Positions 1 to 64,000 of a stretch of 64,000 nucleotides of DNA are shown here, piece by piece; positions within the stretch are counted from its first letter, which is position 1, and the number at the start of each line of letters is the position of its first letter. The notes below the pieces were generated by a model, which saw only the letters and a program-made list of their open reading frames with translations, was not told the DNA's origin and did no database searches. The DNA is taken from contig NZ_PNFP01000014.1 of assembly GCF_002940685.1 (NCBI RefSeq), forward strand, positions 124,001 to 188,000, written 5' to 3'. The stretch comes from Ensifer adhaerens. Lineage in GTDB: Bacteria > Pseudomonadota > Alphaproteobacteria > Rhizobiales > Rhizobiaceae. Position numbers and translations under genes: made by a program.

Positions 1-311
1 AAGAGTGGAATAAAATTCGATTGCTTGGATATCGCTCATAGTATCTTTCCTCAGGATCCAGGGTTATCCGGCGCCGCCTCGCGATGCCGAGACGTGCCGT
101 TTTCGATGTCCCGATCTTCGGGGAAAGCAGTCATTCATGAAAGCGTGCGGCGCTATGGCAAGTACGGCAGCGGCTATGAATTCCGGTACGCGGGAGACGG
201 GTTCATACCTGCATCGACGATTTTATGGTTTGCGAAAGGGCCGCATCGGCGTCCCATCCCAGTGGCTTTGAGGGGCTCACGTCTGTAGGGAGACCGGCTC
301 TGCCGGGGTGC
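1..311. other. No gene recognised at left edge
   Basis: No open frame here has convincing coding character, and I see no RNA gene or clear repeat. It lies downstream of the minus-strand regulator that ends at 312 and may hold its terminator, but no strong hairpin with a T-run is evident. Confidence 0.4.
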
Positions 312-1379
312 TCACGCAATCGACAGCATAGTTGCGCGGATATGCGCTCTCGCGTCGCTTCTCCCGTTCAAGTCCTCCTGCGCCTGCCCGTAGGCCACGG
401 AAATGGCGCGGAACTTGATAGCCTGCCAATGGACATAGTCCCGGAGCAGGGTTTGGGAGACGAACAAGTCGCCACGATTGCCAGGAAGGCTCCAGACGAG
501 AAGTCCCTCCGATTTTGCCCGGGAAAATACCCTTTGCACATGGCCGCGCGACAGGGTGTGTCGGGTCGAGATGTCACTTGCAGGGAGCGGTCCGAGACAG
601 ACCTGTTGATCAATGCCCTCAAGGCTGGCCGGCATCCGGCAGATGAGCTCATGCAGGATATTGCTTCCCGATTCCGTGCGGACGAAGAGGTTGACGCTCG
701 CTGGCGGCTGTGCCCAATCCGGGTGAAAAACAAGGGACCGAACAGTCAGAGGATGGATGCGCGCAAGCAGGCGCTGGTCGCTGCCTAGACTGGAGGCCCG
801 ATCACCTCCATCGAGCCGGTCGAGGGCCGAAAGATGGCTTGCCAGCCATTGGCCAATCATCGTCTCGCCATATGCGCTCAACTGCACTGGCCTGACGCGC
901 CTGTCCCGGCATTCCTGCGGGACAAGCAAGCCGTAGGCCGCCATTTCGGCCAGATGGGCCGTAAGCGTGTTCTTGCTGAAGGGCAGCTCTGCCGCAAAGA
1001 ATTCGATGAGCGCCCCGGCCGTAAGAGGCGGACGCGTTTCATCGTGCTTTCGCTCAAAATGAAGGGCAACGATTGCTTGCGTGATCAGCCACTTCTGCAT
1101 GCTGGCGACGTAGCGCACCACCCTTGGCGCGACATCGTGCATCGCGAGCAGCTCCTTGGCCGCATCCCGCAAGACGGCAAAGAATGCGGCCCCGCCACTC
1201 GAAGTCATCGGACTGAAATCGTCTTGCGATCCTAAAGGCATGGTTGTGTCTGTCGCACCGCAGGTTATGGCATCCCCGGCATCACTACCCACCCAGTCTT
1301 GCCTCAGTATGTCGCCGCGTCGCCCGGGTGACTCAATTTTGGGTGCACCCACCCGCAGTCTGCTTCTCCTGTTGATCAC
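312..1379 (-). CDS. Winged-helix transcriptional regulator, two predicted HTH segments
   Basis: A 355-residue protein of unknown target. Two stretches look like winged-helix DNA-binding units: one around residues 115-175 (helix SKNTLTAHLAEMAAYGLL, then a basic wing RDRRVRPV) and one around 275-315 (SRGHVQRVFSRAKSEGLLVW). The first resembles MarR-type repressors. Start chosen at GTG 1379 because AGGGGAAG lies just upstream; the first 45 residues have low complexity, so an internal ATG near 1241 is possible. It is divergent from the adhesin gene across 250 bp, so control of that adhesin is a reasonable guess (inference). Family membership beyond winged helix is not certain. Confidence 0.65.
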   Translation of the reverse strand: MINRRSRLRVGAPKIESPGRRGDILRQDWVGSDAGDAITCGATDTTMPLGSQDDFSPMTSSGGAAFFAVLRDAAKELLAMHDVAPRVVRYVASMQKWLITQAIVALHFERKHDETRPPLTAGALIEFFAAELPFSKNTLTAHLAEMAAYGLLVPQECRDRRVRPVQLSAYGETMIGQWLASHLSALDRLDGGDRASSLGSDQRLLARIHPLTVRSLVFHPDWAQPPASVNLFVRTESGSNILHELICRMPASLEGIDQQVCLGPLPASDISTRHTLSRGHVQRVFSRAKSEGLLVWSLPGNRGDLFVSQTLLRDYVHWQAIKFRAISVAYGQAQEDLNGRSDARAHIRATMLSIA

Positions 1380-1629
1380 GATCTTCCCCTGTCGCTATCA
1401 GTGACCAGTTTTTGGGGGAAGCATCATGAAATCAATTCTCTGTCGCCTGCGCGCGGTCTGAACGACCGCCCTACCGAGGTCGGCTGTTGGCTGTTTCTTA
1501 GGAGGCTTCCAACCGGCAGACCGAACTTGCCCGTCCAGAATTCAAGCGCGTCCCATGACGATGTCATGGGGAGGGCTGCCCTCGTCCGTCGATTGATCCG
1601 GCAACAACGCCCCCTCGAGGCAAAATCGA

Positions 1630-4600
1630 ATGTTCAACAGCCTGCCGTGTGCCACCGCTTTCGCCGATGCCGCCCTGCCGATGATGGTTTTCAGACTATT
1701 GCAGCTGTGTTTCCGCGCGCCACGGGCATTGCGGATGCTTGTCGTGGGTGTGGCTGTGATGTGCGGGTCGGCAGGCGGGGCGATGGCTGCTCCGTGCACG
1801 CCGAGCATTTCCTTTTCGAGCGTCGGTTTGATGGTCGCAAAAAACTTCAACTCCTGTGATGTCGTCTTTAACGACACTCCCCCGATCTGGGCCGGACCGT
1901 ACAAAGTCCAAGGAACGCATACGGACTATCAGCCTCCGGTCGGGATTGTGGACGACGGTACGTTCCGCAACCCCAAGCCTGACGACCCGGTTGGTACAGC
2001 AATTGCAAGTTACGGCTTCACTTTCGACTCGTCCACCGGCACCGACACAATCAGGCTGCTCGAAATCCTAAACCCGGTCGCGACATCGGACACGATCGTG
2101 CTTTATAGTCACGACGCGGGCGGAGCACCGCACGACGGGAGCGTCGTGAGAGCCCCCCAGACCAACACAATCTCAGTCACTCTGCCGAACGCCTTCCCGA
2201 CCATCAGCAGCGTCAGCCCCACAACCGGCTCGCCAACAGGCGGAACCTCGGTGACCATCACGGGGTCTGGATTTACTGGCGCCACATCCGTCAAGTTCGG
2301 CAGCGCCTCTGCGACAAGCTTCACCGTCGACAGCGCCACCCAGATCACGGCGGTCGCGCCGGCAGGAGCGGCTGGTCCCGCGGACATTGTGGTTACGACG
2401 GGCAGCGGGACGGTGACGCTTGCAAGCGGCTTCAACTATCTGGTTGTCCCGCCCGGCGCGCCGACGATTGGAACGGTAACGCCGCTCGATCCGGAAGCGG
2501 CCTATGTCTATTTCACGCCGCCGGCCGACACCGGCGGCGGGACGATCACCGAATACGTTGTAACGTCCAGCCCGCACGGCAAGACCGGTGTCGGCACGCA
2601 AAGCCCGATCGTGGTCCCCGGGCTGTGGAACGGGACATCTTACACCTTCACGGTGAGGGCAAAGAACGCGGCGGGGGCTGGTCCGGCGTCAGCGGCATCG
2701 CAGGCTGTCACGCCGAAAAGCTATCACTTTATCGCCTTCAATCCGGGGCCCCAGACTTTTGGCACGACGCCGATTCTGTCGGCGACGAACACTTCAGGAA
2801 TGCCGGTGGTCTTCAGTTCGACGACACCGGACATATGCACGGTGACGTCGTATGGCGAGCTGACGTTCCATTCCGCGGGTACCTGCACGATCAACGCGGA
2901 CGCAGAGGGCAATGAGGCCTATCATCCGGCGCAGGTCACGCGATCGTTCGCTGTCAATCCGGCCTTGCCCGGCGCGCCGACGATTGGAACGGTAACGCCG
3001 CTCGATCCGGAAGCGGCCTATGTCTATTTCACGCCGCCGGCCGACACCGGCGGCGGGACGATCACCGAATACGTTGTAACGTCCAGTCCACACGGCAAGA
3101 CCGGTGTCGGCACGCAAAGCCCGATCGTGGTCCCCGGGCTGTGGAACGGGACATCTTACACCTTCACGGTGAGGGCAAAGAACGCGGCGGGGGCTGGTCC
3201 GGCGTCAGCGGCATCGCAGGCTGTCACGCCGAAAAGCTATCACTTTATCGCCTTCAATCCGGGGCCCCAGACTTTTGGCACGACGCCGATTCTGTCGGCG
3301 ACGAACACTTCAGGAATGCCGGTGGTCTTCAGTTCGACGACACCGGACATATGCACGGTGACGTCGTATGGCGAGCTGACGTTCCATTCCGCGGGTACCT
3401 GCACGATCAACGCGGACGCAGAGGGCAATGAGGCCTATCATCCGGCGCAGGTCACGCGATCGTTCGCTGTCAATCCGGCCTTGCCCGGCGCGCCGACGAT
3501 CGGCGCAGCGACGGCGGGTGATACGCAGGCCAACGTCAGCTTCATAGCGCCGGCCTACACCGGCGGCGCGCCGGTAACCTATATTGTAACGGCGAACCCA
3601 GGTGGGGCGACCGGAACCGGTGCATCAAGTCCCGTCACTGTCGCCGGACTGACAAATGGTGTCGCCTACACCTTTACCGTCACGGCGACCAACGCAGTTG
3701 GAACGGGCGGCGCATCGGCAGCGTCGAATTCGATCACGCCGGCGGCAGCCCAGACCATTACCTTCGTCAATCCCGGCGGGCAGGATTTTGGCACCATGCC
3801 GATCCTGACGGCGACGTCGGACTCAGGGCTGCTACCGACCTTCACGTCCAGCACGGAGGACGTCTGTACGATCACCAGCATCGGGCAATTGACCTTTGCC
3901 TCCGTGGGCACCTGCACGATCAATGCCAACCAGCAGGGCAACGCGGCCTATCTTCCAGCGGCAGAGGTTAGCCATTCCTTCGCGGTCCAGCCGGTGATAC
4001 CCGGTGCTCCACTCATTGGAAGCGCGACGGCTGGTGACACGCAGGCCACGATCACGTTCACGCCACCCGCATCCGATGGCGGGTCAGCGGTCATCGACTA
4101 CATCGTGACGGTCAATCCGGGCGGCGCAACCTTCACTGGTCCATCCAGTCCCATCACCGCCACCGCATTGACAAACGGTACGGCCTACACCTTCACCGTC
4201 GCCGCGACCACCGCGGCCGGGACGGGGGCGCCTTCCGCGGCGTCGAACGCGGTGACACCGGTGGCGGCGCAGTTCATCACCTTCGCAAATCCCGGCTCGC
4301 AGACGGTCGGAATTGTCTCGACATTGACCGCGACGACCAGTTCCGGCCTGACGCCCGTGTTCACCTCGAGTACGCCTGGCGTTTGCGCCATCACCGGGAG
4401 TGCGACGTTGACACCGGTTGCCGTTGGTACCTGCACGATCAGCGTCGACCAACCCGGCAACGCGGCCTATCTTGCCGCGCCGACCGTCACCCAGTCCTTT
4501 GCCATCAACCCGCCGCTTCCAACTGCCGGTAACGTCTCCGCAACGGTCGCAGCAAACTCGACGGCCAATCCGATCACGCTTTCGCTCTCCGGTGGCGCGG

Positions 4601-6891
4601 CCGACAGTGTTGCGGTCACAGCCGCTCCGTCGCATGGAACCGCGACCGCTTCCGGCACGGCAATCAGCTATGCGCCGGATCCCGGCTATTCCGGTGCGGA
4701 CAGCTTCACCTATACGGCGACGAACGCGACCGGCACCTCGGCGCCGGCGACTGTTACCGTCACGGTCAGCGCGCCGACCTTTGCTTTCACGCCCGCCGCC
4801 GGCGCGCTCGGCGCGGGAACGGTCGGCAGCGCCTACAGCCAGTCGATCAGCGCGGCGAACGGAACAGCACCCTACCTTTACGCCATTTCGACCGGTGCTC
4901 TGCCTTCGGGTTTGCATTTTGACACGTCGTCCGGCGCGATCACGGGAGCCCCGACGACGGAAGGCACCTATGGTTTCACGATCGCGGCAACCGATGCGCA
5001 CGGGGCCATCGGTGCGGCCAGCTATACACTCTCGATCGGCCGGCAGGTTCCTGCCGTCGGCAACGTCTCCACAACGGTCGCAGCAAACTCGACAGCCAAT
5101 CTGGTCACGCTCTCGCTTTCCGGTGGCGTGGCCGACAGTGTCGCGGTCGCCGCCGCCCCGTCGCATGGGACAGCTACCGCTTCCGGCATGGCGATCAGCT
5201 ATACGCCGGATCCTGACTATTCCGGTGTGGACAGCTTCACCTATACGGCGACGAACACGACCGGCGCTTCGGCGCCGGCAACAGTGAATATCACCGTCGT
5301 GGCGCCGAAGCTCATTTTCTCGCCATCGGGCGGCGATCTGCCTGACGCCATGGCCGGAGAAGCCTATTCGGCGATGGTGACCGCCAAGGGAGGCCAGGGT
5401 GGCATTCTCTACAGCCACACGCGCGGAGACCTGCCGAGGGGCATGGTACTGAACGTGTCCACGGGTGAGCTTACCGGCCCGCTGCCCGCTGACGCGGAAG
5501 TCAAAACCTACAGTTTTGCGATCGCAGCGCGCGATCCGACGGGCAATACCGGAGAGGCGAGTTATCGCCTGGCCGTCAAGGCGCGGGGTGTGACTGTGAC
5601 AAACCGGTCCTACACGCTGCAGGAAGGTGAAGCTCCGCGGAACGTCTACCTGAACGCAGGCGCCACAGGCGGACCGTTCAACGGCGCCGGGATCGCCTTT
5701 GTCAGGCCTTCCAATGCCGGCAAGGCCGAGATCATTGAAGGCGAGCTTGCGGCAAGCGGGAGCTTCGTACCGGTCGGCTACTACCTGAAGTTCACACCCA
5801 ATCCCGGCTTCTTCGGGACGGCGGTCGTCGGATACAGGCTGGAAAGCGCGCTTGGCGCATCCAATACCGGCACGATCAGCTACGCGATTGTGCACAATGG
5901 CGATAAGGTCGCAGCGGAGATCGACGGGCTGGTGCGAGACTTCGTGCGAACACGGCAGAATCTTCTGTCGGCAGCGATTGAGGTGCCGGGCCTGATCGAG
6001 CGTCGCAAGATGGGCCGAGCGGGCAGCGACCCGATCTCGACCAGTATGTCGCCCTCAGAAGACGGAATGACTCTCGGCTTTTCGACCAGTCTGGCCCAAC
6101 TTCGTTCTGCCGATGAGGCAGGAGAGGGGGGCGATGGCGCGGCGGCAGTGTCGCCGTTCAATGCTTGGATCGACGGAACTGTGGCGGTGCACAAACGTGA
6201 TGAGAATGGCGGACGCTGGGGTAGTTTCGGTCTCATCTCTGCCGGCGCCGACTATCTGCTGTCGGAGAAGGCGCTGGTCGGCCTGTCGTTCCACTTTGAT
6301 CGCATAACCGATCCGACCGACGTCGCTGCCGAACTGACCGGTAACGGCTGGCTGGCGGGCCCCTATGCCTCTTTCGAGCTCGGCTCCGGTGTGTTCCTCG
6401 ATACCAGCCTGCTTTACGGCGGTTCCTGGAACGACGTCGACACGAAGTATTTCGACGGCTCGTTCGAAACGCGCCGGGTCATGTGGGACACGAAGCTGCA
6501 GGGGCATTGGCAACTCGGGGACGCGACCGTGCTGACGCCTGCGCTGCGCGCCGTCTTCCTCAACGAAGAAGTCGACGACTACAGCGTTTCGAATGACGAC
6601 GGTAGCAGAGTCGATCTGCAAGGGTTCACACAGGATCAATTGCGGTTCAGCATCGGGGCGGAACTGGAGCGGTCTTACCAACTCGATAACGGCATGATGC
6701 TGACCCCCCGCCTCGGCGGCACGGCCGGATTTGCAGCATTGGACAGCAGCGGCGCGTTCGGAACAGTCAGTGCCGGATTGAACCTCTCCAACAACCTCAA
6801 CTGGGATTTCGACCTCTCGCTGCTTTATGGCATTGAGAGCAAGGGAGAGCAGACGATTGGAGCGAAGGCCGGTGTGCAGGTGCGTTTTTGA
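1630..6891 (+). CDS. Giant autotransporter adhesin with Ig/FN3-like repeats
   Basis: A 1753-residue surface protein. Order of parts: long signal peptide ending near the AGGAMA motif (about residue 54); IPT/TIG domain (about 189-271); four 172-residue units, each an FN3-like domain plus a second beta-domain with a paired-Cys pattern (275-446, 447-618, 619-790, 791-962); two 177-residue units of cadherin/Big-like plus putative-Ig domains (about 963-1320); a linker; and a C-terminal autotransporter beta-barrel (about 1500-1753) ending in the outer-membrane Phe (QVRF). Units 1 and 2 are identical in protein. Expected role is adhesion or aggregation outside the cell. ATG 1681 is an alternative start. 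No neighbouring secretion gene is needed for a type V system. Confidence 0.85.
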   Translation: MFNSLPCATAFADAALPMMVFRLLQLCFRAPRALRMLVVGVAVMCGSAGGAMAAPCTPSISFSSVGLMVAKNFNSCDVVFNDTPPIWAGPYKVQGTHTDYQPPVGIVDDGTFRNPKPDDPVGTAIASYGFTFDSSTGTDTIRLLEILNPVATSDTIVLYSHDAGGAPHDGSVVRAPQTNTISVTLPNAFPTISSVSPTTGSPTGGTSVTITGSGFTGATSVKFGSASATSFTVDSATQITAVAPAGAAGPADIVVTTGSGTVTLASGFNYLVVPPGAPTIGTVTPLDPEAAYVYFTPPADTGGGTITEYVVTSSPHGKTGVGTQSPIVVPGLWNGTSYTFTVRAKNAAGAGPASAASQAVTPKSYHFIAFNPGPQTFGTTPILSATNTSGMPVVFSSTTPDICTVTSYGELTFHSAGTCTINADAEGNEAYHPAQVTRSFAVNPALPGAPTIGTVTPLDPEAAYVYFTPPADTGGGTITEYVVTSSPHGKTGVGTQSPIVVPGLWNGTSYTFTVRAKNAAGAGPASAASQAVTPKSYHFIAFNPGPQTFGTTPILSATNTSGMPVVFSSTTPDICTVTSYGELTFHSAGTCTINADAEGNEAYHPAQVTRSFAVNPALPGAPTIGAATAGDTQANVSFIAPAYTGGAPVTYIVTANPGGATGTGASSPVTVAGLTNGVAYTFTVTATNAVGTGGASAASNSITPAAAQTITFVNPGGQDFGTMPILTATSDSGLLPTFTSSTEDVCTITSIGQLTFASVGTCTINANQQGNAAYLPAAEVSHSFAVQPVIPGAPLIGSATAGDTQATITFTPPASDGGSAVIDYIVTVNPGGATFTGPSSPITATALTNGTAYTFTVAATTAAGTGAPSAASNAVTPVAAQFITFANPGSQTVGIVSTLTATTSSGLTPVFTSSTPGVCAITGSATLTPVAVGTCTISVDQPGNAAYLAAPTVTQSFAINPPLPTAGNVSATVAANSTANPITLSLSGGAADSVAVTAAPSHGTATASGTAISYAPDPGYSGADSFTYTATNATGTSAPATVTVTVSAPTFAFTPAAGALGAGTVGSAYSQSISAANGTAPYLYAISTGALPSGLHFDTSSGAITGAPTTEGTYGFTIAATDAHGAIGAASYTLSIGRQVPAVGNVSTTVAANSTANLVTLSLSGGVADSVAVAAAPSHGTATASGMAISYTPDPDYSGVDSFTYTATNTTGASAPATVNITVVAPKLIFSPSGGDLPDAMAGEAYSAMVTAKGGQGGILYSHTRGDLPRGMVLNVSTGELTGPLPADAEVKTYSFAIAARDPTGNTGEASYRLAVKARGVTVTNRSYTLQEGEAPRNVYLNAGATGGPFNGAGIAFVRPSNAGKAEIIEGELAASGSFVPVGYYLKFTPNPGFFGTAVVGYRLESALGASNTGTISYAIVHNGDKVAAEIDGLVRDFVRTRQNLLSAAIEVPGLIERRKMGRAGSDPISTSMSPSEDGMTLGFSTSLAQLRSADEAGEGGDGAAAVSPFNAWIDGTVAVHKRDENGGRWGSFGLISAGADYLLSEKALVGLSFHFDRITDPTDVAAELTGNGWLAGPYASFELGSGVFLDTSLLYGGSWNDVDTKYFDGSFETRRVMWDTKLQGHWQLGDATVLTPALRAVFLNEEVDDYSVSNDDGSRVDLQGFTQDQLRFSIGAELERSYQLDNGMMLTPRLGGTAGFAALDSSGAFGTVSAGLNLSNNLNWDFDLSLLYGIESKGEQTIGAKAGVQVRF
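2452..3483 (+). repeat. Tandem 516-bp near-identical duplication in adhesin gene
   Basis: Copy 1 spans 2452-2967 and copy 2 spans 2968-3483. Both encode exactly the same 172 residues. The only differences I see are two synonymous bases around 2574 and 2577, where AGCCCGCAC becomes AGTCCACAC. Two further units of the same 516-bp length follow (3484-3999 and 4000-4515) but have diverged strongly. The pattern implies recent in-frame unit duplication, or gene conversion, in the passenger domain. Confidence 0.95.
4519..5580 (+). repeat. Diverged 531-bp tandem unit in adhesin gene
   Basis: The AACGTCTCC-containing start of a cadherin/Big-like domain occurs at 4531 and again at 5062, 531 bp (177 codons) apart. 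Both copies are followed by a putative-Ig domain. The proteins share segments such as TVAANSTAN and APSHGTATASG. This is older than the 516-bp duplication upstream, since the second halves have diverged a good deal. Confidence 0.75.
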
Positions 6892-7160
6892 TGCTTGGCG
6901 TGGCCGCGGTCGGTTAATGCAGCGCGCAGTGGAACGCGCCGCCGCTCGACAAGGCTATACATACGCTTCGTGACAGGTTTGACCTATCGTCGCTCGAAAG
7001 GTCCCTTTACTGGCATGGCGATCTAGATTGCAACTTACTCGTGGACTCCGGCGACCGGTCGCGACCAGGAAAACCAAGCTGGCAAGGAATCACTTTCTCG
7101 CCGGTTCATCACGGGGGCTCAGCGTTCATCCTCCTGGCACACGATAGGCACACCTATCTC

Positions 7161-7194
7161 GGCCCCGCAGTCGCCTTTCGGGGCCGCTTTTTTT
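7161..7194 (+). terminator. Rho-independent terminator
   Basis: Stem GGCCCCG (7161-7167) pairs with CGGGGCC (7179-7185) around an 11-nt loop and is followed by GC and seven T residues. It is about 270 bp beyond the adhesin stop, so it may end that transcript or an unannotated small RNA encoded just upstream. Confidence 0.75.
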
Positions 7195-7392
7195 GGGGGC
7201 ACGGCCGGAACCAATCCCCGATAACAAGCGTTCCAACCTGAGCCGGCCTCGTTTCCCCCATCTGGGTCGGGCCCAGGCTTCACAAATATCCCCCAGTAAA
7301 GTCTCCTCGATAAGGGCCTCTGGCCTCGTCGCGCGAGAGCATTTTTTGCTCGTTTCGGACCTGATACTCCGGAGCGAAAAGGGAGGTTCTGA

Positions 7393-7560
7393 TATAGACG
7401 ACGATCTAATCTCACCGAACTCCGCGATGACGACCTTCTGATGCTCTATCTGGCCGCAGCCGCTCTCTCGCCCGCCGGTGCGTGATCGGAAGACCCTATC
7501 TGGCTGAAGATCGAGGAAGAGGCGCGCCGACGCGGGTGGACCGAAACAACCCTCCGGTAG
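7393..7560 (+). pseudogene. Remnant of a small gene with in-frame stop
   Basis: One frame gives two protein-like segments separated by a single TGA at 7471-7473: DDDLLMLYLAAAALSPAGA and then SEDPIWLKIEEEARRRGW, ending at a TAG near 7558-7560. The amino-acid make-up, with an amphipathic Leu/Ala helix followed by an acidic-basic helix, looks genuine, but I do not recognise the family and there is no clear start codon. Recent decay is the likely explanation. Confidence 0.35.
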
Positions 7561-8095
7561 AAACGCGCGGTCGCTGAATCCTTGAGGCTTGGATCGGCTT
7601 TGGGGAACCTTTCGCACGCGTCCGCGTTCGGAGTTTGCTGATGATCTAGGATCCCTCCGGATCAAGGTAGAGAGCCCCATTTCGGTGCCGTCGGAGGTGG
7701 GGCTCCTCTTGTGCTCGAATCACGGGCCCAACGCTTTTCATTGGAACTCCATGCGTCCGCCTGCGGTTAATAGCCTGCTCCGAGGTTCTACAGTTTGCCC
7801 TGTGGAGCGCATAGGAATTGCCCCCTAAAGCCCCAGCCAATTCTTTCTTGGTTCGCGTAGGCTGCCGTCTGCATGGAACCAGTCGCGGGAACAGCGGTTG
7901 ACCATGCGAGCCCGAATTTTTCGTCTCTTCTCCATGGAGGGCCTGTAGTACCTCTGCATTGGCCCCGCCAATTTTTTGGGCAAGCGCCCCCGGACTTAAG
8001 TCTTACGCCCCTCCGCAAAGGTCCTAATCCGTTGTGAGATCTCACGTCCTCTGCCATTACTGGTTGAGTATCACCGGTTTAATGTGATCTCGACG

Positions 8096-8332
8096 ATGAC
8101 ATCGAAAGAAATTCCGGATTTCGTGAATGAGTTGATCGCGGCTGGGTGCGACATCACAGCAGTTGGCCACGGGATGTACGTGATAGGCGAGGTGACGGGT
8201 TCCGCAAAAGAACATGTCCATCGGATAACAGAGAGATACGGGGATCGTGACCCACTCAGGCTGGAGATTATCGCCTACCTCTGGTCAGTCGGTCGATACA
8301 TAGAGCTTGCGTCCGAGACTACACGACATTGA
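8096..8332 (+). CDS. Small hypothetical protein, 78 aa
   Basis: It encodes a compact soluble protein starting MTSKEIPDFVNEL, with predicted alternating helix and strand (VNELIAAGCDITAVGHGMYVIGEV) and a C-terminal helix (RLEIIAYLWSVGRYI). Residue use is typical of real rhizobial small proteins, though I cannot name a family. An upstream in-frame ATG at 8084 would add four residues; neither start has a strong ribosome-binding site. No operon partner is evident. Function unknown. Confidence 0.5.
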   Translation: MTSKEIPDFVNELIAAGCDITAVGHGMYVIGEVTGSAKEHVHRITERYGDRDPLRLEIIAYLWSVGRYIELASETTRH

Positions 8333-8458
8333 TGACCGGATCGGTTTGCATCATAGCCATTCCGCCCTGGTGGAAGGTTTTTGCGAATCGTCCGGAACAT
8401 TTCATGCCGCAGCGGGTTGGCTCGGTGTCGAAGATGAGTCATCTCGACGGGGATCACG

Positions 8459-8490
8459 CCGAGCCTCAATGGTTTCCTGCCGAGGCTCGG
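8459..8490. repeat. Perfect 9-bp inverted repeat
   Basis: CCGAGCCTC (8459-8467) and GAGGCTCGG (8482-8490) form a GC-rich hairpin with a 14-nt loop. It lies between two small convergent genes and could end transcription from either side, although no T-run follows. Confidence 0.4.
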
Positions 8491-8529
8491 TCGCCCAAAA
8501 GCGGGCTCCGTTAAATCAGCCGGTAGCAC

Positions 8530-8676
8530 TCACCCCTTCCCAGTGATCACGGGCACTATGCGCCTGATGGCCTCGGCGAAACTCACGCCGAGGGCCATAG
8601 CAGAGATGCCTGTGACTCCGAGCGCTCCGATGCCCATAAGTTTCCCGCGCTTGACTTCGTCGGTCACTGGCTTCAT
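8530..8676 (-). CDS. Tiny single-span membrane protein, 48 aa
   Basis: This short frame encodes a protein with a charged N-terminus (MKPVTDEVKRGK), one hydrophobic helix (LMGIGALGVTGISAMALGVSF) and a basic tail (EAIRRIVPVITGKG). The topology fits a small inner-membrane protein. The frame continues upstream of the ATG, so a longer protein is possible. No strong ribosome-binding site is seen, and no family is recognised. It could be a leftover of a larger membrane protein. Confidence 0.35.
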   Translation of the reverse strand: MKPVTDEVKRGKLMGIGALGVTGISAMALGVSFAEAIRRIVPVITGKG

Positions 8677-9083
8677 TTCCGCGACGTCTGCTCCGACGGC
8701 GACCGCCAGGAGGCGCGCGCCTCGCTTAGGCGAGGAACGTTGTTCTATTTATGGGATATTTCCTTTTGCTTCTGCAGGCATCGCCTGAGTAACGTTGAAG
8801 CGGCTGCTTGCCCCGCGCCATCCTCCGCACAAGCCTCAGCCGATTTCGCACCCCAAAATCATTCGAAATCACTCGTTTGAGGTATGGCGATCGTCCCGAC
8901 GCGGCCAAGAAGGTGAAGGGGCCCTGTCCTCTCTGAGAGAATTCGGACACCCACAAAATGATTGAACCTTCGCAGGGGGCGGAGGCTCAATCGAGGTGCG
9001 ATTCTCTTGAAATTGAGGAACTGCGCGGCAATAAAATCAGCACGAATCTCTTCTCTTGCGTGTGCTTTTCGCAACGCCGTGCA
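8677..9083. other. Intergenic stretch left of the IS256-family element
   Basis: No convincing gene is seen. The right-hand part should hold the original promoter and the first codons of the XRE-type gene interrupted by the insertion sequence: the frame entering the target site reads through LRNCAAIKSARISSLACAF. Confidence 0.35.
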
Positions 9084-9091
9084 GTGCAAGC
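9084..9091. repeat. Target-site duplication, left copy
   Basis: GTGCAAGC abuts the left terminal repeat of the IS256-family element and is matched exactly at 10520-10527. Confidence 0.9.
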
Positions 9092-10519
9092 GATCGTGTC
9101 CACGTAGGTGGTGTAGCTGGCGGCTGATTGCCGTGCTTTCCGCCCCAGGTCGGAGCGATTATCAGCGGGCCACAGCGGGCAAGCTGATTTGGGGATCATC
9201 GCTCATTTGAGCCATGGTCTCAAGGGTCAGGTATCTGCCTCGCTGGACGGTCCACTCATCGTTCGCCTCCATGAGCAATGCGCCGACGAGACGGACGATG
9301 GCTTCATCGTTGGGAAAGATGCCGACGACCTCGGTGCGGCGTTTGATTTCGCCGTTGAGACGCTCAATCGGATTCGTCGAGTGCAACTTCGCCCGGTGCT
9401 CTTTCGGAAAGGTCATGTAGGCGAGCACATCGTCTTCAGCGTCATCCATGATCATGGCGAGCTTCGGCACTTTTGGTCTGATCTGGTCGGCGACGCTGCG
9501 CCATTGAGCGCTGGCCGCCTCCGGCGTCTCCTGGGCAAAGGCTGTAGCGATGAAGGCGGAAACAACTCGCCTCCCGCTCTTTCCGGCATGTGCCAGCACA
9601 TTCCTCATGAAGTGAACGCGGCACCGCTGCCATGTGGCGTTGAGAACCTTGGAAACGGCAGCTTTGATGCCCTCATGCGCATCGGAGACAACCAGCTTCA
9701 CCCCACGTAGACCTCGCCGTGTCAGCCGACGCAAAAACTCCGTCCAGATTGGCTCAGCTTCCGATGTGCCGACTTCCATACCCAGGACTTCGCGCCGACC
9801 GTCGCTGTTGACGCCGACCGCGATGATGACGGCGACTGAGACGATCCGGCCGCCACGGCGGACCTTGAGGTAGGTCGCGTCCACCCAAACATATGGCCAT
9901 TCGCCTTCAATGGGGCGGTCAAGGAACGCCTTCACCTTGACGTCGATCTCCTCGCACAGCCGCGACACCTGGCTTTTGGAGATGCCGCTCATCCCCATGG
10001 CTTTGACCAGATCATCGACCGAGCGCGTCGATATTCCTTGGATATACAACTCCTGGATAACAGCCGTCAGAGCCTTCTCGGCCATGCGGCGCGGTTCGAG
10101 GAAGCTTGGAAAGTAGCTGCCCTTGCGCAGCTTCGGAATGCGAAGCTCGACCGTGCCAGCTCGCGTCTCCCAATCGCGGTCACGATAGCCGTTGCGCTGT
10201 GCAAGCCGCATCGGGTTCTTCTCCCCGAACCCTGCACCCGTAGCTGAGCTGACCTCCAGCTCCATCAGCCGTTCAGCGGCAAAGCCGATCATCTCGCGCA
10301 ACAAATCGGCATCAGCGCTCTTCTCAACGAGCGAACGCACGTTCATCATGTCAGTGGTCATCAGTGATCTTTCCGTCAGGTTGTGTCTTGAACAACCCGA
10401 CCCTAGCGGAAAACACTGATGGCCGCCCGCACAGCCCCTCACTCGCTACAGCGCGATTGGGGGCGCGCTCGCGAGCGGCTGTGCTACCGCCGAACTACAC
10501 CACTCGGTGGGACACGATC
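9092..10519 (-). mobile_element. IS256-family insertion sequence, complete, 1428 bp
   Basis: Both ends are visible. The left end starts GATCGTGTCCACG at 9092, and the right end read on the opposite strand starts GATCGTGTCCCAC at 10519. Imperfect inverted repeats extend about 27 bp, with the inner GTGGTGTAG shared. The element is flanked by the direct repeat GTGCAAGC at 9084-9091 and 10520-10527, which is the 8-bp target duplication typical of IS256 elements. It carries a single intact transposase gene, so it may still be mobile. Confidence 0.93.
9162..10361 (-). CDS. IS256-family (Mutator-like) DDE transposase
   Basis: A 399-residue transposase that cuts and joins the element's ends. Family features include [14 protein letters not shown] with the first catalytic Asp, a second Asp in [13 protein letters not shown], the mutator signature region [15 protein letters not shown], and the C-terminal catalytic Glu segment [15 protein letters not shown]. 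Start chosen at ATG 10361 ([12 protein letters not shown]), although the frame is open 81 bp further upstream. Length is normal for the family and no frameshift is seen. Confidence 0.95.
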
Positions 10520-10527
10520 GTGCAAGC
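10520..10527. repeat. Target-site duplication, right copy
   Basis: GTGCAAGC directly follows the right end of the IS256-family element and is identical to 9084-9091. Confidence 0.9.
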
Positions 10528-10751
10528 TCGCTCGTATTGCATTGCGGTGGGGCGTTCGGCAGCTGGCTGAAGCGGCGCAGGTGTCAACGCAGACGATAAG
10601 TCGCTTAGAGAGGGGCGAACAACTGTGGGGAGGTACATTAAACGGCATAGCGCAGGTATTTGAGGCTGCGGGAATCGAGTTCATTTCGGACGATGATGGC
10701 GGCTTCGGGATAAAGATCAACAAGCCGAATTTACCGCCCTCCGCACGATAG
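10520..10751 (+). pseudogene. XRE-type regulator gene interrupted by the IS256-family element
   Basis: Right-hand fragment of a small Cro/C1-type helix-turn-helix regulator. After the target duplication the frame reads CKLARIALRWGVRQLAEAAQ, then VSTQTISRLERGE, the classic HTH_3 recognition helix, then a short C-terminal part ending at the stop at 10749-10751. Removing the element and one GTGCAAGC copy joins this frame to an open frame on the left ending FRNAVQ. Most of the HTH survives, so expression from a start within the element's edge is possible, but the native promoter and start have been cut off. Confidence 0.8.
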
Positions 10752-10887
10752 CTATCGCGTCCGCAATGGTCGCTTGGATCAACATCGGCAACCGCCATGA
10801 AACATTGAGAACAGGTCGCGGCTGGCCATCTTGTACGCGCCTGGAGGCTTCCTATCTCAGTGGCCATCCTCGACATGGAGCCCCGAG

Positions 10888-11064
10888 ATGGACCAGGTGG
10901 CAACGAACGCAGTTTCAGATCTCGAGATCGAAATCTTTCCGCCCACGCGCGACAAACGAGACGCGCAAGCGACGGCGGTTTGCATCTGTTGTCAAAAAAA
11001 GCGCCTGGCCTCACGAATGGATGCAGACGGTTGCGGCATATGCGAGGAGTGCCTCGCGCCGTGA
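10888..11064 (+). CDS. Small zinc-ribbon-like protein, 58 aa
   Basis: The C-terminal half carries two Cys pairs, CICC and CGICEEC, separated by a basic segment (QKKRLASRMDADG). This suggests a small zinc-binding ribbon. The N-terminal half is acidic and soluble (SDLEIEIFPPTRDKRD). ATG 10888 is chosen as start because the sequence upstream has no protein character, but the frame is open to 10831. The partner or target is unknown. Similar tiny Cys-rich proteins are common in rhizobia, and I cannot name the family. Confidence 0.55.
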   Translation: MDQVATNAVSDLEIEIFPPTRDKRDAQATAVCICCQKKRLASRMDADGCGICEECLAP

Positions 11065-11096
11065 GGCGGGATCGACTGCGATGGCGGGTTGTGCTC

Positions 11097-11299
11097 TTAG
11101 GCTCCCCTGACGTTTTCGGCCCTCGATTTTCCGGTCTTCGGTCTTGCCCGACGTCGTAGCTGTCCTTTTGACCATCGTGAAGCGGACCTGCGCCATTGAC
11201 CGCGGACACGTGTACAAACACGTCGGTCCCGCCGTTCTACGGTGAGATGAAGCCGTAACCCTTGTCGTGATTGAAAAACTTAACCGTACCGATTGTCAT
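11097..11299 (-). pseudogene. Cold-shock (CspA-family) gene with nonsense codon and frameshift
   Basis: From ATG 11299 the frame reads MTIGTVKFFNHDKGYGFISP, which is RNP-1-containing CspA sequence, and then a TAG at 11237-11239 where the family has Glu, Asp or Gly. It continues NGGTDVFVHVSAVNGAGPL, the RNP-2 region. Near 11135 the frame is also lost: the family-like ending DRKTGKSRAENVRGA plus TAA (11097-11099) is in another frame. The total of 203 bp is one base short of a multiple of three, as expected for a single-base deletion in a gene of 67 codons plus stop. Confidence 0.85.
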
Positions 11300-11699
11300 C
11301 ATCATCCTCGTTGGCTCTAGGGTTTCCGCAATGCTGCGGAGCCTATTCAACGCATTCAGCTCCTGCAATCACGCAAGTGGGTGAAGTTGCGGCGGGCTAG
11401 CACCGCAGTCGAGCTCCCTTCCTTTTCGGCTCAACCGGGATGCCCTCAGTCGCGCGCATCCCTTGATGTTGCGGCTGGAGCCGCAGGATTTGACATGAAG
11501 GGGAGGGGCCGGGAGGGCGCTGTCCCTTCGCCACTTCAAGCACCTGCCGCCCAGCTTCCTCCACTCCACTGCCGTTTCGACCCGTGCAGCCGGTTACCCG
11601 CGCAGGCGCATTAACCCCAATCCCCCGCTGGTCCGCCCGAGCTCGGGAAGCAGGAGCGAAAGGCTCCCGCTTCGCGAGGTTAAGGGAAAGGGCAAGGAC
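11300..11699. other. Leader region upstream of ArdC-like fragment
   Basis: No gene is recognised. The last bases (GGGAAAGGGCAAGGAC) form a good ribosome-binding site for the ATG at 11700. GC-rich short inverted segments occur around 11480-11500 but without a T-run. Confidence 0.35.
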
Positions 11700-11800
11700 A
11701 TGGCCAAGGCAAACGCAACGGCTACTACCAGCAGCAGCGATATCTATGAACGCATCACCCAGCGCATCATCGAGCAGCTAGAGGCCGGTGAGCGAGTCTT
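11700..11800 (+). pseudogene. Truncated ArdC-like antirestriction protein (N-terminus only)
   Basis: The frame begins MAKANATATTSSSDIYERIT, followed by QRIIEQLEAGE. This matches the start of ArdC/DUF1738 plasmid antirestriction proteins, which bind single-stranded DNA during conjugative entry. Similarity stops at about 11795; the rest of the open frame to 12305 is unrelated and unlike protein. The full family is about 300 residues. It is a plasmid-type relic and supports a plasmid location for the window. Confidence 0.6.
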
Positions 11801-12185
11801 GCGGGGGGCGGGAACGTGTCAGCTGAGGAAGCTTTTGGGATCCCTTAAGCAGCGACGTCGCCGATCAGTGAGCCAGCGGAATGTTCCATTCCTTCGCTTC
11901 CAGGAGCCATGTGCTGCTCGGCCCACCTTCTCTCTAAGCGCCCTGCCGGGCCGCTGTCGCACCTCCCTGGCACACAGCTTGCTTAATGCGTTGGAGCTAC
12001 TGAGGCGGTCGTTGTCGGCAGCCCCACTGCACGGCAACGGGGGGAGTGGAGCGGGCCTTCCTGCAACAACCCGATGCCCTATACGCTGCCTGGGGGAATG
12101 CATAACGAGTCCCTATCTGTGTGTACATGTAGTTATCTTCGACAATCGTCGCGGGCCCCTTCATCAGGCTGTCTATGTGCACGTA
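11801..12185. other. Intergenic region, no gene recognised
   Basis: It follows the abrupt end of the ArdC-like fragment. No intact gene or insertion-sequence end could be supported. It probably includes the deletion or rearrangement junction that truncated ardC near 11795. Confidence 0.35.
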
Positions 12186-12719
12186 TTATTTGTTGCGCGT
12201 CTCGGCAAACAACCGGAGAGAACGACGTTGGTCGATTGTTGCAGCCACGCTCGTATCCTCTGGGTTGCCATGGGTTGCTGCCAGGACACGATTCGAGAAA
12301 CGTGAGTTGCCGGTCACCTCGGGTCCGAGCCAATCGGGGAGCACTGGATTGTCGGCGTGGTCCAACAATTCAACTTCTGCAATAACGAGGCCGCGATGTC
12401 GGCCGGAATACACATCCACCTCCCAGGTGTGGCCTTGATGTTCCACTTCGAAGCGCGCTTTTTCGATGGCGCCTGGTGCGTACTGAAACATCTCCTTTGC
12501 GTCGGCGTAGGGGATGTCGTATTCGAACTCCTCGCGTCTGCCTTGACCGCTTCTAATTTTTACCGTCAACTTAGCTGTCTGGGCATCGATCGTCCTAACC
12601 CGCACGGTTCGGTTTTTCGTCGCCACAAGATAGGCTTGCCGTAAGACAGACCCTTCTGAAGCGTGCTCCCGCCAGCGATCGTCAAGCACGAGGAACTTTC
12701 GCTCAATTTCTGCGGTCAT
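12186..12719 (-). CDS. CYTH-domain phosphohydrolase/cyclase-like protein
   Basis: A 177-residue single-domain CYTH protein with the ExExK signature at residues 4-8 (EIERK) and strand pairs such as VRVRTID, KLTVKIR, EFEYDI and IAEVEL that line the CYTH tunnel. Known relatives hydrolyse inorganic triphosphate or, in class IV, make cAMP. Triphosphatase activity is more likely here and would fit the PPK2 polyphosphate kinase encoded nearby (inference). Start ATG 12719 is preceded by GAGG. A FixK-type operator lies 104 nt upstream. Confidence 0.85.
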   Translation of the reverse strand: MTAEIERKFLVLDDRWREHASEGSVLRQAYLVATKNRTVRVRTIDAQTAKLTVKIRSGQGRREEFEYDIPYADAKEMFQYAPGAIEKARFEVEHQGHTWEVDVYSGRHRGLVIAEVELLDHADNPVLPDWLGPEVTGNSRFSNRVLAATHGNPEDTSVAATIDQRRSLRLFAETRNK

Positions 12720-13400
12720 GGCTGCCTCATTGATGAAGGTGCCGTTACATTAGCTCCAGATTTTCGGAGCTTGCTTATCTCTACTTCAACGTTGCGCCTT
12801 CGTTGTCCGTCCGCATTGATCCCCGTCAAAAATGGTCTTGATCCGCAAGATAAGACGCCTGGTCGGCTGTCTGGTTGCGACACTGCAACCTAAAGGGACG
12901 GATGTGCCACGGCGGGCTGCCTAAAGGTGACGACGAGCACATTGTTTCTGCCTGTGTCGGAAAAGCATTTCGTTTTTAGCAGTGGCAGCGGTTGGTCGGG
13001 GGTGATTGTCGCAGGCGTCGCGCGGCTGATGTCGCGAAACATAGACATTTGTGCATGGGCGCTGAGCAAATCATTGAGGTCGACGGCTGGTGGTCTGTCG
13101 TGGCAGTCGTAGCACCTGGGCGGCCTCGTCTTTTGGGTGACAGATGGCGAAAATGGCGCTCCCAAAAGGACGATTGTTGGACATACGTCGAGTTTCGCGT
13201 CACGCAACTGTCTACGAAACTCGTGGTGTTCGAGAACTCGTTCGTCGAGGTCATTTAAACCTGGCTCGGCGCCCAGTCCAGAAAGAACCCAACATCGCCT
13301 TGGACGCCGACGGGGAGGTTGGCACCGTCACTGTGCGATACTATTGCCCCGCGGCTGCCCGGACTGAAGGCGGGTGCCTTACTCGGTGCGCTACGCTTGC
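12720..13400. other. 680-bp intergenic region with a FixK-type operator
   Basis: The operator at 12816-12829 serves the CYTH gene. Weak protein-like segments occur on the plus strand around 13144-13370 (such as IALDADGEVGTVTVRYYCP), but none has a start, a family match or convincing length, so I do not call a gene. Confidence 0.35.
12816..12829. promoter_or_regulatory. FixK/FNR-type operator (TTGATCCCCGTCAA)
   Basis: Matches the FNR-family half-sites TTGAT and GTCAA with 4-bp spacing. The centre is 104 nt upstream of the CYTH start at 12719. Confidence 0.8.
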
Positions 13401-14276
13401 TTATATGGCGTTTGGCACATATCGACGCAGATGTGGACTTTCGACATAGTGGTCGGGCCGCTTCTGACGTTTCCCCAATTCCGGTTCAACGAACTTCACT
13501 TTATCGTAGGGGATGACCGAAAGGATGTGCGAGATACAGTTGATGCGCGACCTCTTCTTGTCGTCGGATCGAACAATCCACCACGGGGCGTATTCCGTGT
13601 CAGTCATCCGGATCATCTCATCGTAGGCAATGCTGTAGTCCCACCAGCGTTGATAGGATTCGACGTCCATTGGACTGAGCTTCCATTGACGAAGCGGGTC
13701 GCCGATGCGCTGACGGAACCGCCGCTCTTGTTCGTCCTCGCTGACATCCAGGAAGTACTTGAGCAGTATGATCCCGCTCTCGACGATCGCAGCTTCGAAA
13801 CGCGGAGCGAGCTCGAGAAAGCGCCGTGCCATCTCTTCACTGCAGAAGCCCATGACACGTTCGACCCCTGGGCGGTTGTACCAGGAACGATCGAATATGA
13901 CGACTTCGCCAGCGGCAGGCAGGTGCGGTATGTAACGCTGCATGTAAATCTGGCTTTTCTCCCGATCGGTCGGCGCCGGCAGGGCAACGACGCGGAATAC
14001 GCGTGGGCTGACGCGCTCGGTAATGCGTTTGATCACCCCTCCTTTTCCCGCCGCATCGCGCCCCTCGAAAATGATAACAACGCGTGCCTTTGACTTCTTC
14101 ACCCAAGCCTGCAGATGTGCGATCTCCATCTGCAGCCGATGCAGCTCCTTTCCATAATCGGCAGCCGCTGCGGAGCCCCTTACTTCCCCGAAGGGCGCGG
14201 TTTCGAGCTTTTCGCGCACTGCCCGGCCGTCTTTCTTCGACCTGTCTTTGTTCTTTCCTTTGCCGTTCTTTGACAT
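13401..14276 (-). CDS. ppk2: Polyphosphate kinase 2 (PPK2 family)
   Basis: A 291-residue cytoplasmic enzyme that moves phosphate between polyphosphate and nucleotides. Walker A GRDAAGKGG is at about residues 72-80, a PPK2 lid segment with basic residues lies around 100-115, and the Walker B-like VVIFDRSWYNR is at about 125-135. The C-terminal YAPWWIVRSDDKKRSR is also typical. The Lys-rich first 20 residues are a common PPK2 extension. The ribosome-binding site GGAGG before ATG 14276 is excellent. It probably forms an operon with the membrane protein upstream (105-bp gap) under the operator at 15165. ADP- versus AMP-specificity cannot be decided by eye. Confidence 0.93.
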   Translation of the reverse strand: MSKNGKGKNKDRSKKDGRAVREKLETAPFGEVRGSAAAADYGKELHRLQMEIAHLQAWVKKSKARVVIIFEGRDAAGKGGVIKRITERVSPRVFRVVALPAPTDREKSQIYMQRYIPHLPAAGEVVIFDRSWYNRPGVERVMGFCSEEMARRFLELAPRFEAAIVESGIILLKYFLDVSEDEQERRFRQRIGDPLRQWKLSPMDVESYQRWWDYSIAYDEMIRMTDTEYAPWWIVRSDDKKRSRINCISHILSVIPYDKVKFVEPELGKRQKRPDHYVESPHLRRYVPNAI

Positions 14277-14381
14277 GGTTTCATTTCCTCCTTTAACGTG
14301 ATCCTGTTGCTGAAACAGCCGCTTGACAGGCCAGCGGCGACTGGCGGCGCTAAATGCCTCAGACCTTGCGCGGTGCGAGCC

Positions 14382-15080
14382 TCATCCCCCTAGGGCTATG
14401 GCTATCGCCACCATGACCAGGCCAACCGCAACCATCAAAAACCCAATGCGCAGCGGCGCTCCCGCATGGCGGCCCAGGGCATAACCGGTAACGAATAGCA
14501 GACCGATCGCGATCCCATTGGATAGACGCAGAGCGTTTGTGGCGTCGCCTATGACAAAGAAGGGTGCTACGACCGGAAAGGTGAGCAGAAAGACGAGCAC
14601 GAATACAGCCAAGGCGCCGGCGAAGTCCTGTGCCTGAACTCGAATTCGCGTTTTGTCGGCGGGCAGACTATTCAGATACAGTCGGATCCGCTCGAGGTCG
14701 CTGGCTGAGAGCGCTGGCAGGACCAAAGGCGGTAAGGCGCCTGCAATGACCGATCGTGCGATTGATGCGCTCGCTGACGTCTGAACTGCCTCAACGGTTC
14801 TTTTTGAAAGTCGGTGCTCTGCTGTCGAACTCATCAAGAACATCACTGCGTCAATAATCCCCCATGCCAGGTTGCAGCTGAGCGCTCCGATGATCATCGC
14901 CTTGACATCCGCGCGGCCAGCCTGGGCGACCCCAAGCGAGCCTGTGAATGTCATCACCATGATCAATCCGAAAAGAATCTCAGCTGCGCGGTCGACCGGA
15001 TTGAGCACGCGTCGGAATGGCCACCCGCTCTTGGGTGTTGCAATGGTATCGATGACTGATTGTCTGCCACCGTCGTTCAT
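14382..15080 (-). CDS. VIT1/CCC1-like integral membrane protein
   Basis: A 232-residue protein with about five hydrophobic segments. The N-terminal RVLNPVDRAAEILFGLIMVM, followed by FTGSLGVAQAGR, resembles the first helix of VIT1/CCC1 iron/manganese transporter-like bacterial proteins (DPVDR...LFGL). The helix NLAWGIIDAVMFL and C-terminal helices follow. The central cytosolic part (about 85-145) lacks the long metal-binding helix of true VIT1, so transport activity is uncertain. A FixK-type operator centred 92 nt upstream suggests control by low oxygen, with ppk2 downstream. Confidence 0.7.
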   Translation of the reverse strand: MNDGGRQSVIDTIATPKSGWPFRRVLNPVDRAAEILFGLIMVMTFTGSLGVAQAGRADVKAMIIGALSCNLAWGIIDAVMFLMSSTAEHRLSKRTVEAVQTSASASIARSVIAGALPPLVLPALSASDLERIRLYLNSLPADKTRIRVQAQDFAGALAVFVLVFLLTFPVVAPFFVIGDATNALRLSNGIAIGLLFVTGYALGRHAGAPLRIGFLMVAVGLVMVAIAIALGG

Positions 15081-15164
15081 TGCGAGCCTCGACCGTCAAA
15101 AATGGAGGTAAAGCCATCAGACTTTTAGTTGACTCTACTATGCCTTCGACGGCGCGCGCTTAAA

Positions 15165-15178
15165 TTGATCCTCGTCAA
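15165..15178. promoter_or_regulatory. FixK/FNR-type operator (TTGATCCTCGTCAA)
   Basis: The centre is 92 nt upstream of the VIT-like gene (15080, minus) and 217 nt upstream of the MscS-type gene (15389, plus). It more likely serves the minus-strand ppk2 operon. Confidence 0.8.
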
Positions 15179-15388
15179 TGTCCGGTCTGTGTTTTCGAAA
15201 TATCTTTTTTAGAAACACGTGTGGCGTCTGTCGGTCTCGTGCGTTGGTCGTGAAGCTGATCGCGGCGGCCGAGACGAGGTCGTACATGGCGCCGTCGATT
15301 TCGACTGCCGATACCCGTCCGGCGGTTTCAGTTCAGGAACAAACCAGGTCCTGCCGCTGGAAGCGACAACAATTCAGGTACGTTGAAC

Positions 15389-17494
15389 ATGAAGGCAATT
15401 GTGCCCAGTTTTCCGTGTTGCCGGGGTATCTGGATCGCCCTTATTGCGGTGGTCGTTTTTTCAGTTACGCCCGAAATCTCGTTGGGAGCAACCAGTCTAT
15501 CAGTTGGGGAGACGGACCCGCCGCCCGAGAAAGTGCGGCAGTTTCTCGATCTTGCAAACAACCCGGAGGTCAAATCGTGGCTGGAGGGTAAGGTCGCTGT
15601 GCCAACTCCGGTCGCGGAAGCTTCGATTGCGGACGTGATCTCCGATTGGGGAGCAGCCGTTAAGGGCAGAGTTGCTGCTGTCGTCGGTGCAATCGATCGA
15701 GTGCCAGACGAGATCTCGAGTTCTTCCGCAGTATTTGTGCGTGACGTAAACGCCGGCAGGCCCGGCCTGGTCCTAATCATCTTTGGAGCCTTGCTTGCCG
15801 TCGGCTTCGGCGCCGAGCGGCTAATCTTGGGTGTGCTCGCCAGCCGCAACACAGACTGGTCGAGCGCGGATCCGGTTCAGGGGACCATGTCGCGCGCCGT
15901 CGCTCTGGTCACATTCTGCTTGGCAACCATTGGTCTTTACCTGTTGCTCGATTGGCCCCCCCTGCTTGGCAAGACGATCCTGCTGCTGCTTGTTGCGTTC
16001 ATGCTATTTCGATTGATCCACGGCATCGCCCGATTGCTGCTGGCTTTTGACGGCGTTGACGAAGAACCCGCAAATCAGTCATTCGTCTCTCAAGTCGGTA
16101 CGGTAGCTCGGTTCTGGCTTCGCCGTATCGATCTCGCCGCTGGTCTGACATTGGCCGGCTGGGTTGTTGTGAACGTGATGTCCTTCTTGGGTTTTTCCGC
16201 GGAGGTCACAAAGCTCGCCGCATTCGTGTTCGGGTTAGGCATCCTTGGGATCGGGATCGAGGTGGTTTGGCGGCGACCAAGGGTGACTACCTCCGTCATC
16301 GTCCGATCTCTGCTGTCTGTGTACATGGTACTTCTTTGGCTTGCTTGGGTCGGCGGACTTCTCGGGCTGTTGTTTGTCGGTATCTATTCTCTGGTCCTAC
16401 CGGGTGTTATTCGCAGCGTCGGCCGCTTGGCCCAAGCCCTGGCAAGCAGGGCGCAATTGCGCGGCGCTTTAGGGGTCTTGTTGAACGTGGTGATCGTCAG
16501 AGGCGCGCGTGCGCTGGTGATCGCCGCAGCTGTGGCATGGCTTGCCTATGCCTGGCGATTCAGTGCAGCAGCTTTGACCGGTAGCGAAGTCGGCAAGGTT
16601 GTGGTCAATGGCGCATCGAACGCAATCGTCATCCTCCTCGTGGCCGACTTGTTTTGGCAGTCGTCCAAAGCGCTCATCGCCTACCGCATGGATCTTGCGG
16701 AGCATTCCAGCGGTACCGGAGACAATCTAGCCCGAAGTGACAGGTTGCGGACCTTGCTCCCTATTTTTCGCAATACCTTGGCAGTGCTGATCGGCGTGAT
16801 CGCCATATTGACGATTTTGTCTGGATTGGGCGTGCAGATTGCGCCCCTTCTTGCCGGCGCCGGCATATTTGGTGTTGCTATCGGCTTCGGCTCGCAGACC
16901 CTTGTAAAGGATGTCCTCAGCGGGGTCTTCTACATGCTAGACGACGCATTCCGCGTTGGTGAATACATCCAGAGCGGCAGCTACAAGGGAACCGTCGAGT
17001 CGTTCAGTCTACGGTCGGTACGATTGAGGCACCACCGCGGACCTATTTTCACCGTCCCGTTCGGAGAACTTGGTGCGGTCGAGAATATGAGCCGAGACTG
17101 GGTGATCGACAAAATGACGATCAACGTCACTTATGATTCCGACATCGAGTTGGCCAGCAAGCTCATAAAGAAGATCGGTCAGGAATTGGCCGCGGACCCG
17201 GAATTCGCGGCAGACACGTTGCAGCCCTTGAAAATGCAGGGCGTCGATAGCTTCGGGGATTTCGCGATCGTCCTGAGGCTCAAACTCATGACCAAGCCCA
17301 ACGCACAGTTTGCCATCAAGCGGCGCGCCTTCATGATGATCAAGAAGGTCTTCGATGAAAATGGCATCAAGATCGCCGTGCCTACAGTCCATGTGGAAGG
17401 AAGTGGCGAATCTGCGGCTGCGGCCGCCCATCAGGTTCAGCAGTCGGCAAAAGCGGCACAGGTTGCCGAGGCGGCGGGCCAAGCCGTGGCTTGA
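15389..17494 (+). CDS. MscS-family mechanosensitive channel, large form
   Basis: A 701-residue inner-membrane channel that releases solutes on osmotic down-shock. It has a signal-like N-terminus (to about residue 35), a periplasmic region, roughly ten hydrophobic helices, then the MscS core: the pore helix AGAGIFGVAIGFGSQTLVKD (about residues 489-508), the following beta-domain (VGEYIQSGSYKGTVESF) and the C-terminal alpha/beta vestibule. An Ala/Gln-rich tail ends the protein. The frame also offers TTG 15383; ATG 15389 is preferred. A DUF2254 membrane protein follows 69 bp downstream on the same strand and is probably co-transcribed. Confidence 0.88.
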   Translation: MKAIVPSFPCCRGIWIALIAVVVFSVTPEISLGATSLSVGETDPPPEKVRQFLDLANNPEVKSWLEGKVAVPTPVAEASIADVISDWGAAVKGRVAAVVGAIDRVPDEISSSSAVFVRDVNAGRPGLVLIIFGALLAVGFGAERLILGVLASRNTDWSSADPVQGTMSRAVALVTFCLATIGLYLLLDWPPLLGKTILLLLVAFMLFRLIHGIARLLLAFDGVDEEPANQSFVSQVGTVARFWLRRIDLAAGLTLAGWVVVNVMSFLGFSAEVTKLAAFVFGLGILGIGIEVVWRRPRVTTSVIVRSLLSVYMVLLWLAWVGGLLGLLFVGIYSLVLPGVIRSVGRLAQALASRAQLRGALGVLLNVVIVRGARALVIAAAVAWLAYAWRFSAAALTGSEVGKVVVNGASNAIVILLVADLFWQSSKALIAYRMDLAEHSSGTGDNLARSDRLRTLLPIFRNTLAVLIGVIAILTILSGLGVQIAPLLAGAGIFGVAIGFGSQTLVKDVLSGVFYMLDDAFRVGEYIQSGSYKGTVESFSLRSVRLRHHRGPIFTVPFGELGAVENMSRDWVIDKMTINVTYDSDIELASKLIKKIGQELAADPEFAADTLQPLKMQGVDSFGDFAIVLRLKLMTKPNAQFAIKRRAFMMIKKVFDENGIKIAVPTVHVEGSGESAAAAAHQVQQSAKAAQVAEAAGQAVA

Positions 17495-17563
17495 GTACGT
17501 TCGTCAATCTCGTGGGTAACCGCCGCCGGAGGCTCGTCGGTCCAAGGGAGGCCATGTCAAAAG

Positions 17564-18841
17564 ATGAGCTGGAATAAGTTATATGCTCTCAAGAGCTATA
17601 TGCGTGCCTCCTTGTGGATCATCCCATTTTTTGCGCTCATAGCGCAGCAGGCCTTTTTTCGTGCAGTTCTTACTTCCGAGAGATGGACACCGTGGGTCCC
17701 GCCTTGGCCCTTGGGGACCGATGGCACGGTTGCTGCAATGCAGGCGATTATAAGCTTGGCGCTTTCGTTTCTCGTTTTCACGTTCGGCTCACTGCTTGTT
17801 GCGATACAAATAGCAAGCGGACAGCTTACGCCGCGGATCATCGCGACCACGCTGCTGCGAGATAATGTTATCCGGTTTACCGTCGGCTTGTTCATCTTTA
17901 CGCTGCTCTTCGCCATCGGCGCGATAAGTCGCGTGAATGCGTCGGCTCCGGCCTCGATAGTGTGGATCTCCGCGGCCCTTGGCGTCCTCTCGCTGGCAGC
18001 ATTTCTTTACTTGATTGATTATTCGGCTCGATTGTTGCGCCCCATCAGCATCATTCACAGTGTCGCCGAGCAAGGCTTCACCGTCATCGAGAACGTGTAT
18101 CCTGAGTGCTGGAAGGAGACCGTGAGCAAACTTCAGGCGCGTGACACGCTTGGAAAGCCAGACGAGGTCGTTTTACATGCCGGTTCGTCCGATATCATTC
18201 TTGCTGTCGACGTGAAGTCCCTGCTGATCCAAGCAACCCAGGCGGACGGTGTCGTTGAGCTGGCAGCGCGCGTCGGCGACTTCGTGGCATGTGGCCAGCC
18301 TTTGTTTCGGCTATATGGTGGTGCTCGGACAATCCCTGCCAACGACCTTGGGAGTAGCGTAGCGTTTGGGCGTGAGCGAACCATCGAGCAGGACCCAACT
18401 TTCGCTTTCAGGGTCATTGTCGATATTGCTACGAAGGCACTCTCAAAAGCGATCAACGATGCGACGACAGCCGTGCTGGCAATCGACCAGCTGCATCGCT
18501 TACTGGGCAGCGTTGGCGGACGCGATCTGCGCAATGAATTTCTGTGCGACGGGAGCGGACGCCTGCGTGTGGTGTATCCAACACCGGACTGGGAAGACTT
18601 CGTACAGCTCACTTGTCGCGAGATCAGGATTTATGGAGCAGAGAATCTTCAGATCGCGAGGAGGCTTCGTGCCATGATCGACAATCTCGAAAACGTGCTG
18701 CCCGAGATCCGGAAACAGGCGCTGCGGGCGGAGCGCGATCTGCTCGACCGGATGATCGACAAGGCCTACCTCCTACCTGAGGACGCTGCTTTGGCACGCA
18801 TTGCCGATACGCAGGGGTTGGGGGGCTCTGTGGAGGGATAA
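17564..18841 (+). CDS. DUF2254 family membrane protein
   Basis: A 425-residue protein of unknown function. Four transmembrane helices lie in the first 155 residues (for example SLWIIPFFALIAQQAFF and AIISLALSFLVFTFGSLLVA), followed by a soluble C-terminal part with the DUF2254 segments SGQLTPRI, IIDIA-like FRVIVDIATKALSKAINDA and TTAVLAIDQL. The family often lies beside channel or stress genes. A GGGAGG ribosome-binding site precedes ATG 17564. It follows the MscS gene closely, consistent with a shared envelope-stress role (inference). Confidence 0.82.
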   Translation: MSWNKLYALKSYMRASLWIIPFFALIAQQAFFRAVLTSERWTPWVPPWPLGTDGTVAAMQAIISLALSFLVFTFGSLLVAIQIASGQLTPRIIATTLLRDNVIRFTVGLFIFTLLFAIGAISRVNASAPASIVWISAALGVLSLAAFLYLIDYSARLLRPISIIHSVAEQGFTVIENVYPECWKETVSKLQARDTLGKPDEVVLHAGSSDIILAVDVKSLLIQATQADGVVELAARVGDFVACGQPLFRLYGGARTIPANDLGSSVAFGRERTIEQDPTFAFRVIVDIATKALSKAINDATTAVLAIDQLHRLLGSVGGRDLRNEFLCDGSGRLRVVYPTPDWEDFVQLTCREIRIYGAENLQIARRLRAMIDNLENVLPEIRKQALRAERDLLDRMIDKAYLLPEDAALARIADTQGLGGSVEG

Positions 18842-18877
18842 CTGCAGTCGAGTATACGGCGGATCAGTGGGCAACGC

Positions 18878-19684
18878 TCACCATTCCATCATGTTAAAGC
18901 TATGTAGGATGATTTGAAGACCGAGTGCTGCTTGGGTGACGCCGAGCACCACCGCCAAGACCTGAAGCGAGGTTCCAACCCATTTTAGTATGGCATCGGC
19001 GAACAGCATCGCGAGCCAATCGAGCGCAAGGATCGACAAGACGATAGCGGCCACGGTGAGGCCTTCCGCTTGGCGATTCCCTGCGAGTGTCGCAAAGACG
19101 ATTACCGCCGCGATCCCGTAGGGTGTAACTATCGTTGGAAAAGCCAGCGGCGAGAAGGCCAGTTTTATGTCCGGCGCGCGGTCAGGTGTCAAAGAGTGAT
19201 CCGTTAGGCTTGCCGATTGCTGCAATATGGTTCGTAGCGCCACCAGGAAAAGAATGATTCCCCCGGTCATGGCTAGAACTGGCAGGGAAATCTCAAAGTT
19301 CTCGAGCATGGTGCGCCCAAGAAGGCCGGCGACCGCCAGCGCGCCGGCCGAGAAGAATATTGCTCTTTGGGCGACCTGGCGTCGAAGGGTTGGCTCCCAA
19401 GTCTTGGTTATCGTCACGAACGGCACCAGGATCTTGATCGGACCAAGCATCAGAAAAAGCATGAAGAACACTTTTCGTGCGCCGAACTCAACGTCTGGCA
19501 TCGCTGCACCCTCTGGCGCTTGCGCGAAAGACTGAACCGGGAAGCAGACCAGCATCACAATCAGTGTGGTGATCAGACCAATTGGACAGGGCAAGTGGCG
19601 CTGTTTGTGGAATGCAGGCGAGCAGGTATTGCAGGCAGGCGTTGTTGCAAATTTGGCAGTGATCTTCCGCAGCCATGGGATCAT
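18878..19684 (-). CDS. MarC-family integral membrane protein
   Basis: A 268-residue protein with a signal-like first helix (residues about 35-55) followed by six hydrophobic helices typical of MarC/YhgN. Family-like segments are FFMLFLMLGPIKILVPF, GGIILFLVALRTIL and AFPTIVTPYGIAAVIVF. MarC proteins were once linked to multidrug resistance, but their function is unsettled. Start chosen at ATG 19684 (MIPWLRKITAK) with GGGAG upstream; the frame is open to 19831. It is convergent with the DUF2254 gene and divergent from a universal stress protein gene across a 332-bp gap. Confidence 0.82.
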   Translation of the reverse strand: MIPWLRKITAKFATTPACNTCSPAFHKQRHLPCPIGLITTLIVMLVCFPVQSFAQAPEGAAMPDVEFGARKVFFMLFLMLGPIKILVPFVTITKTWEPTLRRQVAQRAIFFSAGALAVAGLLGRTMLENFEISLPVLAMTGGIILFLVALRTILQQSASLTDHSLTPDRAPDIKLAFSPLAFPTIVTPYGIAAVIVFATLAGNRQAEGLTVAAIVLSILALDWLAMLFADAILKWVGTSLQVLAVVLGVTQAALGLQIILHSFNMMEW

Positions 19685-20016
19685 CGATCGTCTCCCGACA
19701 CGGCGAGGGTCTCTATGGAGTCGCCAGGTTCGATTCGCGTCAGTTTTCAAAAGAACGTGCTTGATCAATTCTGGCTTCAACATCGGGCAAAGTCTCTCGA
19801 AATTGACGCTACGCAGGTTGTGAGCCCACAAACGCGACGTCTGAAAACGACCTTTTCAGAAGTTCGCTCGCTGTCGGCTTAACCCAGGCCCATGACCCGA
19901 GCTGTATTTTTCTTGCCCACTGAATAAATAAGTGAAGGCTAAATTAATTGATCTGGGTCAAGGCGGGCTTAGGGCGACACGGGTACCTTGATTCCGGTTG
20001 AAATCTGGAGGCTCTC
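19685..20016. promoter_or_regulatory. 332-bp divergent promoter region
   Basis: This gap separates marC (minus) and the universal stress protein gene (plus). It contains the operator at 19948-19961 near the plus-strand gene and an A/T-rich stretch (19910-19950), unusual here, that may hold promoter elements. No gene is seen. Confidence 0.5.
19948..19961. promoter_or_regulatory. FixK/FNR-type operator (TTGATCTGGGTCAA)
   Basis: Centred 62 nt upstream of the universal stress protein start at 20017, an ideal position for class II activation with a short leader. Confidence 0.85.
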
Positions 20017-20457
20017 ATGTTCCGCAACATCCTCGTACCCACCGACGGCTCACCGCTCGCGACGCTGGCCGTGGATGCCGCCATCACGTTCGCAAAGGAA
20101 GTGGGTGCGAAGATCACCATCCTTATCGTGACGGAGCCCTTTCACCTCATTTCTCTGGATGCGGAGCAACTCAGCAACACCCGGGCGCAATATGAGGCGC
20201 TTTCCGAAGTGCACGCTGCCGAGACGCTTCGCGCCGCTCGGAGCAGGGCCGAGGCGGCCGGGGTTCGCTGTGTGACCGATCAAACCAGCGCTCATGAGGT
20301 TTACCTCGAGATCATCAGAAAAGCGCAGGATATCGGCGCCGATCTGATCATCATGGCTTCGCACGGCCGCAGCGGTGTGGGCGCCTTGATCATCGGCAGC
20401 GTCGCCGCCAAAGTTCTTACGCATTCGACCATCCCCGTCCTGATATATAGGAAATAG
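20017..20457 (+). CDS. Universal stress protein (single UspA domain)
   Basis: A 146-residue UspA-fold protein. The N-terminal ILVPTDGS holds the conserved Asp, and the C-terminal nucleotide-binding signature MASHGRSGVGALIIGSVAAK, followed by VLTHSTIPVL, matches the ATP-binding G-2X-G-9X-G-S pattern. Such proteins bind ATP and support survival in growth arrest and hypoxia. A FixK-type operator is centred 62 nt upstream. An IS5-family element sits 60 bp beyond the stop, so any original downstream operon partner has been separated. Confidence 0.93.
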   Translation: MFRNILVPTDGSPLATLAVDAAITFAKEVGAKITILIVTEPFHLISLDAEQLSNTRAQYEALSEVHAAETLRAARSRAEAAGVRCVTDQTSAHEVYLEIIRKAQDIGADLIIMASHGRSGVGALIIGSVAAKVLTHSTIPVLIYRK

Positions 20458-20517
20458 CATGAAGACTGAGACAAAATCGTCCGGAAAGGTGTGCATCGCC
20501 CGTCTCTGCGGGACTTA

Positions 20518-21281
20518 CTAGGTGGTGGACTCATAAGCGCGAAGCCATAGCCTTGTCGAAGCGAGAGCGACAGCAGCGAGGAAGTTGCTTGCGAGCTTGT
20601 CATAACGTGTTGCGATGCGCCTGAAGTGTTTGAGTTTGCAGAAGAAACGCTCGACGAGGTTGCGTTGGCGATAGAGGCTTGGATCGACCGATCTCTGGAC
20701 CTTGCGATCGCGCTGGGTCGGGATGTGCGCGTTTCCGCCGCGCTGGCGAACCAGGTCGATCAAGTGCTGCCAGTCATAACCGCGGTCCGCAACAACGAGG
20801 GATGCCGGCAGTCCTTCGAGCAGGTCAGGTGCGACGGCTTTGTCAGAGGCCTGTCCTTGCGTGAGAGCGAGGCGAACCGGCAGCCCACGTTCGTCGACCA
20901 CCACATGGATCTTGCTGGTCAGTCCTCCACGAGAACGGCCGATGGCGTGATCCGGGCCCCCTTTTTTCCGCCGGCAGCGTGCTGATGGGCGCGGACGATG
21001 GAGGAGTCGATCAGTTGCATCGACTGAGGGGACGCTGCCGCGAGAGCCTCGAAGACCCGCAGCCACACGCCCGCCTTGGCCCATCGGTTGTAGCGATTGT
21101 AGACCGTCGTGTACGGGCCGTAACGCTCTGGAAGGTCGCGCCACGGCGAGCCTGTTCGCAAAACGTAGAAAATCGCGTTCAGAACGCGCCGATCATCCGT
21201 TCGTGCCACACCGCGTGGCTTGTTGGGAAGCAGCGGCGCGATCAGCGCCCATTCCCGATCTGTAAGGTCGAACCGTGCCAT
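20518..21281 (-). CDS. IS5-family transposase, made by -1 frameshifting
   Basis: The first frame (ATG 21281) encodes the helix-turn-helix part MARFDLTDREWALIAPLLP up to SIVRAHQHAAGGKKG. The second frame continues with the DDE domain (SRGGLTSKIHVVVDERGLPV, LVVADRGYDWQHL, RNLVERFFCKLKHFRRIATR). They meet at the slippery heptamer A AAA AAG (complement of 20961-20967), phased exactly for a -1 slip. The stop codon TAG lies at the element's edge and uses bases of the CTAG target. Normal size and intact motifs suggest an active element. Confidence 0.9.
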
Positions 21282-21351
21282 TCAAACTCCTGCCCAGGAG
21301 CTTGAATCACGAACCGACCTCAAAGGGAATCCCATTTATGAGTACAGAACC
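20521..21351 (-). mobile_element. IS5-family (IS427-group type) insertion sequence, about 831 bp
   Basis: The ends match as inverted repeats: left GGTGGTGGACTCATAA at 20521, and right read inward GGTTCTGTACTCATAA from 21351 (13 of 16 identical). Both ends are flanked by TA within CTAG, consistent with the short target duplication of this group. It carries a two-frame transposase. It lies between the universal stress protein gene and the cytochrome c gene. Confidence 0.88.
20961..20967 (-). promoter_or_regulatory. Programmed -1 frameshift site (A AAA AAG)
   Basis: In the transposase mRNA the codons GGA AAA AAG contain the heptamer A_AAA_AAG in the correct phase. A slip by -1 gives CGG AAA AAA GGG and joins the second transposase frame. 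Confidence 0.8.
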
Positions 21352-21553
21352 TAGTGCAGGGATGACAAGGCCAAACCACAAGGTGCGCTCACGGGCATGC
21401 CATCTATCGTTCCCCTGATCGTGCAGCAGGCTCTCAACAGGTACTATGGCCTCGTGGCGGGCAGATCAGCATGCCTTGCATAAACCGTCCCATCGACGTG
21501 ATCTCAGCCTTACAAAGCATCGTGCTACGCTTCATCTGGTTCAGGAGATCGCA

Positions 21554-21883
21554 ATGTGGACAACGATCGTCTTAATGATTGCCGGCATCATTGCAACGGT
21601 TCCGACGGTCCAGGCCCAGGACATCAAGCAGGGGCGCCAAATCGCGCTTGAGGTCTGTGCTGCCTGTCACGCCGTCCTCGCAGATCAATCGAAATCGCCC
21701 ATTGCTGAAGCACCGAGCTTCGAGACGGTTGCTGCGACACCGGGAATGACCGCAGCGGCGCTTAACGTTTGGCTCACGGCCCAGGACCATCCGACCATGC
21801 CGAACATAGTACTCTCGAAGACCGATGTTCAGGACATCTCGGCCTATATACTCAGCTTGGGGGGACGGGAACTTGCACATTGA
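21554..21883 (+). CDS. Small periplasmic c-type cytochrome
   Basis: A 109-residue protein with a signal peptide (MWTTIVLMIAGIIATVPTVQA, cleaved after QA) and one class I haem motif CAACH at about residues 36-40. The C-terminal Met ligand is probably in HPTMPNIVLS, followed by the family helix DVQDISAYILSL. It would carry electrons in the periplasm, plausibly in a microaerobic chain. GGAG precedes ATG 21554. The IS5-family element sits upstream, and I see no FixK-type operator between them, so its original promoter may be lost. Confidence 0.88.
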   Translation: MWTTIVLMIAGIIATVPTVQAQDIKQGRQIALEVCAACHAVLADQSKSPIAEAPSFETVAATPGMTAAALNVWLTAQDHPTMPNIVLSKTDVQDISAYILSLGGRELAH

Positions 21884-22549
21884 TGACTGTGAAGGGGGAC
21901 GTCGAAGGTGCTTGCGACGCTCTTTGAAGTTCCGGCGGTCGCCATGCTCGTGACCGGGGACAAGGTGGCGTGCTCCGAGATTAGCGGTGACATTGCACTA
22001 ACGGAGGCGGGCCTCGATGCGGCGCAGTCTTCCGCGGCGACGGGAACGCACCAGCTTGCCGATGTGTACTCGGAACAGGAGTCTCATCTCGAATTCTGGC
22101 CCGTCGAAACGGCGTCCGGAGAGCGCGGTGATCCGCCTGGCATTCGAGCCCGGCCGCCCCGAAACGCCGGAAACCGTCATCGACGTCGTTCGGCATATCC
22201 TGGCGTTGGCGCTTGAGGCCCAACAATGGAGAGGCAGACCATGATGGCCTGCAGCCATTGTTCTCGGTTCTGGATATCCTAAAGCCAGCCAAAACTTGGA
22301 TCATTTCAAGACGCATCGGAGCGCACCTCACGGATCGAAGCGGGCAAGCCGTCCCTTGTCAAACGATAACGACGTCGCCGATCGGCCCAGGCAACATTTT
22401 AGCCATCGGCGATCGCAGCAGGATGCCAAACGTCAGTCCAGTGGCTTATCCTCGCCGATCCATCGCGGTCGCTGTGTCCGTGACCTCCTTCTTTATCGGC
22501 TCATTTTGATCCGCGATGTCGATGGCCGCCGCCGACTGGCTGCTGTGCA
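21884..22549. other. Gap with decayed coding remnants
   Basis: The plus strand at about 22110-22243 reads protein-like (ESAVIRLAFEPGRPETPETV, then IDVVRHILALALEAQQW) but has no start and no recognised family. It is probably part of a gene broken by nearby transposition. No operator or terminator is evident. Confidence 0.35.
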
Positions 22550-24157
22550 CTAGCCTTGTCGCAGTTCCTTGCGAATGAGGACGAGGGTCGGATCATCCGC
22601 ATAGGGAACTGCAACGAAACCCTGTTCCTGTTCCAGTTCGATTGCCTCATGGTTTGCGCGGCTCTCGAGCGATTCGAGGGATCTGGCGCCAGAGGCCTCC
22701 GCAAAGCGGGCGACATGGCGCAGCATTTCCCAGGCGACACCCATGTGTTTGTGCTCGGCACGAACGGAGATCGCGACTTCTGCTCTTTCCGTAGACGTGT
22801 CGCACGCTACCATGGCGGTGGCGATGATCGCCTCTCTATCCTCGCCGAAGGCAAGGAAATTCTCGGTCGAGCGGTGATCGACCTTCGTCATGGAAAGGAG
22901 ACGCTCGCGGCTGACCTCCCTGACACCTCCCAGAAAGCGGAAGCGCAGGTCTTGAGGCGTCAGATGACCGAAGAACTCTGCCAGGCGCACATCGTCATCA
23001 GGACGCACTGGACGAACATGAAGGACAAGACCGCTGCGCGTCAGAAGATCGCAACTCCAGACGTCGGCCGGGGATGTGCCTTCGGTCTCTAACTCCGCCG
23101 TGCTGCCCCACTTAAGAGGTTGAGCGAGATCGGTCTCGATAATCACTTTGAGAGCTTTCGTGCGCGAAGCATCGGCAAAGGTCTCGTAGGCAACGGCAAT
23201 CTTGAAACGATGTGTGATCAGGTTTTTCGGGTTGATTTTTCCAGATTGCACCGTCTTTAAAAGCAACGGCGTTGTCGCCGCATCGACAAGCCGGGTGGTG
23301 ATGGAGATGTTTCGCGACCACAGCGTCTCCAGATGCAAATCGACCTTGACGCCGTGAACCCCGATGTTGGCAATTACGCCCCCCGGTGCGACGATGTCCT
23401 GACAAAGCTCGAACGTGGCGGGGATACCAACCGCTTCAATCGCCGTATCGACACCCTTGCCCTCTGTCAGTGTCATCACCTGTCGCGAGGCATCTTCACC
23501 GCTTGCTTGTATCGTCTGGGTCGCGCCGAAGCGGCTTGCAACTGTGAGGCGGCTCTCGTCGAGGTCGATCATGATGAGTTCGGCTGGTGAGTAGAGTTGC
23601 GCGGTCAGCAACGCCGCCAGTCCGATCGGCCCGCAGCCGACTATGGCGACCGTTCCGCCAGGCTGCACCTTTCCATTCAGCACGCCGCACTCGAAGCCGG
23701 TTGGAAGAATATCGCTCAGCATGACAAGGGCCTCTTCGTCAGCGCCTTGCGGGATCGGGTAAAGGCTGGTGTCGGCATGCGGAATGCGGACGTATTCGGC
23801 TTGGGTGCCGTCGATGGTGTTACCGAGTATCCATCCGCCAGTGGTGCAATGGGAGTACATTCCGCGACGGCAGTAGTCGCATTTGCCGCAAGACGAGATG
23901 CAGGAAATGAGGACATGGTCGCCCTTCTTGAACTGGCTTACAGCAGTCCCTGTTTCTTCCACGATCCCCACACCCTCATGACCGAGAATGCGGCCGGCCG
24001 TGCAGCTCGGCACGTCTCCTTTGAGAATATGCAGATCCGTCCCGCAGATCGTCGTCCTCGTGATCTTCACGATGGCGTCGGTTGCAGCGGCTATTGTCGG
24101 TATCGGCCGCTCCAAGAGTGACTTGCGTCCCGGACCTTCATAGACGAGAGCCTTCAT
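22550..24157 (-). CDS. Zn-dependent alcohol dehydrogenase fused to a GNAT acetyltransferase
   Basis: A 535-residue two-domain protein. Residues 1-345 are a medium-chain dehydrogenase: the zinc-ligand region ICGTDLH, GHEGVG, structural-zinc cysteines CGKCDYCRRGMYSHC, and the NAD-binding VGCGPIGLAALL. Residues from about 370 to the end are a GNAT domain starting VLHVRPVRPDDD, with acetyl-CoA loop EHKHMGVAWEML and the usual C-terminal strand. Start chosen at ATG 24157 (MKALVYEGPG) with GGAGAAA upstream. The operator at 24308 is 157 nt upstream. It could couple alcohol or aldehyde turnover to protein acetylation, but substrates are unknown. Confidence 0.9.
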   Translation of the reverse strand: MKALVYEGPGRKSLLERPIPTIAAATDAIVKITRTTICGTDLHILKGDVPSCTAGRILGHEGVGIVEETGTAVSQFKKGDHVLISCISSCGKCDYCRRGMYSHCTTGGWILGNTIDGTQAEYVRIPHADTSLYPIPQGADEEALVMLSDILPTGFECGVLNGKVQPGGTVAIVGCGPIGLAALLTAQLYSPAELIMIDLDESRLTVASRFGATQTIQASGEDASRQVMTLTEGKGVDTAIEAVGIPATFELCQDIVAPGGVIANIGVHGVKVDLHLETLWSRNISITTRLVDAATTPLLLKTVQSGKINPKNLITHRFKIAVAYETFADASRTKALKVIIETDLAQPLKWGSTAELETEGTSPADVWSCDLLTRSGLVLHVRPVRPDDDVRLAEFFGHLTPQDLRFRFLGGVREVSRERLLSMTKVDHRSTENFLAFGEDREAIIATAMVACDTSTERAEVAISVRAEHKHMGVAWEMLRHVARFAEASGARSLESLESRANHEAIELEQEQGFVAVPYADDPTLVLIRKELRQG

Positions 24158-24307
24158 CGATTTCTCCTTCGCAAGGTTCACTGGGGTCGCAAACATTGAC
24201 GATTGTGCACGTGCTGCTGCGACCCGGCTTTGACGCGCATCAAAGACCGGACGAAGGGCGGGCATTGCGCGGCAGGCGGCTACTGCACTTTTGGCCGACC
24301 GGGCCCA

Positions 24308-24321
24308 TTGATCCGCGTCAA
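24308..24321. promoter_or_regulatory. FixK/FNR-type operator (TTGATCCGCGTCAA)
   Basis: Lies between the divergent ADH-GNAT gene (157 nt from centre to start) and the pentapeptide-repeat gene (125 nt to ATG 24440). Confidence 0.8.
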
Positions 24322-24439
24322 TGTCCAAGCGAACGAAGCTTGGTAACAGTAAGACGTGGATCGATGTCCGCTAAATGGGTTCTGGATTATCCCGGGTCGA
24401 TTCGAGGGCGCGGGATGTGGCAAGAGTCACGGGATCGTG

Positions 24440-25222
24440 ATGCGACACAACAACTTTAAGATCGAAACCGTGCCCACCCTTTGCGTCGGAATGACGTCGG
24501 GGCACACCTTCCGAACGCGCCGGGGCTTGATGCCGATGTCGCTTACCTTGGTGCTCGGGTTGGCAATGGCGGCTCTTGTTCCCAGAGGCACTGCACAAGC
24601 GTCGCACTGCAAGAGCTGGCCGATGCCCGGTTTGAACTGGAGCGGCTGCGATAAGAGCCACCTTATGCTCGAAGGAGCAGATCTGGAGGGCGCAAACCTA
24701 TCTGGCACTGATTTTAGCCTGACAGATCTTCGTGGTGCTAACCTAAGCAGAGCTAATCTTGAGAAAGCGAAGCTAGTGCGAGCCTCGCTCGCCGGGGCCA
24801 CCGCGAAGACAGCAAACTTTACGCGGGTGGAAGGCCACCGCGCGAGCTTCGTTCGCTTTTCAGCTGAACGTACCTCATTTACCAGCTCCGAATTGCAGCG
24901 CGCCGATTTCAGCCTCGCGCGGCTGATCGATGTCAACTTCGAGAAAGCGGAGCTTGGCCGCGCCATACTCACCGGTGCAAAACTCGAAAACGTTCGATTT
25001 TCGCTCGCAAATCTGTCTCGAGCCGATTTCACCGGCACATCGTTCGCGGGGACGACTGCATTCGACCGTGCTGTTCTCTTCCTAACGCGAATTGAGGGGA
25101 GCGATTTGTCACGAGCAACCGGTTTGCGGCAATCTCAAATCGACATAGCTTGCGGCGACGCCTTTACGAAGCTGCCGGCCGGCCTTTCCGCGCCGGCGAG
25201 TTGGCCTTGCATGTTCGATTGA
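24440..25222 (+). CDS. Exported pentapeptide-repeat protein
   Basis: A 260-residue protein with an N-terminal hydrophobic signal (MPMSLTLVLGLAMAALVPRG, then TAQA) and then about 30 pentapeptide repeats of A(D/N)Lxx type, such as LEGADLEGANLSGTDFSLTD and LRGANLSRANLEKAKL, which form a right-handed quadrilateral beta-helix. Cysteines near the start (HCKSW, SGCDKS) and the end (ACGD, WPCMFD) may form disulphides outside the cytoplasm. Function unknown. The start is uncertain: ATG 24440, 24491 and 24530 are all in frame. It is divergent from ADH-GNAT across a shared operator. Confidence 0.82.
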   Translation: MRHNNFKIETVPTLCVGMTSGHTFRTRRGLMPMSLTLVLGLAMAALVPRGTAQASHCKSWPMPGLNWSGCDKSHLMLEGADLEGANLSGTDFSLTDLRGANLSRANLEKAKLVRASLAGATAKTANFTRVEGHRASFVRFSAERTSFTSSELQRADFSLARLIDVNFEKAELGRAILTGAKLENVRFSLANLSRADFTGTSFAGTTAFDRAVLFLTRIEGSDLSRATGLRQSQIDIACGDAFTKLPAGLSAPASWPCMFD

Positions 25223-25306
25223 GACCGTTTGAGCGCATTGAGGCCCGTACGGGTGCGAGAACGATACTGCCACCCTAAGAATTTTCAGGGTGGTTACCTT
25301 AGCCCC

Positions 25307-26683
25307 TCATTCGTAGGGCTTGGTCCCGGCGAACGCGAAGAGCGCCACATGCTCACCGCGGCCGCCCAATGGCTCTCGACTGACCGCGACCCAAGCGTGT
25401 TGTTGTCCTGCCTGCATCACAACTGTTTCTGAGGCAAGCAACGTGGCATCGAAACGCTTGGTAGCTTGTTCTATCTTGGCAGCGACATTGACTGTGTCGC
25501 CAAGCACAGTGAACTCAAGGCGGTGTTCGTCACCGACTAGGCCGTAGTACATCTCGCCGCTGTGAATGCCGATCCCGACGCGGATCGGCGGATCGAAACC
25601 GCGCTTGATGTTCCATTGATCGACAAGCGAAAGAATCCGATGAGCGCAGGCTATGGCACGAGCGCAATCATCCTGCCGTGGCTCTGGAATGCCGAAGACT
25701 ATCAAAGCGCCGTCACCGATGAATTTGTCGATCACACCTTCTGAGGCCTCGGTTGCGCGCATGACTCGTCGCCGAAAGGAAGAGATAAAGACGGACAGTC
25801 TCGCGGGATCCAGTTTTTCTGCGTAAGCAGTGAATCCACGTATATCGACGAACAAAATCGTGCCCTGCTGGCGGCGGCCTTGCCGCCACGTAGCAACATC
25901 ATTGTCCCCTACTAATGGTACGATCTCTGCTGGCAGGAAGCGAGCAAGGTTTGCGCGCTTGGCTGTCTCGCGCGCAATACGGATCAGAAGGCGGCGAGAA
26001 CGCGTCATTGCCAACGCCGTTACCAGACCCATCAGCAACAGCATAACGGTCCGCATGATATAGGGAGGAAGCGAAAGAAGGCGGCTCACTCCCTGTGTCT
26101 CAGCGGGGTTCGCATCGCCTGTCAGGCTAAAGCCAAGCTGAACTGCAACGCTGACCACGGCGATCATTGTTGCTGAAGTAGCCCATAGTTGAACGATTGG
26201 CCTGTATCGAAGCGCACCGACCGCGAGGAGCAGGGGCACGACCCAGATAGTTGGTATGGTCACCACCCAATTGCCCGCCAGGCCGACGTCGTTCAGGGCA
26301 AAGTAAAGACTGGCTCCTATAATCAATGCGTCGCCGGTAACGAGCGCAAAGGCCATCCAGGGCCTGAAGTGACGGCTGATCACAAGCAGGAATGACGTGA
26401 TGCCGAGGGCCAAAAAGGCTGCAACCGTAGTCAGAGCCGTTACGCGTAGTTGCATCAAGTTGTATTCTTGAGCGAAGCCGGCGGTTTCAGAGGAGACGAG
26501 GAAACCACTCACAAACAAGGCAAGGCCCACTGTGATCCGAACCCATCCGATCGTGTATTCGGCTTCGTTCTCCGATTCCCAGAGCGCCCTTTCGACAGAG
26601 GAACTCGTCAGGTCAGGCCGGTGAGGATCAGAGCGAAATGCTTTTTGAAACTGCCACATGGACATATCTTTCGCAGGGCTCAC
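25307..26683 (-). CDS. Membrane-bound class III adenylate cyclase
   Basis: A 458-residue cAMP-forming enzyme. About six transmembrane helices span residues 40-220, followed by the catalytic domain (about 270-445). The metal-binding Asp residues are in ILFVDIRGFTAYAEKL and FIGDGALIVFG. The substrate-choice Lys in VIDKFIGDG and Asp in TVLGDTVNVAAKIE point to ATP rather than GTP. GTG 26683 is the longest start and ATG 26665 is an alternative. Membrane cyclases of this layout are abundant in rhizobia. A FixK-type box is 233 nt upstream, perhaps too far to act directly. Confidence 0.88.
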   Translation of the reverse strand: MSPAKDMSMWQFQKAFRSDPHRPDLTSSSVERALWESENEAEYTIGWVRITVGLALFVSGFLVSSETAGFAQEYNLMQLRVTALTTVAAFLALGITSFLLVISRHFRPWMAFALVTGDALIIGASLYFALNDVGLAGNWVVTIPTIWVVPLLLAVGALRYRPIVQLWATSATMIAVVSVAVQLGFSLTGDANPAETQGVSRLLSLPPYIMRTVMLLLMGLVTALAMTRSRRLLIRIARETAKRANLARFLPAEIVPLVGDNDVATWRQGRRQQGTILFVDIRGFTAYAEKLDPARLSVFISSFRRRVMRATEASEGVIDKFIGDGALIVFGIPEPRQDDCARAIACAHRILSLVDQWNIKRGFDPPIRVGIGIHSGEMYYGLVGDEHRLEFTVLGDTVNVAAKIEQATKRFDATLLASETVVMQAGQQHAWVAVSREPLGGRGEHVALFAFAGTKPYE

Positions 26684-26909
26684 TTCGCAGCGAGCTGGCT
26701 AGAGCGGTTGCCGCCCTCAGATTAGCTTGGCAGAACCGATTTCGTGAAGGGCCAACATGCGGCGAGATGTGCACGACGAACACAACAGCGACGGTTGCGG
26801 GGTTGGGTTTGTTGCCGCAACGCCCGACGCAAGCGGAAGCGTCGAGCCTCTCTGTTCTGAGGTTCACAAAGCGACAACTAGCCGGCACATTGGGCCTGCC
26901 GGCGTGATT

Positions 26910-26923
26910 TTGACTTACGTCAA
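26910..26923. promoter_or_regulatory. FixK/FNR-type operator (TTGACTTACGTCAA)
   Basis: A good match with no intact gene at normal distance. It is 233 nt upstream of the adenylate cyclase (minus) and upstream of a decayed HupE/UreJ-like fragment (plus). GGAGG follows it immediately at about 26924. Confidence 0.65.
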
Positions 26924-27129
26924 GGAGGAGCTTGCCAGAGCATGTGATGTTTTGAGCAGGAAGTGGGTGGATCGCGGAGCTGCCTTGCCGCACGGAGGGG
27001 AAAGCGACGAGAAACGATCGTCGTCATTCACTCGAGTCGAGCAGCACCACCCATCGACGAAGTGCTGAAGGCAAACGAACGAACAAATGCGCGTCTCCGA
27101 AGCCTATCCTTGGGTTGTTTCCTTCGCCT

Positions 27130-27398
27130 TCTGAGTGCTGTACCGCTTCGGCTTCTCCGGCGCGCTGCAGGAAATCCGCCCTACCGAATCGGATGTGCAG
27201 CTGAGCCTATTAACCTACAACATCGGCGTCGAGGCCGGTAGAACCTCTGCGTCGTTCGGCGCTTCGACCCGGGTTATGGACAACGCAGTCGGTACCAGCG
27301 CGATGCTCTGGCCTTTCCTAGGATCGCCAACCTGGCGTTCGATTGCTTCGGTGTTCGCGATAGAGGCCGTCAGTCTAGTTTCATTTGTCACGGTTTAG
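27130..27398 (+). pseudogene. HupE/UreJ-like membrane protein fragment
   Basis: The frame contains FSGALQEIRPTESDVQLSLL and then TYNIGVEAG, which resembles the conserved helix of HupE/UreJ_2 proteins (GF..AL.E...P......L..FNVGVE.GQ). The following sequence drifts and ends at 27398 with a weakly family-like tail. There is no start codon or N-terminal half, so this is a remnant. Intact relatives are membrane proteins linked to nickel or hydrogenase supply. Confidence 0.5.
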
Positions 27399-27770
27399 CC
27401 TATCCAATCGGAGATCGAAGCATGAGCGAATTTCAGAACAAGCTGTTCGGCTGACCGTGGCGTGCGGTGGTGCGGCATCGGTCACTAACATTGCGGAATG
27501 TCAGAAGAGGTCTCTGGCTGCTGCCCTGGAACTCAACCGCGCGCTTGAGCACGGAACTGATCATGCTGTTGACCGGTCATTGTTGGGAGCGGGAGCTACA
27601 AGACGTATCGACCTCATTATTGGTGATCTGATGAAAGAACTTGCGGTTGTCGGCCACCTGTTCGATATCGATATCATGCAAGCCGGGCACATACCCTCGA
27701 TCGCCGCATGCATGAGATCAAAGGCGCACTCAACCGGTCCTGATGGCCTTGCCGGTTGGGCTTCCTCTCG

Positions 27771-30095
27771 TTAATCGCCTTCAAGGGCACGGTAGATTTC
27801 CTGTTCCTGGGAAAAGTGCAGTCTTACGACCGCTTCGAGCCCATGAAGCAACCGTTGGATCTCGTAGAGTTGCTGTGGGTTTAGACCGGTAAAATCGATC
27901 GCCTGGCGAAGGGAGGTGAGAAGATGGACCTGGCGCTGGATTTCCATGTGGGTGCGGCTCATGCCGGCGAGGGCATGCGACGCGCCGAGCCGCCGGCGCA
28001 GCAACGGATACAAAACGCAGTCGTCCTGGCGTTCATGGGGAAGAAGTCTCTCGCGCAACAGCGCATCCAAATCGGCCAAGCGTTGTCGCGTTTCGGGTTC
28101 AGGCAGATGCTGTATCCGTTCGGTCGTGTGCCGGATCTCGTCGACGACGGACATGAGGTTACGGTGTTCTGCTTCCAGTTCCAGGAGCTCTTGCTGTGAC
28201 AGTTGATTGGCTCGACCCCATCGGCGAACCGGGTGAGCAAGCGCACGCAGGCCGTTCAGAATGGCGACGACGTCAATTACCTCTTGGACAAGAGCGCCCT
28301 CGACCGGCGCGAGATAACCGAGCGCGGCAGCAATCATCCCGGTAATCGACAGCCCCATCCCGACGTAGACGCTTTGAAGCGCAATCCGCCGGGATCTCTT
28401 TGCTATGTGGACGGCACTGACAAGACGATCCAACCGGTCAACAAGAATGACGACGTCGGCCGCTTCCGTCGACGCTGCGGCCCCCCGGGCGCCCATCGCG
28501 ACTCCGACGTCGGCTGCGGCCAGGGCGGGCGCATCGTTGATGCCGTCGCCCACCATCATGACCGCCCCGGCTCTTCTCTCAGTCTCAACCAATCGCGTCT
28601 TATCGTCCGGCTTCATTTCTGAGACGATGTTGTCGATGCCCAGAAACGCGGCCAGGCTTTTGGCGATATCAGACCGGTCGCCGGTCGCAAGCACAATTCG
28701 TCCAATGCCGGCTTCGCGCAACTGCCTGAGAACCGTGCCGGCTTCCGGCCTGACCTCATCGGCCAGAAGAAACGCCCCTGTAAGGACGCCTTCCTCCGCG
28801 ACTGCGACCGCGACCGTGCCCTCCCTCTTGATCCAGATCTCGATCTCGCGCGAGAAATCGGTGTCATCGATGATGGGACGGATGAAGTCCCATCCGCCGA
28901 CGGCTATCTGCCGCTCGTTGATCCGGCCTGTGATGCCCGAGCCAGAAGATTCCCTCAGTTCGGATGGCGATAAAAGGGCGAGCCCGCGCTCGTGGGCGGC
29001 GGCGACAAGGGCGCAGGCGACGACGTGACGGGACGCCTGGTCGATCGAGGCTGCCAGCCGTAGAACCTCTTGCGGGGCAAGGTCACTGCGAACCTTTGTC
29101 TCCAATAGCCGGGCCCGGCCGTCCGTTATCGTCCCCGTCTTGTCGAGCAAAACGGTCCTCGCGCGCGCAAGCATTTCGAGGGCACCGCCGCCCTTCACGA
29201 GGATGCCTTTGCGCGCGCAGCGAGACACGCCTGAGATGAGGGCGACCGGAACTGCGAGAATGAGCGGGCAGGGGGTGGCAACCACCAAAACCGCCAATGC
29301 CCTTGTCGCCTGTCCTGAAAGTACCCACGCGATCGTTGCCAGAAGAAGCGTCACCGCGAGAAAGCCGAGCGCGTAACGGTCCGCGAGACGAGACATTGGC
29401 GCCTTAGCGCTTTTCGCAGCTTCGACCAACCTTGCAATACCTGCATAGGTGCTCTCCTTCGCAACGTGCGAGGCGACCATTTCGAAAGGATCCCCCGAAT
29501 TGATGGAGCCGCTCATCAAGTACTCTCCGGATCGATGGAGGACCGGCAGGGCCTCACCTGTCAGAGCGGACTCGTCGAGCATTGCTGAGCTGCCTGTCAA
29601 GCGACCATCAACGGCCAGGACCTCACCGCTGCGCACTAAAATCCGGTCACCAGGCTCTATGTCGTCGATCGCGACTTCTTCGAATTGCTTGCCTGTGAAG
29701 CGCGCTGCGGTGCGTGGTACCCGGTCTAGCAGTGCCGTCAGTTCATGGCGTGCTCGCCGTTGGGCAAAATCCTCAAGCGCTTCCCCACCTGCAAACATCA
29801 TTGCGATGATGATCCCGGCGAAATACTCGCCCAGCAAAAGCGCGCCGCTCATGGCGAGGGCTGCAATCAAATCCAGGCCGAATTCTGCTTTTGCCAGGCT
29901 TGTTCCGATCTCCGTGACCAGAGTCGCAAGGATAATTGCCGTTCCCACTCCCCATATCCATGCGCTGTGGTCGGGACGATTGGCAAACCATGTAAGCGCG
30001 CCCCCTGCCAGGGAGACAGCGCTCACGGCAAGAAGCGCACGTTTCGGCGTAACTTCTTCTGGCCACCGAAGAGCAATTGTGTGCGGCGCGCTCAA
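27771..30095 (-). CDS. nia: P1B-5-type metal ATPase with C-terminal hemerythrin domain (Nia-like)
   Basis: A 774-residue exporter. It has no N-terminal metal-binding domain. The membrane metal site is TPCPLILAVP (TPC motif, diagnostic of the P1B-5 subgroup); the phosphorylation site is DKTGTITDG and the hinge is GDGINDAPAL. Residues from about 640 form a hemerythrin-like four-helix domain with His/Glu ligand candidates H644, H687 (HERQD), H716 and H760/E764 (HFSQE). From memory, S. meliloti Nia has this architecture and exports Ni and Fe in nodules. It lies 81 bp downstream of a universal stress protein gene, in an operon under the operator at 30725. Confidence 0.92.
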   Translation of the reverse strand: MSAPHTIALRWPEEVTPKRALLAVSAVSLAGGALTWFANRPDHSAWIWGVGTAIILATLVTEIGTSLAKAEFGLDLIAALAMSGALLLGEYFAGIIIAMMFAGGEALEDFAQRRARHELTALLDRVPRTAARFTGKQFEEVAIDDIEPGDRILVRSGEVLAVDGRLTGSSAMLDESALTGEALPVLHRSGEYLMSGSINSGDPFEMVASHVAKESTYAGIARLVEAAKSAKAPMSRLADRYALGFLAVTLLLATIAWVLSGQATRALAVLVVATPCPLILAVPVALISGVSRCARKGILVKGGGALEMLARARTVLLDKTGTITDGRARLLETKVRSDLAPQEVLRLAASIDQASRHVVACALVAAAHERGLALLSPSELRESSGSGITGRINERQIAVGGWDFIRPIIDDTDFSREIEIWIKREGTVAVAVAEEGVLTGAFLLADEVRPEAGTVLRQLREAGIGRIVLATGDRSDIAKSLAAFLGIDNIVSEMKPDDKTRLVETERRAGAVMMVGDGINDAPALAAADVGVAMGARGAAASTEAADVVILVDRLDRLVSAVHIAKRSRRIALQSVYVGMGLSITGMIAAALGYLAPVEGALVQEVIDVVAILNGLRALAHPVRRWGRANQLSQQELLELEAEHRNLMSVVDEIRHTTERIQHLPEPETRQRLADLDALLRERLLPHERQDDCVLYPLLRRRLGASHALAGMSRTHMEIQRQVHLLTSLRQAIDFTGLNPQQLYEIQRLLHGLEAVVRLHFSQEQEIYRALEGD

Positions 30096-30176
30096 GAGCC
30101 TGGTTCCTCAATTCGACAACGCGGTCAGTCTCGCAGGCACCTTTGCACCAGGCCGACCGTTTCTTCTTCGCAAGCC

Positions 30177-30677
30177 TCAACGGACGACAAGGACCGAGCA
30201 GTGCGCATCCCGGGCTACCTTCTTCGACACGCTCCCGAGGACCATCCTCTTGAGGCGCCCAAGACCCCGGCTTCCGACGACAATCAAGCTCGCTTTGATC
30301 TCTGTTGCAGTGTCGAGAACGGTTTGAGCGCAATCCCCCACTTCCAGCCGCTCAGCGACATTCTCGACGCCGAGCCCGCGTGCCTCGTTTCGAGCTTGCT
30401 CCACAATTGTCTTGCCGAGCGCCAGGGCGCTGTCATCGATGCCATCGCCGGACGTGCATGAAAGTTCTGCCGGCCTCGGCATGCCCGGGATCATGTTGCC
30501 GATGGGAAAGACCCGCCCGGAGCGAGAAAGGCCGTCTGTTGCGCTTGCAAAATTTGGTGCGGCAACGTGGAGAACGGTCAGGGGCGCGCCAATCGCCTTC
30601 GCAAGCCTTATGGCCATTGCGACGGCGTCGCGCGCGTTGTCCGATCCATCGGTTGCAACAAGGATATGGTCATCCAT
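30177..30677 (-). CDS. Universal stress protein (single UspA domain)
   Basis: A 166-residue UspA protein. Its N-terminal ILVATDGSDNARDAV carries the conserved Asp, and the C-terminal ATP-binding signature GSRGLGRLKRMVLGSVSKKV is complete. An insertion of about 30 residues rich in Gly/Pro (around 45-75) is longer than usual. It is the first gene of an operon with the P1B-5 ATPase. The operator at 30725-30738 is centred 54 nt upstream and is also within range of the divergent mgtC-type gene. Confidence 0.93.
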   Translation of the reverse strand: MDDHILVATDGSDNARDAVAMAIRLAKAIGAPLTVLHVAAPNFASATDGLSRSGRVFPIGNMIPGMPRPAELSCTSGDGIDDSALALGKTIVEQARNEARGLGVENVAERLEVGDCAQTVLDTATEIKASLIVVGSRGLGRLKRMVLGSVSKKVARDAHCSVLVVR

Positions 30678-30724
30678 GGAAAACTCCTCTCAGAGCAGCG
30701 TCATGCATTGTCAATCCGCAAGCA

Positions 30725-30738
30725 TTGATCGTCGTCAA
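30725..30738. promoter_or_regulatory. FixK/FNR-type operator (TTGATCGTCGTCAA)
   Basis: Shared between the divergent usp-nia operon (54 nt to start 30677) and the MgtC/DUF4010 gene (83 nt to start 30815). Confidence 0.85.
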
Positions 30739-30814
30739 AGACAGGATCGAAGTTAGCTGACCACAAATGCGATGGGGTTGATCTCAGCGCGTGTGCGCCC
30801 CCTGGAGAGTGCAA

Positions 30815-32065
30815 ATGGAACCGCTTATCCTTCGTTTGGGGCTCGCACTTGCAATTGGCCTTCTCGTCGGGTTGGAGCGGGGGTGGCGCGAGAGGGATGC
30901 GCCGGAAGGCAGCCGGACAGCCGGCATTCGAACCTTCGGGATTTCCGGACTTCTTGGCGGTATCGTTGCGGCCGTGTCGGAAGCCCAGCAGAACGAGTTT
31001 GTTTTTGCCGCGGGTCTGCTGGGGTTCACGATGAGCTTGACCTGGTTCAAGTTACGTGAGGCTCGGCGGGATGAAGATTTCAGCGTGACCAGCGTGGTAG
31101 CGGGATTGTGCGTTTTTTCGCTGGGCGGGCTGGCGGTTGCGGGCGACTACAGGGCCGCCGCTGCAGGCGGTGCGGCTCTTGCCGCAGTTCTTGCCAGCAG
31201 AGAACTTCTTCACAATCTCCTCAGGCGGCTAACCTGGCCAGAACTGCGCTCCGCGCTCGTGCTTGCGGTGATGACCGCCATCGTCTTGCCGCTTCTACCG
31301 AACCGGACCATCGACCCTTGGGGAGGTTTCAATCCCCGCGAGGTGTGGTTTCTCACCGTGCTGAGTGCGACCATCTCATTTGCCGGATATGTGGCAACGC
31401 GCCTGCTGGGCTCAACGCGCGGGCTTCTTGTCAGCGGTCTTACGGGCGCAATCGTCTCGTCCACTGCGGTCACCGCAAGCTTTGGACAAAAAGCTCGGGC
31501 CGGGGAGCCCGCTCTCCCGCTGGCCGGGGCTGCAAGTGTCGCTGCGGCTATTTCACTGCTGCGCGTACTCGTCATCGTCCTTGTACTGTCCCCCCGGCTT
31601 CTTCCACTCGTTGTGGCGCCGCTGCTGGCGGCAGCCGTCGTATTCGTCGCGTGCGGAAGCCTCTTGATGGCCAATAGGGCGCCCGGTGCAGGCCAAGACG
31701 TCGAAGCACGGAATCCCTTTGAACTGATGCCACTCCTTGTCTTTGCCAGTCTGTTTGCCACCACCGCGACACTTGGCGCTGCGGTGGTTGCGAGGATTGG
31801 CGACAATAGCTTGATTGGCATTTCGGCCGCATCTGGTATCTTCGACGTCGACGTTGCCGTACTGACCGCGTTACGCTCCGTCGGAGGAGCGATGCCCTTG
31901 CCGACTGTCGGCGCCGCGGTGCTGGCAGCCGCGCTCGTCAATGCGGGGGGGCGAATATTCGTGGCAATCCTGTCCGGGACCGCGCATTACTGGGTGCCAC
32001 TCGGCCTCGTCTCGTTCGCTGCTGCTGCAACTGGCGTAAGTACCTATGTCATGACTATGCAGTAG
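30815..32065 (+). CDS. MgtC/SapB-DUF4010 membrane protein
   Basis: A 416-residue integral membrane protein. The first 130 residues are an MgtC/SapB-like domain (LILRLGLALAIGLLVGLERG, GIRTFGISGLLGGI), and the rest is DUF4010 (about 190-410) with further helices such as FAGYVATRLLGSTRG, GLTGAIVSSTAVT and GIFDVDVAVLTAL. MgtC proteins modulate F1Fo-ATPase and Mg2+ adaptation in pathogens; the role of this longer family is not known. Start chosen at ATG 30815 (MEPLILRLG) with GGAGAG upstream. Its 3' end overlaps the convergent P-type ATPase gene by 11 bp. Confidence 0.88.
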   Translation: MEPLILRLGLALAIGLLVGLERGWRERDAPEGSRTAGIRTFGISGLLGGIVAAVSEAQQNEFVFAAGLLGFTMSLTWFKLREARRDEDFSVTSVVAGLCVFSLGGLAVAGDYRAAAAGGAALAAVLASRELLHNLLRRLTWPELRSALVLAVMTAIVLPLLPNRTIDPWGGFNPREVWFLTVLSATISFAGYVATRLLGSTRGLLVSGLTGAIVSSTAVTASFGQKARAGEPALPLAGAASVAAAISLLRVLVIVLVLSPRLLPLVVAPLLAAAVVFVACGSLLMANRAPGAGQDVEARNPFELMPLLVFASLFATTATLGAAVVARIGDNSLIGISAASGIFDVDVAVLTALRSVGGAMPLPTVGAAVLAAALVNAGGRIFVAILSGTAHYWVPLGLVSFAAAATGVSTYVMTMQ

Positions 32066-34733
32066 ATTTGCCACGCAGCTGCCACTTGTCGAATTCCATT
32101 GTGAAAAGAACAGAAGAGGCAGCAATCAAAAGCATTGCCCATTCGGCCGGTACCATCGGGGAAACCTGGAGGGTATTACTGACAAGCGGAACGTGCATTG
32201 CGGTGATGTGGAGACCCAAGGCTGCGGCAATGCAAAAGAGCAGGAGTGGGTTGCCAAACATGCCGAGCGCGAGAATGGACTTCCGCTCCGAGCGACTTGC
32301 GAAAGTCTGGAAATTTTCGAAGAGAACAAGCAGCAGCAAGAGCATATTGCGGGCATCGCTTTCACTGTAGCCCTGTTGTAGAGCGAGGTAGAACATCGCG
32401 AAACCTCCGCCTCCCATGACGAGCGTCGTTTGACAGAGACGGCGAATCATCACCCGATCGAAGATCGGCTCATTCGGCCTGCGCGGCGCACGGGAGAGTT
32501 CATCGCCCTCAGGCCCCTCGCTTGCAAGAGCGACATCCTGGATGCCGTTGGTGACAAGATTGAGCCACAGGAGTTGCACGGGTAGAAGCGGCATTGGCAG
32601 TGCAAGAGTGGCAGCAAAAAGAAACAACACGAGTTCCGCTGATCCCGTGGAGACGAGCATGAAGATGACCTTACGAATGTTGGCATAGGCGACGCGACCT
32701 TCCTTGATGGCACTTACGATTGACGCGAAATTGTCGTCTGTAATGATAATATCGGCGCTCTCTTTGGCGACGTCCGTTCCCTTTCGGCCCATCGCCACTC
32801 CGATGTGCGCGTGTTTTAGGGCAGGCGCATCGTTGACCCCGTCACCCGTGACGGCAACGAAGTGTCCGTTGCGCGAAAGCGCGAGAGCGAGCGCCAGTTT
32901 TTGCGATGGGGCGATGCGTGCATAGATGCGCCCCCGGCGGGCGAGCGCGTCGAGGCTTGCTTGCCCCTGCGCCTCGGCCCGGCTCACCTCTTCGCCAGTG
33001 ATGACCTGGTCGATGGTGAAGGCGAGGCCCGCATCAGCCGCGATCGCCGCGGCGGTCTTTGGATCGTCTCCGGTAAGCATGACGACCTGGACGCCCGCGT
33101 TGTGGCAGTCGCGGATCGCGCCGGGTACTTCCGGTCTGATCGGATCCTGCATGCCGGCCAGTCCGAGAAAAACCAGGTCGACGAGAAGGTGCCGGCCACA
33201 TCCGCCATCGTCCTCGACCGTCGTTTCGCCTTCTGCAAACGCCAATACGCGCAAACCTTGGGCGGCCATTTCTTCCTTCTGGCGCAGAAGTCTGTCGCGG
33301 TCGATCGTTACCGCGCGGCCATTCATCTCCATTCGATCCGACATTGCGATGAGGGTTTCGGCCGCTCCCTTCACGAAGATACGCACCACATCGCCATGTC
33401 GATGAAACGATGCGGCATATTTGATCTCCGGCTCATAGGGGATTCGGGCAATCAAAGGATAATCATCCTCAATCGACTGTCTCGGCAGGCCCGCCTTGTG
33501 GGCGGCGGCCAGGAGCGCGACATCGACCGTGTCGCCAACACTGGTCCACCCATCTTCACCCCTTACGAGCGATCCTTCATTGGGTAGAGAGGCGGCCCGC
33601 AGAAGGGCCGTCGCGCGATCACGTGCCTGGTCGGGGGACGCATCCCTCCCGCGGATGTGGCAGGACTCGATATCGGCATGCGTGTCGCAGAAAAGGTCGG
33701 TTCCGTCAGGCAGGCGAATGTCGGTGACCGTCAGCTCATTCAGCGTCAACGTTCCGGTCTTGTCGGTTGCGATTATCGTGCATGACCCGAGAGCTTCGAC
33801 AGCGGGCATCCGGCGAACGATGACGTGTTTCCTGGCCATTCGACGCATACTGATTGCCAAGGCGACCGAGATCGCAATCGGAAGGCCTTCGGGGATTGCG
33901 CTCACGGCCAACCCAACCGCCATCATAAAAAGCTCGCTCGCCGGCATGCCGCGAGCGATCCCGACAACTATCAGCAAGACCACGACGGTTGCGACGACGA
34001 GGGCAATGAGTTTTGAAAAGCCCTCCAGGCGGATCAGCAATGGCGATCTGGCAAGGGGTGCCTTGCCGATGTCGATTGCGATCTTGCCGATTTCCGTGTT
34101 CTTGCCAGTGGCTGAGACGACGCCACGGGCGCGACCGCGTGTGACGAGCGCCCCGGCGTATGCCATGTAGCTTCGTTGTTCATCGCCTGCGACGGAAGCC
34201 GGGGTTGGTGACTTTGCAACCGGCGCGGATTCGCCCGTTAGCAAGGACTCATCGCAAAAGAGTCCGTCAACTGCGGTCAGCCGCATGTCTGCCGGCACGC
34301 GTCCGCCGGATTCCAGAGCCACAAGGTCCCCGGGCACGATCAGTCGTGCGTCAAGCTCGACCAACTGACCATCTCGCACAGCATTGGCTTTTGGCTGCTC
34401 GAGTTTGCGCAACGCCGATGCCGCTTGGCCGGCACTGTGTTCCTGAATGGTTCCGACGATGGCATTTGCAACAAGAACGACCCCAATGAAGAAGGCGTCC
34501 CTCACATCGCCCAGCAGAAATGATACCAGCACTGCGGCCAGCAGAGTGTAAATCAGTGGACTGCGGAACTGGCGCACGAATGTTTCGGCCACCGACCCTG
34601 CCCTTGGTTCGGGCAGGGCGTTTGGACCGCACATGGGCAATCGGCTGCAGGCCTCCTCGCTCGTGAGCCCCATATAGCCGCTGTCTTCCGTTTGACGCCG
34701 GGAGAGGCTGAGCGGCATCGGTTCGGCCATCAT
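32055..34733 (-). CDS. P2-type cation-transporting ATPase (Ca2+ or Mg2+-like)
   Basis: An 892-residue pump with the cation ATPase N-terminal domain, transmembrane motif AIPEGLPIAI (PEGL as in SERCA/P2A pumps), phosphorylation site DKTGTLT (about residues 322-328), nucleotide site FVKGAAE and hinge TGDGVNDAPAL. The C-terminal six-helix bundle includes LWLNLVTNGIQDVALA. Ca2+ is the likeliest ion by family. It lies 31 bp after the BON gene, in one operon under the operator at 35492. Mycobacterial CtpF, a similar pump, belongs to the DosR dormancy regulon, an interesting parallel. Confidence 0.92.
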   Translation of the reverse strand: MMAEPMPLSLSRRQTEDSGYMGLTSEEACSRLPMCGPNALPEPRAGSVAETFVRQFRSPLIYTLLAAVLVSFLLGDVRDAFFIGVVLVANAIVGTIQEHSAGQAASALRKLEQPKANAVRDGQLVELDARLIVPGDLVALESGGRVPADMRLTAVDGLFCDESLLTGESAPVAKSPTPASVAGDEQRSYMAYAGALVTRGRARGVVSATGKNTEIGKIAIDIGKAPLARSPLLIRLEGFSKLIALVVATVVVLLIVVGIARGMPASELFMMAVGLAVSAIPEGLPIAISVALAISMRRMARKHVIVRRMPAVEALGSCTIIATDKTGTLTLNELTVTDIRLPDGTDLFCDTHADIESCHIRGRDASPDQARDRATALLRAASLPNEGSLVRGEDGWTSVGDTVDVALLAAAHKAGLPRQSIEDDYPLIARIPYEPEIKYAASFHRHGDVVRIFVKGAAETLIAMSDRMEMNGRAVTIDRDRLLRQKEEMAAQGLRVLAFAEGETTVEDDGGCGRHLLVDLVFLGLAGMQDPIRPEVPGAIRDCHNAGVQVVMLTGDDPKTAAAIAADAGLAFTIDQVITGEEVSRAEAQGQASLDALARRGRIYARIAPSQKLALALALSRNGHFVAVTGDGVNDAPALKHAHIGVAMGRKGTDVAKESADIIITDDNFASIVSAIKEGRVAYANIRKVIFMLVSTGSAELVLFLFAATLALPMPLLPVQLLWLNLVTNGIQDVALASEGPEGDELSRAPRRPNEPIFDRVMIRRLCQTTLVMGGGGFAMFYLALQQGYSESDARNMLLLLLVLFENFQTFASRSERKSILALGMFGNPLLLFCIAAALGLHITAMHVPLVSNTLQVSPMVPAEWAMLLIAASSVLFTMEFDKWQLRGKSTA

Positions 34734-34764
34734 GAGCCCCTTGGAAGAAAGCTACGAAAAGTGC

Positions 34765-35421
34765 CTATTTGTCGGACACCGTTAGGTAGTCGGTTACCCC
34801 GCTCACCCCTTTTGCGGACCAGGCAGCCTGCTCGGCGGTAATACGCTCTCGCGAGCTTTGCACTTTCCCGCGCAAGGTCACATGGCTGCCAGAAACTTCG
34901 ACCTCGATGTCCTCGGCCTCGATTTCGGCATTCCGCCTCAAGGCTTGCTTGATGCCGTGGCGGATGTCGACGACATCCATCCGTGGCCGGATCCTCAACT
35001 GGTTGTCGATGCCCGTTACACCGGAGAGTTGGCGAACCGAATGTTCGGCCGCCGAGCGTTGAAAATAGAAATCGACAGTGCCGGCGAGTGTAACGAACCC
35101 GTTCTCCACCTTCACCTGGATATCGCTCGGATCGGAAATCGCCGCACCCCAGTCGAGGATCTTCAAGACACGGCTTGCGATTTCGTCATCAGCGGTCTTC
35201 TTGTGCGCGGGCAACCGCACGGCGATTTCCTCCGCGATGGCTCGAACACCCTTGATCCGTCTAGCAACTTGTTCGGCGGCGTGCTTTTCGGCAAAGCTGT
35301 GAACATGACCGGTCAGGGTCACGATGCCGTTCTCTACCGCTACGCCGATGTTTGCTGCGTCGATGCTGGGCTCGTACTCGAGTTCGTCGAGAATATCTTG
35401 TCGTAAACTGATGTCGCTCAT
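34765..35421 (-). CDS. Triple BON-domain protein
   Basis: A 218-residue protein built of three BON domains (about 3-68, 75-142 and 148-215). Each has the strand-Gly-strand core: NIGVAVENGIVTLTGHVHSF, QVKVENGFVTLAGTVDF and DIEVEVSGSHVTLRGKVQSS. BON domains are thought to bind phospholipid or other ligands. No signal peptide is seen, so it is probably cytoplasmic or peripheral. Start chosen at ATG 35421 (MSDISLRQDI) with GGAGG upstream; the frame extends to 35520. It is the first gene of an operon with the P2-type ATPase. Confidence 0.9.
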   Translation of the reverse strand: MSDISLRQDILDELEYEPSIDAANIGVAVENGIVTLTGHVHSFAEKHAAEQVARRIKGVRAIAEEIAVRLPAHKKTADDEIASRVLKILDWGAAISDPSDIQVKVENGFVTLAGTVDFYFQRSAAEHSVRQLSGVTGIDNQLRIRPRMDVVDIRHGIKQALRRNAEIEAEDIEVEVSGSHVTLRGKVQSSRERITAEQAAWSAKGVSGVTDYLTVSDK

Positions 35422-35491
35422 GGCTATCACCTCCAAAAGTCTCCTCGTCCAGTTTATCCCAACAGTATGCTTGATCGTCGCCTGTCGGTCT

Positions 35492-35505
35492 TTGAGGGGC
35501 GTCAA
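35492..35505. promoter_or_regulatory. FixK/FNR-type operator (TTGAGGGGCGTCAA, one mismatch)
   Basis: The fifth base is G instead of T/C. It is shared by the divergent BON-ATPase operon (77 nt to 35421) and the FMN-binding protein gene (62 nt to 35561). Its symmetrical position supports function despite the mismatch. Confidence 0.7.
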
Positions 35506-35560
35506 AGCGCCCGCGCGCACAAGGAATTAATCTTGAAATATCTGTTCACGGAGGTGGATC

Positions 35561-36013
35561 ATGATCGTCAAGGAAATGTCCCGCCACGAATGCAGCAGCG
35601 TCGTTGAGGAGGGCCATGTGGCTCACCTTGCCTGTTGCGTCGACGACAGGCCCTATGTCGTGCCAATCACATATGCCTACGCCAGAAATTGCCTTTACGC
35701 ATTTTCCATGCCCGGTCAAAAGATCGACTGGATGCGCAAGAATCCCAATGTCTGCCTGCAGATCGACGCAGTCTCCGGGAGCGAGTGGAAAAGCGTTGTG
35801 ATCTACGGGCGCTATCAGGAACTTGCCCCGACAGGGCAATGGCACCGCGAGTACCTGCACGCCTGGTCGCTTCTGGAAAAGAGAGCAAACTGGTGGGAAC
35901 CGGGCGGGCTGAAGCCAGCTCCGCAAGAAATAGCCGGCCACTACCCGCACCTCTTCTTCAGTATCGACGTACTCGAAATGACCGGGCGGGCGTCTTGTGA
36001 AAATGAGGTCTGA
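35561..36013 (+). CDS. Pyridoxamine 5'-phosphate oxidase-like FMN-binding protein
   Basis: A 150-residue split-barrel flavin-binding family protein. It carries family segments GHVAHLACCVDDRPYVVPIT, FSMPGQKIDWMRKNPNVCLQ and SVVIYGRYQEL that form the barrel. Relatives bind FMN, F420 or haem and reduce small molecules, and some mycobacterial members are in the DosR regulon. ATG 35561 has a strong GGAGG. The operator at 35492 is 62 nt upstream. Monocistronic: a terminator follows at once. Confidence 0.88.
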   Translation: MIVKEMSRHECSSVVEEGHVAHLACCVDDRPYVVPITYAYARNCLYAFSMPGQKIDWMRKNPNVCLQIDAVSGSEWKSVVIYGRYQELAPTGQWHREYLHAWSLLEKRANWWEPGGLKPAPQEIAGHYPHLFFSIDVLEMTGRASCENEV

Positions 36014-36020
36014 AACAAAA

Positions 36021-36056
36021 GAGCTGCGCCGCTCGACGGCGGCGCAGCTCTTGTCT
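36021..36056. terminator. Bidirectional Rho-independent terminator
   Basis: Perfect 12-bp stem GAGCTGCGCCGC (36021-36032) with GCGGCGCAGCTC (36039-36050) and a 6-nt loop. It is followed on the plus strand by TTGTCTT and on the minus strand by TTTTGTTT. It sits between convergent genes and serves both. Confidence 0.9.
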
Positions 36057-36070
36057 TATGTTTCGGTCGC

Positions 36071-36904
36071 TCAATGAACCATCAACACCGGCACTGCCGG
36101 TGTTTCGATCATGGCCTTGGTCACCCCCCCGAACATGCGCTCTCGTACCCGCGAATGGCCGTAGGCGCCCATGACCATCAGGTCGGACGCGGTGTCGATG
36201 GCATGCTGCAAAAGCACCTCGCTGACCTGACGCCCAGCGCTTGGCAGCCTGTCAACAGTGACCTCGATGCCATGCCTTGCAAGGTAGGTCGCGACATCCG
36301 CCCCCGGTTCTTCCCCGTTCCTTGCCGGCGCAGCCTTGGGATCGACAAGCACAACGTTGACGCTGTCGGCGTTCTTCATCATCTCAAGCGCTTCGCGTGC
36401 GGCCCGCGTCGCTTCGATCGTTGAGTTCCATGCAAGCAGGACCTTTTTCGGTGTCAGCGTCACGGATTGGCGGTTGCCAGATAGAAGGACGGGGTGGGCG
36501 GATCGAAAGAGCGCGCCCTCAATGGCGTGCGAGCGAAGCCGCGAACTCGCCTTGAGGCTTGCCCCGATCAAGGTCACGTCGGCGTATCGTGCCCGTTCTC
36601 CGATCTCGTCCTCCACCCACGCTTCTTCGGGGTAGCAGCCGTTGACATCAAACGAGATGCCAAGTGTTTCCAGGGTTGTGCGGGAATTCATCACGGCGTC
36701 GCCGAGTTTTTCCGTATCGCCAGCGCGCAGGTCAAGCCACGCGACCGACATCGCCGCGTAGTCGCCAAGCGGCACAGGGGCGGCAAGCTTCACAAGAAGA
36801 ACAGACAGATGCGCATCCGCAGCCACGCAAAGATCCGCTGCGGTTCTCAGATCGATATCATAGTTTTCGGCATCGGCAACCAATAGCACAGTCTTGTATG
36901 TCAT
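36071..36904 (-). CDS. Tandem-domain universal stress protein
   Basis: A 277-residue protein of two UspA-like halves. The second half has the complete signature GAYGHSRVRERMFGGVTKAM, while the first lacks the Gly-rich loop. It is a paralogue of the usp genes at 52021 and 59568, which share GAYGHS. Start chosen at ATG 36904 (MTYKTVLLVADAEN); the frame extends to 36982 through the operator, which argues against the longer start. The operator at 36969-36982 is centred 71 nt upstream. Monocistronic, ending at the bidirectional terminator. Confidence 0.92.
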   Translation of the reverse strand: MTYKTVLLVADAENYDIDLRTAADLCVAADAHLSVLLVKLAAPVPLGDYAAMSVAWLDLRAGDTEKLGDAVMNSRTTLETLGISFDVNGCYPEEAWVEDEIGERARYADVTLIGASLKASSRLRSHAIEGALFRSAHPVLLSGNRQSVTLTPKKVLLAWNSTIEATRAAREALEMMKNADSVNVVLVDPKAAPARNGEEPGADVATYLARHGIEVTVDRLPSAGRQVSEVLLQHAIDTASDLMVMGAYGHSRVRERMFGGVTKAMIETPAVPVLMVH

Positions 36905-36968
36905 CGCTCCATCTCCCGAATTGACGTTTGGGCTCCTGTTCAATCTACGCACAGCGCGGCAAACGGCA

Positions 36969-36982
36969 TTGACGGCAATCAA
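36969..36982. promoter_or_regulatory. FixK/FNR-type operator (TTGACGGCAATCAA)
   Basis: Centred 71 nt upstream of the tandem universal stress protein start at 36904. One of two sites with the ATCAA half-site. Confidence 0.85.
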
Positions 36983-37129
36983 AGATCATCCTCAGGTGTC
37001 GGCTGGAGTGATCGTCGATGGAGAAGCCGAACCCCACAGTTTCGCCGCCTTGGCGTTTTCACGGATGTACGTGCACCGACCTCGCATTCGCTCGATGCAC
37101 CGCAATTGTCCTCGATGCCATTGAGCGCA

Positions 37130-39025
37130 TCAATCGAGCAATTCTCGCAGGCGTTTTGAGAGTTTTTTCGCCGTATAGGGTTTGAGCAGCCAAGAGGCGC
37201 CTTCCGGCAGCCTTTCTTTTGCAAGGCTCGGAGCCGCGTAGCCCGACGTTACGAGTATCTTCATCTCGGGGCGGAATCGTCGAACGTGGTGCGCGAGCTC
37301 GTTGCCTGTCATCCCCCCGGGCATCACCATGTCGGTAAACACCAGAGAGATCTCCGGGTGATCGGCGAGACGCTGAAGGGCTTCAGCCCCCGTCTCGGCC
37401 TCGACGACGCCATAGCCGGCGTCCAAAAGCCGCGCGACCACAATGCGACGGACACGGGCATCGTCCTCGACAACGAGAATAGTCTCATGCCCTTGCGCTA
37501 TCGGCTGCAGGGGCAGATCCTTTGGCTCGCCTGTGCCGTCTGCCTGAGTTTTTTCCTTCGCCGCTGGCAGGAAGAGCCGCACGTTCGTGCCGCGGCCTGG
37601 TTCGCTGTAAAGCTGGACATGACCTCCCGACTGCTTGACGAAACCGTAGACCATGCTGAGGCCGAGGCCGGTACCCGCTCCGGTGACCTTGGTGGTAAAA
37701 AAAGGTTCAAATGCGCGGCGCCTAACATCGTCCGACATGCCGACGCCGGTATCGCTGACGCTGACCAGCACATAGCGTCCCATCCTGGAATCCGGATACA
37801 TGAGGACGTAATCCTGGTCCAGATTCGCCTTCGAGACCTCGATGGAGAGCCGTCCTCCCCCCCGCATTGCATCGCGCGCATTCAATGCGAGGTTCAAAAG
37901 CGCATTCTGAAATTGTGCTACATCGACCAGAACAACATTGTCGGCGCCGCGAACCAAGGTTGACAGCTCCACTGTCTCGCCGAGTGTGCGTCCAAGAAGA
38001 TTTGCGAAGGTCCCGATCAGACCGCCCACGTCGACAAGCTTTGGGGTAAGCGGCTGACGCCGGCCGAAGGCAAGCAGTTGAGCGGTGAGCTTTGCACCAT
38101 CGTCCGCCGCTGCCTGCGCCTCTTGCAAAAGCTCCTTGATGCTCTGATCGTCAAGGCGACTTTCGATCATCTCAAGGTTGCCGGCAATGACAGTCAAAAG
38201 ATTGTTGAAGTCGTGCGCGAGACCGCCGGTGAGTTGACCGATCGCTTCCATCTTTTGTGCCTGACGCAGTTCCTCATCGATGCGATGACGGCTAGTCAAG
38301 TCCCGAATGAAGCCTGTGAAGATCCGCCCTCCGGCGGACCTGGCTTCGCCGACGGACAATTCCATGGGAAATGTCGTGCCGTCCTTGCGCCTGCCGGTCA
38401 CAACGCGACCTATCCCGATGATCCGCCGCTCGCCTGTGCTTAGATAATTGTTGAGGTAGCGATCATGTGCCTCGCGATCGGGAGAGGGCATCAGCATCTT
38501 AACATTCGAGCCGCGGACCTCGTTCTCCTTAAAGCCGAAAAGTCGTTCCGCCGCCGCGCTGAAAGAGGTGATCAGCCCCGTCTCGTCAATCACCACCATC
38601 GCTTCGGGTACGGTGTCGAGGATCGATCTTAGATGGGCTTCTCGCGAGACAAGGTCGGCCTGGGCGTGTTTCAAGTTGGTGATATCGCTGTCAAACCGCA
38701 TGATATGATCGCTTTGACCATTTGGGAGACCGATCCAGAGGCTGGCAACGAAGACCTTGCTTTCATCCTTGCGCTTTTGCGCCAGTTCTCCGGACCATGA
38801 CCCGTGTCGTTGAACCTTCGCGTGGATGTCTTCAATGGGCTCGGAGAATGTGGTGGCAAGCAGGTGATGGATCACTTCACCTCGCGCTTCAGCCTCAGGC
38901 CAACCGTAAAGTCGCTCGCAGCCTCTACTCCAGTGGCTGATCCTTCCGCCGGTCTCATGCACGATCAGGTTCGCGTCCTTGAGGAGACCAACGATTTTCC
39001 CGACTGCAGATTGCGCCATCATCAA
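37130..39025 (-). CDS. fixL: Hybrid FixL-type haem-PAS oxygen-sensor histidine kinase
   Basis: A 631-residue protein. PAS-1 spans about 15-125. PAS-2 (about 130-245) is FixL-like: the haem-binding His is H187 (REAHDRY) and the oxygen-signalling Arg is R207 (IIGIGR), 20 residues apart as in Bradyrhizobium FixL (H200/R220). The DHp His is H271 (GGLAHDFNN), followed by an ATPase domain and a C-terminal receiver with D565 (FTDMVMP). There are no transmembrane helices. This is the hFixL layout of Rhizobium etli and R. leguminosarum plasmids, which lack FixJ. It is 11 bp downstream of the FixK-like gene and so probably co-transcribed. Confidence 0.92.
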
Positions 39026-39036
39026 CCGCCACGTTC

Positions 39037-39777
39037 TCAGGCGAAACCAGTTCGCCTAATCCTATTCGACACCGCGACTGGACGAAGATCGCAACCGTCG
39101 CCATCCGCGATCGATTGAAGCATATGTCTTTTTAAGATGATGATCGAGCGCCTGTCGGGCGCAGCGATAATGCCGTTGCTTGCGAATTTCGTTACGGTGC
39201 GAGATACCGTTTCGATGGTCATGTTCAAGTAGTCGGCAATATCAAGCCGGGTCATCGGCAGATCGACGAAGTCCGTCTGCTCGCCGTCCCGGTCTCTCGC
39301 CATAAAAAGCAGGAAATTGGCAACCTTCTCGTCGGCGCTGCGTCGCGAAAGCAACACCGCCTGATCCTGGGCCGCTGTCATTTCGTCGCACAGCTTGGAA
39401 AAGAGCTGGTTTCGCAGGTGCGGCTGGCGCGCCACTTCGTCTTCGAAGCGACGGCGGGGATATCGCCGCAATCTCACCTCGGTTATCGCTTCGACCGTAT
39501 AGAGATAGCGGTCCTTGAGAGAGACGCCCAGGAGATCACCGGGATGCAGGAACCCGACGATGACCCGGCGGCCGTCGGCAAGTAGGCGCAATGCGCGCAG
39601 CATGCCGTCCTCGACCTGAAAAACATAACCGGCATCGTCCCCTTCCCAGAACACCGCCTGACCCGGCGCAGCTTCGATGATCGGCTGAAGACTGAAGACC
39701 GACGATAGATCCGGGGGAGCAAGAGAGCACTCCAGCGCTCCAAGACCGCCGCCGATTGCAACTGATTGAAGGGTCAT
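39037..39777 (-). CDS. fixK: FixK-type CRP/FNR regulator
   Basis: A 246-residue regulator with a cAMP-binding-like beta-roll (about 35-115), a dimer helix and an HTH. The recognition helix [13 protein letters not shown] (E189, S192, R193) is the FNR/FixK type that reads TTGAT-like half-sites. The N-terminal Cys cluster of FNR/FnrN is absent (only C17 in that region), so it should not sense O2 itself; this makes it FixK-like. The K-box at 39867-39882 lies about 97 nt upstream and hFixL follows. It is the likely activator of the 16 operators in this window (inference from matching specificity and proximity). Confidence 0.9.
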
Positions 39778-39866
39778 CGCGCATCCTCCATCTGACGCTC
39801 AGTATGGAGATTTCAACATGCGTGCGTGAACCGGCATCGACGCGCCTGCAACAATTGGTGCTATAG

Positions 39867-39882
39867 TGTAACTGAATGTAAC
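39867..39882 (-). promoter_or_regulatory. K-box, predicted FxkR-binding site
   Basis: On the minus strand the sequence is GTTACATTCAGTTACA, i.e. two direct GTTACA repeats spaced 4 bp (10-bp period). As I recall, GTTACA-N4-GTTACA is the K-box bound by FxkR upstream of fixK in Rhizobium etli. It lies about 97 nt upstream of the FixK-like gene and 42 nt upstream of the divergent OmpR-type gene, so it could control both. Confidence 0.85.
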
Positions 39883-39916
39883 AGCATGTCGGGGCAGACC
39901 AACTTCGGGGAAGGTT

Positions 39917-40657
39917 ATGGCAAACGCTCGAAACGAGCCGGAACTTGTGCTCGTTGTGGATGACGATCCACGCATAAGGCAGATGTTGTCACGCTATTTC
40001 GAAGGGGAAGGCTATCGGGTCAGTCTTGCCGGCGATGGTCGCGAAATGCGCAACAGGCTCGCGAAGGCCCATGTGGATATCGTTTTGCTCGATCTGGGGC
40101 TCCCGGGAGAGGACGGTCTGTCGCTGGCCCGTGAGCTTCGCGCCCATTCCGATATTCCCATAATCATGCTGACCGGCCGGGACGACGTGGTTGATCGTGT
40201 GGTTGGGCTGGAAATCGGGGCCGATGATTATGTTACGAAGCCATTCCATCTTCGCGAGGTTCTTGCTCGCGTAAGGGGCGCGCTTCGACGTAGGCGTCCT
40301 CCGATTGCATTGATCCCGGACGTTCAAACAAGCGAGACCTTCTGTTTCGAAGGCTTGCGCCTCGACGTTTCCCGCCGTCGGTTGACATCTGACGACGGGT
40401 GCGAGATCGCCTTGACGACAGCCGAGTTCGACATGCTGTGCACGCTCGTGAGGCATGCCGGCCGCGTCCTCAATCGGGATGTGTTGATGGACTTGACGCG
40501 CGGCAGATCGCAAGAGGCCTTCGACCGCGTAATCGACGCACAAATAGCGCGGCTGCGCCGGAAGATCGAAAGAGATCCGCGCCGCCCCGAGCTGATCAAG
40601 TCCGTCCGCGGAGTGGGCTATGTGTTCAGTGCGCGCACCGTGAAGCAGGACGCTTAA
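39917..40657 (+). CDS. fxkR: OmpR-family response regulator, FxkR-like
   Basis: A 246-residue protein with a receiver domain (VDDDPRIRQML; phospho-acceptor D59 in VLLDLGLPGEDG; Lys in YVTKPFH) and a C-terminal OmpR winged helix (AFDRVIDAQIARLRRKIERD, KSVRGVGYVF). It is divergent from the fixK-fixL pair with a K-box between, exactly the arrangement of R. etli fxkR. It probably accepts phosphate from hFixL, replacing FixJ, and activates fixK. GGGGAAGG precedes ATG 39917. Confidence 0.9.
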   Translation: MANARNEPELVLVVDDDPRIRQMLSRYFEGEGYRVSLAGDGREMRNRLAKAHVDIVLLDLGLPGEDGLSLARELRAHSDIPIIMLTGRDDVVDRVVGLEIGADDYVTKPFHLREVLARVRGALRRRRPPIALIPDVQTSETFCFEGLRLDVSRRRLTSDDGCEIALTTAEFDMLCTLVRHAGRVLNRDVLMDLTRGRSQEAFDRVIDAQIARLRRKIERDPRRPELIKSVRGVGYVFSARTVKQDA

Positions 40658-40689
40658 GGCTATCCGTCTCGAATACGCTTACTGAGATT

Positions 40690-41121
40690 TCAACGCAGCG
40701 GTATGATTATTCCGTCGACCCCACCGTCGGCAACCGGCCACCTGTCCGGTGCAAGACTTGCGACATGAATGGCGCCGCAATGCCGATCGAATGCCGCTGC
40801 GCTCAAGTATTCGAGCAGGGCGTCGCAGACGCCGCGCGCATCGCCGGCGGTGGCTACGAGAAAGACCGGCACCGAGAGGTAGCGGCCCAGTCTTTCATGA
40901 TGCCTCACGCGCGATATGGCGATACCCCTGATGTAGCCGAGCGGATCTTCGACAGCCGCAATCTCTTCGACAAAGGGGGAGGGGTGTTTGCGCATGAGAG
41001 TCGCTGCACAGACCTGCTGCCATGCTTCAGGGCCGATCTCGTAGCCCACCGCGACGATCAGGCAATAGGCCCGTTCGACCTGTGTTGCTTTGATTGGGGC
41101 GACGACATAGGCGCAAGCCAT
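40690..41121 (-). CDS. Hypothetical protein, possible GNAT-like fold
   Basis: A 143-residue soluble protein that I cannot assign. Segments such as AVEDPLGYIRGIAISRVRHH, LGRYLSVPVFLVA and GDARGVCDALLEYLSAAAF resemble the strand-helix order of an acetyltransferase, but no clear acetyl-CoA loop is seen. Start chosen at ATG 41121 (MACAYVVAPIKAT) with GGAAGGA upstream; the frame extends to 41274. It is convergent with fxkR and divergent from the OTC-like gene. The operator at 41261 is 146 nt upstream, so it may be part of the regulon. Confidence 0.6.
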   Translation of the reverse strand: MACAYVVAPIKATQVERAYCLIVAVGYEIGPEAWQQVCAATLMRKHPSPFVEEIAAVEDPLGYIRGIAISRVRHHERLGRYLSVPVFLVATAGDARGVCDALLEYLSAAAFDRHCGAIHVASLAPDRWPVADGGVDGIIIPLR

Positions 41122-41260
41122 GATATCCTTCCTGATGAGTGGATCGGATTTGATGAACCCGCCTGGCCCAGAGCTGTGTGCCGTGCGACTGCAGGCTCTC
41201 CGCCGGTACGGGGCACGGCGCACTATGAAGCGAGTTTTCCCGGGAGCCGACGAGCCGTCA

Positions 41261-41274
41261 TTGACGAGCATCAA
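41261..41274. promoter_or_regulatory. FixK/FNR-type operator (TTGACGAGCATCAA)
   Basis: Centred 70 nt upstream of the OTC-like gene (41338) and 146 nt upstream of the divergent hypothetical gene (41121). Confidence 0.85.
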
Positions 41275-41337
41275 TGCCGGCTACGGATATCTGCCTTTTA
41301 TTTGTCTGAAGGAGCGCCCCAATAAGGAGAATGCGCC

Positions 41338-42360
41338 ATGTCGATCGATCTTCGTGGTCGCAGCGTGCTTTCCCTTGACGACCTGACTGCCGAGGAAATC
41401 CACTATCTGCTTCGGCTCGTCGTTGACCTCAAGGAAGAAAAGCGGAGAGGAATCGGGCTCAAGCGACTGAGCACCAGGAACGTCGCGCTTTTATGTGAAC
41501 GAGATTCGATTCACGCGCGCGCCGCCTTTGAAGTCGCAGCCTACGACCAAGGCGCCAATGTGACCTTGATCGGACCATCAACCGGTCACACGCGTTATCG
41601 GGAATCGGTCAAGGACACGGCCCGTTTTCTCGGCCGGCTGTATGATGCAATCGGATATATCGGGCATTCCCAATCCGCCGTCGAAGAGGTCGCCAGATGG
41701 GCGTGTGTGCCCGTCTTGAATGGAATGACCGACACGTCACACCCCACGCAGACATTGGCCGACCTCGTGACGATGCAGGAATGCAGCGACAAGCCTCTTA
41801 ATGACATGATCGTGGCCTTTCTTGGGGATGGACGCAGCAACGTCGCTCGATCCCTGGCAGTAGCTTCCTCGAAACTCGGCATCGATCTTCGCATCGTTTC
41901 ACCAACGAGTTTCTGGCCGGAGGCGCCTTTCATCGAAGGTGTGACATTGGCTGCAAGGGATAGCGGCGGCCGGATAGCGGTACTTGAGCACGTCGGCACC
42001 GGAATTCTCGGGGCAGACTTTGTCTGCACGGCGCCTTGGTTTGGCGAGGGAGACGTGCGTTGGGCCGAGCGTGTGAGGCAGCTCGCGCCCTTTGCCGTCA
42101 GAGAGAATGTGATGGAGGCAACCGACAACCCGCAAACGAAGCTGATGCACAGTCTCCCCGCCTGGCATTGGCGGGAAGATGAGGCGGGAGCCCGTATCGC
42201 CAAGCGTTTCGGCGTCGAATGCATGGAAGTGTGCGACGGTGTCTTTGAATCCAAATCCTCGATCGTCTTCGATCAGGCTGAAAATCGCATGCCTGCAATC
42301 AAGGCGCTTCTTGTGGCTACGCTTGCAGACCGAACGGGTCGATCCCAGCCGCCGGTTTGA
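41338..42360 (+). CDS. Ornithine carbamoyltransferase paralogue with degenerate active site
   Basis: A 340-residue protein that aligns over its whole length with ArgF/ArgI/ArcB (for example FEVAAYDQGANVTLIGPS, VFDQAENRMPAIKALLVATL). The carbamoyl-phosphate motif STRTR is replaced by S57-I-H-A-R61. HPTQ (135-138) is kept. The ornithine-binding D-x-W-x-SMG region reads APWFGEGD, and catalytic HCLP is HSLP (near residue 271). It is therefore unlikely to be a normal OTC; it may use another substrate or be regulatory. GGAG precedes ATG 41338. It is first in a probable operon with the beta-CASP nuclease gene (73-bp gap) under the operator at 41261. Confidence 0.9.
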   Translation: MSIDLRGRSVLSLDDLTAEEIHYLLRLVVDLKEEKRRGIGLKRLSTRNVALLCERDSIHARAAFEVAAYDQGANVTLIGPSTGHTRYRESVKDTARFLGRLYDAIGYIGHSQSAVEEVARWACVPVLNGMTDTSHPTQTLADLVTMQECSDKPLNDMIVAFLGDGRSNVARSLAVASSKLGIDLRIVSPTSFWPEAPFIEGVTLAARDSGGRIAVLEHVGTGILGADFVCTAPWFGEGDVRWAERVRQLAPFAVRENVMEATDNPQTKLMHSLPAWHWREDEAGARIAKRFGVECMEVCDGVFESKSSIVFDQAENRMPAIKALLVATLADRTGRSQPPV

Positions 42361-42433
42361 TCTACAAACTTGCAATTGAACGGAAGACATTTCCAGGGGA
42401 CATGGCCCCGCAACCAGAACAAGGCTTACGCGG

Positions 42434-44029
42434 ATGACTACTCAACCGATCCTTCATTTTCACGGAGCCGCAGGCACCGTCACCGGTTCATGCCAATTGA
42501 TTGAGTTCGGCGAAACGAAAGTTCTGATCGATTGCGGGCTGTTCCAGGGGTCGAAGACAGAGAAGGAACTCAACTATCGTCCGTTCCCCTTCGATGTCGA
42601 CAGCATCGACGCCGTCATCCTGACGCATGCGCATATCGACCACTCAGGCCTCTTGCCGAAGCTCGCGAAACTCGGGTACGACGGTCCGATTTTCGCAACG
42701 CCGGGCACGGCTGATCTGTGCTCCGTCATGCTACCGGACTCTGCCCATATTCAAGAAAGCGAAGTCGATCAGCTCAATCGCCGGAACCTTCGTCGTGGGC
42801 GCCAACCGGTGACCCCAATCTACGACGCCGGCGACGCAGCTGTCGCGGTCACGCTTTTCAGGCAGGTGCCGCTCGGCAAATGGGAGACGGCGGCCGAAGG
42901 GTTGCGGTTTAGGTTCTGGAACGCGGGCCATCTGCTCGGTTCGGCGTCAGTCGAAGTTGAAGTGGACACCACCCCGACGCCCCTTAGATTGCTCTTTTCC
43001 GGGGACATAGGCCCACGACACAAGCTTCTTCAATATGACGCGGTCGCGCCGACGGGCTGGGATTATGTCATTTGTGAAAGCACCTATGGCGACGTCGAGA
43101 GGGAAGATGCAACCGACGAAACCAGACGGCGCATTTTGCGCACGGAAGTTCTGGAGGCGACCCATCCAAACGGCGCCTTGATCGTGCCATCCTTCGCGGT
43201 GGAACGAACCCAGGAGCTCCTCACCGATCTCGTTTACCTGATGGACACCGGCAAGATCGAGAGGTGTCCGATCGTCATCGACTCGCCACTGGCGACACGC
43301 GCCAGCGAAATCTTTCGGCGGCACGCGCGGGAACTGGAGAACGGGGAGCTGCTTGCAAAGGCTCTGCAAGCGAAGAACGTGCGTTTCACCGAGACCCCCG
43401 AGCAATCCAAAGCAATCGATTTCATGAAGGGATTTCATATTGTCATAGCCGCCAGCGGGATGTGCGAGGCCGGTCGGATCAGGCATCGTCTGAAGAACTG
43501 GCTTTGGCGGGACGAGGGAACGGTGCTCCTTGTCGGCTATCAGGCCGCCGGTACCCTGGGACGCATTCTTGAGGACGGGGCCTCTGTGGTGCGCATTCAA
43601 GGCGATGACATTCGCGTGCGCGCGCGCATCAGGAAGCTGGATATCTATAGCGGGCATGCCGATGGTAAGGAGCTTGCGGAATGGGTGCGCGCGCGCGAGC
43701 CGATCGGCGCCGGCGTCTTTCTCGTGCACGGGGAGGATGCGGCTCTTCAAGGGATGAGACAGCGGCTCCAGACGTTCCTGACTGAGGAAAAGGTGGTTCG
43801 TCCCCGCTTGGATGCTTCGTTCCGACTGGAAGCGAGGGGAGCCGTCGAGGTAGTTGAAGGCGTCGCCCCGCCACGCATCGACCCATTTCGCGCGGGCCGG
43901 ACGGACTGGAACAACGATCTGCAGTCGCTCGTGCTCGACTTGCAGGCGGAATTGGCCAAGGCAGCCGACGACAAAGCCCGCGGCGTTGTCATTCGCCGCG
44001 TACGCCGGGCACTGAACGAGGACGCCTGA
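42434..44029 (+). CDS. MBL-fold beta-CASP RNA nuclease (CPSF73-like)
   Basis: A 531-residue metallo-beta-lactamase protein with motif HAHIDHSG (H65, H67, D69, H70), a beta-CASP insertion and a C-terminal RNA-specificity region (IRKLDIYSGHADGKELAEWV). Relatives include CPSF73-like and YSH1-like RNA endonucleases and exonucleases. The N-terminal LHFHGAAGTVTGSCQLIE (AAGxVTGS) is highly typical of the bacterial CPSF-like group. It is probably an RNA-processing enzyme induced under low oxygen as part of the OTC-like operon. GGATG context at 42434; the 193-residue membrane protein follows. Confidence 0.92.
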   Translation: MTTQPILHFHGAAGTVTGSCQLIEFGETKVLIDCGLFQGSKTEKELNYRPFPFDVDSIDAVILTHAHIDHSGLLPKLAKLGYDGPIFATPGTADLCSVMLPDSAHIQESEVDQLNRRNLRRGRQPVTPIYDAGDAAVAVTLFRQVPLGKWETAAEGLRFRFWNAGHLLGSASVEVEVDTTPTPLRLLFSGDIGPRHKLLQYDAVAPTGWDYVICESTYGDVEREDATDETRRRILRTEVLEATHPNGALIVPSFAVERTQELLTDLVYLMDTGKIERCPIVIDSPLATRASEIFRRHARELENGELLAKALQAKNVRFTETPEQSKAIDFMKGFHIVIAASGMCEAGRIRHRLKNWLWRDEGTVLLVGYQAAGTLGRILEDGASVVRIQGDDIRVRARIRKLDIYSGHADGKELAEWVRAREPIGAGVFLVHGEDAALQGMRQRLQTFLTEEKVVRPRLDASFRLEARGAVEVVEGVAPPRIDPFRAGRTDWNNDLQSLVLDLQAELAKAADDKARGVVIRRVRRALNEDA

Positions 44030-44083
44030 GCCGTCGCTCATGCCAGCGACGAAGTGAAATCGACCAGGAGAAGGCACGTTGCG

Positions 44084-44635
44084 TTGGACGAGATATCATC
44101 AGCCGGCGGACTTCATACAATCCGGATCCGCATCGACCAACTGGCTCGGCTTTTCAATTCGCTGGACCCCACACCCTTTCATGAGCGCGATCTGGACAAG
44201 GATGCCGAGCGTTTCATTGTCGATTGGGCTGAGGAGACGCCCGATGATGGACCAATTGCGATTGTCGTGCAGTTGCCTGCCGAAGAAACCGACACGGCGG
44301 TGACGCGTGTTGTCCAGGACGCGATACGATACAATTTTGAAAGCCGCGCCAGGCAAGCCAGCCGCGAGCTACGGCAGCTTTTAAGGGAGGGGCGGCGCGC
44401 CTTGTTCATTGGCGCGCCGATCCTTGCTTTCAGCTTGATTGCAAGTCAGCTCCTGACCAATATTTCGGGTGAGGGCGCGTTCTCGCGTGTTGCCAGCGAA
44501 AGCCTGGTCATCTTCGGTTGGGTGGCAAACTGGAGGGCGCTAGAGATTTTTCTCTACGACTGGTGGCCCATCAGTCGAGGCGGTCGGCTCTATCGTCGTC
44601 TGGCGGCAGCTGACGTGCAGGTGCTCGCCTACTGA
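44084..44635 (+). CDS. Hypothetical protein with two C-terminal membrane helices
   Basis: A 183-residue protein if started at TTG 44084, placed downstream of AGGAGAAGG; a GTG at 44054 would add ten residues. The first 115 residues are soluble and acidic (TPFHERDLDKDAERFIVDWA, then EETPDDG). Two hydrophobic helices follow (ALFIGAPILAFSLIASQLL and SESLVIFGWVANWRALEIFL). The family is not recognised. It closes the OTC-like/beta-CASP cluster on the same strand, 54 bp after the nuclease stop. Confidence 0.7.
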   Translation: MDEISSAGGLHTIRIRIDQLARLFNSLDPTPFHERDLDKDAERFIVDWAEETPDDGPIAIVVQLPAEETDTAVTRVVQDAIRYNFESRARQASRELRQLLREGRRALFIGAPILAFSLIASQLLTNISGEGAFSRVASESLVIFGWVANWRALEIFLYDWWPISRGGRLYRRLAAADVQVLAY

Positions 44636-44648
44636 CATTTGACAATCC

Positions 44649-44662
44649 TTGACGCGCGTCAA
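44649..44662. promoter_or_regulatory. FixK/FNR-type operator (TTGACGCGCGTCAA)
   Basis: A perfect palindrome centred 59 nt upstream of the DegP-like start at 44715 and just after the stop of the preceding gene. Confidence 0.88.
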
Positions 44663-44714
44663 TGCGCCCGCACATACAGATGAGATCCTGACTTCATTAT
44701 CAGGAGTGCAGGAT

Positions 44715-46040
44715 ATGCAAAATCTACCACGTTTCCTGCTTGCCACCGCGATCTATGTGTTCACCGCTTCGCCGGCCGCCCCTGCAAGTGGTTACGCAGG
44801 CTTCTCTGGTGCCCTGGTTCGGGTCCGGCCCGCGGTTGTTGGTATCAGCAGTACCGCCAACCGCGTATTGACGAACGACTTGCTGGACGATGCAAACGTT
44901 CGAAAGATCCTGGGCCTGCCCGAACATGTCCTCATCCTTGAGAGCGATGCTACCGTTACGGGATCCGGCATCATCATCGATGCCGAAGAGGGCTACATCG
45001 TTACAAACAGCCACGTGATCGCCGATGCCGATGACATCGCCGTCACGCTCAACGACGGCCGCGTTTTGCCGGCCGCAGTTGTTGGCAGCGATCCGCCAAC
45101 CGATCTTGCCGTGCTCAAGATTGGGGCGCCGGGCCTCGTTGCTCTTGACTGGGGGCAATCGTCCGTTCTGAAGGTTGGCGATTTCGTGGTCGCAGTGGGA
45201 AGTCCCCTCGGCCTGGAGCAGACAGCAAGCTTCGGGATCGTAAGCGGGCTTAGCCGATCCGGTCTCGGGATCGACGACTATGAGGACTACATCCAGACCG
45301 ATGCCGCACTTAACCCGGGAAACTCCGGCGGCGCGCTTGTCAATGCAGCAGGCGAGCTTCTGGGAGTGGTACGCGGGGCACCGCCACCGAACGAAGGCGC
45401 CCAGGGCATCGGTTTTGTCATACCTTCCGAATTCGCGTCCAAGATCGTTCGCGCTCTCATAAAGGATGGAGAAATCCGGCGCGGATGGCTCGGCGTGTCC
45501 GTCACCCTTTCGCAGGAAGGCGATGACGCGATGTGGGATCTGGTCGTTGACCGGCTCTCCTGCAATTCGGCCGCCGAACGCCAGGGGGTGAGGCTCGGCG
45601 ATGCCGTGACTGCGCTTAACGGCCACGCGGTCTCGACGGAGGCCGCCTTCAGGAATGCAGTCAGTCTGCTGGCGGCCGATGCGCATGTCACTCTCGATAT
45701 CCGCCGGGAGGGCAGGACACAACGGCTGGACTTCAAACTTGTCGATCCCGCGAGCATGCACGGCGCTCTGGACCATGGTGTGCTGGACAGCGTGACCCTT
45801 GGTCTGCCGGACACATCGGCTTCGCGCGCGTGTACGCCCAATGGGCCGGTACTCATGGAGGTGCCGTCCGACAGCGTAGCATATGCGGCTGGGCTGAGAT
45901 CGGGTGACTACCTGACATCCATCAACGGTGAGCCAGCCGTCTCGGCGTCTCGGATTCAAGCCCTGATGGATGCCGCAGATGCCCAAGTTTCGTTCGATAT
46001 CCTGCGCGCAGGCACAGCGTATCGATTTGTGGTTCCGTAG
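44715..46040 (+). CDS. DegP/HtrA-like periplasmic serine protease
   Basis: A 441-residue S1C protease with a signal peptide (cleaved near residue 27, SPAAPASGYAG). The catalytic triad is His in VTNSHVIADA (about residue 100), Asp in TDLAVLKI (about 130) and Ser in NPGNSGGALVN (about 203). Two PDZ domains follow (about 255-340 and 365-440), the second ending at the protein's end. It should degrade or refold misfolded periplasmic proteins. ATG 44715 has AGGAG upstream; the frame extends to 44649 through the operator, which supports the shorter start. The M50-CBS protease follows by 53 bp. Confidence 0.93.
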   Translation: MQNLPRFLLATAIYVFTASPAAPASGYAGFSGALVRVRPAVVGISSTANRVLTNDLLDDANVRKILGLPEHVLILESDATVTGSGIIIDAEEGYIVTNSHVIADADDIAVTLNDGRVLPAAVVGSDPPTDLAVLKIGAPGLVALDWGQSSVLKVGDFVVAVGSPLGLEQTASFGIVSGLSRSGLGIDDYEDYIQTDAALNPGNSGGALVNAAGELLGVVRGAPPPNEGAQGIGFVIPSEFASKIVRALIKDGEIRRGWLGVSVTLSQEGDDAMWDLVVDRLSCNSAAERQGVRLGDAVTALNGHAVSTEAAFRNAVSLLAADAHVTLDIRREGRTQRLDFKLVDPASMHGALDHGVLDSVTLGLPDTSASRACTPNGPVLMEVPSDSVAYAAGLRSGDYLTSINGEPAVSASRIQALMDAADAQVSFDILRAGTAYRFVVP

Positions 46041-46093
46041 ACGCAATTCTTCGACGATCGGCTTTGGGAAAAGAGTATCGGAGCGAAAGCACC

Positions 46094-47206
46094 ATGAAAT
46101 GGTCCTTAAAACTCGGCACCGTCGCGGGGACCGAAGTCCGCGTGCACGCAACATTCGCCCTTCTGCTCATTTGGATCTGGGTGATGCATTACCGGATCGG
46201 CGGTCCGACTGCCGCCTTTGAGGGCGTTGCCTTCATCGTGAGTGTCTTCCTCTGTGTGGTGCTGCATGAGTTCGGGCACATCGCGGCCGCTCGCCACTTT
46301 GGCATCAAGACACCGGATATCACTCTTTTACCAATCGGCGGAATAGCACGGTTGGAGCGCAATCCCACCAGACCGCTTGAGGAGTTGTTGATCGCCATCG
46401 CAGGCCCGCTTGTAAACGTCGTGATTGCTGGCCTCATCGTCATGGTTGTTGGAGGTGCCCTGGGCTGGGAACAACTGCTGGCGCCTCAGGACCCCCGCGT
46501 AAATTTCCTGGCGCGGCTCGCGGGGGTCAATATTTTCCTCGTCCTGTTCAATATGATCCCCGCCTTCCCGATGGATGGGGGGCGGGTTCTTCGGGCAATT
46601 CTTGCCTGGCGTCTGCCCGGTGCGCGGGCCACCACGCTTGCAGCTCGGATCGGACAATCCATCGCGGTAGCTATGGGTGTCCTTGGTGTCTTCTTCAATC
46701 CATTGCTGATTCTCATTGCAATCTTCGTCTATTTCGCTGCGGAGACTGAGGCGCAAGGCAGCGAACTTCAGGCAATCTCCGCCGGTACGAGCATCTCGGA
46801 CGTGATGATGACTGACTTCGCGACACTCGCTTCGGAGGCCCGTGTCGGCGAGGCCGTGGAACTCCTGCTTGCAACGAGCCAGAGCGAGTTCCCCGTTTTG
46901 AACGAGGCCGGCCGGTTCGAAGGTCTGATGACACGCGAAAGCATCGTCCAGGCGATGAAGGAAAGAGGTGCTGGTGCGCCGGTGATTACGGTAATGCGCC
47001 GCGACATCCCGACGGTTGATGAGCAATCGCCTGTGGACGTCGGTTTGAGGCTCATGCAGGAGGCAGGCGCGCCTGCCGTGCCCGTGGTCGATCGCAGCCA
47101 GCGCGTTGTCGGCTTCATCAATTACGAAACCATCGGGGAGTTGCTGATGCTTCGCAATGCCGATGAGAGCTTTCAGCCTCGCGGACGTGTTCGCCGCTCG
47201 CCTTGA
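46094..47206 (+). CDS. Site-2-type M50 metalloprotease with two CBS domains
   Basis: A 370-residue intramembrane zinc protease. HEFGH at residues 58-62 holds the zinc ligands and catalytic Glu, and the third ligand is in FPMDGGRVL. About five membrane helices are followed by a tandem CBS pair (about 240-365: VMMTDFATLASEARVGEAVE; VMRRDIPTVDEQSPVDVGLR). CBS pairs bind adenine nucleotides and may set activity by energy state. Start ATG 46094 is chosen over 46064 because the protein is family-like from MKWSLKLG. It forms an operon with the DegP-like protease. Rv2625c of the DosR regulon has the same layout. Confidence 0.92.
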   Translation: MKWSLKLGTVAGTEVRVHATFALLLIWIWVMHYRIGGPTAAFEGVAFIVSVFLCVVLHEFGHIAAARHFGIKTPDITLLPIGGIARLERNPTRPLEELLIAIAGPLVNVVIAGLIVMVVGGALGWEQLLAPQDPRVNFLARLAGVNIFLVLFNMIPAFPMDGGRVLRAILAWRLPGARATTLAARIGQSIAVAMGVLGVFFNPLLILIAIFVYFAAETEAQGSELQAISAGTSISDVMMTDFATLASEARVGEAVELLLATSQSEFPVLNEAGRFEGLMTRESIVQAMKERGAGAPVITVMRRDIPTVDEQSPVDVGLRLMQEAGAPAVPVVDRSQRVVGFINYETIGELLMLRNADESFQPRGRVRRSP

Positions 47207-47218
47207 CCATGTGAGAAC

Positions 47219-48418
47219 CTATCGCTCAGTGATTGCGACCCCTTCCGCAATGCGGTCGCTCGGGTAGAGAATAACCTGTTCACCCGAATCAAGTCCCTCG
47301 CGGACCTCGACTTCCAGGTTGTTGCGTTGCCCCACGACCACCATTCTTAATCGCGCGTGGCCCCCCTCTGCGGTGAAGACGGCCCATTTGTCAGTTTGCC
47401 GGAACAATGCACCCAGCGGCAGTTTGAGTACATCGCCTTCGAAAAGGATAATCCGGACGTCAGCCCGATAACCGTGCCCAAGCGTTGCCCAGCGCCCCGG
47501 TGGATCGGCGAGATCGAGAACTACGTCGACACGCTGCTCTTCGATACCCAGCGCCGATACCTTTGTCCGCCCGAACGGTTCGATCCGGCGCACGATCGCG
47601 TCAAGATCCTCCCCACCCCAGTTGGTCACAATTGCCTTTTGGCCTGGTTTGAGCTTGACGGCGTCCTCGGAGAGAAGATTGACGATGATCTCCATGTCGT
47701 TTGGATTGCCGATCTCGATAAGCGGGGTGCCCGCCTCAACAACGCCTTCGCTGCGGCGCATGACCCTGAGGACGACACCGTCCACAGGCGCCGTCAATGC
47801 AACGCATTCGCAAGGTCCGCTACGGTTCCTGATTTCCTGGCGCGAAAGTAGTCGTGAGCGTGCTTGGCTCAGTTCATGGCGCCTGACGTTGAGCGCTGCC
47901 TCCGCCGTCGCGAGGTTGGCCTCGGCTACGTTGTAGACACGCTCCGCATCGTCAAAAGCCCGCTTCGAGATCGTGTTGCGCTCCATTAGCTGGCGCGCGC
48001 GCCCTCTCTCTGCCTCCGCAAACGCCAGGTCCGCCTTCGCCTTGTTGAGTTCGGCGGCCGCTAGGTTGTAGGCGGCCCCCGCGGCTTCCACGGCCGCCCG
48101 TTGCTCCGCTTTCGATCTGACGTCGAGGAAAGCTGGCGCTGCAGGTTCGATCTGACCGAGCAAGGTTTCTCCGGCCTTGACAGGATCTCCGGCTTCAGCA
48201 GTTATGCGCTGCAGCTGCCCGCGAAGGGGCGCATGAAGTGTGTAGACTTCGCGCACGCGAGCCTCCCCTTCCTCGTCGATCGTTACGCGCAACAGCCCCG
48301 TCTTCACTGATGACAGGTCCACCGGAACCGGCTGGGGTCGCAGCACATAGGCAAGGACGATCGCCAGCAATGCCGCCAGGCTTCCCCAGATTGCCATTCG
48401 CTTCTTGGACGCGCGCAT
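47219..48418 (-). CDS. HlyD/MacA-type periplasmic adaptor
   Basis: A 399-residue membrane-fusion protein. It has one N-terminal membrane helix (about 8-26: AIWGSLAALLAIVLAYVL), a split lipoyl domain (LRGQLQRITAEAGDPVKAGE ... VDGVVLRVMRRSEGVVEAG), a long coiled-coil hairpin rich in Ala/Glu/Arg (about 95-190) and C-terminal beta-barrel parts. It bridges the inner-membrane ABC transporter to an outer-membrane channel, or delivers lipids. It is the last gene of the hsp20-usp-ABC series, 6 bp after the permease gene. Confidence 0.9.
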   Translation of the reverse strand: MRASKKRMAIWGSLAALLAIVLAYVLRPQPVPVDLSSVKTGLLRVTIDEEGEARVREVYTLHAPLRGQLQRITAEAGDPVKAGETLLGQIEPAAPAFLDVRSKAEQRAAVEAAGAAYNLAAAELNKAKADLAFAEAERGRARQLMERNTISKRAFDDAERVYNVAEANLATAEAALNVRRHELSQARSRLLSRQEIRNRSGPCECVALTAPVDGVVLRVMRRSEGVVEAGTPLIEIGNPNDMEIIVNLLSEDAVKLKPGQKAIVTNWGGEDLDAIVRRIEPFGRTKVSALGIEEQRVDVVLDLADPPGRWATLGHGYRADVRIILFEGDVLKLPLGALFRQTDKWAVFTAEGGHARLRMVVVGQRNNLEVEVREGLDSGEQVILYPSDRIAEGVAITER

Positions 48419-48423
48419 CCGCG

Positions 48424-50787
48424 CTACTCCCTGGTCTTCAGCGCCGCGATCAGGTCCAACCGGTCGAGCCTGCGACGCGTGACAGCGGCGCAGACTAATA
48501 CCGATGCAAGCATGATGAGTGCGGCCTTGCCGTAAGTTGAATTTTGAAGCACGAGCGGCACACGGTAGAGTTCGGTTTCAAAGGCGCTCGTCATCCACCA
48601 TGCGAGCGCCAAGCCGATCGCAGCGCCAAGAGGAATGGCGAGCCAGGTGAGCAGACCAACTTCCCCGAGAAGGATGTAGGAGATCTCCCACCGGGTGAAG
48701 CCGAGTATACGCAACGTGGCAAACTCCTGCGCTCGCTCGGAGATCGCTATGCGGATTGAGTTGTAAGCTACTCCCACCGAAAGCGTCATAGAAAACGCGA
48801 TGAAGAAGCCAATGAAAATGAAAATCGTCTCCCCCATCGTATCGAAGAAGGTATCAATAGCGGCTTGTCGAAACTGTATGGAAGCGATGCCAGGGATGCC
48901 CTTCAGTCTCGCAAGCAGGCCGGATCGGTCCGCCGCGTCCATGCGGATATGCAGACCACTTGCAACGCGACCGTCTCCAGCAAGGCGATTGAGCGCTCCC
49001 ATTTCCATATATGCGGGCTTGCCGATGTAGGTTTCGAACAGTTGCACCACGCGCACGCTGAAGGAGGCCCGGTGCCCCTCAAGGAGCTGGACGACAACGG
49101 TATCGCCGATCTGAATTCGCAGAAGTTCTGCAAGCTTGCGAGAAACGACCAAGCCGCCGGCTGGTATCTGAAGGCGACCGCGTGAAACGTCGAACACGGG
49201 ACTAAGGATGGCGCTCTCCGGAACGCCGATTATGCCCTGACGCTCGGTGAGATGCCCGCGACTGATCCGCGCGGATAGGTAACGATGGGGTTCGACTGAT
49301 AGCACGCCAGGCAAATTTTCGAAGTCCCGCACGGCTTTGAGCGGATGGAGTTCGTCAAAAGCGATCGTCGCGTCTTGATGTTGTCCGCGCTCAAAAACAG
49401 TTTCGGCTAGTGTGTCGATCGCATCCACCCATTGGAGAGCCATAATCGTAACTGCCGCCGACATCGCCAATCCAAAACTAGTGAGCAATGCGCGTCCGGG
49501 CCATCGTGTGATCCGACGCAGGATCATGCGGGTGGGCTCGTCGGGTCCAGAGAATGCGAAACGCGTTGTAAACAAACGCCGATAAGATGGCGGTGAGGGA
49601 GGTCTCATCGCCTCCGCCGGCGGCAGCCGAACGGCACGATAGCTCGCCGTCAGGCTGCCAGCCAGCGCTGCAGTCAGACTTATTGTGGCCGACACAATGA
49701 ATGCGACTGGGCCGGGACGATACAGAAGGAAGGGAAAGCGGTAAAACTTTGTGTAGAGCTCAGTGTTCCAGTGACCAAACCATGCGCCGGCCAGCGACCC
49801 GATCACGACACCGGTAGTTCCAATCGCGAGGACGAGCTTGAAGTAGTGCCACCCGACTGTCCAATTCGTGTAGCCGAGAGCCTTCAACAGGCCGATTTCC
49901 CGGCGCTCCGTATCGACAAGGCGCGCCATTACCAGGTTTGTAAGGAAGGCCGCCACGGCGAGGAATATGGCGGGCATCACGCGAGAGAGGTTCTTTTGTT
50001 GTGCAATTTCGCTTTCGAGGAACCAGTTTGAAGTTTGGTCTTCGCGGCCGTAGGCTCCGATGCCACCGTAAGGCGCAAGAATGTTGTCGAGCCGACGGAC
50101 TGTATCGCTGACGTCCGCACCGGGTAGCAGGCTGACTGCAACGCTATTAAAGGATGCCTTGAGATCGAACGCCGCGCTCAATGCGTCCCGTCCCATCCAG
50201 AGAATCCCGAAGCGTGCGTCGTCCGGCATCAGCCCTCCCGGTGCGATGGCGTACACGAATTCCGGACTGAGGGCGGTCCCCACGATCTCCAGCGTGCGCT
50301 TGCGGCCTCGCAAGATGGCCTCAATGCTGTCGCCTGGCTTCAAACGATGCGCTTCGGCAAACGGCTCACTGACGACAACTTCATGACCACGTGTCGGGTC
50401 GACCAGACGTCCTGAGCGGATCACAAGCGCGTTCAAAAGCTGCGGGCCGTTATCGGGCAACGAGATTACCCGCGCGACCACTGGCTCGAGATACCCGGCG
50501 ACATTGAGGATTGCGCGCTCGTCGATCCGTGTCTCAACCAGTCTGACGCCGGCGATTTCGCCGATCTCGCGCTTGCGGTACTCGGGCACACGTTTGGCAT
50601 GAGCGAATACATCGGCAAAGCGGGTCCGCTCATAATAGGCGGCAGTGGTTTCCTCGAGTGCTTCGATCGTTGTCAACGACATGACCAAAAGCGCCGTGCC
50701 GGACGCGATCACCAATGCGATCGCCAGAAGCTGAAACCTCATCTTCCAAAGCTGCCGCAAAAGCTTTCGGTCGAGGCTCGTCATCAC
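48424..50787 (-). CDS. FtsX/MacB-like ABC transporter permease, double-length
   Basis: A 787-residue permease with two FtsX-type units. Each has four-helix sets around large periplasmic loops: membrane segments at about 20-40, 280-400, 430-455 and 660-780. The early QLLAIALVIASGTALLVMSL and late MTLSVGVAYNSIRIAISERA are typical. The substrate is unknown; relatives export lipoproteins, peptides or macrolides. It overlaps the operon of the ATPase (3-bp gap) and the adaptor (5-bp gap), so the three form one tripartite exporter. Confidence 0.9.
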   Translation of the reverse strand: MMTSLDRKLLRQLWKMRFQLLAIALVIASGTALLVMSLTTIEALEETTAAYYERTRFADVFAHAKRVPEYRKREIGEIAGVRLVETRIDERAILNVAGYLEPVVARVISLPDNGPQLLNALVIRSGRLVDPTRGHEVVVSEPFAEAHRLKPGDSIEAILRGRKRTLEIVGTALSPEFVYAIAPGGLMPDDARFGILWMGRDALSAAFDLKASFNSVAVSLLPGADVSDTVRRLDNILAPYGGIGAYGREDQTSNWFLESEIAQQKNLSRVMPAIFLAVAAFLTNLVMARLVDTERREIGLLKALGYTNWTVGWHYFKLVLAIGTTGVVIGSLAGAWFGHWNTELYTKFYRFPFLLYRPGPVAFIVSATISLTAALAGSLTASYRAVRLPPAEAMRPPSPPSYRRLFTTRFAFSGPDEPTRMILRRITRWPGRALLTSFGLAMSAAVTIMALQWVDAIDTLAETVFERGQHQDATIAFDELHPLKAVRDFENLPGVLSVEPHRYLSARISRGHLTERQGIIGVPESAILSPVFDVSRGRLQIPAGGLVVSRKLAELLRIQIGDTVVVQLLEGHRASFSVRVVQLFETYIGKPAYMEMGALNRLAGDGRVASGLHIRMDAADRSGLLARLKGIPGIASIQFRQAAIDTFFDTMGETIFIFIGFFIAFSMTLSVGVAYNSIRIAISERAQEFATLRILGFTRWEISYILLGEVGLLTWLAIPLGAAIGLALAWWMTSAFETELYRVPLVLQNSTYGKAALIMLASVLVCAAVTRRRLDRLDLIAALKTRE

Positions 50788-50790
50788 GGC

Positions 50791-51510
50791 TCACCAACTC
50801 AGTTCACCAGGCGCCCGTTGCGTCGCGTTGCACCGCGTCTCGACAATGCGACCATCTGCGAAATAAAGGACGCGATTGGCGATTTCGGCGATAACGGCAT
50901 TGTGCGTGATAAGGGCAGTGGTCGTCCCGAGTTCCCGATTGATCCTGAGAATAGCCTCGAGCACAAGGATGCCGGTCTTGCTGTCTAGAGCCCCTGTCGG
51001 TTCGTCACAAAGCAGCAAGTCGGGTCGCTTGGCGATCGCCCGAGCGATCGCAACACGTTGCTGTTCTCCACCGGAGAGCTGTGCAGGAAAATGATCAAGG
51101 CGATCGCTCAGTCCGACAAGCGCCAGTGCATCGGCGGGCGGCATGGGATCCCTTGCGATCTCGGTCACCAAAGCGACGTTTTCGCGCGCAGTCAGGCTTG
51201 CGATCAGGTTGTAGAACTGAAACACGAAGCCGACGTGGTTTCGCCTGTATTGGTTGAGCGCACGCTCACTGCCGAACGAAAGCGGATGATTGCCAAAGCG
51301 AACTTGGCCAGACGTGGGTGTGTCAAGACCGCCCAGGATATTGAGTAAGGTGGATTTGCCGCTTCCGGAAGGTCCGAGCAGCACCACGAGTTCAGCTTTG
51401 TAAAAATCGACATCGACGCCGCGAAGGGCAGATACCTCAACTGCGCCCATTCGATAGACCTTCATCAGGTCTCGCGCCTCAAGCGCGGCGGCCCCGTCTT
51501 CGATTTCCAC
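50791..51510 (-). CDS. ABC transporter ATP-binding protein (LolD/MacB type)
   Basis: A 239-residue ATPase with Walker [11 protein letters not shown]-loop FVFQFYNL, signature [14 protein letters not shown], Walker [13 protein letters not shown] and H-loop ALITHN. The [16 protein letters not shown] start is typical of the MacB/LolD group that partners FtsX-type permeases. It energises the adjacent permease-adaptor pair. It is preceded by the host-attachment-type gene by 51 bp on the same strand. Confidence 0.93.
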
Positions 51511-51561
51511 TGACCTTCCCTTTTGATTAGACGATCGGGCACCGGCATTCCACTCTATGCC

Positions 51562-52005
51562 CTAGTCGGTAAGGTACTTTTCAATATCCGCAACCTCGAG
51601 ATTGACGAGATCTTTCCCCAGTTCTGCGCTGATGACGGACCGCACGTGTGGGTCGAGTTCGGTGCGCAGCTGGCCGAGCACGCGTGGGGGCGCTGCCAGT
51701 ACGAGGCGTTGGATACCCTCGTTGCGGACAAGGGCCGAGATCCTCTCCGCAATATTTGCGACGAATCTTTCTTCGGCCTGCCGATGCAAGTCGGTCTGCT
51801 CGACCTTGCTTCTCGCTCCGCTGACCGATTGAAAGACCGTTCCCTCCCGATCGCTTCCCAGCATGCGCGCCGACGCTCCTGGATTGGCGACGGTTTCGAT
51901 GACGATCAGATTGAGGAGTTCGGAGTTCCCGGCGTTGCGCATCATAAGGGCGCGGCCTCCGTCACACGCCAAAACCCAGCAATCGTGCGGAATTCTTGGT
52001 TTCAT
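51562..52005 (-). CDS. Host attachment family protein (baeRF-like)
   Basis: A 147-residue protein of the family annotated as required for attachment to host cells. The beginning WVLACDGGRALMMRNAGNSE and the later FVANIAERISALVRNEGIQR, then LVLAAPPRVLGQLRTEL, match this family, which is related to the eRF1-like baeRF fold. The true biochemical role is not known; despite the name, it is cytoplasmic with no signal peptide. It lies 15 bp after the usp gene in the hsp20 operon. Confidence 0.85.
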   Translation of the reverse strand: MKPRIPHDCWVLACDGGRALMMRNAGNSELLNLIVIETVANPGASARMLGSDREGTVFQSVSGARSKVEQTDLHRQAEERFVANIAERISALVRNEGIQRLVLAAPPRVLGQLRTELDPHVRSVISAELGKDLVNLEVADIEKYLTD

Positions 52006-52020
52006 CTGCCATGCCCCCGT

Positions 52021-52851
52021 TCAGTGAGCCATAAGGATTGGCAACTTCGCCTCTTTGAGCATGGATTTCGTGACACCCCCGAGGATGAGCTCCAACAGCT
52101 TGGAATGTCCGTAGGCACCCATGACAATCATGTCGGCGTTGATGTCCATTGCATGCCTTTGCAGCGTCTCGGTCACAAAGTGACCTGCGCTCGGCAGGGT
52201 CTCCACCGAGACATTGATGCCGTGGCGGGCGAGATACGTTGCGATATCGGCGCCCGGTTCGCCACCGCTCACCCTCAAGGCCGCAACGGGGTCGACCATG
52301 GTGACGTGAACAGATTGAGCCATCTTCATCATTTCGAGCGCATCTCTTACGGCGTGGGCCGCGCTCGGACGCGAATCCCAGGCGAGCAGGATCGTCCTTG
52401 GCCGCAATGTCGCGATCCCACCGGGCGGGACGAACAAAACTGGGCGACCCGCTTGGAAAAGTCCGCCGCTGACAACCTGAGACTTCAACTCATCGCTCGC
52501 AAATACGCCGGGGCCGGCGAGGACCAGATCCGCGTAGAGGGCTCTTTCGCCGATATCATAAGCGGGGCCTGCGACCTCCGCGTACACGCTGTCGACATCA
52601 AATGACAATCCGGCCGTTGCGAGGCGCTCGCGGATCTTGACAATGTGGTCGGAAAGCCGCTGCAGGTTGCGCTCGCGCACTTCCAGCCAGCTCGGCGATA
52701 GCGTCTGATAGCGTCCGGTAGGCACGGGGGCCATGGTGACGACCAGGGTGCTGAGATGTGCGCTCACCTCGCCGCCCAGGTTCATCGCGATGTCTAGATC
52801 CTCGGCGGCTATATCGTCTGCGAGCACGTTCAAAATCGTCTTGAATGACAT
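52021..52851 (-). CDS. Tandem-domain universal stress protein
   Basis: A 276-residue tandem UspA protein, a close paralogue of the one at 36071. The second half has MGAYGHSKLLELILGGVTKS, the nucleotide loop, and the first half is degenerate (DLVLAGPGVFASDEL). Start chosen at ATG 52851 (MSFKTILNVLADD) with GGAGG upstream; the frame is open to 52884. It sits between hsp20 (70-bp gap with a strong hairpin) and the attachment-family gene, all on the minus strand. Confidence 0.92.
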   Translation of the reverse strand: MSFKTILNVLADDIAAEDLDIAMNLGGEVSAHLSTLVVTMAPVPTGRYQTLSPSWLEVRERNLQRLSDHIVKIRERLATAGLSFDVDSVYAEVAGPAYDIGERALYADLVLAGPGVFASDELKSQVVSGGLFQAGRPVLFVPPGGIATLRPRTILLAWDSRPSAAHAVRDALEMMKMAQSVHVTMVDPVAALRVSGGEPGADIATYLARHGINVSVETLPSAGHFVTETLQRHAMDINADMIVMGAYGHSKLLELILGGVTKSMLKEAKLPILMAH

Positions 52852-52875
52852 GATATCCTCCCTTTGGCGGTCAGC

Positions 52876-52906
52876 GCTCCGCAAGGCACTTGAACCCTTG
52901 CGGAGC
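52876..52906 (-). repeat. Intercistronic hairpin after hsp20
   Basis: Perfect 11-bp stem GCTCCGCAAGG (52876-52886) with CCTTGCGGAGC (52896-52906) and a 9-nt loop. It is not followed by a T-run on the minus strand, so it is more likely an mRNA-stabilising or partial-termination element that raises Hsp20 output over the genes downstream. Confidence 0.65.
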
Positions 52907-52921
52907 GGAGCGCCGAGCTCG

Positions 52922-53446
52922 TTAGGCGGCGTTCACCTGGATCTTGCGATCGTTCTGTTGAGCCTCCTTGGTTTTTGGCAACGTGACCGTCAGCACGCCG
53001 TTCGAAAACGTCGCCGCAATGTCTTCGGCTTTCACGCCCTGAGGCATCTTGAAGGTGCGCTGGAACGAACCATAGCGCCGCTCGGACAGGACGTATTCCC
53101 TGTCCTTTTCTTCCTTGGCCTCCAGCTTTTCGCCGCGGATCGTCAGATTTCCGTTCGAAACCTTTACCTCGATGTCCTTTTCCTCGATCCCTGGCAACTC
53201 GGCGGTGATCTCGTAGCTCGCCTCTTTCTCGACGAGATCAATGGCCGGCGCGAGTGCCCAGGTCGGCAGGACGGTTGAGCTGTGAACATGCACGGGGTCA
53301 AACGACCGGCGCCAGAAGCTCGGAGTGAAGTCGTCGAACAGGCGGTCGATTTCGGCCCGCAAACCTTCAAAGGGCATCCACGATTGCGCGCGGGAGCGAG
53401 GGGCTTCGTCTTGCTTGATCGGGAGTTTCGTCGATGTCTCAGTCAT
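52922..53446 (-). CDS. Hsp20/alpha-crystallin small heat-shock protein
   Basis: A 174-residue holdase chaperone. The alpha-crystallin domain covers about 65-160: DLVEKEASYEITAELPGIEE, KDIEVKVSNGNLTIRGEK, RRYGSFQRTFKMPQGV and the typical GVLTVTLPK. The C-terminal IQV is the anchor motif. Start chosen at ATG 53446 (MTETSTKLPIKQ) with AAGGAGAAA upstream; the frame extends to 53848 but lacks Hsp20 character. The operator at 53589 is 149 nt upstream. It is the first gene of a long operon: usp, attachment protein and ABC exporter. Confidence 0.93.
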   Translation of the reverse strand: MTETSTKLPIKQDEAPRSRAQSWMPFEGLRAEIDRLFDDFTPSFWRRSFDPVHVHSSTVLPTWALAPAIDLVEKEASYEITAELPGIEEKDIEVKVSNGNLTIRGEKLEAKEEKDREYVLSERRYGSFQRTFKMPQGVKAEDIAATFSNGVLTVTLPKTKEAQQNDRKIQVNAA

Positions 53447-53588
53447 GACTGGTTTCTCCTTTGAGTAAACGTGGGGCCTGGCCGGCGACCGACAAAGGAC
53501 ATGGGGAAGAGGCGCATTGATCCTCCATCCGCCTTTGGCCTTCGACCAGTAGACCCAACGATTAGACCGCGATCTGCAAGCTGGTGCA

Positions 53589-53602
53589 TTGACGCCCGTC
53601 AA
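53589..53602. promoter_or_regulatory. FixK/FNR-type operator (TTGACGCCCGTCAA)
   Basis: Between hsp20 (149 nt to 53446, minus) and the small membrane protein gene (97 nt to 53693, plus). Confidence 0.85.
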
Positions 53603-53692
53603 AGCTGGCTCAGTGGCTACTTTGACGCAGAGCAATGCAAGACATGGTCGTTCGTGTTGTTGTTCACCAGCGCGACGTTCAGGGATTTCCAG

Positions 53693-53887
53693 ATGACCCG
53701 GCGTGACATACGGCACATGATACAGGCGGTCCTGTTGAATTGGCTTCTGCTGATCCTGATCGTTCTCATGATCGCTTCGGTCTTCAGTGTGCTCCTGATA
53801 AAAGGGGTTCTTCTCAAGGAAAGACAGGTGCGCGTCGAGCCGTCTCAAGGTTTGGTCGCTTCTTGTTGCAACATTCAGACTTCCTGA
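53693..53887 (+). CDS. Small single-span membrane protein, 64 aa
   Basis: It encodes MTRRDIRHMIQAVLLNWLLL followed by ILIVLMIASVFSVLLIKGVL, then a short basic and polar tail with a CC pair. The layout is a basic N-terminus, one hydrophobic helix of about 28 residues and a cytosolic or periplasmic tail. The ribosome-binding site is weak. It is divergent from hsp20 across a shared operator, which is the best support for it being real. Function unknown. Confidence 0.5.
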   Translation: MTRRDIRHMIQAVLLNWLLLILIVLMIASVFSVLLIKGVLLKERQVRVEPSQGLVASCCNIQTS

Positions 53888-53936
53888 TAGCGCAGACTGC
53901 GTTCACCACCGAAGCTGCTCGCAATTGGGCAAGCGC

Positions 53937-54908
53937 TTAATCCAGGCGCCCGGCGAGTGCCAAAGCCGCGCCCTTCAAAATCGCGTCGTCGCTGCGGATG
54001 ATGAAAATTGGTATCTCTGCAAGCCAGGCGGACCGTCGGCCTTTCGCTTCGAAAGCTGCTCGAAACAGATCGGCCTTCAACCGTCGTTCCATTCTTCGCG
54101 GAATGGGCCCCCAGAGATAAATGCCGCCCCTGGCATCATAGAGAAGAGCGCTGTCACCAGCGAACCTGGCCAGCCAGGTGGCGAAATAGTCCACGGCCTT
54201 CGCGGCCACCGCGTCGCTCCCGCGTAATGCCGCATCGATGATGCTGGAGGCCGGCGAGCCGCGCACGGCCTGACCGGCACTTTCGAGCAGCAACTCATGA
54301 AGATGACAAAGACCGGCCTCCGACAGGAGGTTCTCGACCGAGACGTAGTCGGTCGCGCAACGGATGCGCTCGAAAATATCAAATTCCCCACGCGTCTGGG
54401 GGGCAAAGGAGATACCTCCCGCATGGGTTCGGTGCGCGGTCCATGCGCCATCGTCCGGGGTCAGCGACGTTACGCCGAGCGCCTGTCCGACGCTGATGAT
54501 CGCCTTCGGCGTACCAGGCTCGACCGTTTGTCCGCTGATCAATTTTGTGTCGTGTAAAGTCAGATGGGGTAAAACCAATGCCAGCGCGTCGAGCGCGTCG
54601 ACCTTGAAAACTCGCGAGGGTGAAGTGCCCCAATCGAGTTGTTCTGCCAGATCATGATGAAGGCGGTCTTCGTCGGTAGTCGGGCCGCCGTTGACGACCG
54701 CGATGCCGATTGCGGAGGTCGCTACGGGCGTGGACCGGATATAGGCGGCCAGCGCGTCGGTCACGCAGGTAAAGGCGTTGTTGTCGAACTGTACGTAGTG
54801 GTCGATCGATAGCCGGTCGTAATCCGTAACCGCAAGGCGTGTGTGTGTTTCGCCCATCTCCGCAACGATTGCCTGACGTGCCAACATGCCCACCGCAGGT
54901 CCTCCCAT
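53937..54908 (-). CDS. Glucokinase-like protein with altered catalytic and sugar-binding motifs
   Basis: A 323-residue protein that aligns with bacterial glucokinase, most clearly at the C-terminus (LFRAAFEAKGRRSAWLAEIP). The motifs differ from active Glk: DxGGTNxR is AEMGETHTR (16-24), the catalytic NDF region is KVDALDALAL (102-111), GTGLG is GQALG (141-145), and the sugar-binding GEGGH is THAGG. It is therefore probably not an ordinary glucokinase; sensing or another substrate is possible. The start is M1 (54908) or M8. The perfect operator at 54954 is 52 nt upstream and is shared with PEP synthase. Confidence 0.8.
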   Translation of the reverse strand: MGGPAVGMLARQAIVAEMGETHTRLAVTDYDRLSIDHYVQFDNNAFTCVTDALAAYIRSTPVATSAIGIAVVNGGPTTDEDRLHHDLAEQLDWGTSPSRVFKVDALDALALVLPHLTLHDTKLISGQTVEPGTPKAIISVGQALGVTSLTPDDGAWTAHRTHAGGISFAPQTRGEFDIFERIRCATDYVSVENLLSEAGLCHLHELLLESAGQAVRGSPASSIIDAALRGSDAVAAKAVDYFATWLARFAGDSALLYDARGGIYLWGPIPRRMERRLKADLFRAAFEAKGRRSAWLAEIPIFIIRSDDAILKGAALALAGRLD

Positions 54909-54953
54909 ATAGTCGGTTCATGAGATTGTGCCGCAAGTCCACCGAACGTGCTT

Positions 54954-54967
54954 TGACGGCCGTCAAG
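54954..54967. promoter_or_regulatory. FixK/FNR-type operator (TTGACGGCCGTCAA, perfect palindrome)
   Basis: Shared between the glucokinase-like gene (52 nt) and the PEP synthase gene (64 nt to 55025). A fully symmetrical 14-mer. Confidence 0.88.
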
Positions 54968-55024
54968 GTCAGACCCCACCTCGGCGTTTATGATTTGCCG
55001 GTTCCTGACTGCTGGAGGCTTGGG

Positions 55025-57403
55025 ATGAGATCCGTTATTTGGCTCGAGAACGTCAGACGAGGCGACATCGGTGACGTTGGCGGCAAAAATGCCTCGCTCG
55101 GCGAATTGATCAACGGGCTCTCCGGGAGCGGTATCAAGATTCCAGGCGGATTTGCCACGACGGCGCAAGCCTATTGGCGCTTCATCGATTTCAACGGTTT
55201 GCGCGAACCAATCCGCGCGCTTGTGGCCGCATGGGAATCCGGACGCGACACCCTTTCTCAAACCGGGGCGACGATCCGCGCCCTCGTCCTGCAGGGTGCC
55301 TGGCCCCCCGACATCGAGGAAGACCTGATATCAGCCTATCGCAATTTGTCGAAAAGGCTTGGTGTTGAGGCCACGTCCGTCGCGGTGCGCTCGAGCGCCA
55401 CCGCTGAGGATCTGCCAGCGGCGAGTTTTGCAGGGCAACAGGAAAGCTACCTCAACATCTCTGGTGAGCAAGCACTTATGGATGCCTGCCGCCGCTGCTA
55501 CGCTTCCCTATTCACGGATCGTGCCATGGCATATCGCCAGGCAAACGGCTTCGAGCAGATGAAAGTGGCGCTCTCGATCGGCATCCAGCAGATGGTCCGC
55601 TCGGACCTTGGCGCAGCCGGCGTCATGTTTTCGATCGAAACGGAGACCGGGTTTAATAAGGTTGCCATCATCAATGCGAGCTGGGGGCTTGGCGAGTATG
55701 TCGTCAAGGGCACCGTCGATCCGGATGAATATCGCGTCTTCAAACCGTTGCTTGGCATTCCTGACATTGTGCCGATAATCGAAAAGAGACGTGGCTCCAA
55801 GGAACGAAAGCTCGTCTACGGCGATCGGGCTTCCCCCACGCAAGGCGTCTTGACGAGCGTAGAGGAGAGAGCGCGGCTCGTCTTGAGCGACGAGGAGATT
55901 GTGAAGCTCGCCAGATGGGCCGTTTTCGTTGAGGCGCACTATGCATGTCCCATGGACATCGAATGGGCGAAAGATGGTCCTAGCCAGGAGATCTGGCTTG
56001 TCCAGGCGCGCCCGGAGACGGTGCAGTCACAGGCGGCGACCAACTTGCTGTCGACCTACCGCATCAGTTCCAAGGGGCGACCGATTGCTCGGGGACTTGC
56101 AATCGGTGACGCCATCGCGGCTGCGCCCGTATGCCTTGTCGAACATGCCGGCGACGCTGATCACTTTGTCGACGGCACTGTTCTGGTTGCAGCGACAACG
56201 GATCCGGACTGGGTTCCGCTGATGAAGCGTGCCTGCGCTATCGTCACCGACCATGGCGGGCGGACGTCGCATGCCGCAATCGTCAGTAGGGAGCTCGGTG
56301 TTCCGGCTATCGTCGGCGTTGGGAACGCAACGCAGTTGCTTCACCCGGGGGAGGTGGTCACGGTATGCTGTGCCGAAGGTGATGAGGGCACGATCTACGA
56401 GGGGCGGGCGGACTTCGTCGCCGAGGAAACAGACCTTTCCGACATGCCTGAAACGCGAACAAAGGTGATGCTAAACCTTGCTGACCCGCAGGCTGCATCC
56501 AGGTGGTGGCGGTTGCCGGCCGACGGCATCGGGCTTGCGCGCATGGAGTTCGTGATATCGAATACCATCCAGATCCATCCGATGGCACTTGTCCACTTCG
56601 ACGACTTGCGGGATCAGGCCGCCAGGGAAACGATCGATACCCTGACGAGGGAATACAACGAAAAGACGGAATACTTCGTGGACAAGCTCTCAGCCGGGCT
56701 GGCGCGACTTGCCGCTGTTGCATTTCCCAAACCGATCATCGTTCGCATGAGTGACTTCAAGACCAACGAATATGCGGGTCTTTGCGGCGGAAAGCAGTTT
56801 GAACCGCTAGAGGAAAACCCGATGATCGGCTTTCGTGGAGCCTCCCGCTATTATTCACCCCGCTACAGGGACGGGTTCGTGCTGGAGTGCCGTGCCATAA
56901 GGCGTCTTCGAGAGAGGATGGGTTTTGTGAATGTCGCGCTCATGATCCCCTTCTGCCGCTCTCCCAAGGAGGCGGAAAAGGTGTTGGATACGATGGCCGA
57001 GAATGGATTGAAGCGCGGCAACGGGCTTGAGATCTACATCATGTGCGAAATCCCTTCCAATGTCATTCTGGCAGCCGATTTCGCGCGGCACTTTGACGGA
57101 TTCTCGATCGGCTCGAACGATCTGACCCAATTGACGCTTGGCATCGACCGGGACTGCGAGGACCTCGCCGCCGTCTTTGATGAACGAGATCCAGCGGTAA
57201 AGTGGATGATCCGCAAGGTCATCGGCGACGCAAAGGCGGCCGGCGTCAAGATCGGCCTTTGCGGACAGGCGCCGAGCGATCACCCCGAGTTCGCTGCCTT
57301 CCTCGTCGACTGCGGAATTGATTCAATCTCCGTTACGCCCGACAGTTTCGTCGCTGTCAAACGAATGGTCGCAACTGCGGAAGCAAAACAGGAGAAGGGC
57401 TAG
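55025..57403 (+). CDS. ppsA: Phosphoenolpyruvate synthase
   Basis: A 792-residue enzyme converting pyruvate and ATP to PEP, AMP and phosphate. The N-terminal ATP-grasp domain (VGGKNASLGELI, SVAVRSSATAEDLPAASFAG, WLVQARPETV) is followed by the swivelling phospho-His domain with the intact catalytic motif TDHGGRTSHAAIVSRELG. The C-terminal PEP-utiliser barrel retains GSNDLTQLTLGIDRD and the catalytic Cys in GLCGQAPSD, so activity is expected. GGAGGC lies upstream of ATG 55025. Making PEP under low oxygen would support gluconeogenesis or anaplerosis. The operator is centred 64 nt upstream. Confidence 0.93.
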   Translation: MRSVIWLENVRRGDIGDVGGKNASLGELINGLSGSGIKIPGGFATTAQAYWRFIDFNGLREPIRALVAAWESGRDTLSQTGATIRALVLQGAWPPDIEEDLISAYRNLSKRLGVEATSVAVRSSATAEDLPAASFAGQQESYLNISGEQALMDACRRCYASLFTDRAMAYRQANGFEQMKVALSIGIQQMVRSDLGAAGVMFSIETETGFNKVAIINASWGLGEYVVKGTVDPDEYRVFKPLLGIPDIVPIIEKRRGSKERKLVYGDRASPTQGVLTSVEERARLVLSDEEIVKLARWAVFVEAHYACPMDIEWAKDGPSQEIWLVQARPETVQSQAATNLLSTYRISSKGRPIARGLAIGDAIAAAPVCLVEHAGDADHFVDGTVLVAATTDPDWVPLMKRACAIVTDHGGRTSHAAIVSRELGVPAIVGVGNATQLLHPGEVVTVCCAEGDEGTIYEGRADFVAEETDLSDMPETRTKVMLNLADPQAASRWWRLPADGIGLARMEFVISNTIQIHPMALVHFDDLRDQAARETIDTLTREYNEKTEYFVDKLSAGLARLAAVAFPKPIIVRMSDFKTNEYAGLCGGKQFEPLEENPMIGFRGASRYYSPRYRDGFVLECRAIRRLRERMGFVNVALMIPFCRSPKEAEKVLDTMAENGLKRGNGLEIYIMCEIPSNVILAADFARHFDGFSIGSNDLTQLTLGIDRDCEDLAAVFDERDPAVKWMIRKVIGDAKAAGVKIGLCGQAPSDHPEFAAFLVDCGIDSISVTPDSFVAVKRMVATAEAKQEKG

Positions 57404-57431
57404 AGGATCAAGGCGAACGGAACTCAAACCG

Positions 57432-57752
57432 TCATTCCTCGGCTTCGAGCTGCTCGGCCGCTACATAGAGGAGCGCGCGCATTTTCTCCTGCAACATGGC
57501 CTTGTCGGCCGCCACGTTGGCAGCGCGCAGATCATCGAGAACCTTCAGCAAGACGTCATCGTCTCCTGGATCGGTTTGACCAGCCGTGATCACCTCTTCC
57601 ACATAGCCTGATACATCTGTGCGACCGATAACCTGCGCCGCCCACCTCGCCAGAATGCGATTGCGTCGATCGCGAACCCGGATTGCTCTTTCGAAGTCCA
57701 GGAAATACTTCTCTTCAAGAGCTTTTTGACGTTCGTTCAATGCGGTCATCAT
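57432..57752 (-). CDS. F1-ATPase inhibitor zeta-type protein (DUF1476 paralogue)
   Basis: A 106-residue helical protein that matches DUF1476, the zeta subunit that blocks ATP hydrolysis by alphaproteobacterial F1Fo-ATP synthase. Family-like parts are ALEEKYFLDFERAIRVRDRR, then NRILARWAAQVIGRT, VEEVITA, DDDVLLKVLDDLRAA and EKMRALLYVAAEQLEAE. Start at ATG 57752 or 57749, 22-25 bp after the groEL stop, so it lies in the groEL operon under the operator at 59449. This placement suggests that ATP hydrolysis is shut down under oxygen limitation (inference). The housekeeping copy should be elsewhere. Confidence 0.85.
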   Translation of the reverse strand: MMTALNERQKALEEKYFLDFERAIRVRDRRNRILARWAAQVIGRTDVSGYVEEVITAGQTDPGDDDVLLKVLDDLRAANVAADKAMLQEKMRALLYVAAEQLEAEE

Positions 57753-57774
57753 GATGCTCCGACATCTTTTGGGG

Positions 57775-59397
57775 CTAAGCTTGCATGCCGGCCTCGACAA
57801 GACCGTCCCTTGCCGGCTCCGGTATTTCTGTCATGGTGGCTTCGGTGAGCAATAGAACGCTTGCGACCGACACCGCGTTTTCAAGCGCTACGCGAACGAC
57901 CTTTGTGGGATCGATGATGCCGGCCGACACGAGATCGACATACTCCTTCCGCCCGGCGTCGAAACCGTAATTGCCTTGCGCCTCCATCATCTTCGCCACG
58001 ACGACGCCACCATCAGTGGACGAGTTCTCCGCGATCTGGCGCGCTGGAAGTTCGAGCGCGCGCTTCAGAATCTGCACACCCGTGCGCTCGTCGCCTTCAC
58101 ATGCCCTTTCCTCATCGGTAATGGCATCTATGCATCGCAAGAGGGCGAGGCCGCCTCCAGGAAGAATTCCTTCGGCTACCGCTGCCTTGGTGGCGCTGAT
58201 GGCGTCGTCGAGGGCTTCCTTCTTTGACTTGAGTTCCGCTTCCGTGGCAGCACCCACCTTTATGACGGCAACCCCGCCAGAAAGTTTTGCCAGTCGCTCC
58301 TCGAGTTTGTCTCGATCGTAATCACCCGTCGTCGTGGAGATTTCCCGCCTTATCTGGTCGGCGCGGCCGGCAATTGCCTTCTTGTCTCCCGCGCCGCCGA
58401 TGATCGTCGTCGTATCCTTTGTGATGACCACCCGTTCGGCGCGGCCTAGTTGTTCGGCTGTCACCGTATCCAGTTTGATGCCCAATTCTTCGGAAATCAG
58501 CTGGCCCCCGGTGAGTATCGCTATGTCTTGAAGCAGCGCCTTTCGCCGGTCGCCGAAACCGGGCGTCTTCACGGCACAGTTTCTAAGTGTCCCCCGCATC
58601 TGGTTGACGATCAGCGTGGCGAGCGCTTCTGTTTCAACGTCTTCGGCGATGATCAGCAACGGGGTTCCGGACTTGGCGACGGCCTCAAGCAGGCCGACGC
58701 AGTCCTTCAGTGATGTGATCTTCCGGTCAAGAAGCAGAATGACAGAATTTTCAAGCGACACTTCCATCCGCTCCGTGTCCGTGACGAAGTAGGGGGAAAG
58801 ATAGCCGCGATCGAACTGCATACCTTCGAGTACATCAAGGACCGTTTCGGTAGATTTAGACTCTTCGACGCTGATGACACCTTCGTCGCCGACCCGCTCC
58901 ATTGCTTCCCCGATAAGGGTGCCGATATGCGTGTCGTTGTGCGCCGAGATCGTTGCGACCTGTTCTTTTTCGCGCTTTGAGGAAACGGGGCGCGAATTTC
59001 GTTTGAGTTCAGAAACGGCGCGCTTGAGCGCCCGGTCCAGACCTCGCTTGATATCGATCGCGCTTGCGCCGGCCACGACGTTGCGTAGTCCGTCGGCGAA
59101 GATCGCGTGGGCAAGAATGGTCGATGTGGTCGTTCCGTCGCCGACGATTTCGCCGGTCTTTTCTGCCGCCTGCCGCAGCATCCGCGCACCGAGATTTTCC
59201 TCCGGGTCCTTGAGATCGAATTCCTTGGCGATCGTCACGCCGTCATTGCAAACGATCGGCGACCCCCACTTTCTCTCAATCAGCACGGATTTAGATCGCG
59301 GTCCGAGGGTAACCCGAACCGCATCGGCGAGCTGAGCTGTTCCTTTCAGGATCTTTTCGCGCGCGGCTGAGTGGAAAAGAACTTGCTTGTGCGCCAT
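57775..59397 (-). CDS. groEL: GroEL chaperonin, orphan paralogue
   Basis: A 540-residue 60-kDa chaperonin. The ATP-binding motifs GDGTTT and the segments LGARMLRQAAEKTGEIVGDG and GFGDRRKALLQDIAILTGG are intact. The Gly-Gly-Met tail is missing; the protein ends EAGMQA. It starts MAHKQVLFHSAAREKILKG rather than the usual AAKDVKF. There is no groES beside it, so it must use a co-chaperonin from elsewhere. It is divergent from a usp gene and followed by a zeta-type ATPase inhibitor. The operator is centred 58 nt upstream of ATG 59397. Confidence 0.93.
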   Translation of the reverse strand: MAHKQVLFHSAAREKILKGTAQLADAVRVTLGPRSKSVLIERKWGSPIVCNDGVTIAKEFDLKDPEENLGARMLRQAAEKTGEIVGDGTTTSTILAHAIFADGLRNVVAGASAIDIKRGLDRALKRAVSELKRNSRPVSSKREKEQVATISAHNDTHIGTLIGEAMERVGDEGVISVEESKSTETVLDVLEGMQFDRGYLSPYFVTDTERMEVSLENSVILLLDRKITSLKDCVGLLEAVAKSGTPLLIIAEDVETEALATLIVNQMRGTLRNCAVKTPGFGDRRKALLQDIAILTGGQLISEELGIKLDTVTAEQLGRAERVVITKDTTTIIGGAGDKKAIAGRADQIRREISTTTGDYDRDKLEERLAKLSGGVAVIKVGAATEAELKSKKEALDDAISATKAAVAEGILPGGGLALLRCIDAITDEERACEGDERTGVQILKRALELPARQIAENSSTDGGVVVAKMMEAQGNYGFDAGRKEYVDLVSAGIIDPTKVVRVALENAVSVASVLLLTEATMTEIPEPARDGLVEAGMQA

Positions 59398-59448
59398 GGT
59401 TCCGACCCTCCATCAATTGTCATCTAGCACGGGAGGAGGGATGCGGCC

Positions 59449-59462
59449 TTGATGGGCGTCAA
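59449..59462. promoter_or_regulatory. FixK/FNR-type operator (TTGATGGGCGTCAA)
   Basis: Centred 58 nt upstream of groEL (minus), giving that side of the divergent region its own site. Confidence 0.85.
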
Positions 59463-59490
59463 AGACATCTTTATCCGCGCCGCCGCACCT

Positions 59491-59504
59491 TTGACGGCGG
59501 TCAA
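59491..59504. promoter_or_regulatory. FixK/FNR-type operator (TTGACGGCGGTCAA)
   Basis: Centred 70 nt upstream of the usp gene at 59568 (plus), 42 bp from the groEL-side operator (four helical turns). Confidence 0.85.
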
Positions 59505-59567
59505 GGCGAGACTGATCGTTTGGTGCTTTGATGAAGTGATCGAAGTCCCAAACTGGGGGTCGTAGCG

Positions 59568-60374
59568 ATGATTTACAACACGATAATGGTAAGCTTGAGT
59601 TTGCACGAAAGTGTTTCGCGGCAGCTAAGATTTGCGCGTGGCGTGGCGTCGCGTTTCGAAGCAACACTCATCGGCTTCGCAGCCGGCGACATTCGTATCA
59701 TAACGGCGGCGCCCCCTGGCGTGGTCATGGACGACGAATTCATGCGCCTCGAAGCGATCGATATCGAACGCCGTCTGGAGGTGCTCAGGCGAGAGTTCGA
59801 GGCCGAAGGCGGAGCCGTGGATCTGCTGCGGACAAGCGTTGGTGATCCAACGAAGGATCTCGCGACCGCTGCTCGGTTGGCCGACCTAGTTATCGCAGGC
59901 ATATCGCAAGTGGGAAGCGAGCAGGTTGACATCGGTGAACTGATCCATTCGGCGGGCCGCCCCGTCCTTATCCCCAGAGCCGACCTTGAGCCGCTCGCTG
60001 CCCACAAGGTCGTTGTTGCCTGGAAGGATACGCGCGAGTCCCGGCGCGCCGTGGTCGATGCGATGCCTTTCCTCGTTCATGCCCGTGAGGTCCTTGTCGC
60101 ATCAGTCGAAGATCAAGGAAAACGCCGCGGCGTGGAAACACTGAATGATGTTGTCCGCCACCTGATCCATCACGGTGCAAGAGCCCGGGGCGAGGTCTTC
60201 AGCAGCGATGGGCCTTCAGATGGCGAGACCCTGATCAATATTACCAAGCAGTTTGGTGCGGATCTGATCGTTTCGGGAGCGTATGGCCACAGTCGCTTGC
60301 GCGAGTGGCTGGTGGGCGGCGTTACCCGATCGCTGCTGGGCGAAACCTCTCTCCATCGCTTGATGTCGTCGTGA
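59568..60374 (+). CDS. Tandem-domain universal stress protein
   Basis: A 268-residue tandem UspA protein. The second half contains SGAYGHSRLREWLVGGVTRS, the nucleotide-binding loop; the first half begins MIYNTIMVSLSLHESVSRQL without the usual Asp-Gly loop. It is a paralogue of the proteins at 36071 and 52021. ATG 59568 is used; the upstream bases are weak as a ribosome-binding site. The operator at 59491 is centred 70 nt upstream. The COG2187-type kinase gene begins 59 bp downstream. Confidence 0.9.
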   Translation: MIYNTIMVSLSLHESVSRQLRFARGVASRFEATLIGFAAGDIRIITAAPPGVVMDDEFMRLEAIDIERRLEVLRREFEAEGGAVDLLRTSVGDPTKDLATAARLADLVIAGISQVGSEQVDIGELIHSAGRPVLIPRADLEPLAAHKVVVAWKDTRESRRAVVDAMPFLVHAREVLVASVEDQGKRRGVETLNDVVRHLIHHGARARGEVFSSDGPSDGETLINITKQFGADLIVSGAYGHSRLREWLVGGVTRSLLGETSLHRLMSS

Positions 60375-60433
60375 GCCACCCGCCAAGCTGATCGCGCGAA
60401 CTGTGTCGATAAGGCGCAAGAACAGTGTGTTCA

Positions 60434-61435
60434 ATGTCCGCTCTGCATGAGAAGATCCGCTTTCTCAGCGACCCGGCATCCTATCCTGATCGGCCATCGA
60501 GGGTCGAAACCCGGGAGACCCATATGTCATGGGTCTTCCTGACGGATGATTGGGTGCTGAAGCTGAAGAAGCCGGTCAAGACGTCTTTTCTTGACTTCAG
60601 CACGATAGATAGCCGTCACTTCTTTTGTTGCGAAGAAATTCGCCTCAATCGCCGATTGGCTGAGGAAACCTATAGAGGCGTCAAACCTCTCTATGCAGAC
60701 CTTTCCGGCAACCTCACATTTGAGAACTCTGGGAGAGCTGCCGATTGGCTCGTGGAGATGAGGCGGCTCCCCGAAGCCGACATGCTGGATCAGCGCATAA
60801 AGGCGGGTGACCTCGCACCGACGGAGCTTATTGGCGTGGCTGAGAAACTTGTGCGCTTCTACGCCGGCTGTCGGCCGGAGAGCGTCGATGGGCATGTGCG
60901 CCACCTCATGGATGAACTCGACATCACGCGAAAGATCTTGCTGCGGCCGGAGTTCGATCTGGAGTCCGAAGGCGTTGCTGCACTGCTGGAAGGCATCGGT
61001 CACGGATTGCAGGTGATGCGGTCAAAAATCGAGGAGCGGATCAAGAAGGGGTGCCTGGTGGAAGGACATGGCGACTTGCGGCCAGAACACATCTGCCTCG
61101 TTAGGTCTCCCCAGATCATCGATTGCCTGGAATTCAACCGGTCCATGCGCCTCGTCGACCCATATGATGAGATCGGTTACCTTGCTCTCGAATGTGAGGT
61201 CTTGGGCTCGGGCTGGATCGGTCAATTCTTCCTCACGGCTCTGGAGCGCACGGTTGGAAATCGCCCTTGTGATCGCTTGATGGGTGTCTTTGGCGGTTTC
61301 CGTGCCTTGTTGCGGGCCCGGCTCTGTCTTGCTCATCTTCTTGAAACACCAGCGCGCCGCCCCGAGAAGTGGCGACCGCTCGCGCTCACCTACCTCAAGA
61401 TGGCAAGGGTTCGCTTGTCACTCGTCGTCTCCTGA
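60434..61435 (+). CDS. Aminoglycoside phosphotransferase-like kinase (COG2187 type)
   Basis: A 333-residue protein-kinase-like fold enzyme. The N-lobe begins EKIRFLSDPASYPDRPSRVE and has the candidate ATP-binding Lys in DDWVLKLKKPV. The catalytic loop is EGHGDLRPEHICL (HGD-L-x-x-x-H type), and a metal-binding Asp follows in IDCLEFN. Substrate unknown. A mycobacterial relative (Rv2004c) is in the DosR dormancy regulon. Start ATG 60434 is the better of two close Met codons. Its last 18 bp overlap the convergent prs-type gene. It is probably co-transcribed with usp. Confidence 0.85.
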   Translation: MSALHEKIRFLSDPASYPDRPSRVETRETHMSWVFLTDDWVLKLKKPVKTSFLDFSTIDSRHFFCCEEIRLNRRLAEETYRGVKPLYADLSGNLTFENSGRAADWLVEMRRLPEADMLDQRIKAGDLAPTELIGVAEKLVRFYAGCRPESVDGHVRHLMDELDITRKILLRPEFDLESEGVAALLEGIGHGLQVMRSKIEERIKKGCLVEGHGDLRPEHICLVRSPQIIDCLEFNRSMRLVDPYDEIGYLALECEVLGSGWIGQFFLTALERTVGNRPCDRLMGVFGGFRALLRARLCLAHLLETPARRPEKWRPLALTYLKMARVRLSLVVS

Positions 61436-62395
61436 AAGTGCTGCAAGCGGAACGCCGGTATGCAGGCGGCGAATGGTTTCGGCAAAAAGCGGTGCGCTGC
61501 TTAAGACCGTCACACAATCGCGCAGGAGGTCTTCGGGTATATGGAATGGAGAAGCTGAGTCCGTTACGATCGTCCTGTCGATCGCAGGGTGGGCCAGAAC
61601 CGCCTCGCAGCCCCGGTCAAAGAGCGCATGGGCGGCAAGGGCATAAACTGAATTCGCACCCCGCTGCCGGCAGGCTTCGGCTGCCCTGAGCATTGTTTTT
61701 CCCATCCCGATCATATCGTCCACGATAAAAACGCTCGCGCCTTCGACGTCACCTGCAAACAGGTGACCCGAGACGATCCCACCGCTGCGACGCTTTTCCA
61801 TGATCGCAAGTTGAGCCTCCTTGCCTGACAGACGCTCGTAATGTTCCCGCAGGAGTTGCGCGCGTTTTATGCCGCCGGCGTCGGGCGATAATACCATCGT
61901 CCGCTCGGGGCCGGAGAGACTTGCAATGGTCCTGCTAAAAAGTTTGCGGGTGTCGAGGTGAACCGTTGCACAGCGGAAGGCGTTCTGAAATGCCGAAAGG
62001 TTGTGGACGTCCAAAGTCACGACTGTATCGATGCCCACCGCCTCGAAGAGTTGTGCCACGTATCGTGTCGTCACCGGGTCGCGTAACTTGGTCTGTCTGT
62101 CTTTGCGAGAGTAAGCAAGATAGGGCGCGACGGCGGTTACGCGCGCTGCGCCGTGTTCGCGGCATGCGGCTGCGAAAAAGAGCAATTTACACAGCTTGTC
62201 ATTCGCCGAACCTTCCGGCGAACCATTCAAGGTATGTATGATGAAAACGTCCCTGCCGCGCACGCTGACAAGCGGACGCGCCTTGTGCTCCCCGCCTTCA
62301 AAGTCACGCTCTTCGTGCTCGGCAAGGGCGACTTGGAGTTCGTCAGCAATGGCTCTTCCAAAAGCCATCGTTCCGTTGAGTGCGAAAATCTTCAT
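61418..62395 (-). CDS. prs: Ribose-phosphate pyrophosphokinase (PRPP synthetase) paralogue
   Basis: A 325-residue enzyme that makes PRPP from ribose 5-phosphate and ATP. Present are the KRAQ/SPDAGG segment (VLSPDAGGIKRAQLL), the flexible KRR loop (IMEKRRSGG) and the PRPP-binding loop VDDMIGMGKT. This last differs from the usual VDDMIDTGGT at several positions, so it is a divergent paralogue with possibly altered kinetics. Start chosen at ATG 62395 (MKIFALNG), only 42 nt from an operator centre. It follows the HhH gene in a minus-strand series. Confidence 0.9.
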   Translation of the reverse strand: MKIFALNGTMAFGRAIADELQVALAEHEERDFEGGEHKARPLVSVRGRDVFIIHTLNGSPEGSANDKLCKLLFFAAACREHGAARVTAVAPYLAYSRKDRQTKLRDPVTTRYVAQLFEAVGIDTVVTLDVHNLSAFQNAFRCATVHLDTRKLFSRTIASLSGPERTMVLSPDAGGIKRAQLLREHYERLSGKEAQLAIMEKRRSGGIVSGHLFAGDVEGASVFIVDDMIGMGKTMLRAAEACRQRGANSVYALAAHALFDRGCEAVLAHPAIDRTIVTDSASPFHIPEDLLRDCVTVLSSAPLFAETIRRLHTGVPLAALSGDDE

Positions 62396-62430
62396 GAAAG
62401 CCAGCATGATCCATGGCGCCCCGGCGTTCA

Positions 62431-62444
62431 TTGACGTCGGTCAA
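62431..62444. promoter_or_regulatory. FixK/FNR-type operator (TTGACGTCGGTCAA)
   Basis: Centred 42 nt upstream of the prs-type ATG, closer than at any other gene here. If activation is at -41.5, transcription would start at or near the start codon (leaderless), or a later start codon is used. Confidence 0.8.
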
Positions 62445-62477
62445 GGATCAAAAACTCCTTTAGGGAAAAGCTCGCGG

Positions 62478-63362
62478 TCATGCTGACGCGACCGGTTCGG
62501 CGTCGCGTTGCAACCGATGGCGTCTAACCTCGCGTTTCCCCGCTGTCGCCCCATGCATGCTGGTCGTCACGATGCTCCAGCCCTCGGGCTCGCCGTCCCG
62601 CTGATGGTAAATGACCACCCAGTCTTTCATCTTTCCCAGTTCGTGGGCACGCCTGCTGTTGGAAAACAGAACGGTGAAATGCCAATCGCCCACTTGGGAA
62701 TGCATGACAGGAAGCCAGGCTTCATGTGTCGGGTTGAACCGACGGGGGGCTATCAGGCGTAGCGCGCCCGAAGCAGCTTTGTCACGATAGGCACGGTCGA
62801 GTTCGAGCAAAAGCGCATCGGGCGGTTTGCTCGATCTTTTCCAAAGGTAAGGCGTTGATCGACGCGCGAGGCGCTCAGCCAATGCGGAAGCGATCATTTG
62901 CTTTCGCCTGGGTCCGATGCCTTTCAGTGCGAAGTTGCCGCTGTGGATGGCGTTCTCCAGGTCTTCCAGGGTCTGGAGCGTGCCGTCTTCCGCCAAGAGA
63001 CCAGCCAATCGTGGCCCCATTCCGGGAATAGTGCGAAAGAGCACCTCCGGCGCAAGTTCACCTCGCAGACTTTCCAGTTGCCCCCAGTGGCCCGTTGTGA
63101 CCATTTCGATGATGGCGCTGGCGATTGCCTCTCCGACCGCAGGCAGTGCTTCGAGGGCTTCCCGGCCTCCTTCCGCGAGAATTGCAGCGATCGGTCGGTC
63201 GAGCGCGGCGACAACGTCGGAGGCACGCCGATAGGCACGGGGTCGGAAGCTTTCCTCTCCCTGTTCCTCAAGCAAACCTGCGTATTCACGCAAGTGCCCG
63301 GCGATCACCATGTTGTCGCATCGCATGTTTTCCTCAACGATCGGACCGGTCACTCTTGCCAC
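62478..63362 (-). CDS. PolX-like helix-hairpin-helix DNA-binding protein without polymerase domain
   Basis: A 294-residue protein. Residues about 15-90 match the 8-kDa domain of family X DNA polymerases (LLEEQGEESFRPRAYRRASD; LEALPAVGEAIASAIIEMVT). HhH units follow (RTIPGMGPRLAGLLAEDG; ALKGIGPRRKQMIASAL). The C-terminal part (VGDWHFTVLFSNSRRAHELG) is not a polymerase palm and lacks the Asp triad and PHP domain. It probably binds gapped or nicked DNA. It lies 25 bp after the DUF3775 gene and 82 bp before prs. Start at M1, M13 or M18. Confidence 0.82.
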   Translation of the reverse strand: MARVTGPIVEENMRCDNMVIAGHLREYAGLLEEQGEESFRPRAYRRASDVVAALDRPIAAILAEGGREALEALPAVGEAIASAIIEMVTTGHWGQLESLRGELAPEVLFRTIPGMGPRLAGLLAEDGTLQTLEDLENAIHSGNFALKGIGPRRKQMIASALAERLARRSTPYLWKRSSKPPDALLLELDRAYRDKAASGALRLIAPRRFNPTHEAWLPVMHSQVGDWHFTVLFSNSRRAHELGKMKDWVVIYHQRDGEPEGWSIVTTSMHGATAGKREVRRHRLQRDAEPVASA

Positions 63363-63387
63363 GCCATCCTCCTACTCGCATCGAGCG

Positions 63388-63807
63388 CTACAGGCGTCCC
63401 TTCTCGTACTCCTGGCAAGACTCTCCAAACGCGGCCATTGCCTCTTCCAGGTAATCCGCAAGAAGCGGTGTTCCGATCAAATAGGCGGCCGTGTGTTCAT
63501 TGTGGGCGTCTGAGGCCTCCGCGCGAATTCGCTGCCAGTCGTCCACCGTGTCGTCTCCGCGGCCGAGCCAGCAAAGGGCGACGAGGTCGATCTTCTCGTC
63601 CTCGTTCAACCCGGAGATCGTTGTTTCCAGCTCGGATTCGACGGGATCATCCGGTCGGTCTTCGAGCACGGAGATCATATTGTCGTCCGTGGCATTGGAG
63701 GCAGGGTCAACGTCGGAAACAACATCCTTGGCGTCGAATTCGCGCGCCTTGATGATGAGATAGCAAACTGTATCGGGCGAGATCGACAAGTCACAGGTTC
63801 TGCTCAT
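63388..63807 (-). CDS. DUF3775 family protein
   Basis: A 139-residue acidic protein with typical DUF3775 parts: the start SPDTVCYLIIKAREFDAKD, a central LNEDEKIDLVALCWLGRGD and the C-terminal TAAYLIGTPLLADYLEEAMA. The function of this alphaproteobacterial family is unknown. It is first in a minus-strand series with the HhH protein and PRPP synthetase. The operator at 63928 is 127 nt upstream. Confidence 0.88.
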   Translation of the reverse strand: MSRTCDLSISPDTVCYLIIKAREFDAKDVVSDVDPASNATDDNMISVLEDRPDDPVESELETTISGLNEDEKIDLVALCWLGRGDDTVDDWQRIRAEASDAHNEHTAAYLIGTPLLADYLEEAMAAFGESCQEYEKGRL

Positions 63808-63927
63808 CTGAATTCTCCACGCTTGCAGGTTTGCCCCGCTCTCGTCTTGTCACAATAAAGGGCGTTCAACTCGGCGGGCGAACACTCCTACCTTGTTGTC
63901 ATAATCGCAGGCTTGGACCAGAGCGCT

Positions 63928-63941
63928 TTGATGACCGTCAA
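63928..63941. promoter_or_regulatory. FixK/FNR-type operator (TTGATGACCGTCAA)
   Basis: Centred 127 nt upstream of the DUF3775 gene. On the other side, AGGAGGG at 63992-63998 is a strong ribosome-binding site for a plus-strand gene starting just beyond the window, about 70 nt from the operator centre. Confidence 0.85.
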
Positions 63942-64000
63942 AATAGCCGAGACGCTGGGCGGAATATCCCTGTTAGCCCTGAAGTTTTCTCAGGAGGGAT

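Follow-up and report, generated by a model that had tools for sequence, protein, structure and literature searches.

We consider it likely, judging from its operators and its encoded proteins, that an island of about 58 kb in Ensifer adhaerens, which runs through the window analysed here (the whole stretch of DNA, 64 kb), is a low-oxygen stress regulon equipped with a switch of its own, in which hFixL, FxkR and FixK would act on anaeroboxes. An oxygen relay known from symbiosis would thereby be tied to a large group of stress genes, and this in a genome that gave no nifH match above the cut-off and in which no nitrogenase gene was detected.

Results

Anaeroboxes are concentrated in the island

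The FixK/FnrN operator, or anaerobox, was scanned as the palindrome TTGAY-N4-RTCAA (TTGAYNNNNRTCAA). Sixteen exact matches occur in the 64-kb window, for which 100 dinucleotide shuffles gave a mean of 0.21 and a maximum of 2, and the 7.52-Mb genome holds 56 exact sites against 3 for the reversed pattern. A single block of 57.7 kb (C6:136816-194561) contains 19 of these 56, compared with 0.29 expected from the density outside it, a 66-fold enrichment (Poisson 3e-28). The sequence-only reading had counted fifteen exact 14-mers and one with a mismatch, which is true once the start 54954 is corrected to 54953 and an additional exact site at 24230 is entered; site 35492 is the one-mismatch form, TTGAGGGGCGTCAA. 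The same reading closed the island at 63941, which is too early: three of the 19 clustered sites stand further on, at window coordinates 64000 (the last base), 70492 and 70548, which carries the cluster to about 70.5 kb.

Intergenic DNA makes up 13.3% of the stretch and holds the centres of all 16 exact sites (p 9e-15), according to our own gene table, in which the ADH-GNAT start was taken as 24160 and small hypothetical ORFs were omitted; under a stricter gene set, in which the longest ADH-GNAT frame and the small hypothetical genes of the relative are counted as genes, 13 of 16 centres are intergenic (p 6e-10). It had been proposed that nearly all sites lie 40-160 nt from a start codon, and indeed a start codon is found 42-150 nt from the site centre for 14 of the 16 sites first listed (13 through starts carried over from the annotation of the relative CTYH.Ch1, and 15165 through the ORF start at 15080), the exceptions being 24308, which stands 221 nt from the pentapeptide gene, and 26910, at 257 nt. 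The sharing of sites by divergent genes is likewise real for nine regions, namely 15165, 19948, 24230/24308, 30725, 35492, 41261, 54953, 59449/59491 and 63928/64000.

From left to right, the anaerobox at 12816..12829 precedes a CYTH domain gene (12186..12719, minus strand), and that at 15165..15178 separates the minus-strand gene 14382-15080 from a plus-strand unit encoding an MscS channel and a DUF2254 protein (15467..18841); polyphosphate kinase 2 and its preceding gene, VIT1/CCC1-like by position in PDNC004, occupy 13401..15080 (minus). The site at 19948..19961 lies between a MarC membrane protein gene (18878..19684, minus) and a universal stress protein (Usp) gene (20017..20457, plus), and two sites, 24230..24243 and 24308..24321, lie between the ADH-GNAT reading frame (22550..24328, minus, start uncertain) and the gene of a pentapeptide repeat protein (24536..25222, plus). 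The weakest placement is that of 26910..26923, upstream of an adenylate/guanylate cyclase gene (25307..26659, minus). Further on, 30725..30738 is shared by a unit encoding a Usp and a P-type ATPase with a C-terminal hemerythrin domain (27771..30677, minus) and an MgtC/DUF4010 gene (30815..32065, plus), while the one-mismatch site at 35492..35505 separates the genes of a BON protein and a cation P-type ATPase (32055..35421, minus) from a PNPOx-family gene (35561..36013, plus); 36969..36982 precedes another Usp gene (36071..36904, minus). Beyond the regulatory genes described below, 41261..41274 lies between the gene at 40690 (minus) and a unit of ornithine carbamoyltransferase and an MBL beta-CASP hydrolase (41338..44029, plus), 44649..44662 precedes an HtrA-type protease and an M50-CBS site-2 protease (44715..47206, plus), and 53589..53602 precedes a unit encoding Hsp20, Usp, host-attachment, ABC, FtsX and HlyD proteins (47219..53446, minus). 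Glucokinase (53937..54893, minus) and the PpsA reading frame (54839..57403, plus, start uncertain) share 54953..54966, and two sites, 59449..59462 and 59491..59504, lie between the genes of GroEL and ATPase inhibitor zeta (57432..59397, minus) and those of a Usp and an unnamed protein (59586..61435, plus). The last unit (61418..63807, minus) encodes a PRPP synthetase, preceded by the site at 62431..62444, an HHH protein and a DUF3775 protein, which is separated by 63928..63941 from the next plus-strand unit. Rfam and tRNA searches across the whole window gave no matches.

The regulators encoded within the island

Three regulatory genes lie together in the middle of the island: hfixL (37130..39019, minus), whose product is a hybrid kinase of PAS-PAS(haem)-HisKA-HATPase-receiver architecture, fixK (39037..39777, minus), of the FixKf type, and fxkR (39917..40657, plus), which encodes an OmpR-type response regulator. 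The protein at 39037 had been described as FixK-like with an E--SR recognition helix; this holds, with ETVSR at residue 189 and with the FixKf grouping. Its cysteines are at positions 17, 130 and 229 only and the FNR-type N-terminal cysteine cluster for an FeS centre is absent, so that FixK itself is probably no oxygen sensor. In a 17-row tree it groups with FixK9a/9b of Rhizobium johnstonii, apart from FnrN (support 100/99), after removal of five distant rows (own proteins on C15, C20, C3 and C8, and a R. johnstonii paralog); a first tree, disturbed by long rows, did not settle the FixK9a/9b grouping, and the own paralogs on C14 and C1, which gave no match in the search for that tree, are in neither. 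FixK scored 150.5 of the 300 bits demanded by the NCBIfam FixK equivalog (Caulobacter type), and hFixL 291.1 of 850 for NCBIfam FixL, both below cut-off.

The second PAS domain of hFixL (128-255) matches FixL 1dp6 with an E-value of 9e-45, in an alignment that retains HD-Y and IIGIGR; we take its conserved His and Arg to be the haem-binding residues. The receiver domain is C-terminal (516-626), and no other match over the PAS region of hFixL exceeded 34% identity. FxkR is 65% identical to counterparts on R. johnstonii pRL9 (27191-27907) and R. etli p42f, the former being tied to fxkR9 by the coordinates in Table 1 of PMC7888657. Between fixK and fxkR lies a K-box, GTTACATTCAGTTACA (39867..39882, minus), the sole exact copy in the 7.5-Mb genome and a match to the consensus published in PMC4999443 and PMC7888657; no anaerobox was seen in this gap. 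The regulators carry a K-box without an anaerobox and the targets carry anaeroboxes. Among 16 congeneric genomes, all seven exact K-boxes stand directly upstream of a FixK ortholog; two of nine FixK orthologs have no exact K-box, and the K-boxes of S. fredii and E. sesbaniae are degenerate. By protein family and site, fixK, fxkR and hfixL with their K-box are the known hFixL-FxkR-FixK cascade, located here within the island.

Conservation, flanks and promoter spacing of the sites

In four relatives, every alignable orthologous exact site (48 of 48, with 28 of 76 cells not alignable) retains the consensus, and the one-mismatch site at 35492 is identical in all four. The flanking G of the published extended consensus, TTGANCNNGATCAANG, is present in 31 of 38 island arms, compared with 55 of 90 arms in other species and 3 of 16 arms at the non-island sites of the same genome. 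A -10-like TANNNT stands 27-31 nt away in 7 of 30 gene-directed arms (p 0.0005), as at 29 nt on the plus side of the 15165 site, and is absent from most arms; at the same class II distance it is found in 17 of 90 arms elsewhere (p<0.001). The control of the FixK/FNR type advanced in the sequence-only reading gains from this conservation, the extended consensus and the promoter spacing, which mark the sites as operator-like; what that reading missed is that FixK is without the FNR-type cysteines and forms the end of the hFixL-FxkR-FixK cascade.

The type of half-site (TTGAT/ATCAA versus TTGAC/GTCAA) was considered as a discriminator between FixK and FnrN and dropped. T/A-type counts are 1 of 19 versus 6 of 37 within the genome (p 0.40) and do not separate genomes that have FixK from those that lack it (p 0.44). 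Set beside FixK-free genomes, where 96 of 350 sites are of this type, the 1 of 19 here differs (p 0.03), but in S. meliloti 3 of 7 sites are T/A type.

Discussion

The island might work as follows. As oxygen leaves the haem of hFixL, the hybrid kinase would, judging by the protein families, signal to FxkR, which would bind the K-box and switch on fixK-hfixL; FixK would then occupy anaeroboxes before about two dozen putative transcription units, some of them through class II promoters with the site centre near -41.5. Its targets would include universal stress proteins, Hsp20, GroEL, HtrA, ion pumps, PpsA and PPK2. Once oxygen drops further, an FnrN-like protein encoded on contig C34 would probably act on the same sites. 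Against this scheme stand the FixK orthologs of Bosea (57-58%), around which no site was seen up to a distance of 10 kb, one genome (G013) with FixK yet only 36 sites, the inexact K-boxes noted above, and the FixK and hFixL scores below the NCBIfam cut-offs.

Rhizobia are already known to possess these components, and two systems are close precedents, the pSymA region of S. meliloti and the FixK2 regulon of Bradyrhizobium diazoefficiens. Around the FixK ortholog on pSymA, presumably SMa1141, most genes of the island have orthologs (identity 39-85%, above 60% for the majority), and an exact K-box is present together with seven anaeroboxes over 50 kb; S. meliloti additionally has FixLJ-FixK1. 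A 120-kb region including SMa1141 is reported to combine high motif density with co-expression, in a study that connects the signal with PHB and nitrogen and whose available text does not name the hFixL-FxkR-K-box switch (PMC5596199). In B. diazoefficiens, genes for PNPOx, GroEL5, Hsp20, Usp, host attachment and PpsA carry FixK2 boxes, that of the PNPOx gene being given as TTGAGGTGCATCAA, and at 0.5% oxygen these genes are reported to fall 11- to 112-fold without FixK2 (PMC9104804); FixK2 is described as driven by FixLJ and bearing a redox-active Cys183, whereas the island FixK has Thr176. The cascade of R. etli and of R. johnstonii 3841 (R. leguminosarum) pRL9 comprises the same three kinds of protein and, as here, codirectional fixK-hfixL, a divergent fxkR and a K-box, GTTACA-N4-GTTACA, before fixK; Usp, GroEL, BON, HlyD and host-attachment genes are close by on pRL9. 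The pRL9 cascade adjoins fixNOQP/fixGHIS and serves symbiosis, whereas the present one sits within a stress island. In gene content, the island also recalls the low-oxygen-activated (lxa) locus of the beta-proteobacterium Burkholderia cenocepacia, described as a low-oxygen cluster of 50 genes that encode, among others, six Usps, one heat shock protein and a BON protein; BCAM0049, proposed as its regulator, is not part of the locus (PMC6127331). Among the matches listed in our literature search, no paper dealt with such an island in Ensifer adhaerens.

One may wonder whether the main activator of the anaeroboxes is the FnrN-like protein on C34, the island FixK being minor or merely priming fnrN. 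This protein has an N-terminal cysteine group and a helix, TIETVSR, with the same recognition residues as FixK, so that it could act on the same sites; an anaerobox lies directly upstream of its gene (C34:447763), and an anaerobox-bearing sHSP gene of R. leguminosarum UPM791 is reported as FnrN-dependent (PMC11784457). We nevertheless judge this reading unlikely. In R. johnstonii 3841, anaerobox genes at 1% oxygen are reported to be driven by FixK and not by FnrN (PMC7888657). FixK and the MBL island marker occur in the same 6 of 16 congeneric genomes (Fisher 1.2e-4), while FnrN-like matches (32-34% identity) are found in the others too, although co-inheritance is no proof of control. It is less likely still that the sites are real but the unit responds chiefly to another signal, such as the state of nitrogen or carbon supply, and only secondarily to oxygen. 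Motif-bearing genes of the pSymA region, probably syntenic, are reported to rise under nitrogen limitation and to fall in PHB mutants (PMC5596199); oxygen consumption in those cultures could account for part of the S. meliloti result, the island itself holds a haem-PAS kinase and a K-box, and the same kinds of gene depend on FixK2 at low oxygen in B. diazoefficiens. Chance palindromes or parS-like partition sites can be set aside almost entirely, for although the pattern catches four repABC parS copies on contig C8, the chance expectation given above is low, the sites are mostly intergenic and kept in relatives, and the repABC parS consensus GTTNNNNGCNNNNAAC has no match in the window and the next 20 kb. 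The four-site cluster on C8, considered as a further regulon that had a FixK-like gene to itself, was rejected for the same identity as repABC parS, and scans with the anaerobox motif should be read with this in mind.

Returning to FixK as the principal activator, the location of the cascade suggests that the hFixL-FxkR-FixK relay serves stress survival besides nitrogen fixation. Since sensor, switch site and targets lie in one stretch, the island offers a model for the packaging, and possible movement, of a low-oxygen survival programme. More speculatively, and with some doubt, it is tempting to propose a portable oxygen-stress regulon, in which haem sensor, relay, activator and K-box would be handed down, and occasionally passed on, as a single unit with about two dozen targets among replicons of the Rhizobiaceae, these being plasmids in the case of E. 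adhaerens and S. fredii and a 3.7-Mb scaffold in that of E. sesbaniae. Hosts that lack nitrogenase would thereby gain a ready-made programme for survival at low oxygen that does not depend on nitrogen fixation.

Results

Both comparisons proposed by the sequence-only reading, with shuffled sequence and with the rest of the genome, came out in favour of a cluster of putative FixK/FnrN-type operators (anaeroboxes). The window holds 16 exact TTGAYNNNNRTCAA matches, compared with an average of 0.21 and never more than 2 in 100 dinucleotide shuffles. Fifteen sites of the earlier list are exact matches (the one placed at 54954 begins at 54953) and 35492 does carry a single mismatch, but an exact site at 24230 had been overlooked. 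Across the 7.52 Mb and 81 contigs of the genome, in which the window is C6:124001-188000, we counted 56 anaeroboxes against 3 matches to the reversed pattern. Among the matches listed (50 of the 56 places), 19 of the 56 fall within 57.7 kb of contig C6, where the remaining genome predicts 0.29 (66-fold, Poisson 3e-28), a background rate that is itself inflated because four of the 37 non-cluster sites are the repABC parS sequence GTTGACAGCTGTCAAC. The cluster runs on to window coordinate ~70.5 kb, past the island end first given.

These four parS copies, identical TTGACAGCTGTCAA sites around repABC at C8:125587-135848, are thereby ruled out as a second anaerobox group; similar copies occur in three congeneric genomes (G001, G002 and G005). 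Since repABC parS fits the anaerobox pattern, anaerobox scans overcount in repABC genomes. A looser group of four anaeroboxes lies at C19:18485-35175, beside heavy-metal P-type ATPases, a PRPP-synthetase-like gene, a glucoamylase and an ABC/FtsX unit.

With a gene table in which a start was assumed for the ADH-GNAT frame and small hypothetical ORFs were excluded, all 16 site centres fall between genes, with intergenic DNA making up 13.3% of the sequence (p 9e-15); 13 of 16 remain so (p 6e-10) once the longest ADH-GNAT frame and the small ORFs count as genes. The window and the next 20 kb were aligned with plasmids of E. adhaerens E-60, CTYH.Ch1 and Ensifer PDNC004, and with E. sesbaniae up to 10 kb from fixK, in which 14, 18, 12 and 4 of the 19 exact sites, respectively, could be aligned. 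All 48 alignable copies fit the consensus (28 further cells lack alignable sequence), the TTGA and TCAA bases never change, and identity reaches 94-99% in the site arms versus 78-90% in the flanks. The one-mismatch site at 35492, upstream of a PNPOx-family gene, is identical in all four relatives; the available text of PMC9104804 places TTGAGGTGCATCAA before blr4240, the FixK2-dependent PNPOx gene of B. diazoefficiens.

Site-to-gene distance is retained at the listed orthologs on S. meliloti pSymA and S. fredii pSF45436d: 74.5 and 73.5 nt for Usp (71.5 in the window), 58.5 and 63.5 for HtrA (59.5), 162.5 and 156.5 for Hsp20 (149.5) and, on pSF45436d, 57.5 and 111.5 for GroEL (58.5 and 100.5). 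Several other island-gene orthologs on these two plasmids have no exact upstream site.

The second position after TCAA is occupied by G in 31 of the 38 arms that the 19 exact cluster sites provide, compared with 3 of 16 at eight sites elsewhere in this genome and 55 of 90 at six loci of other species, a preference that agrees with the consensus TTGANCNNGATCAANG given in the available text of PMC4999443. Genome-wide there are 15 copies of the 18-mer CNTTGAYNNNNRTCAANG, against 1 of the reversed control: 12 lie in the island, one is a parS, one is on C23 and one stands in front of the cbb3 oxidase operon (a COX1 gene adjoining a FixP gene), which is a classical target. As this 18-mer was partly derived from the island, its concentration there is no independent test; the cbb3 match and the other species are. 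A TANNNT hexamer at 27-31 nt from the centre of the site, a spacing that matches class II FNR/CRP promoters, is present in 7 of the 30 arms that face a gene, counting 35492 (shuffles give 1.69; p 0.0005). Taking both directions of all exact sites gives 6 of 38 (p 0.017), and the other species give 17 of 90, where shuffles yield 4.17 and none of 1000 attains 17. Taken singly, the S. fredii, pRL9 and A49 loci show the excess; for those of S. meliloti, LCM 4579 and E. oleiphilus p stays above 0.05.

The protein at 39037..39777 (minus strand) is FixK-like with an E--SR helix, as first read: its recognition helix is TIETVSR, its best solved relative FixK2 and its only cysteines residues 17, 130 and 229. 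In a cleaned tree it groups with R. johnstonii FixK9a/9b, apart from the FnrN-like protein of its own genome. Directly downstream, the hybrid kinase hFixL (37130..39019, minus strand) has a PAS domain matching the FixL haem PAS (E 9e-45) and ends in a receiver domain; other own-genome matches covering this PAS region reach at most 34% identity. The divergent OmpR-type regulator FxkR (39917..40657, plus strand) is 65% identical to its counterparts in R. etli CFN 42 and at R. johnstonii pRL9 27191-27907, which by the coordinates in the consulted portion of PMC7888657 is fxkR9.

The 139-nt fixK-fxkR gap contains GTTACATTCAGTTACA (39867..39882), an exact copy, the only one in the genome, of the FxkR K-box GTTACA-N4-GTTACA (available parts of PMC4999443, PMC7888657); it holds no anaerobox, exact or one-mismatch. 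Seven exact K-boxes occur in 16 genus genomes, our own included, each directly upstream of a FixK ortholog with 61% identity or more (reversed control, six in total). Of nine such orthologs, seven carry one; the K-boxes of E. sesbaniae and S. fredii are degenerate. Within the first arm, GTTAC is unchanged in 12 aligned upstream regions. In the congeneric genome G009, which matches PDNC004, two replicons each carry a FixK ortholog (C1:946823 and C3:614124) with an exact K-box of its own. The FxkR ortholog of S. meliloti 1021 (pSymA 620374-621104) and that of strain 2011 are each split into two alignment segments; among the other S. meliloti plasmids listed, most give a single one.

FixK (identity 61% or higher) and the island MBL beta-CASP gene (74% or higher) occur in the same 6 of 16 genomes (Fisher 1.2e-4); G002 has the latter as short fragments only. 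FixK-bearing genomes average 55.5 anaeroboxes versus 35.0 in the others (p 0.0024), partly because the island contributes its own sites; the FixK-bearing G013 has only 36. The FixK search recovered relatives in Ensifer and Sinorhizobium, which places the host in that group. Two of the 16 genomes score above the nifH cut-off, the genome of the window not among them. The island replicons are plasmids predicted conjugative in E. adhaerens E-60 and S. fredii, plasmids predicted non-mobilizable in CTYH.Ch1 and PDNC004, and a 3.7-Mb scaffold in E. sesbaniae. Since the island sits on plasmids, two of them predicted conjugative, its transfer as one block is possible.

Discussion

Judging from sequences, sites, conservation, spacing and linkage, an hFixL-FxkR-FixK cascade most likely switches on the island and the cbb3 oxidase. 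Low oxygen would free the haem of hFixL, which would signal to FxkR; FxkR would activate fixK via the K-box, and FixK would in turn activate the island units and the oxidase. In R. johnstonii 3841 the equivalent cascade works at 1% O2 and FnrN is dominant near anoxia (PMC7888657, in part). The idea that FixK governs the island finds backing in the FixK-type sites and the cascade, but not as sole control: the FnrN-like protein has an identical recognition helix, plus cysteines, and with the R. johnstonii precedent this makes two-stage control of the anaeroboxes by both proteins likely.

Orthologs of island genes lie in a region of S. meliloti pSymA, probably within the 120-kb stretch where, in the available text of PMC5596199, a FixK/Fnr motif is densest, genes bearing it change in concert and SMa1141 is named as a possible regulator. 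The B. diazoefficiens genes for PNPOx, GroEL5, Hsp20, Usp, host attachment and PpsA have FixK2 boxes and fall 11- to 112-fold without FixK2 at 0.5% O2 (PMC9104804, in part), and a 50-gene low-oxygen locus with comparable content is known in B. cenocepacia (PMC6127331, in part). To these, our analysis adds a near-complete operator set, a tie between the stress island and an hFixL-FxkR-FixK relay via a unique K-box, and an island inherited with its own switch in a genome without detected nifH. The S. meliloti FixK ortholog is probably SMa1141.

Other genes deserve mention. A P-type ATPase with a C-terminal hemerythrin domain (27771-30095) aligns with its pSymA ortholog over 755 of 774 residues, hence the fusion is conserved, and at 22550-24328 alcohol dehydrogenase and GNAT acetyltransferase domains share one reading frame. 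A DDE transposase piece (20518-21144) lies within the island; to the left of the island are a Mutator-family transposase (9162-10442) and a protein of 1753 aa that contains fibronectin III and Ig-like repeats (1630-6891).
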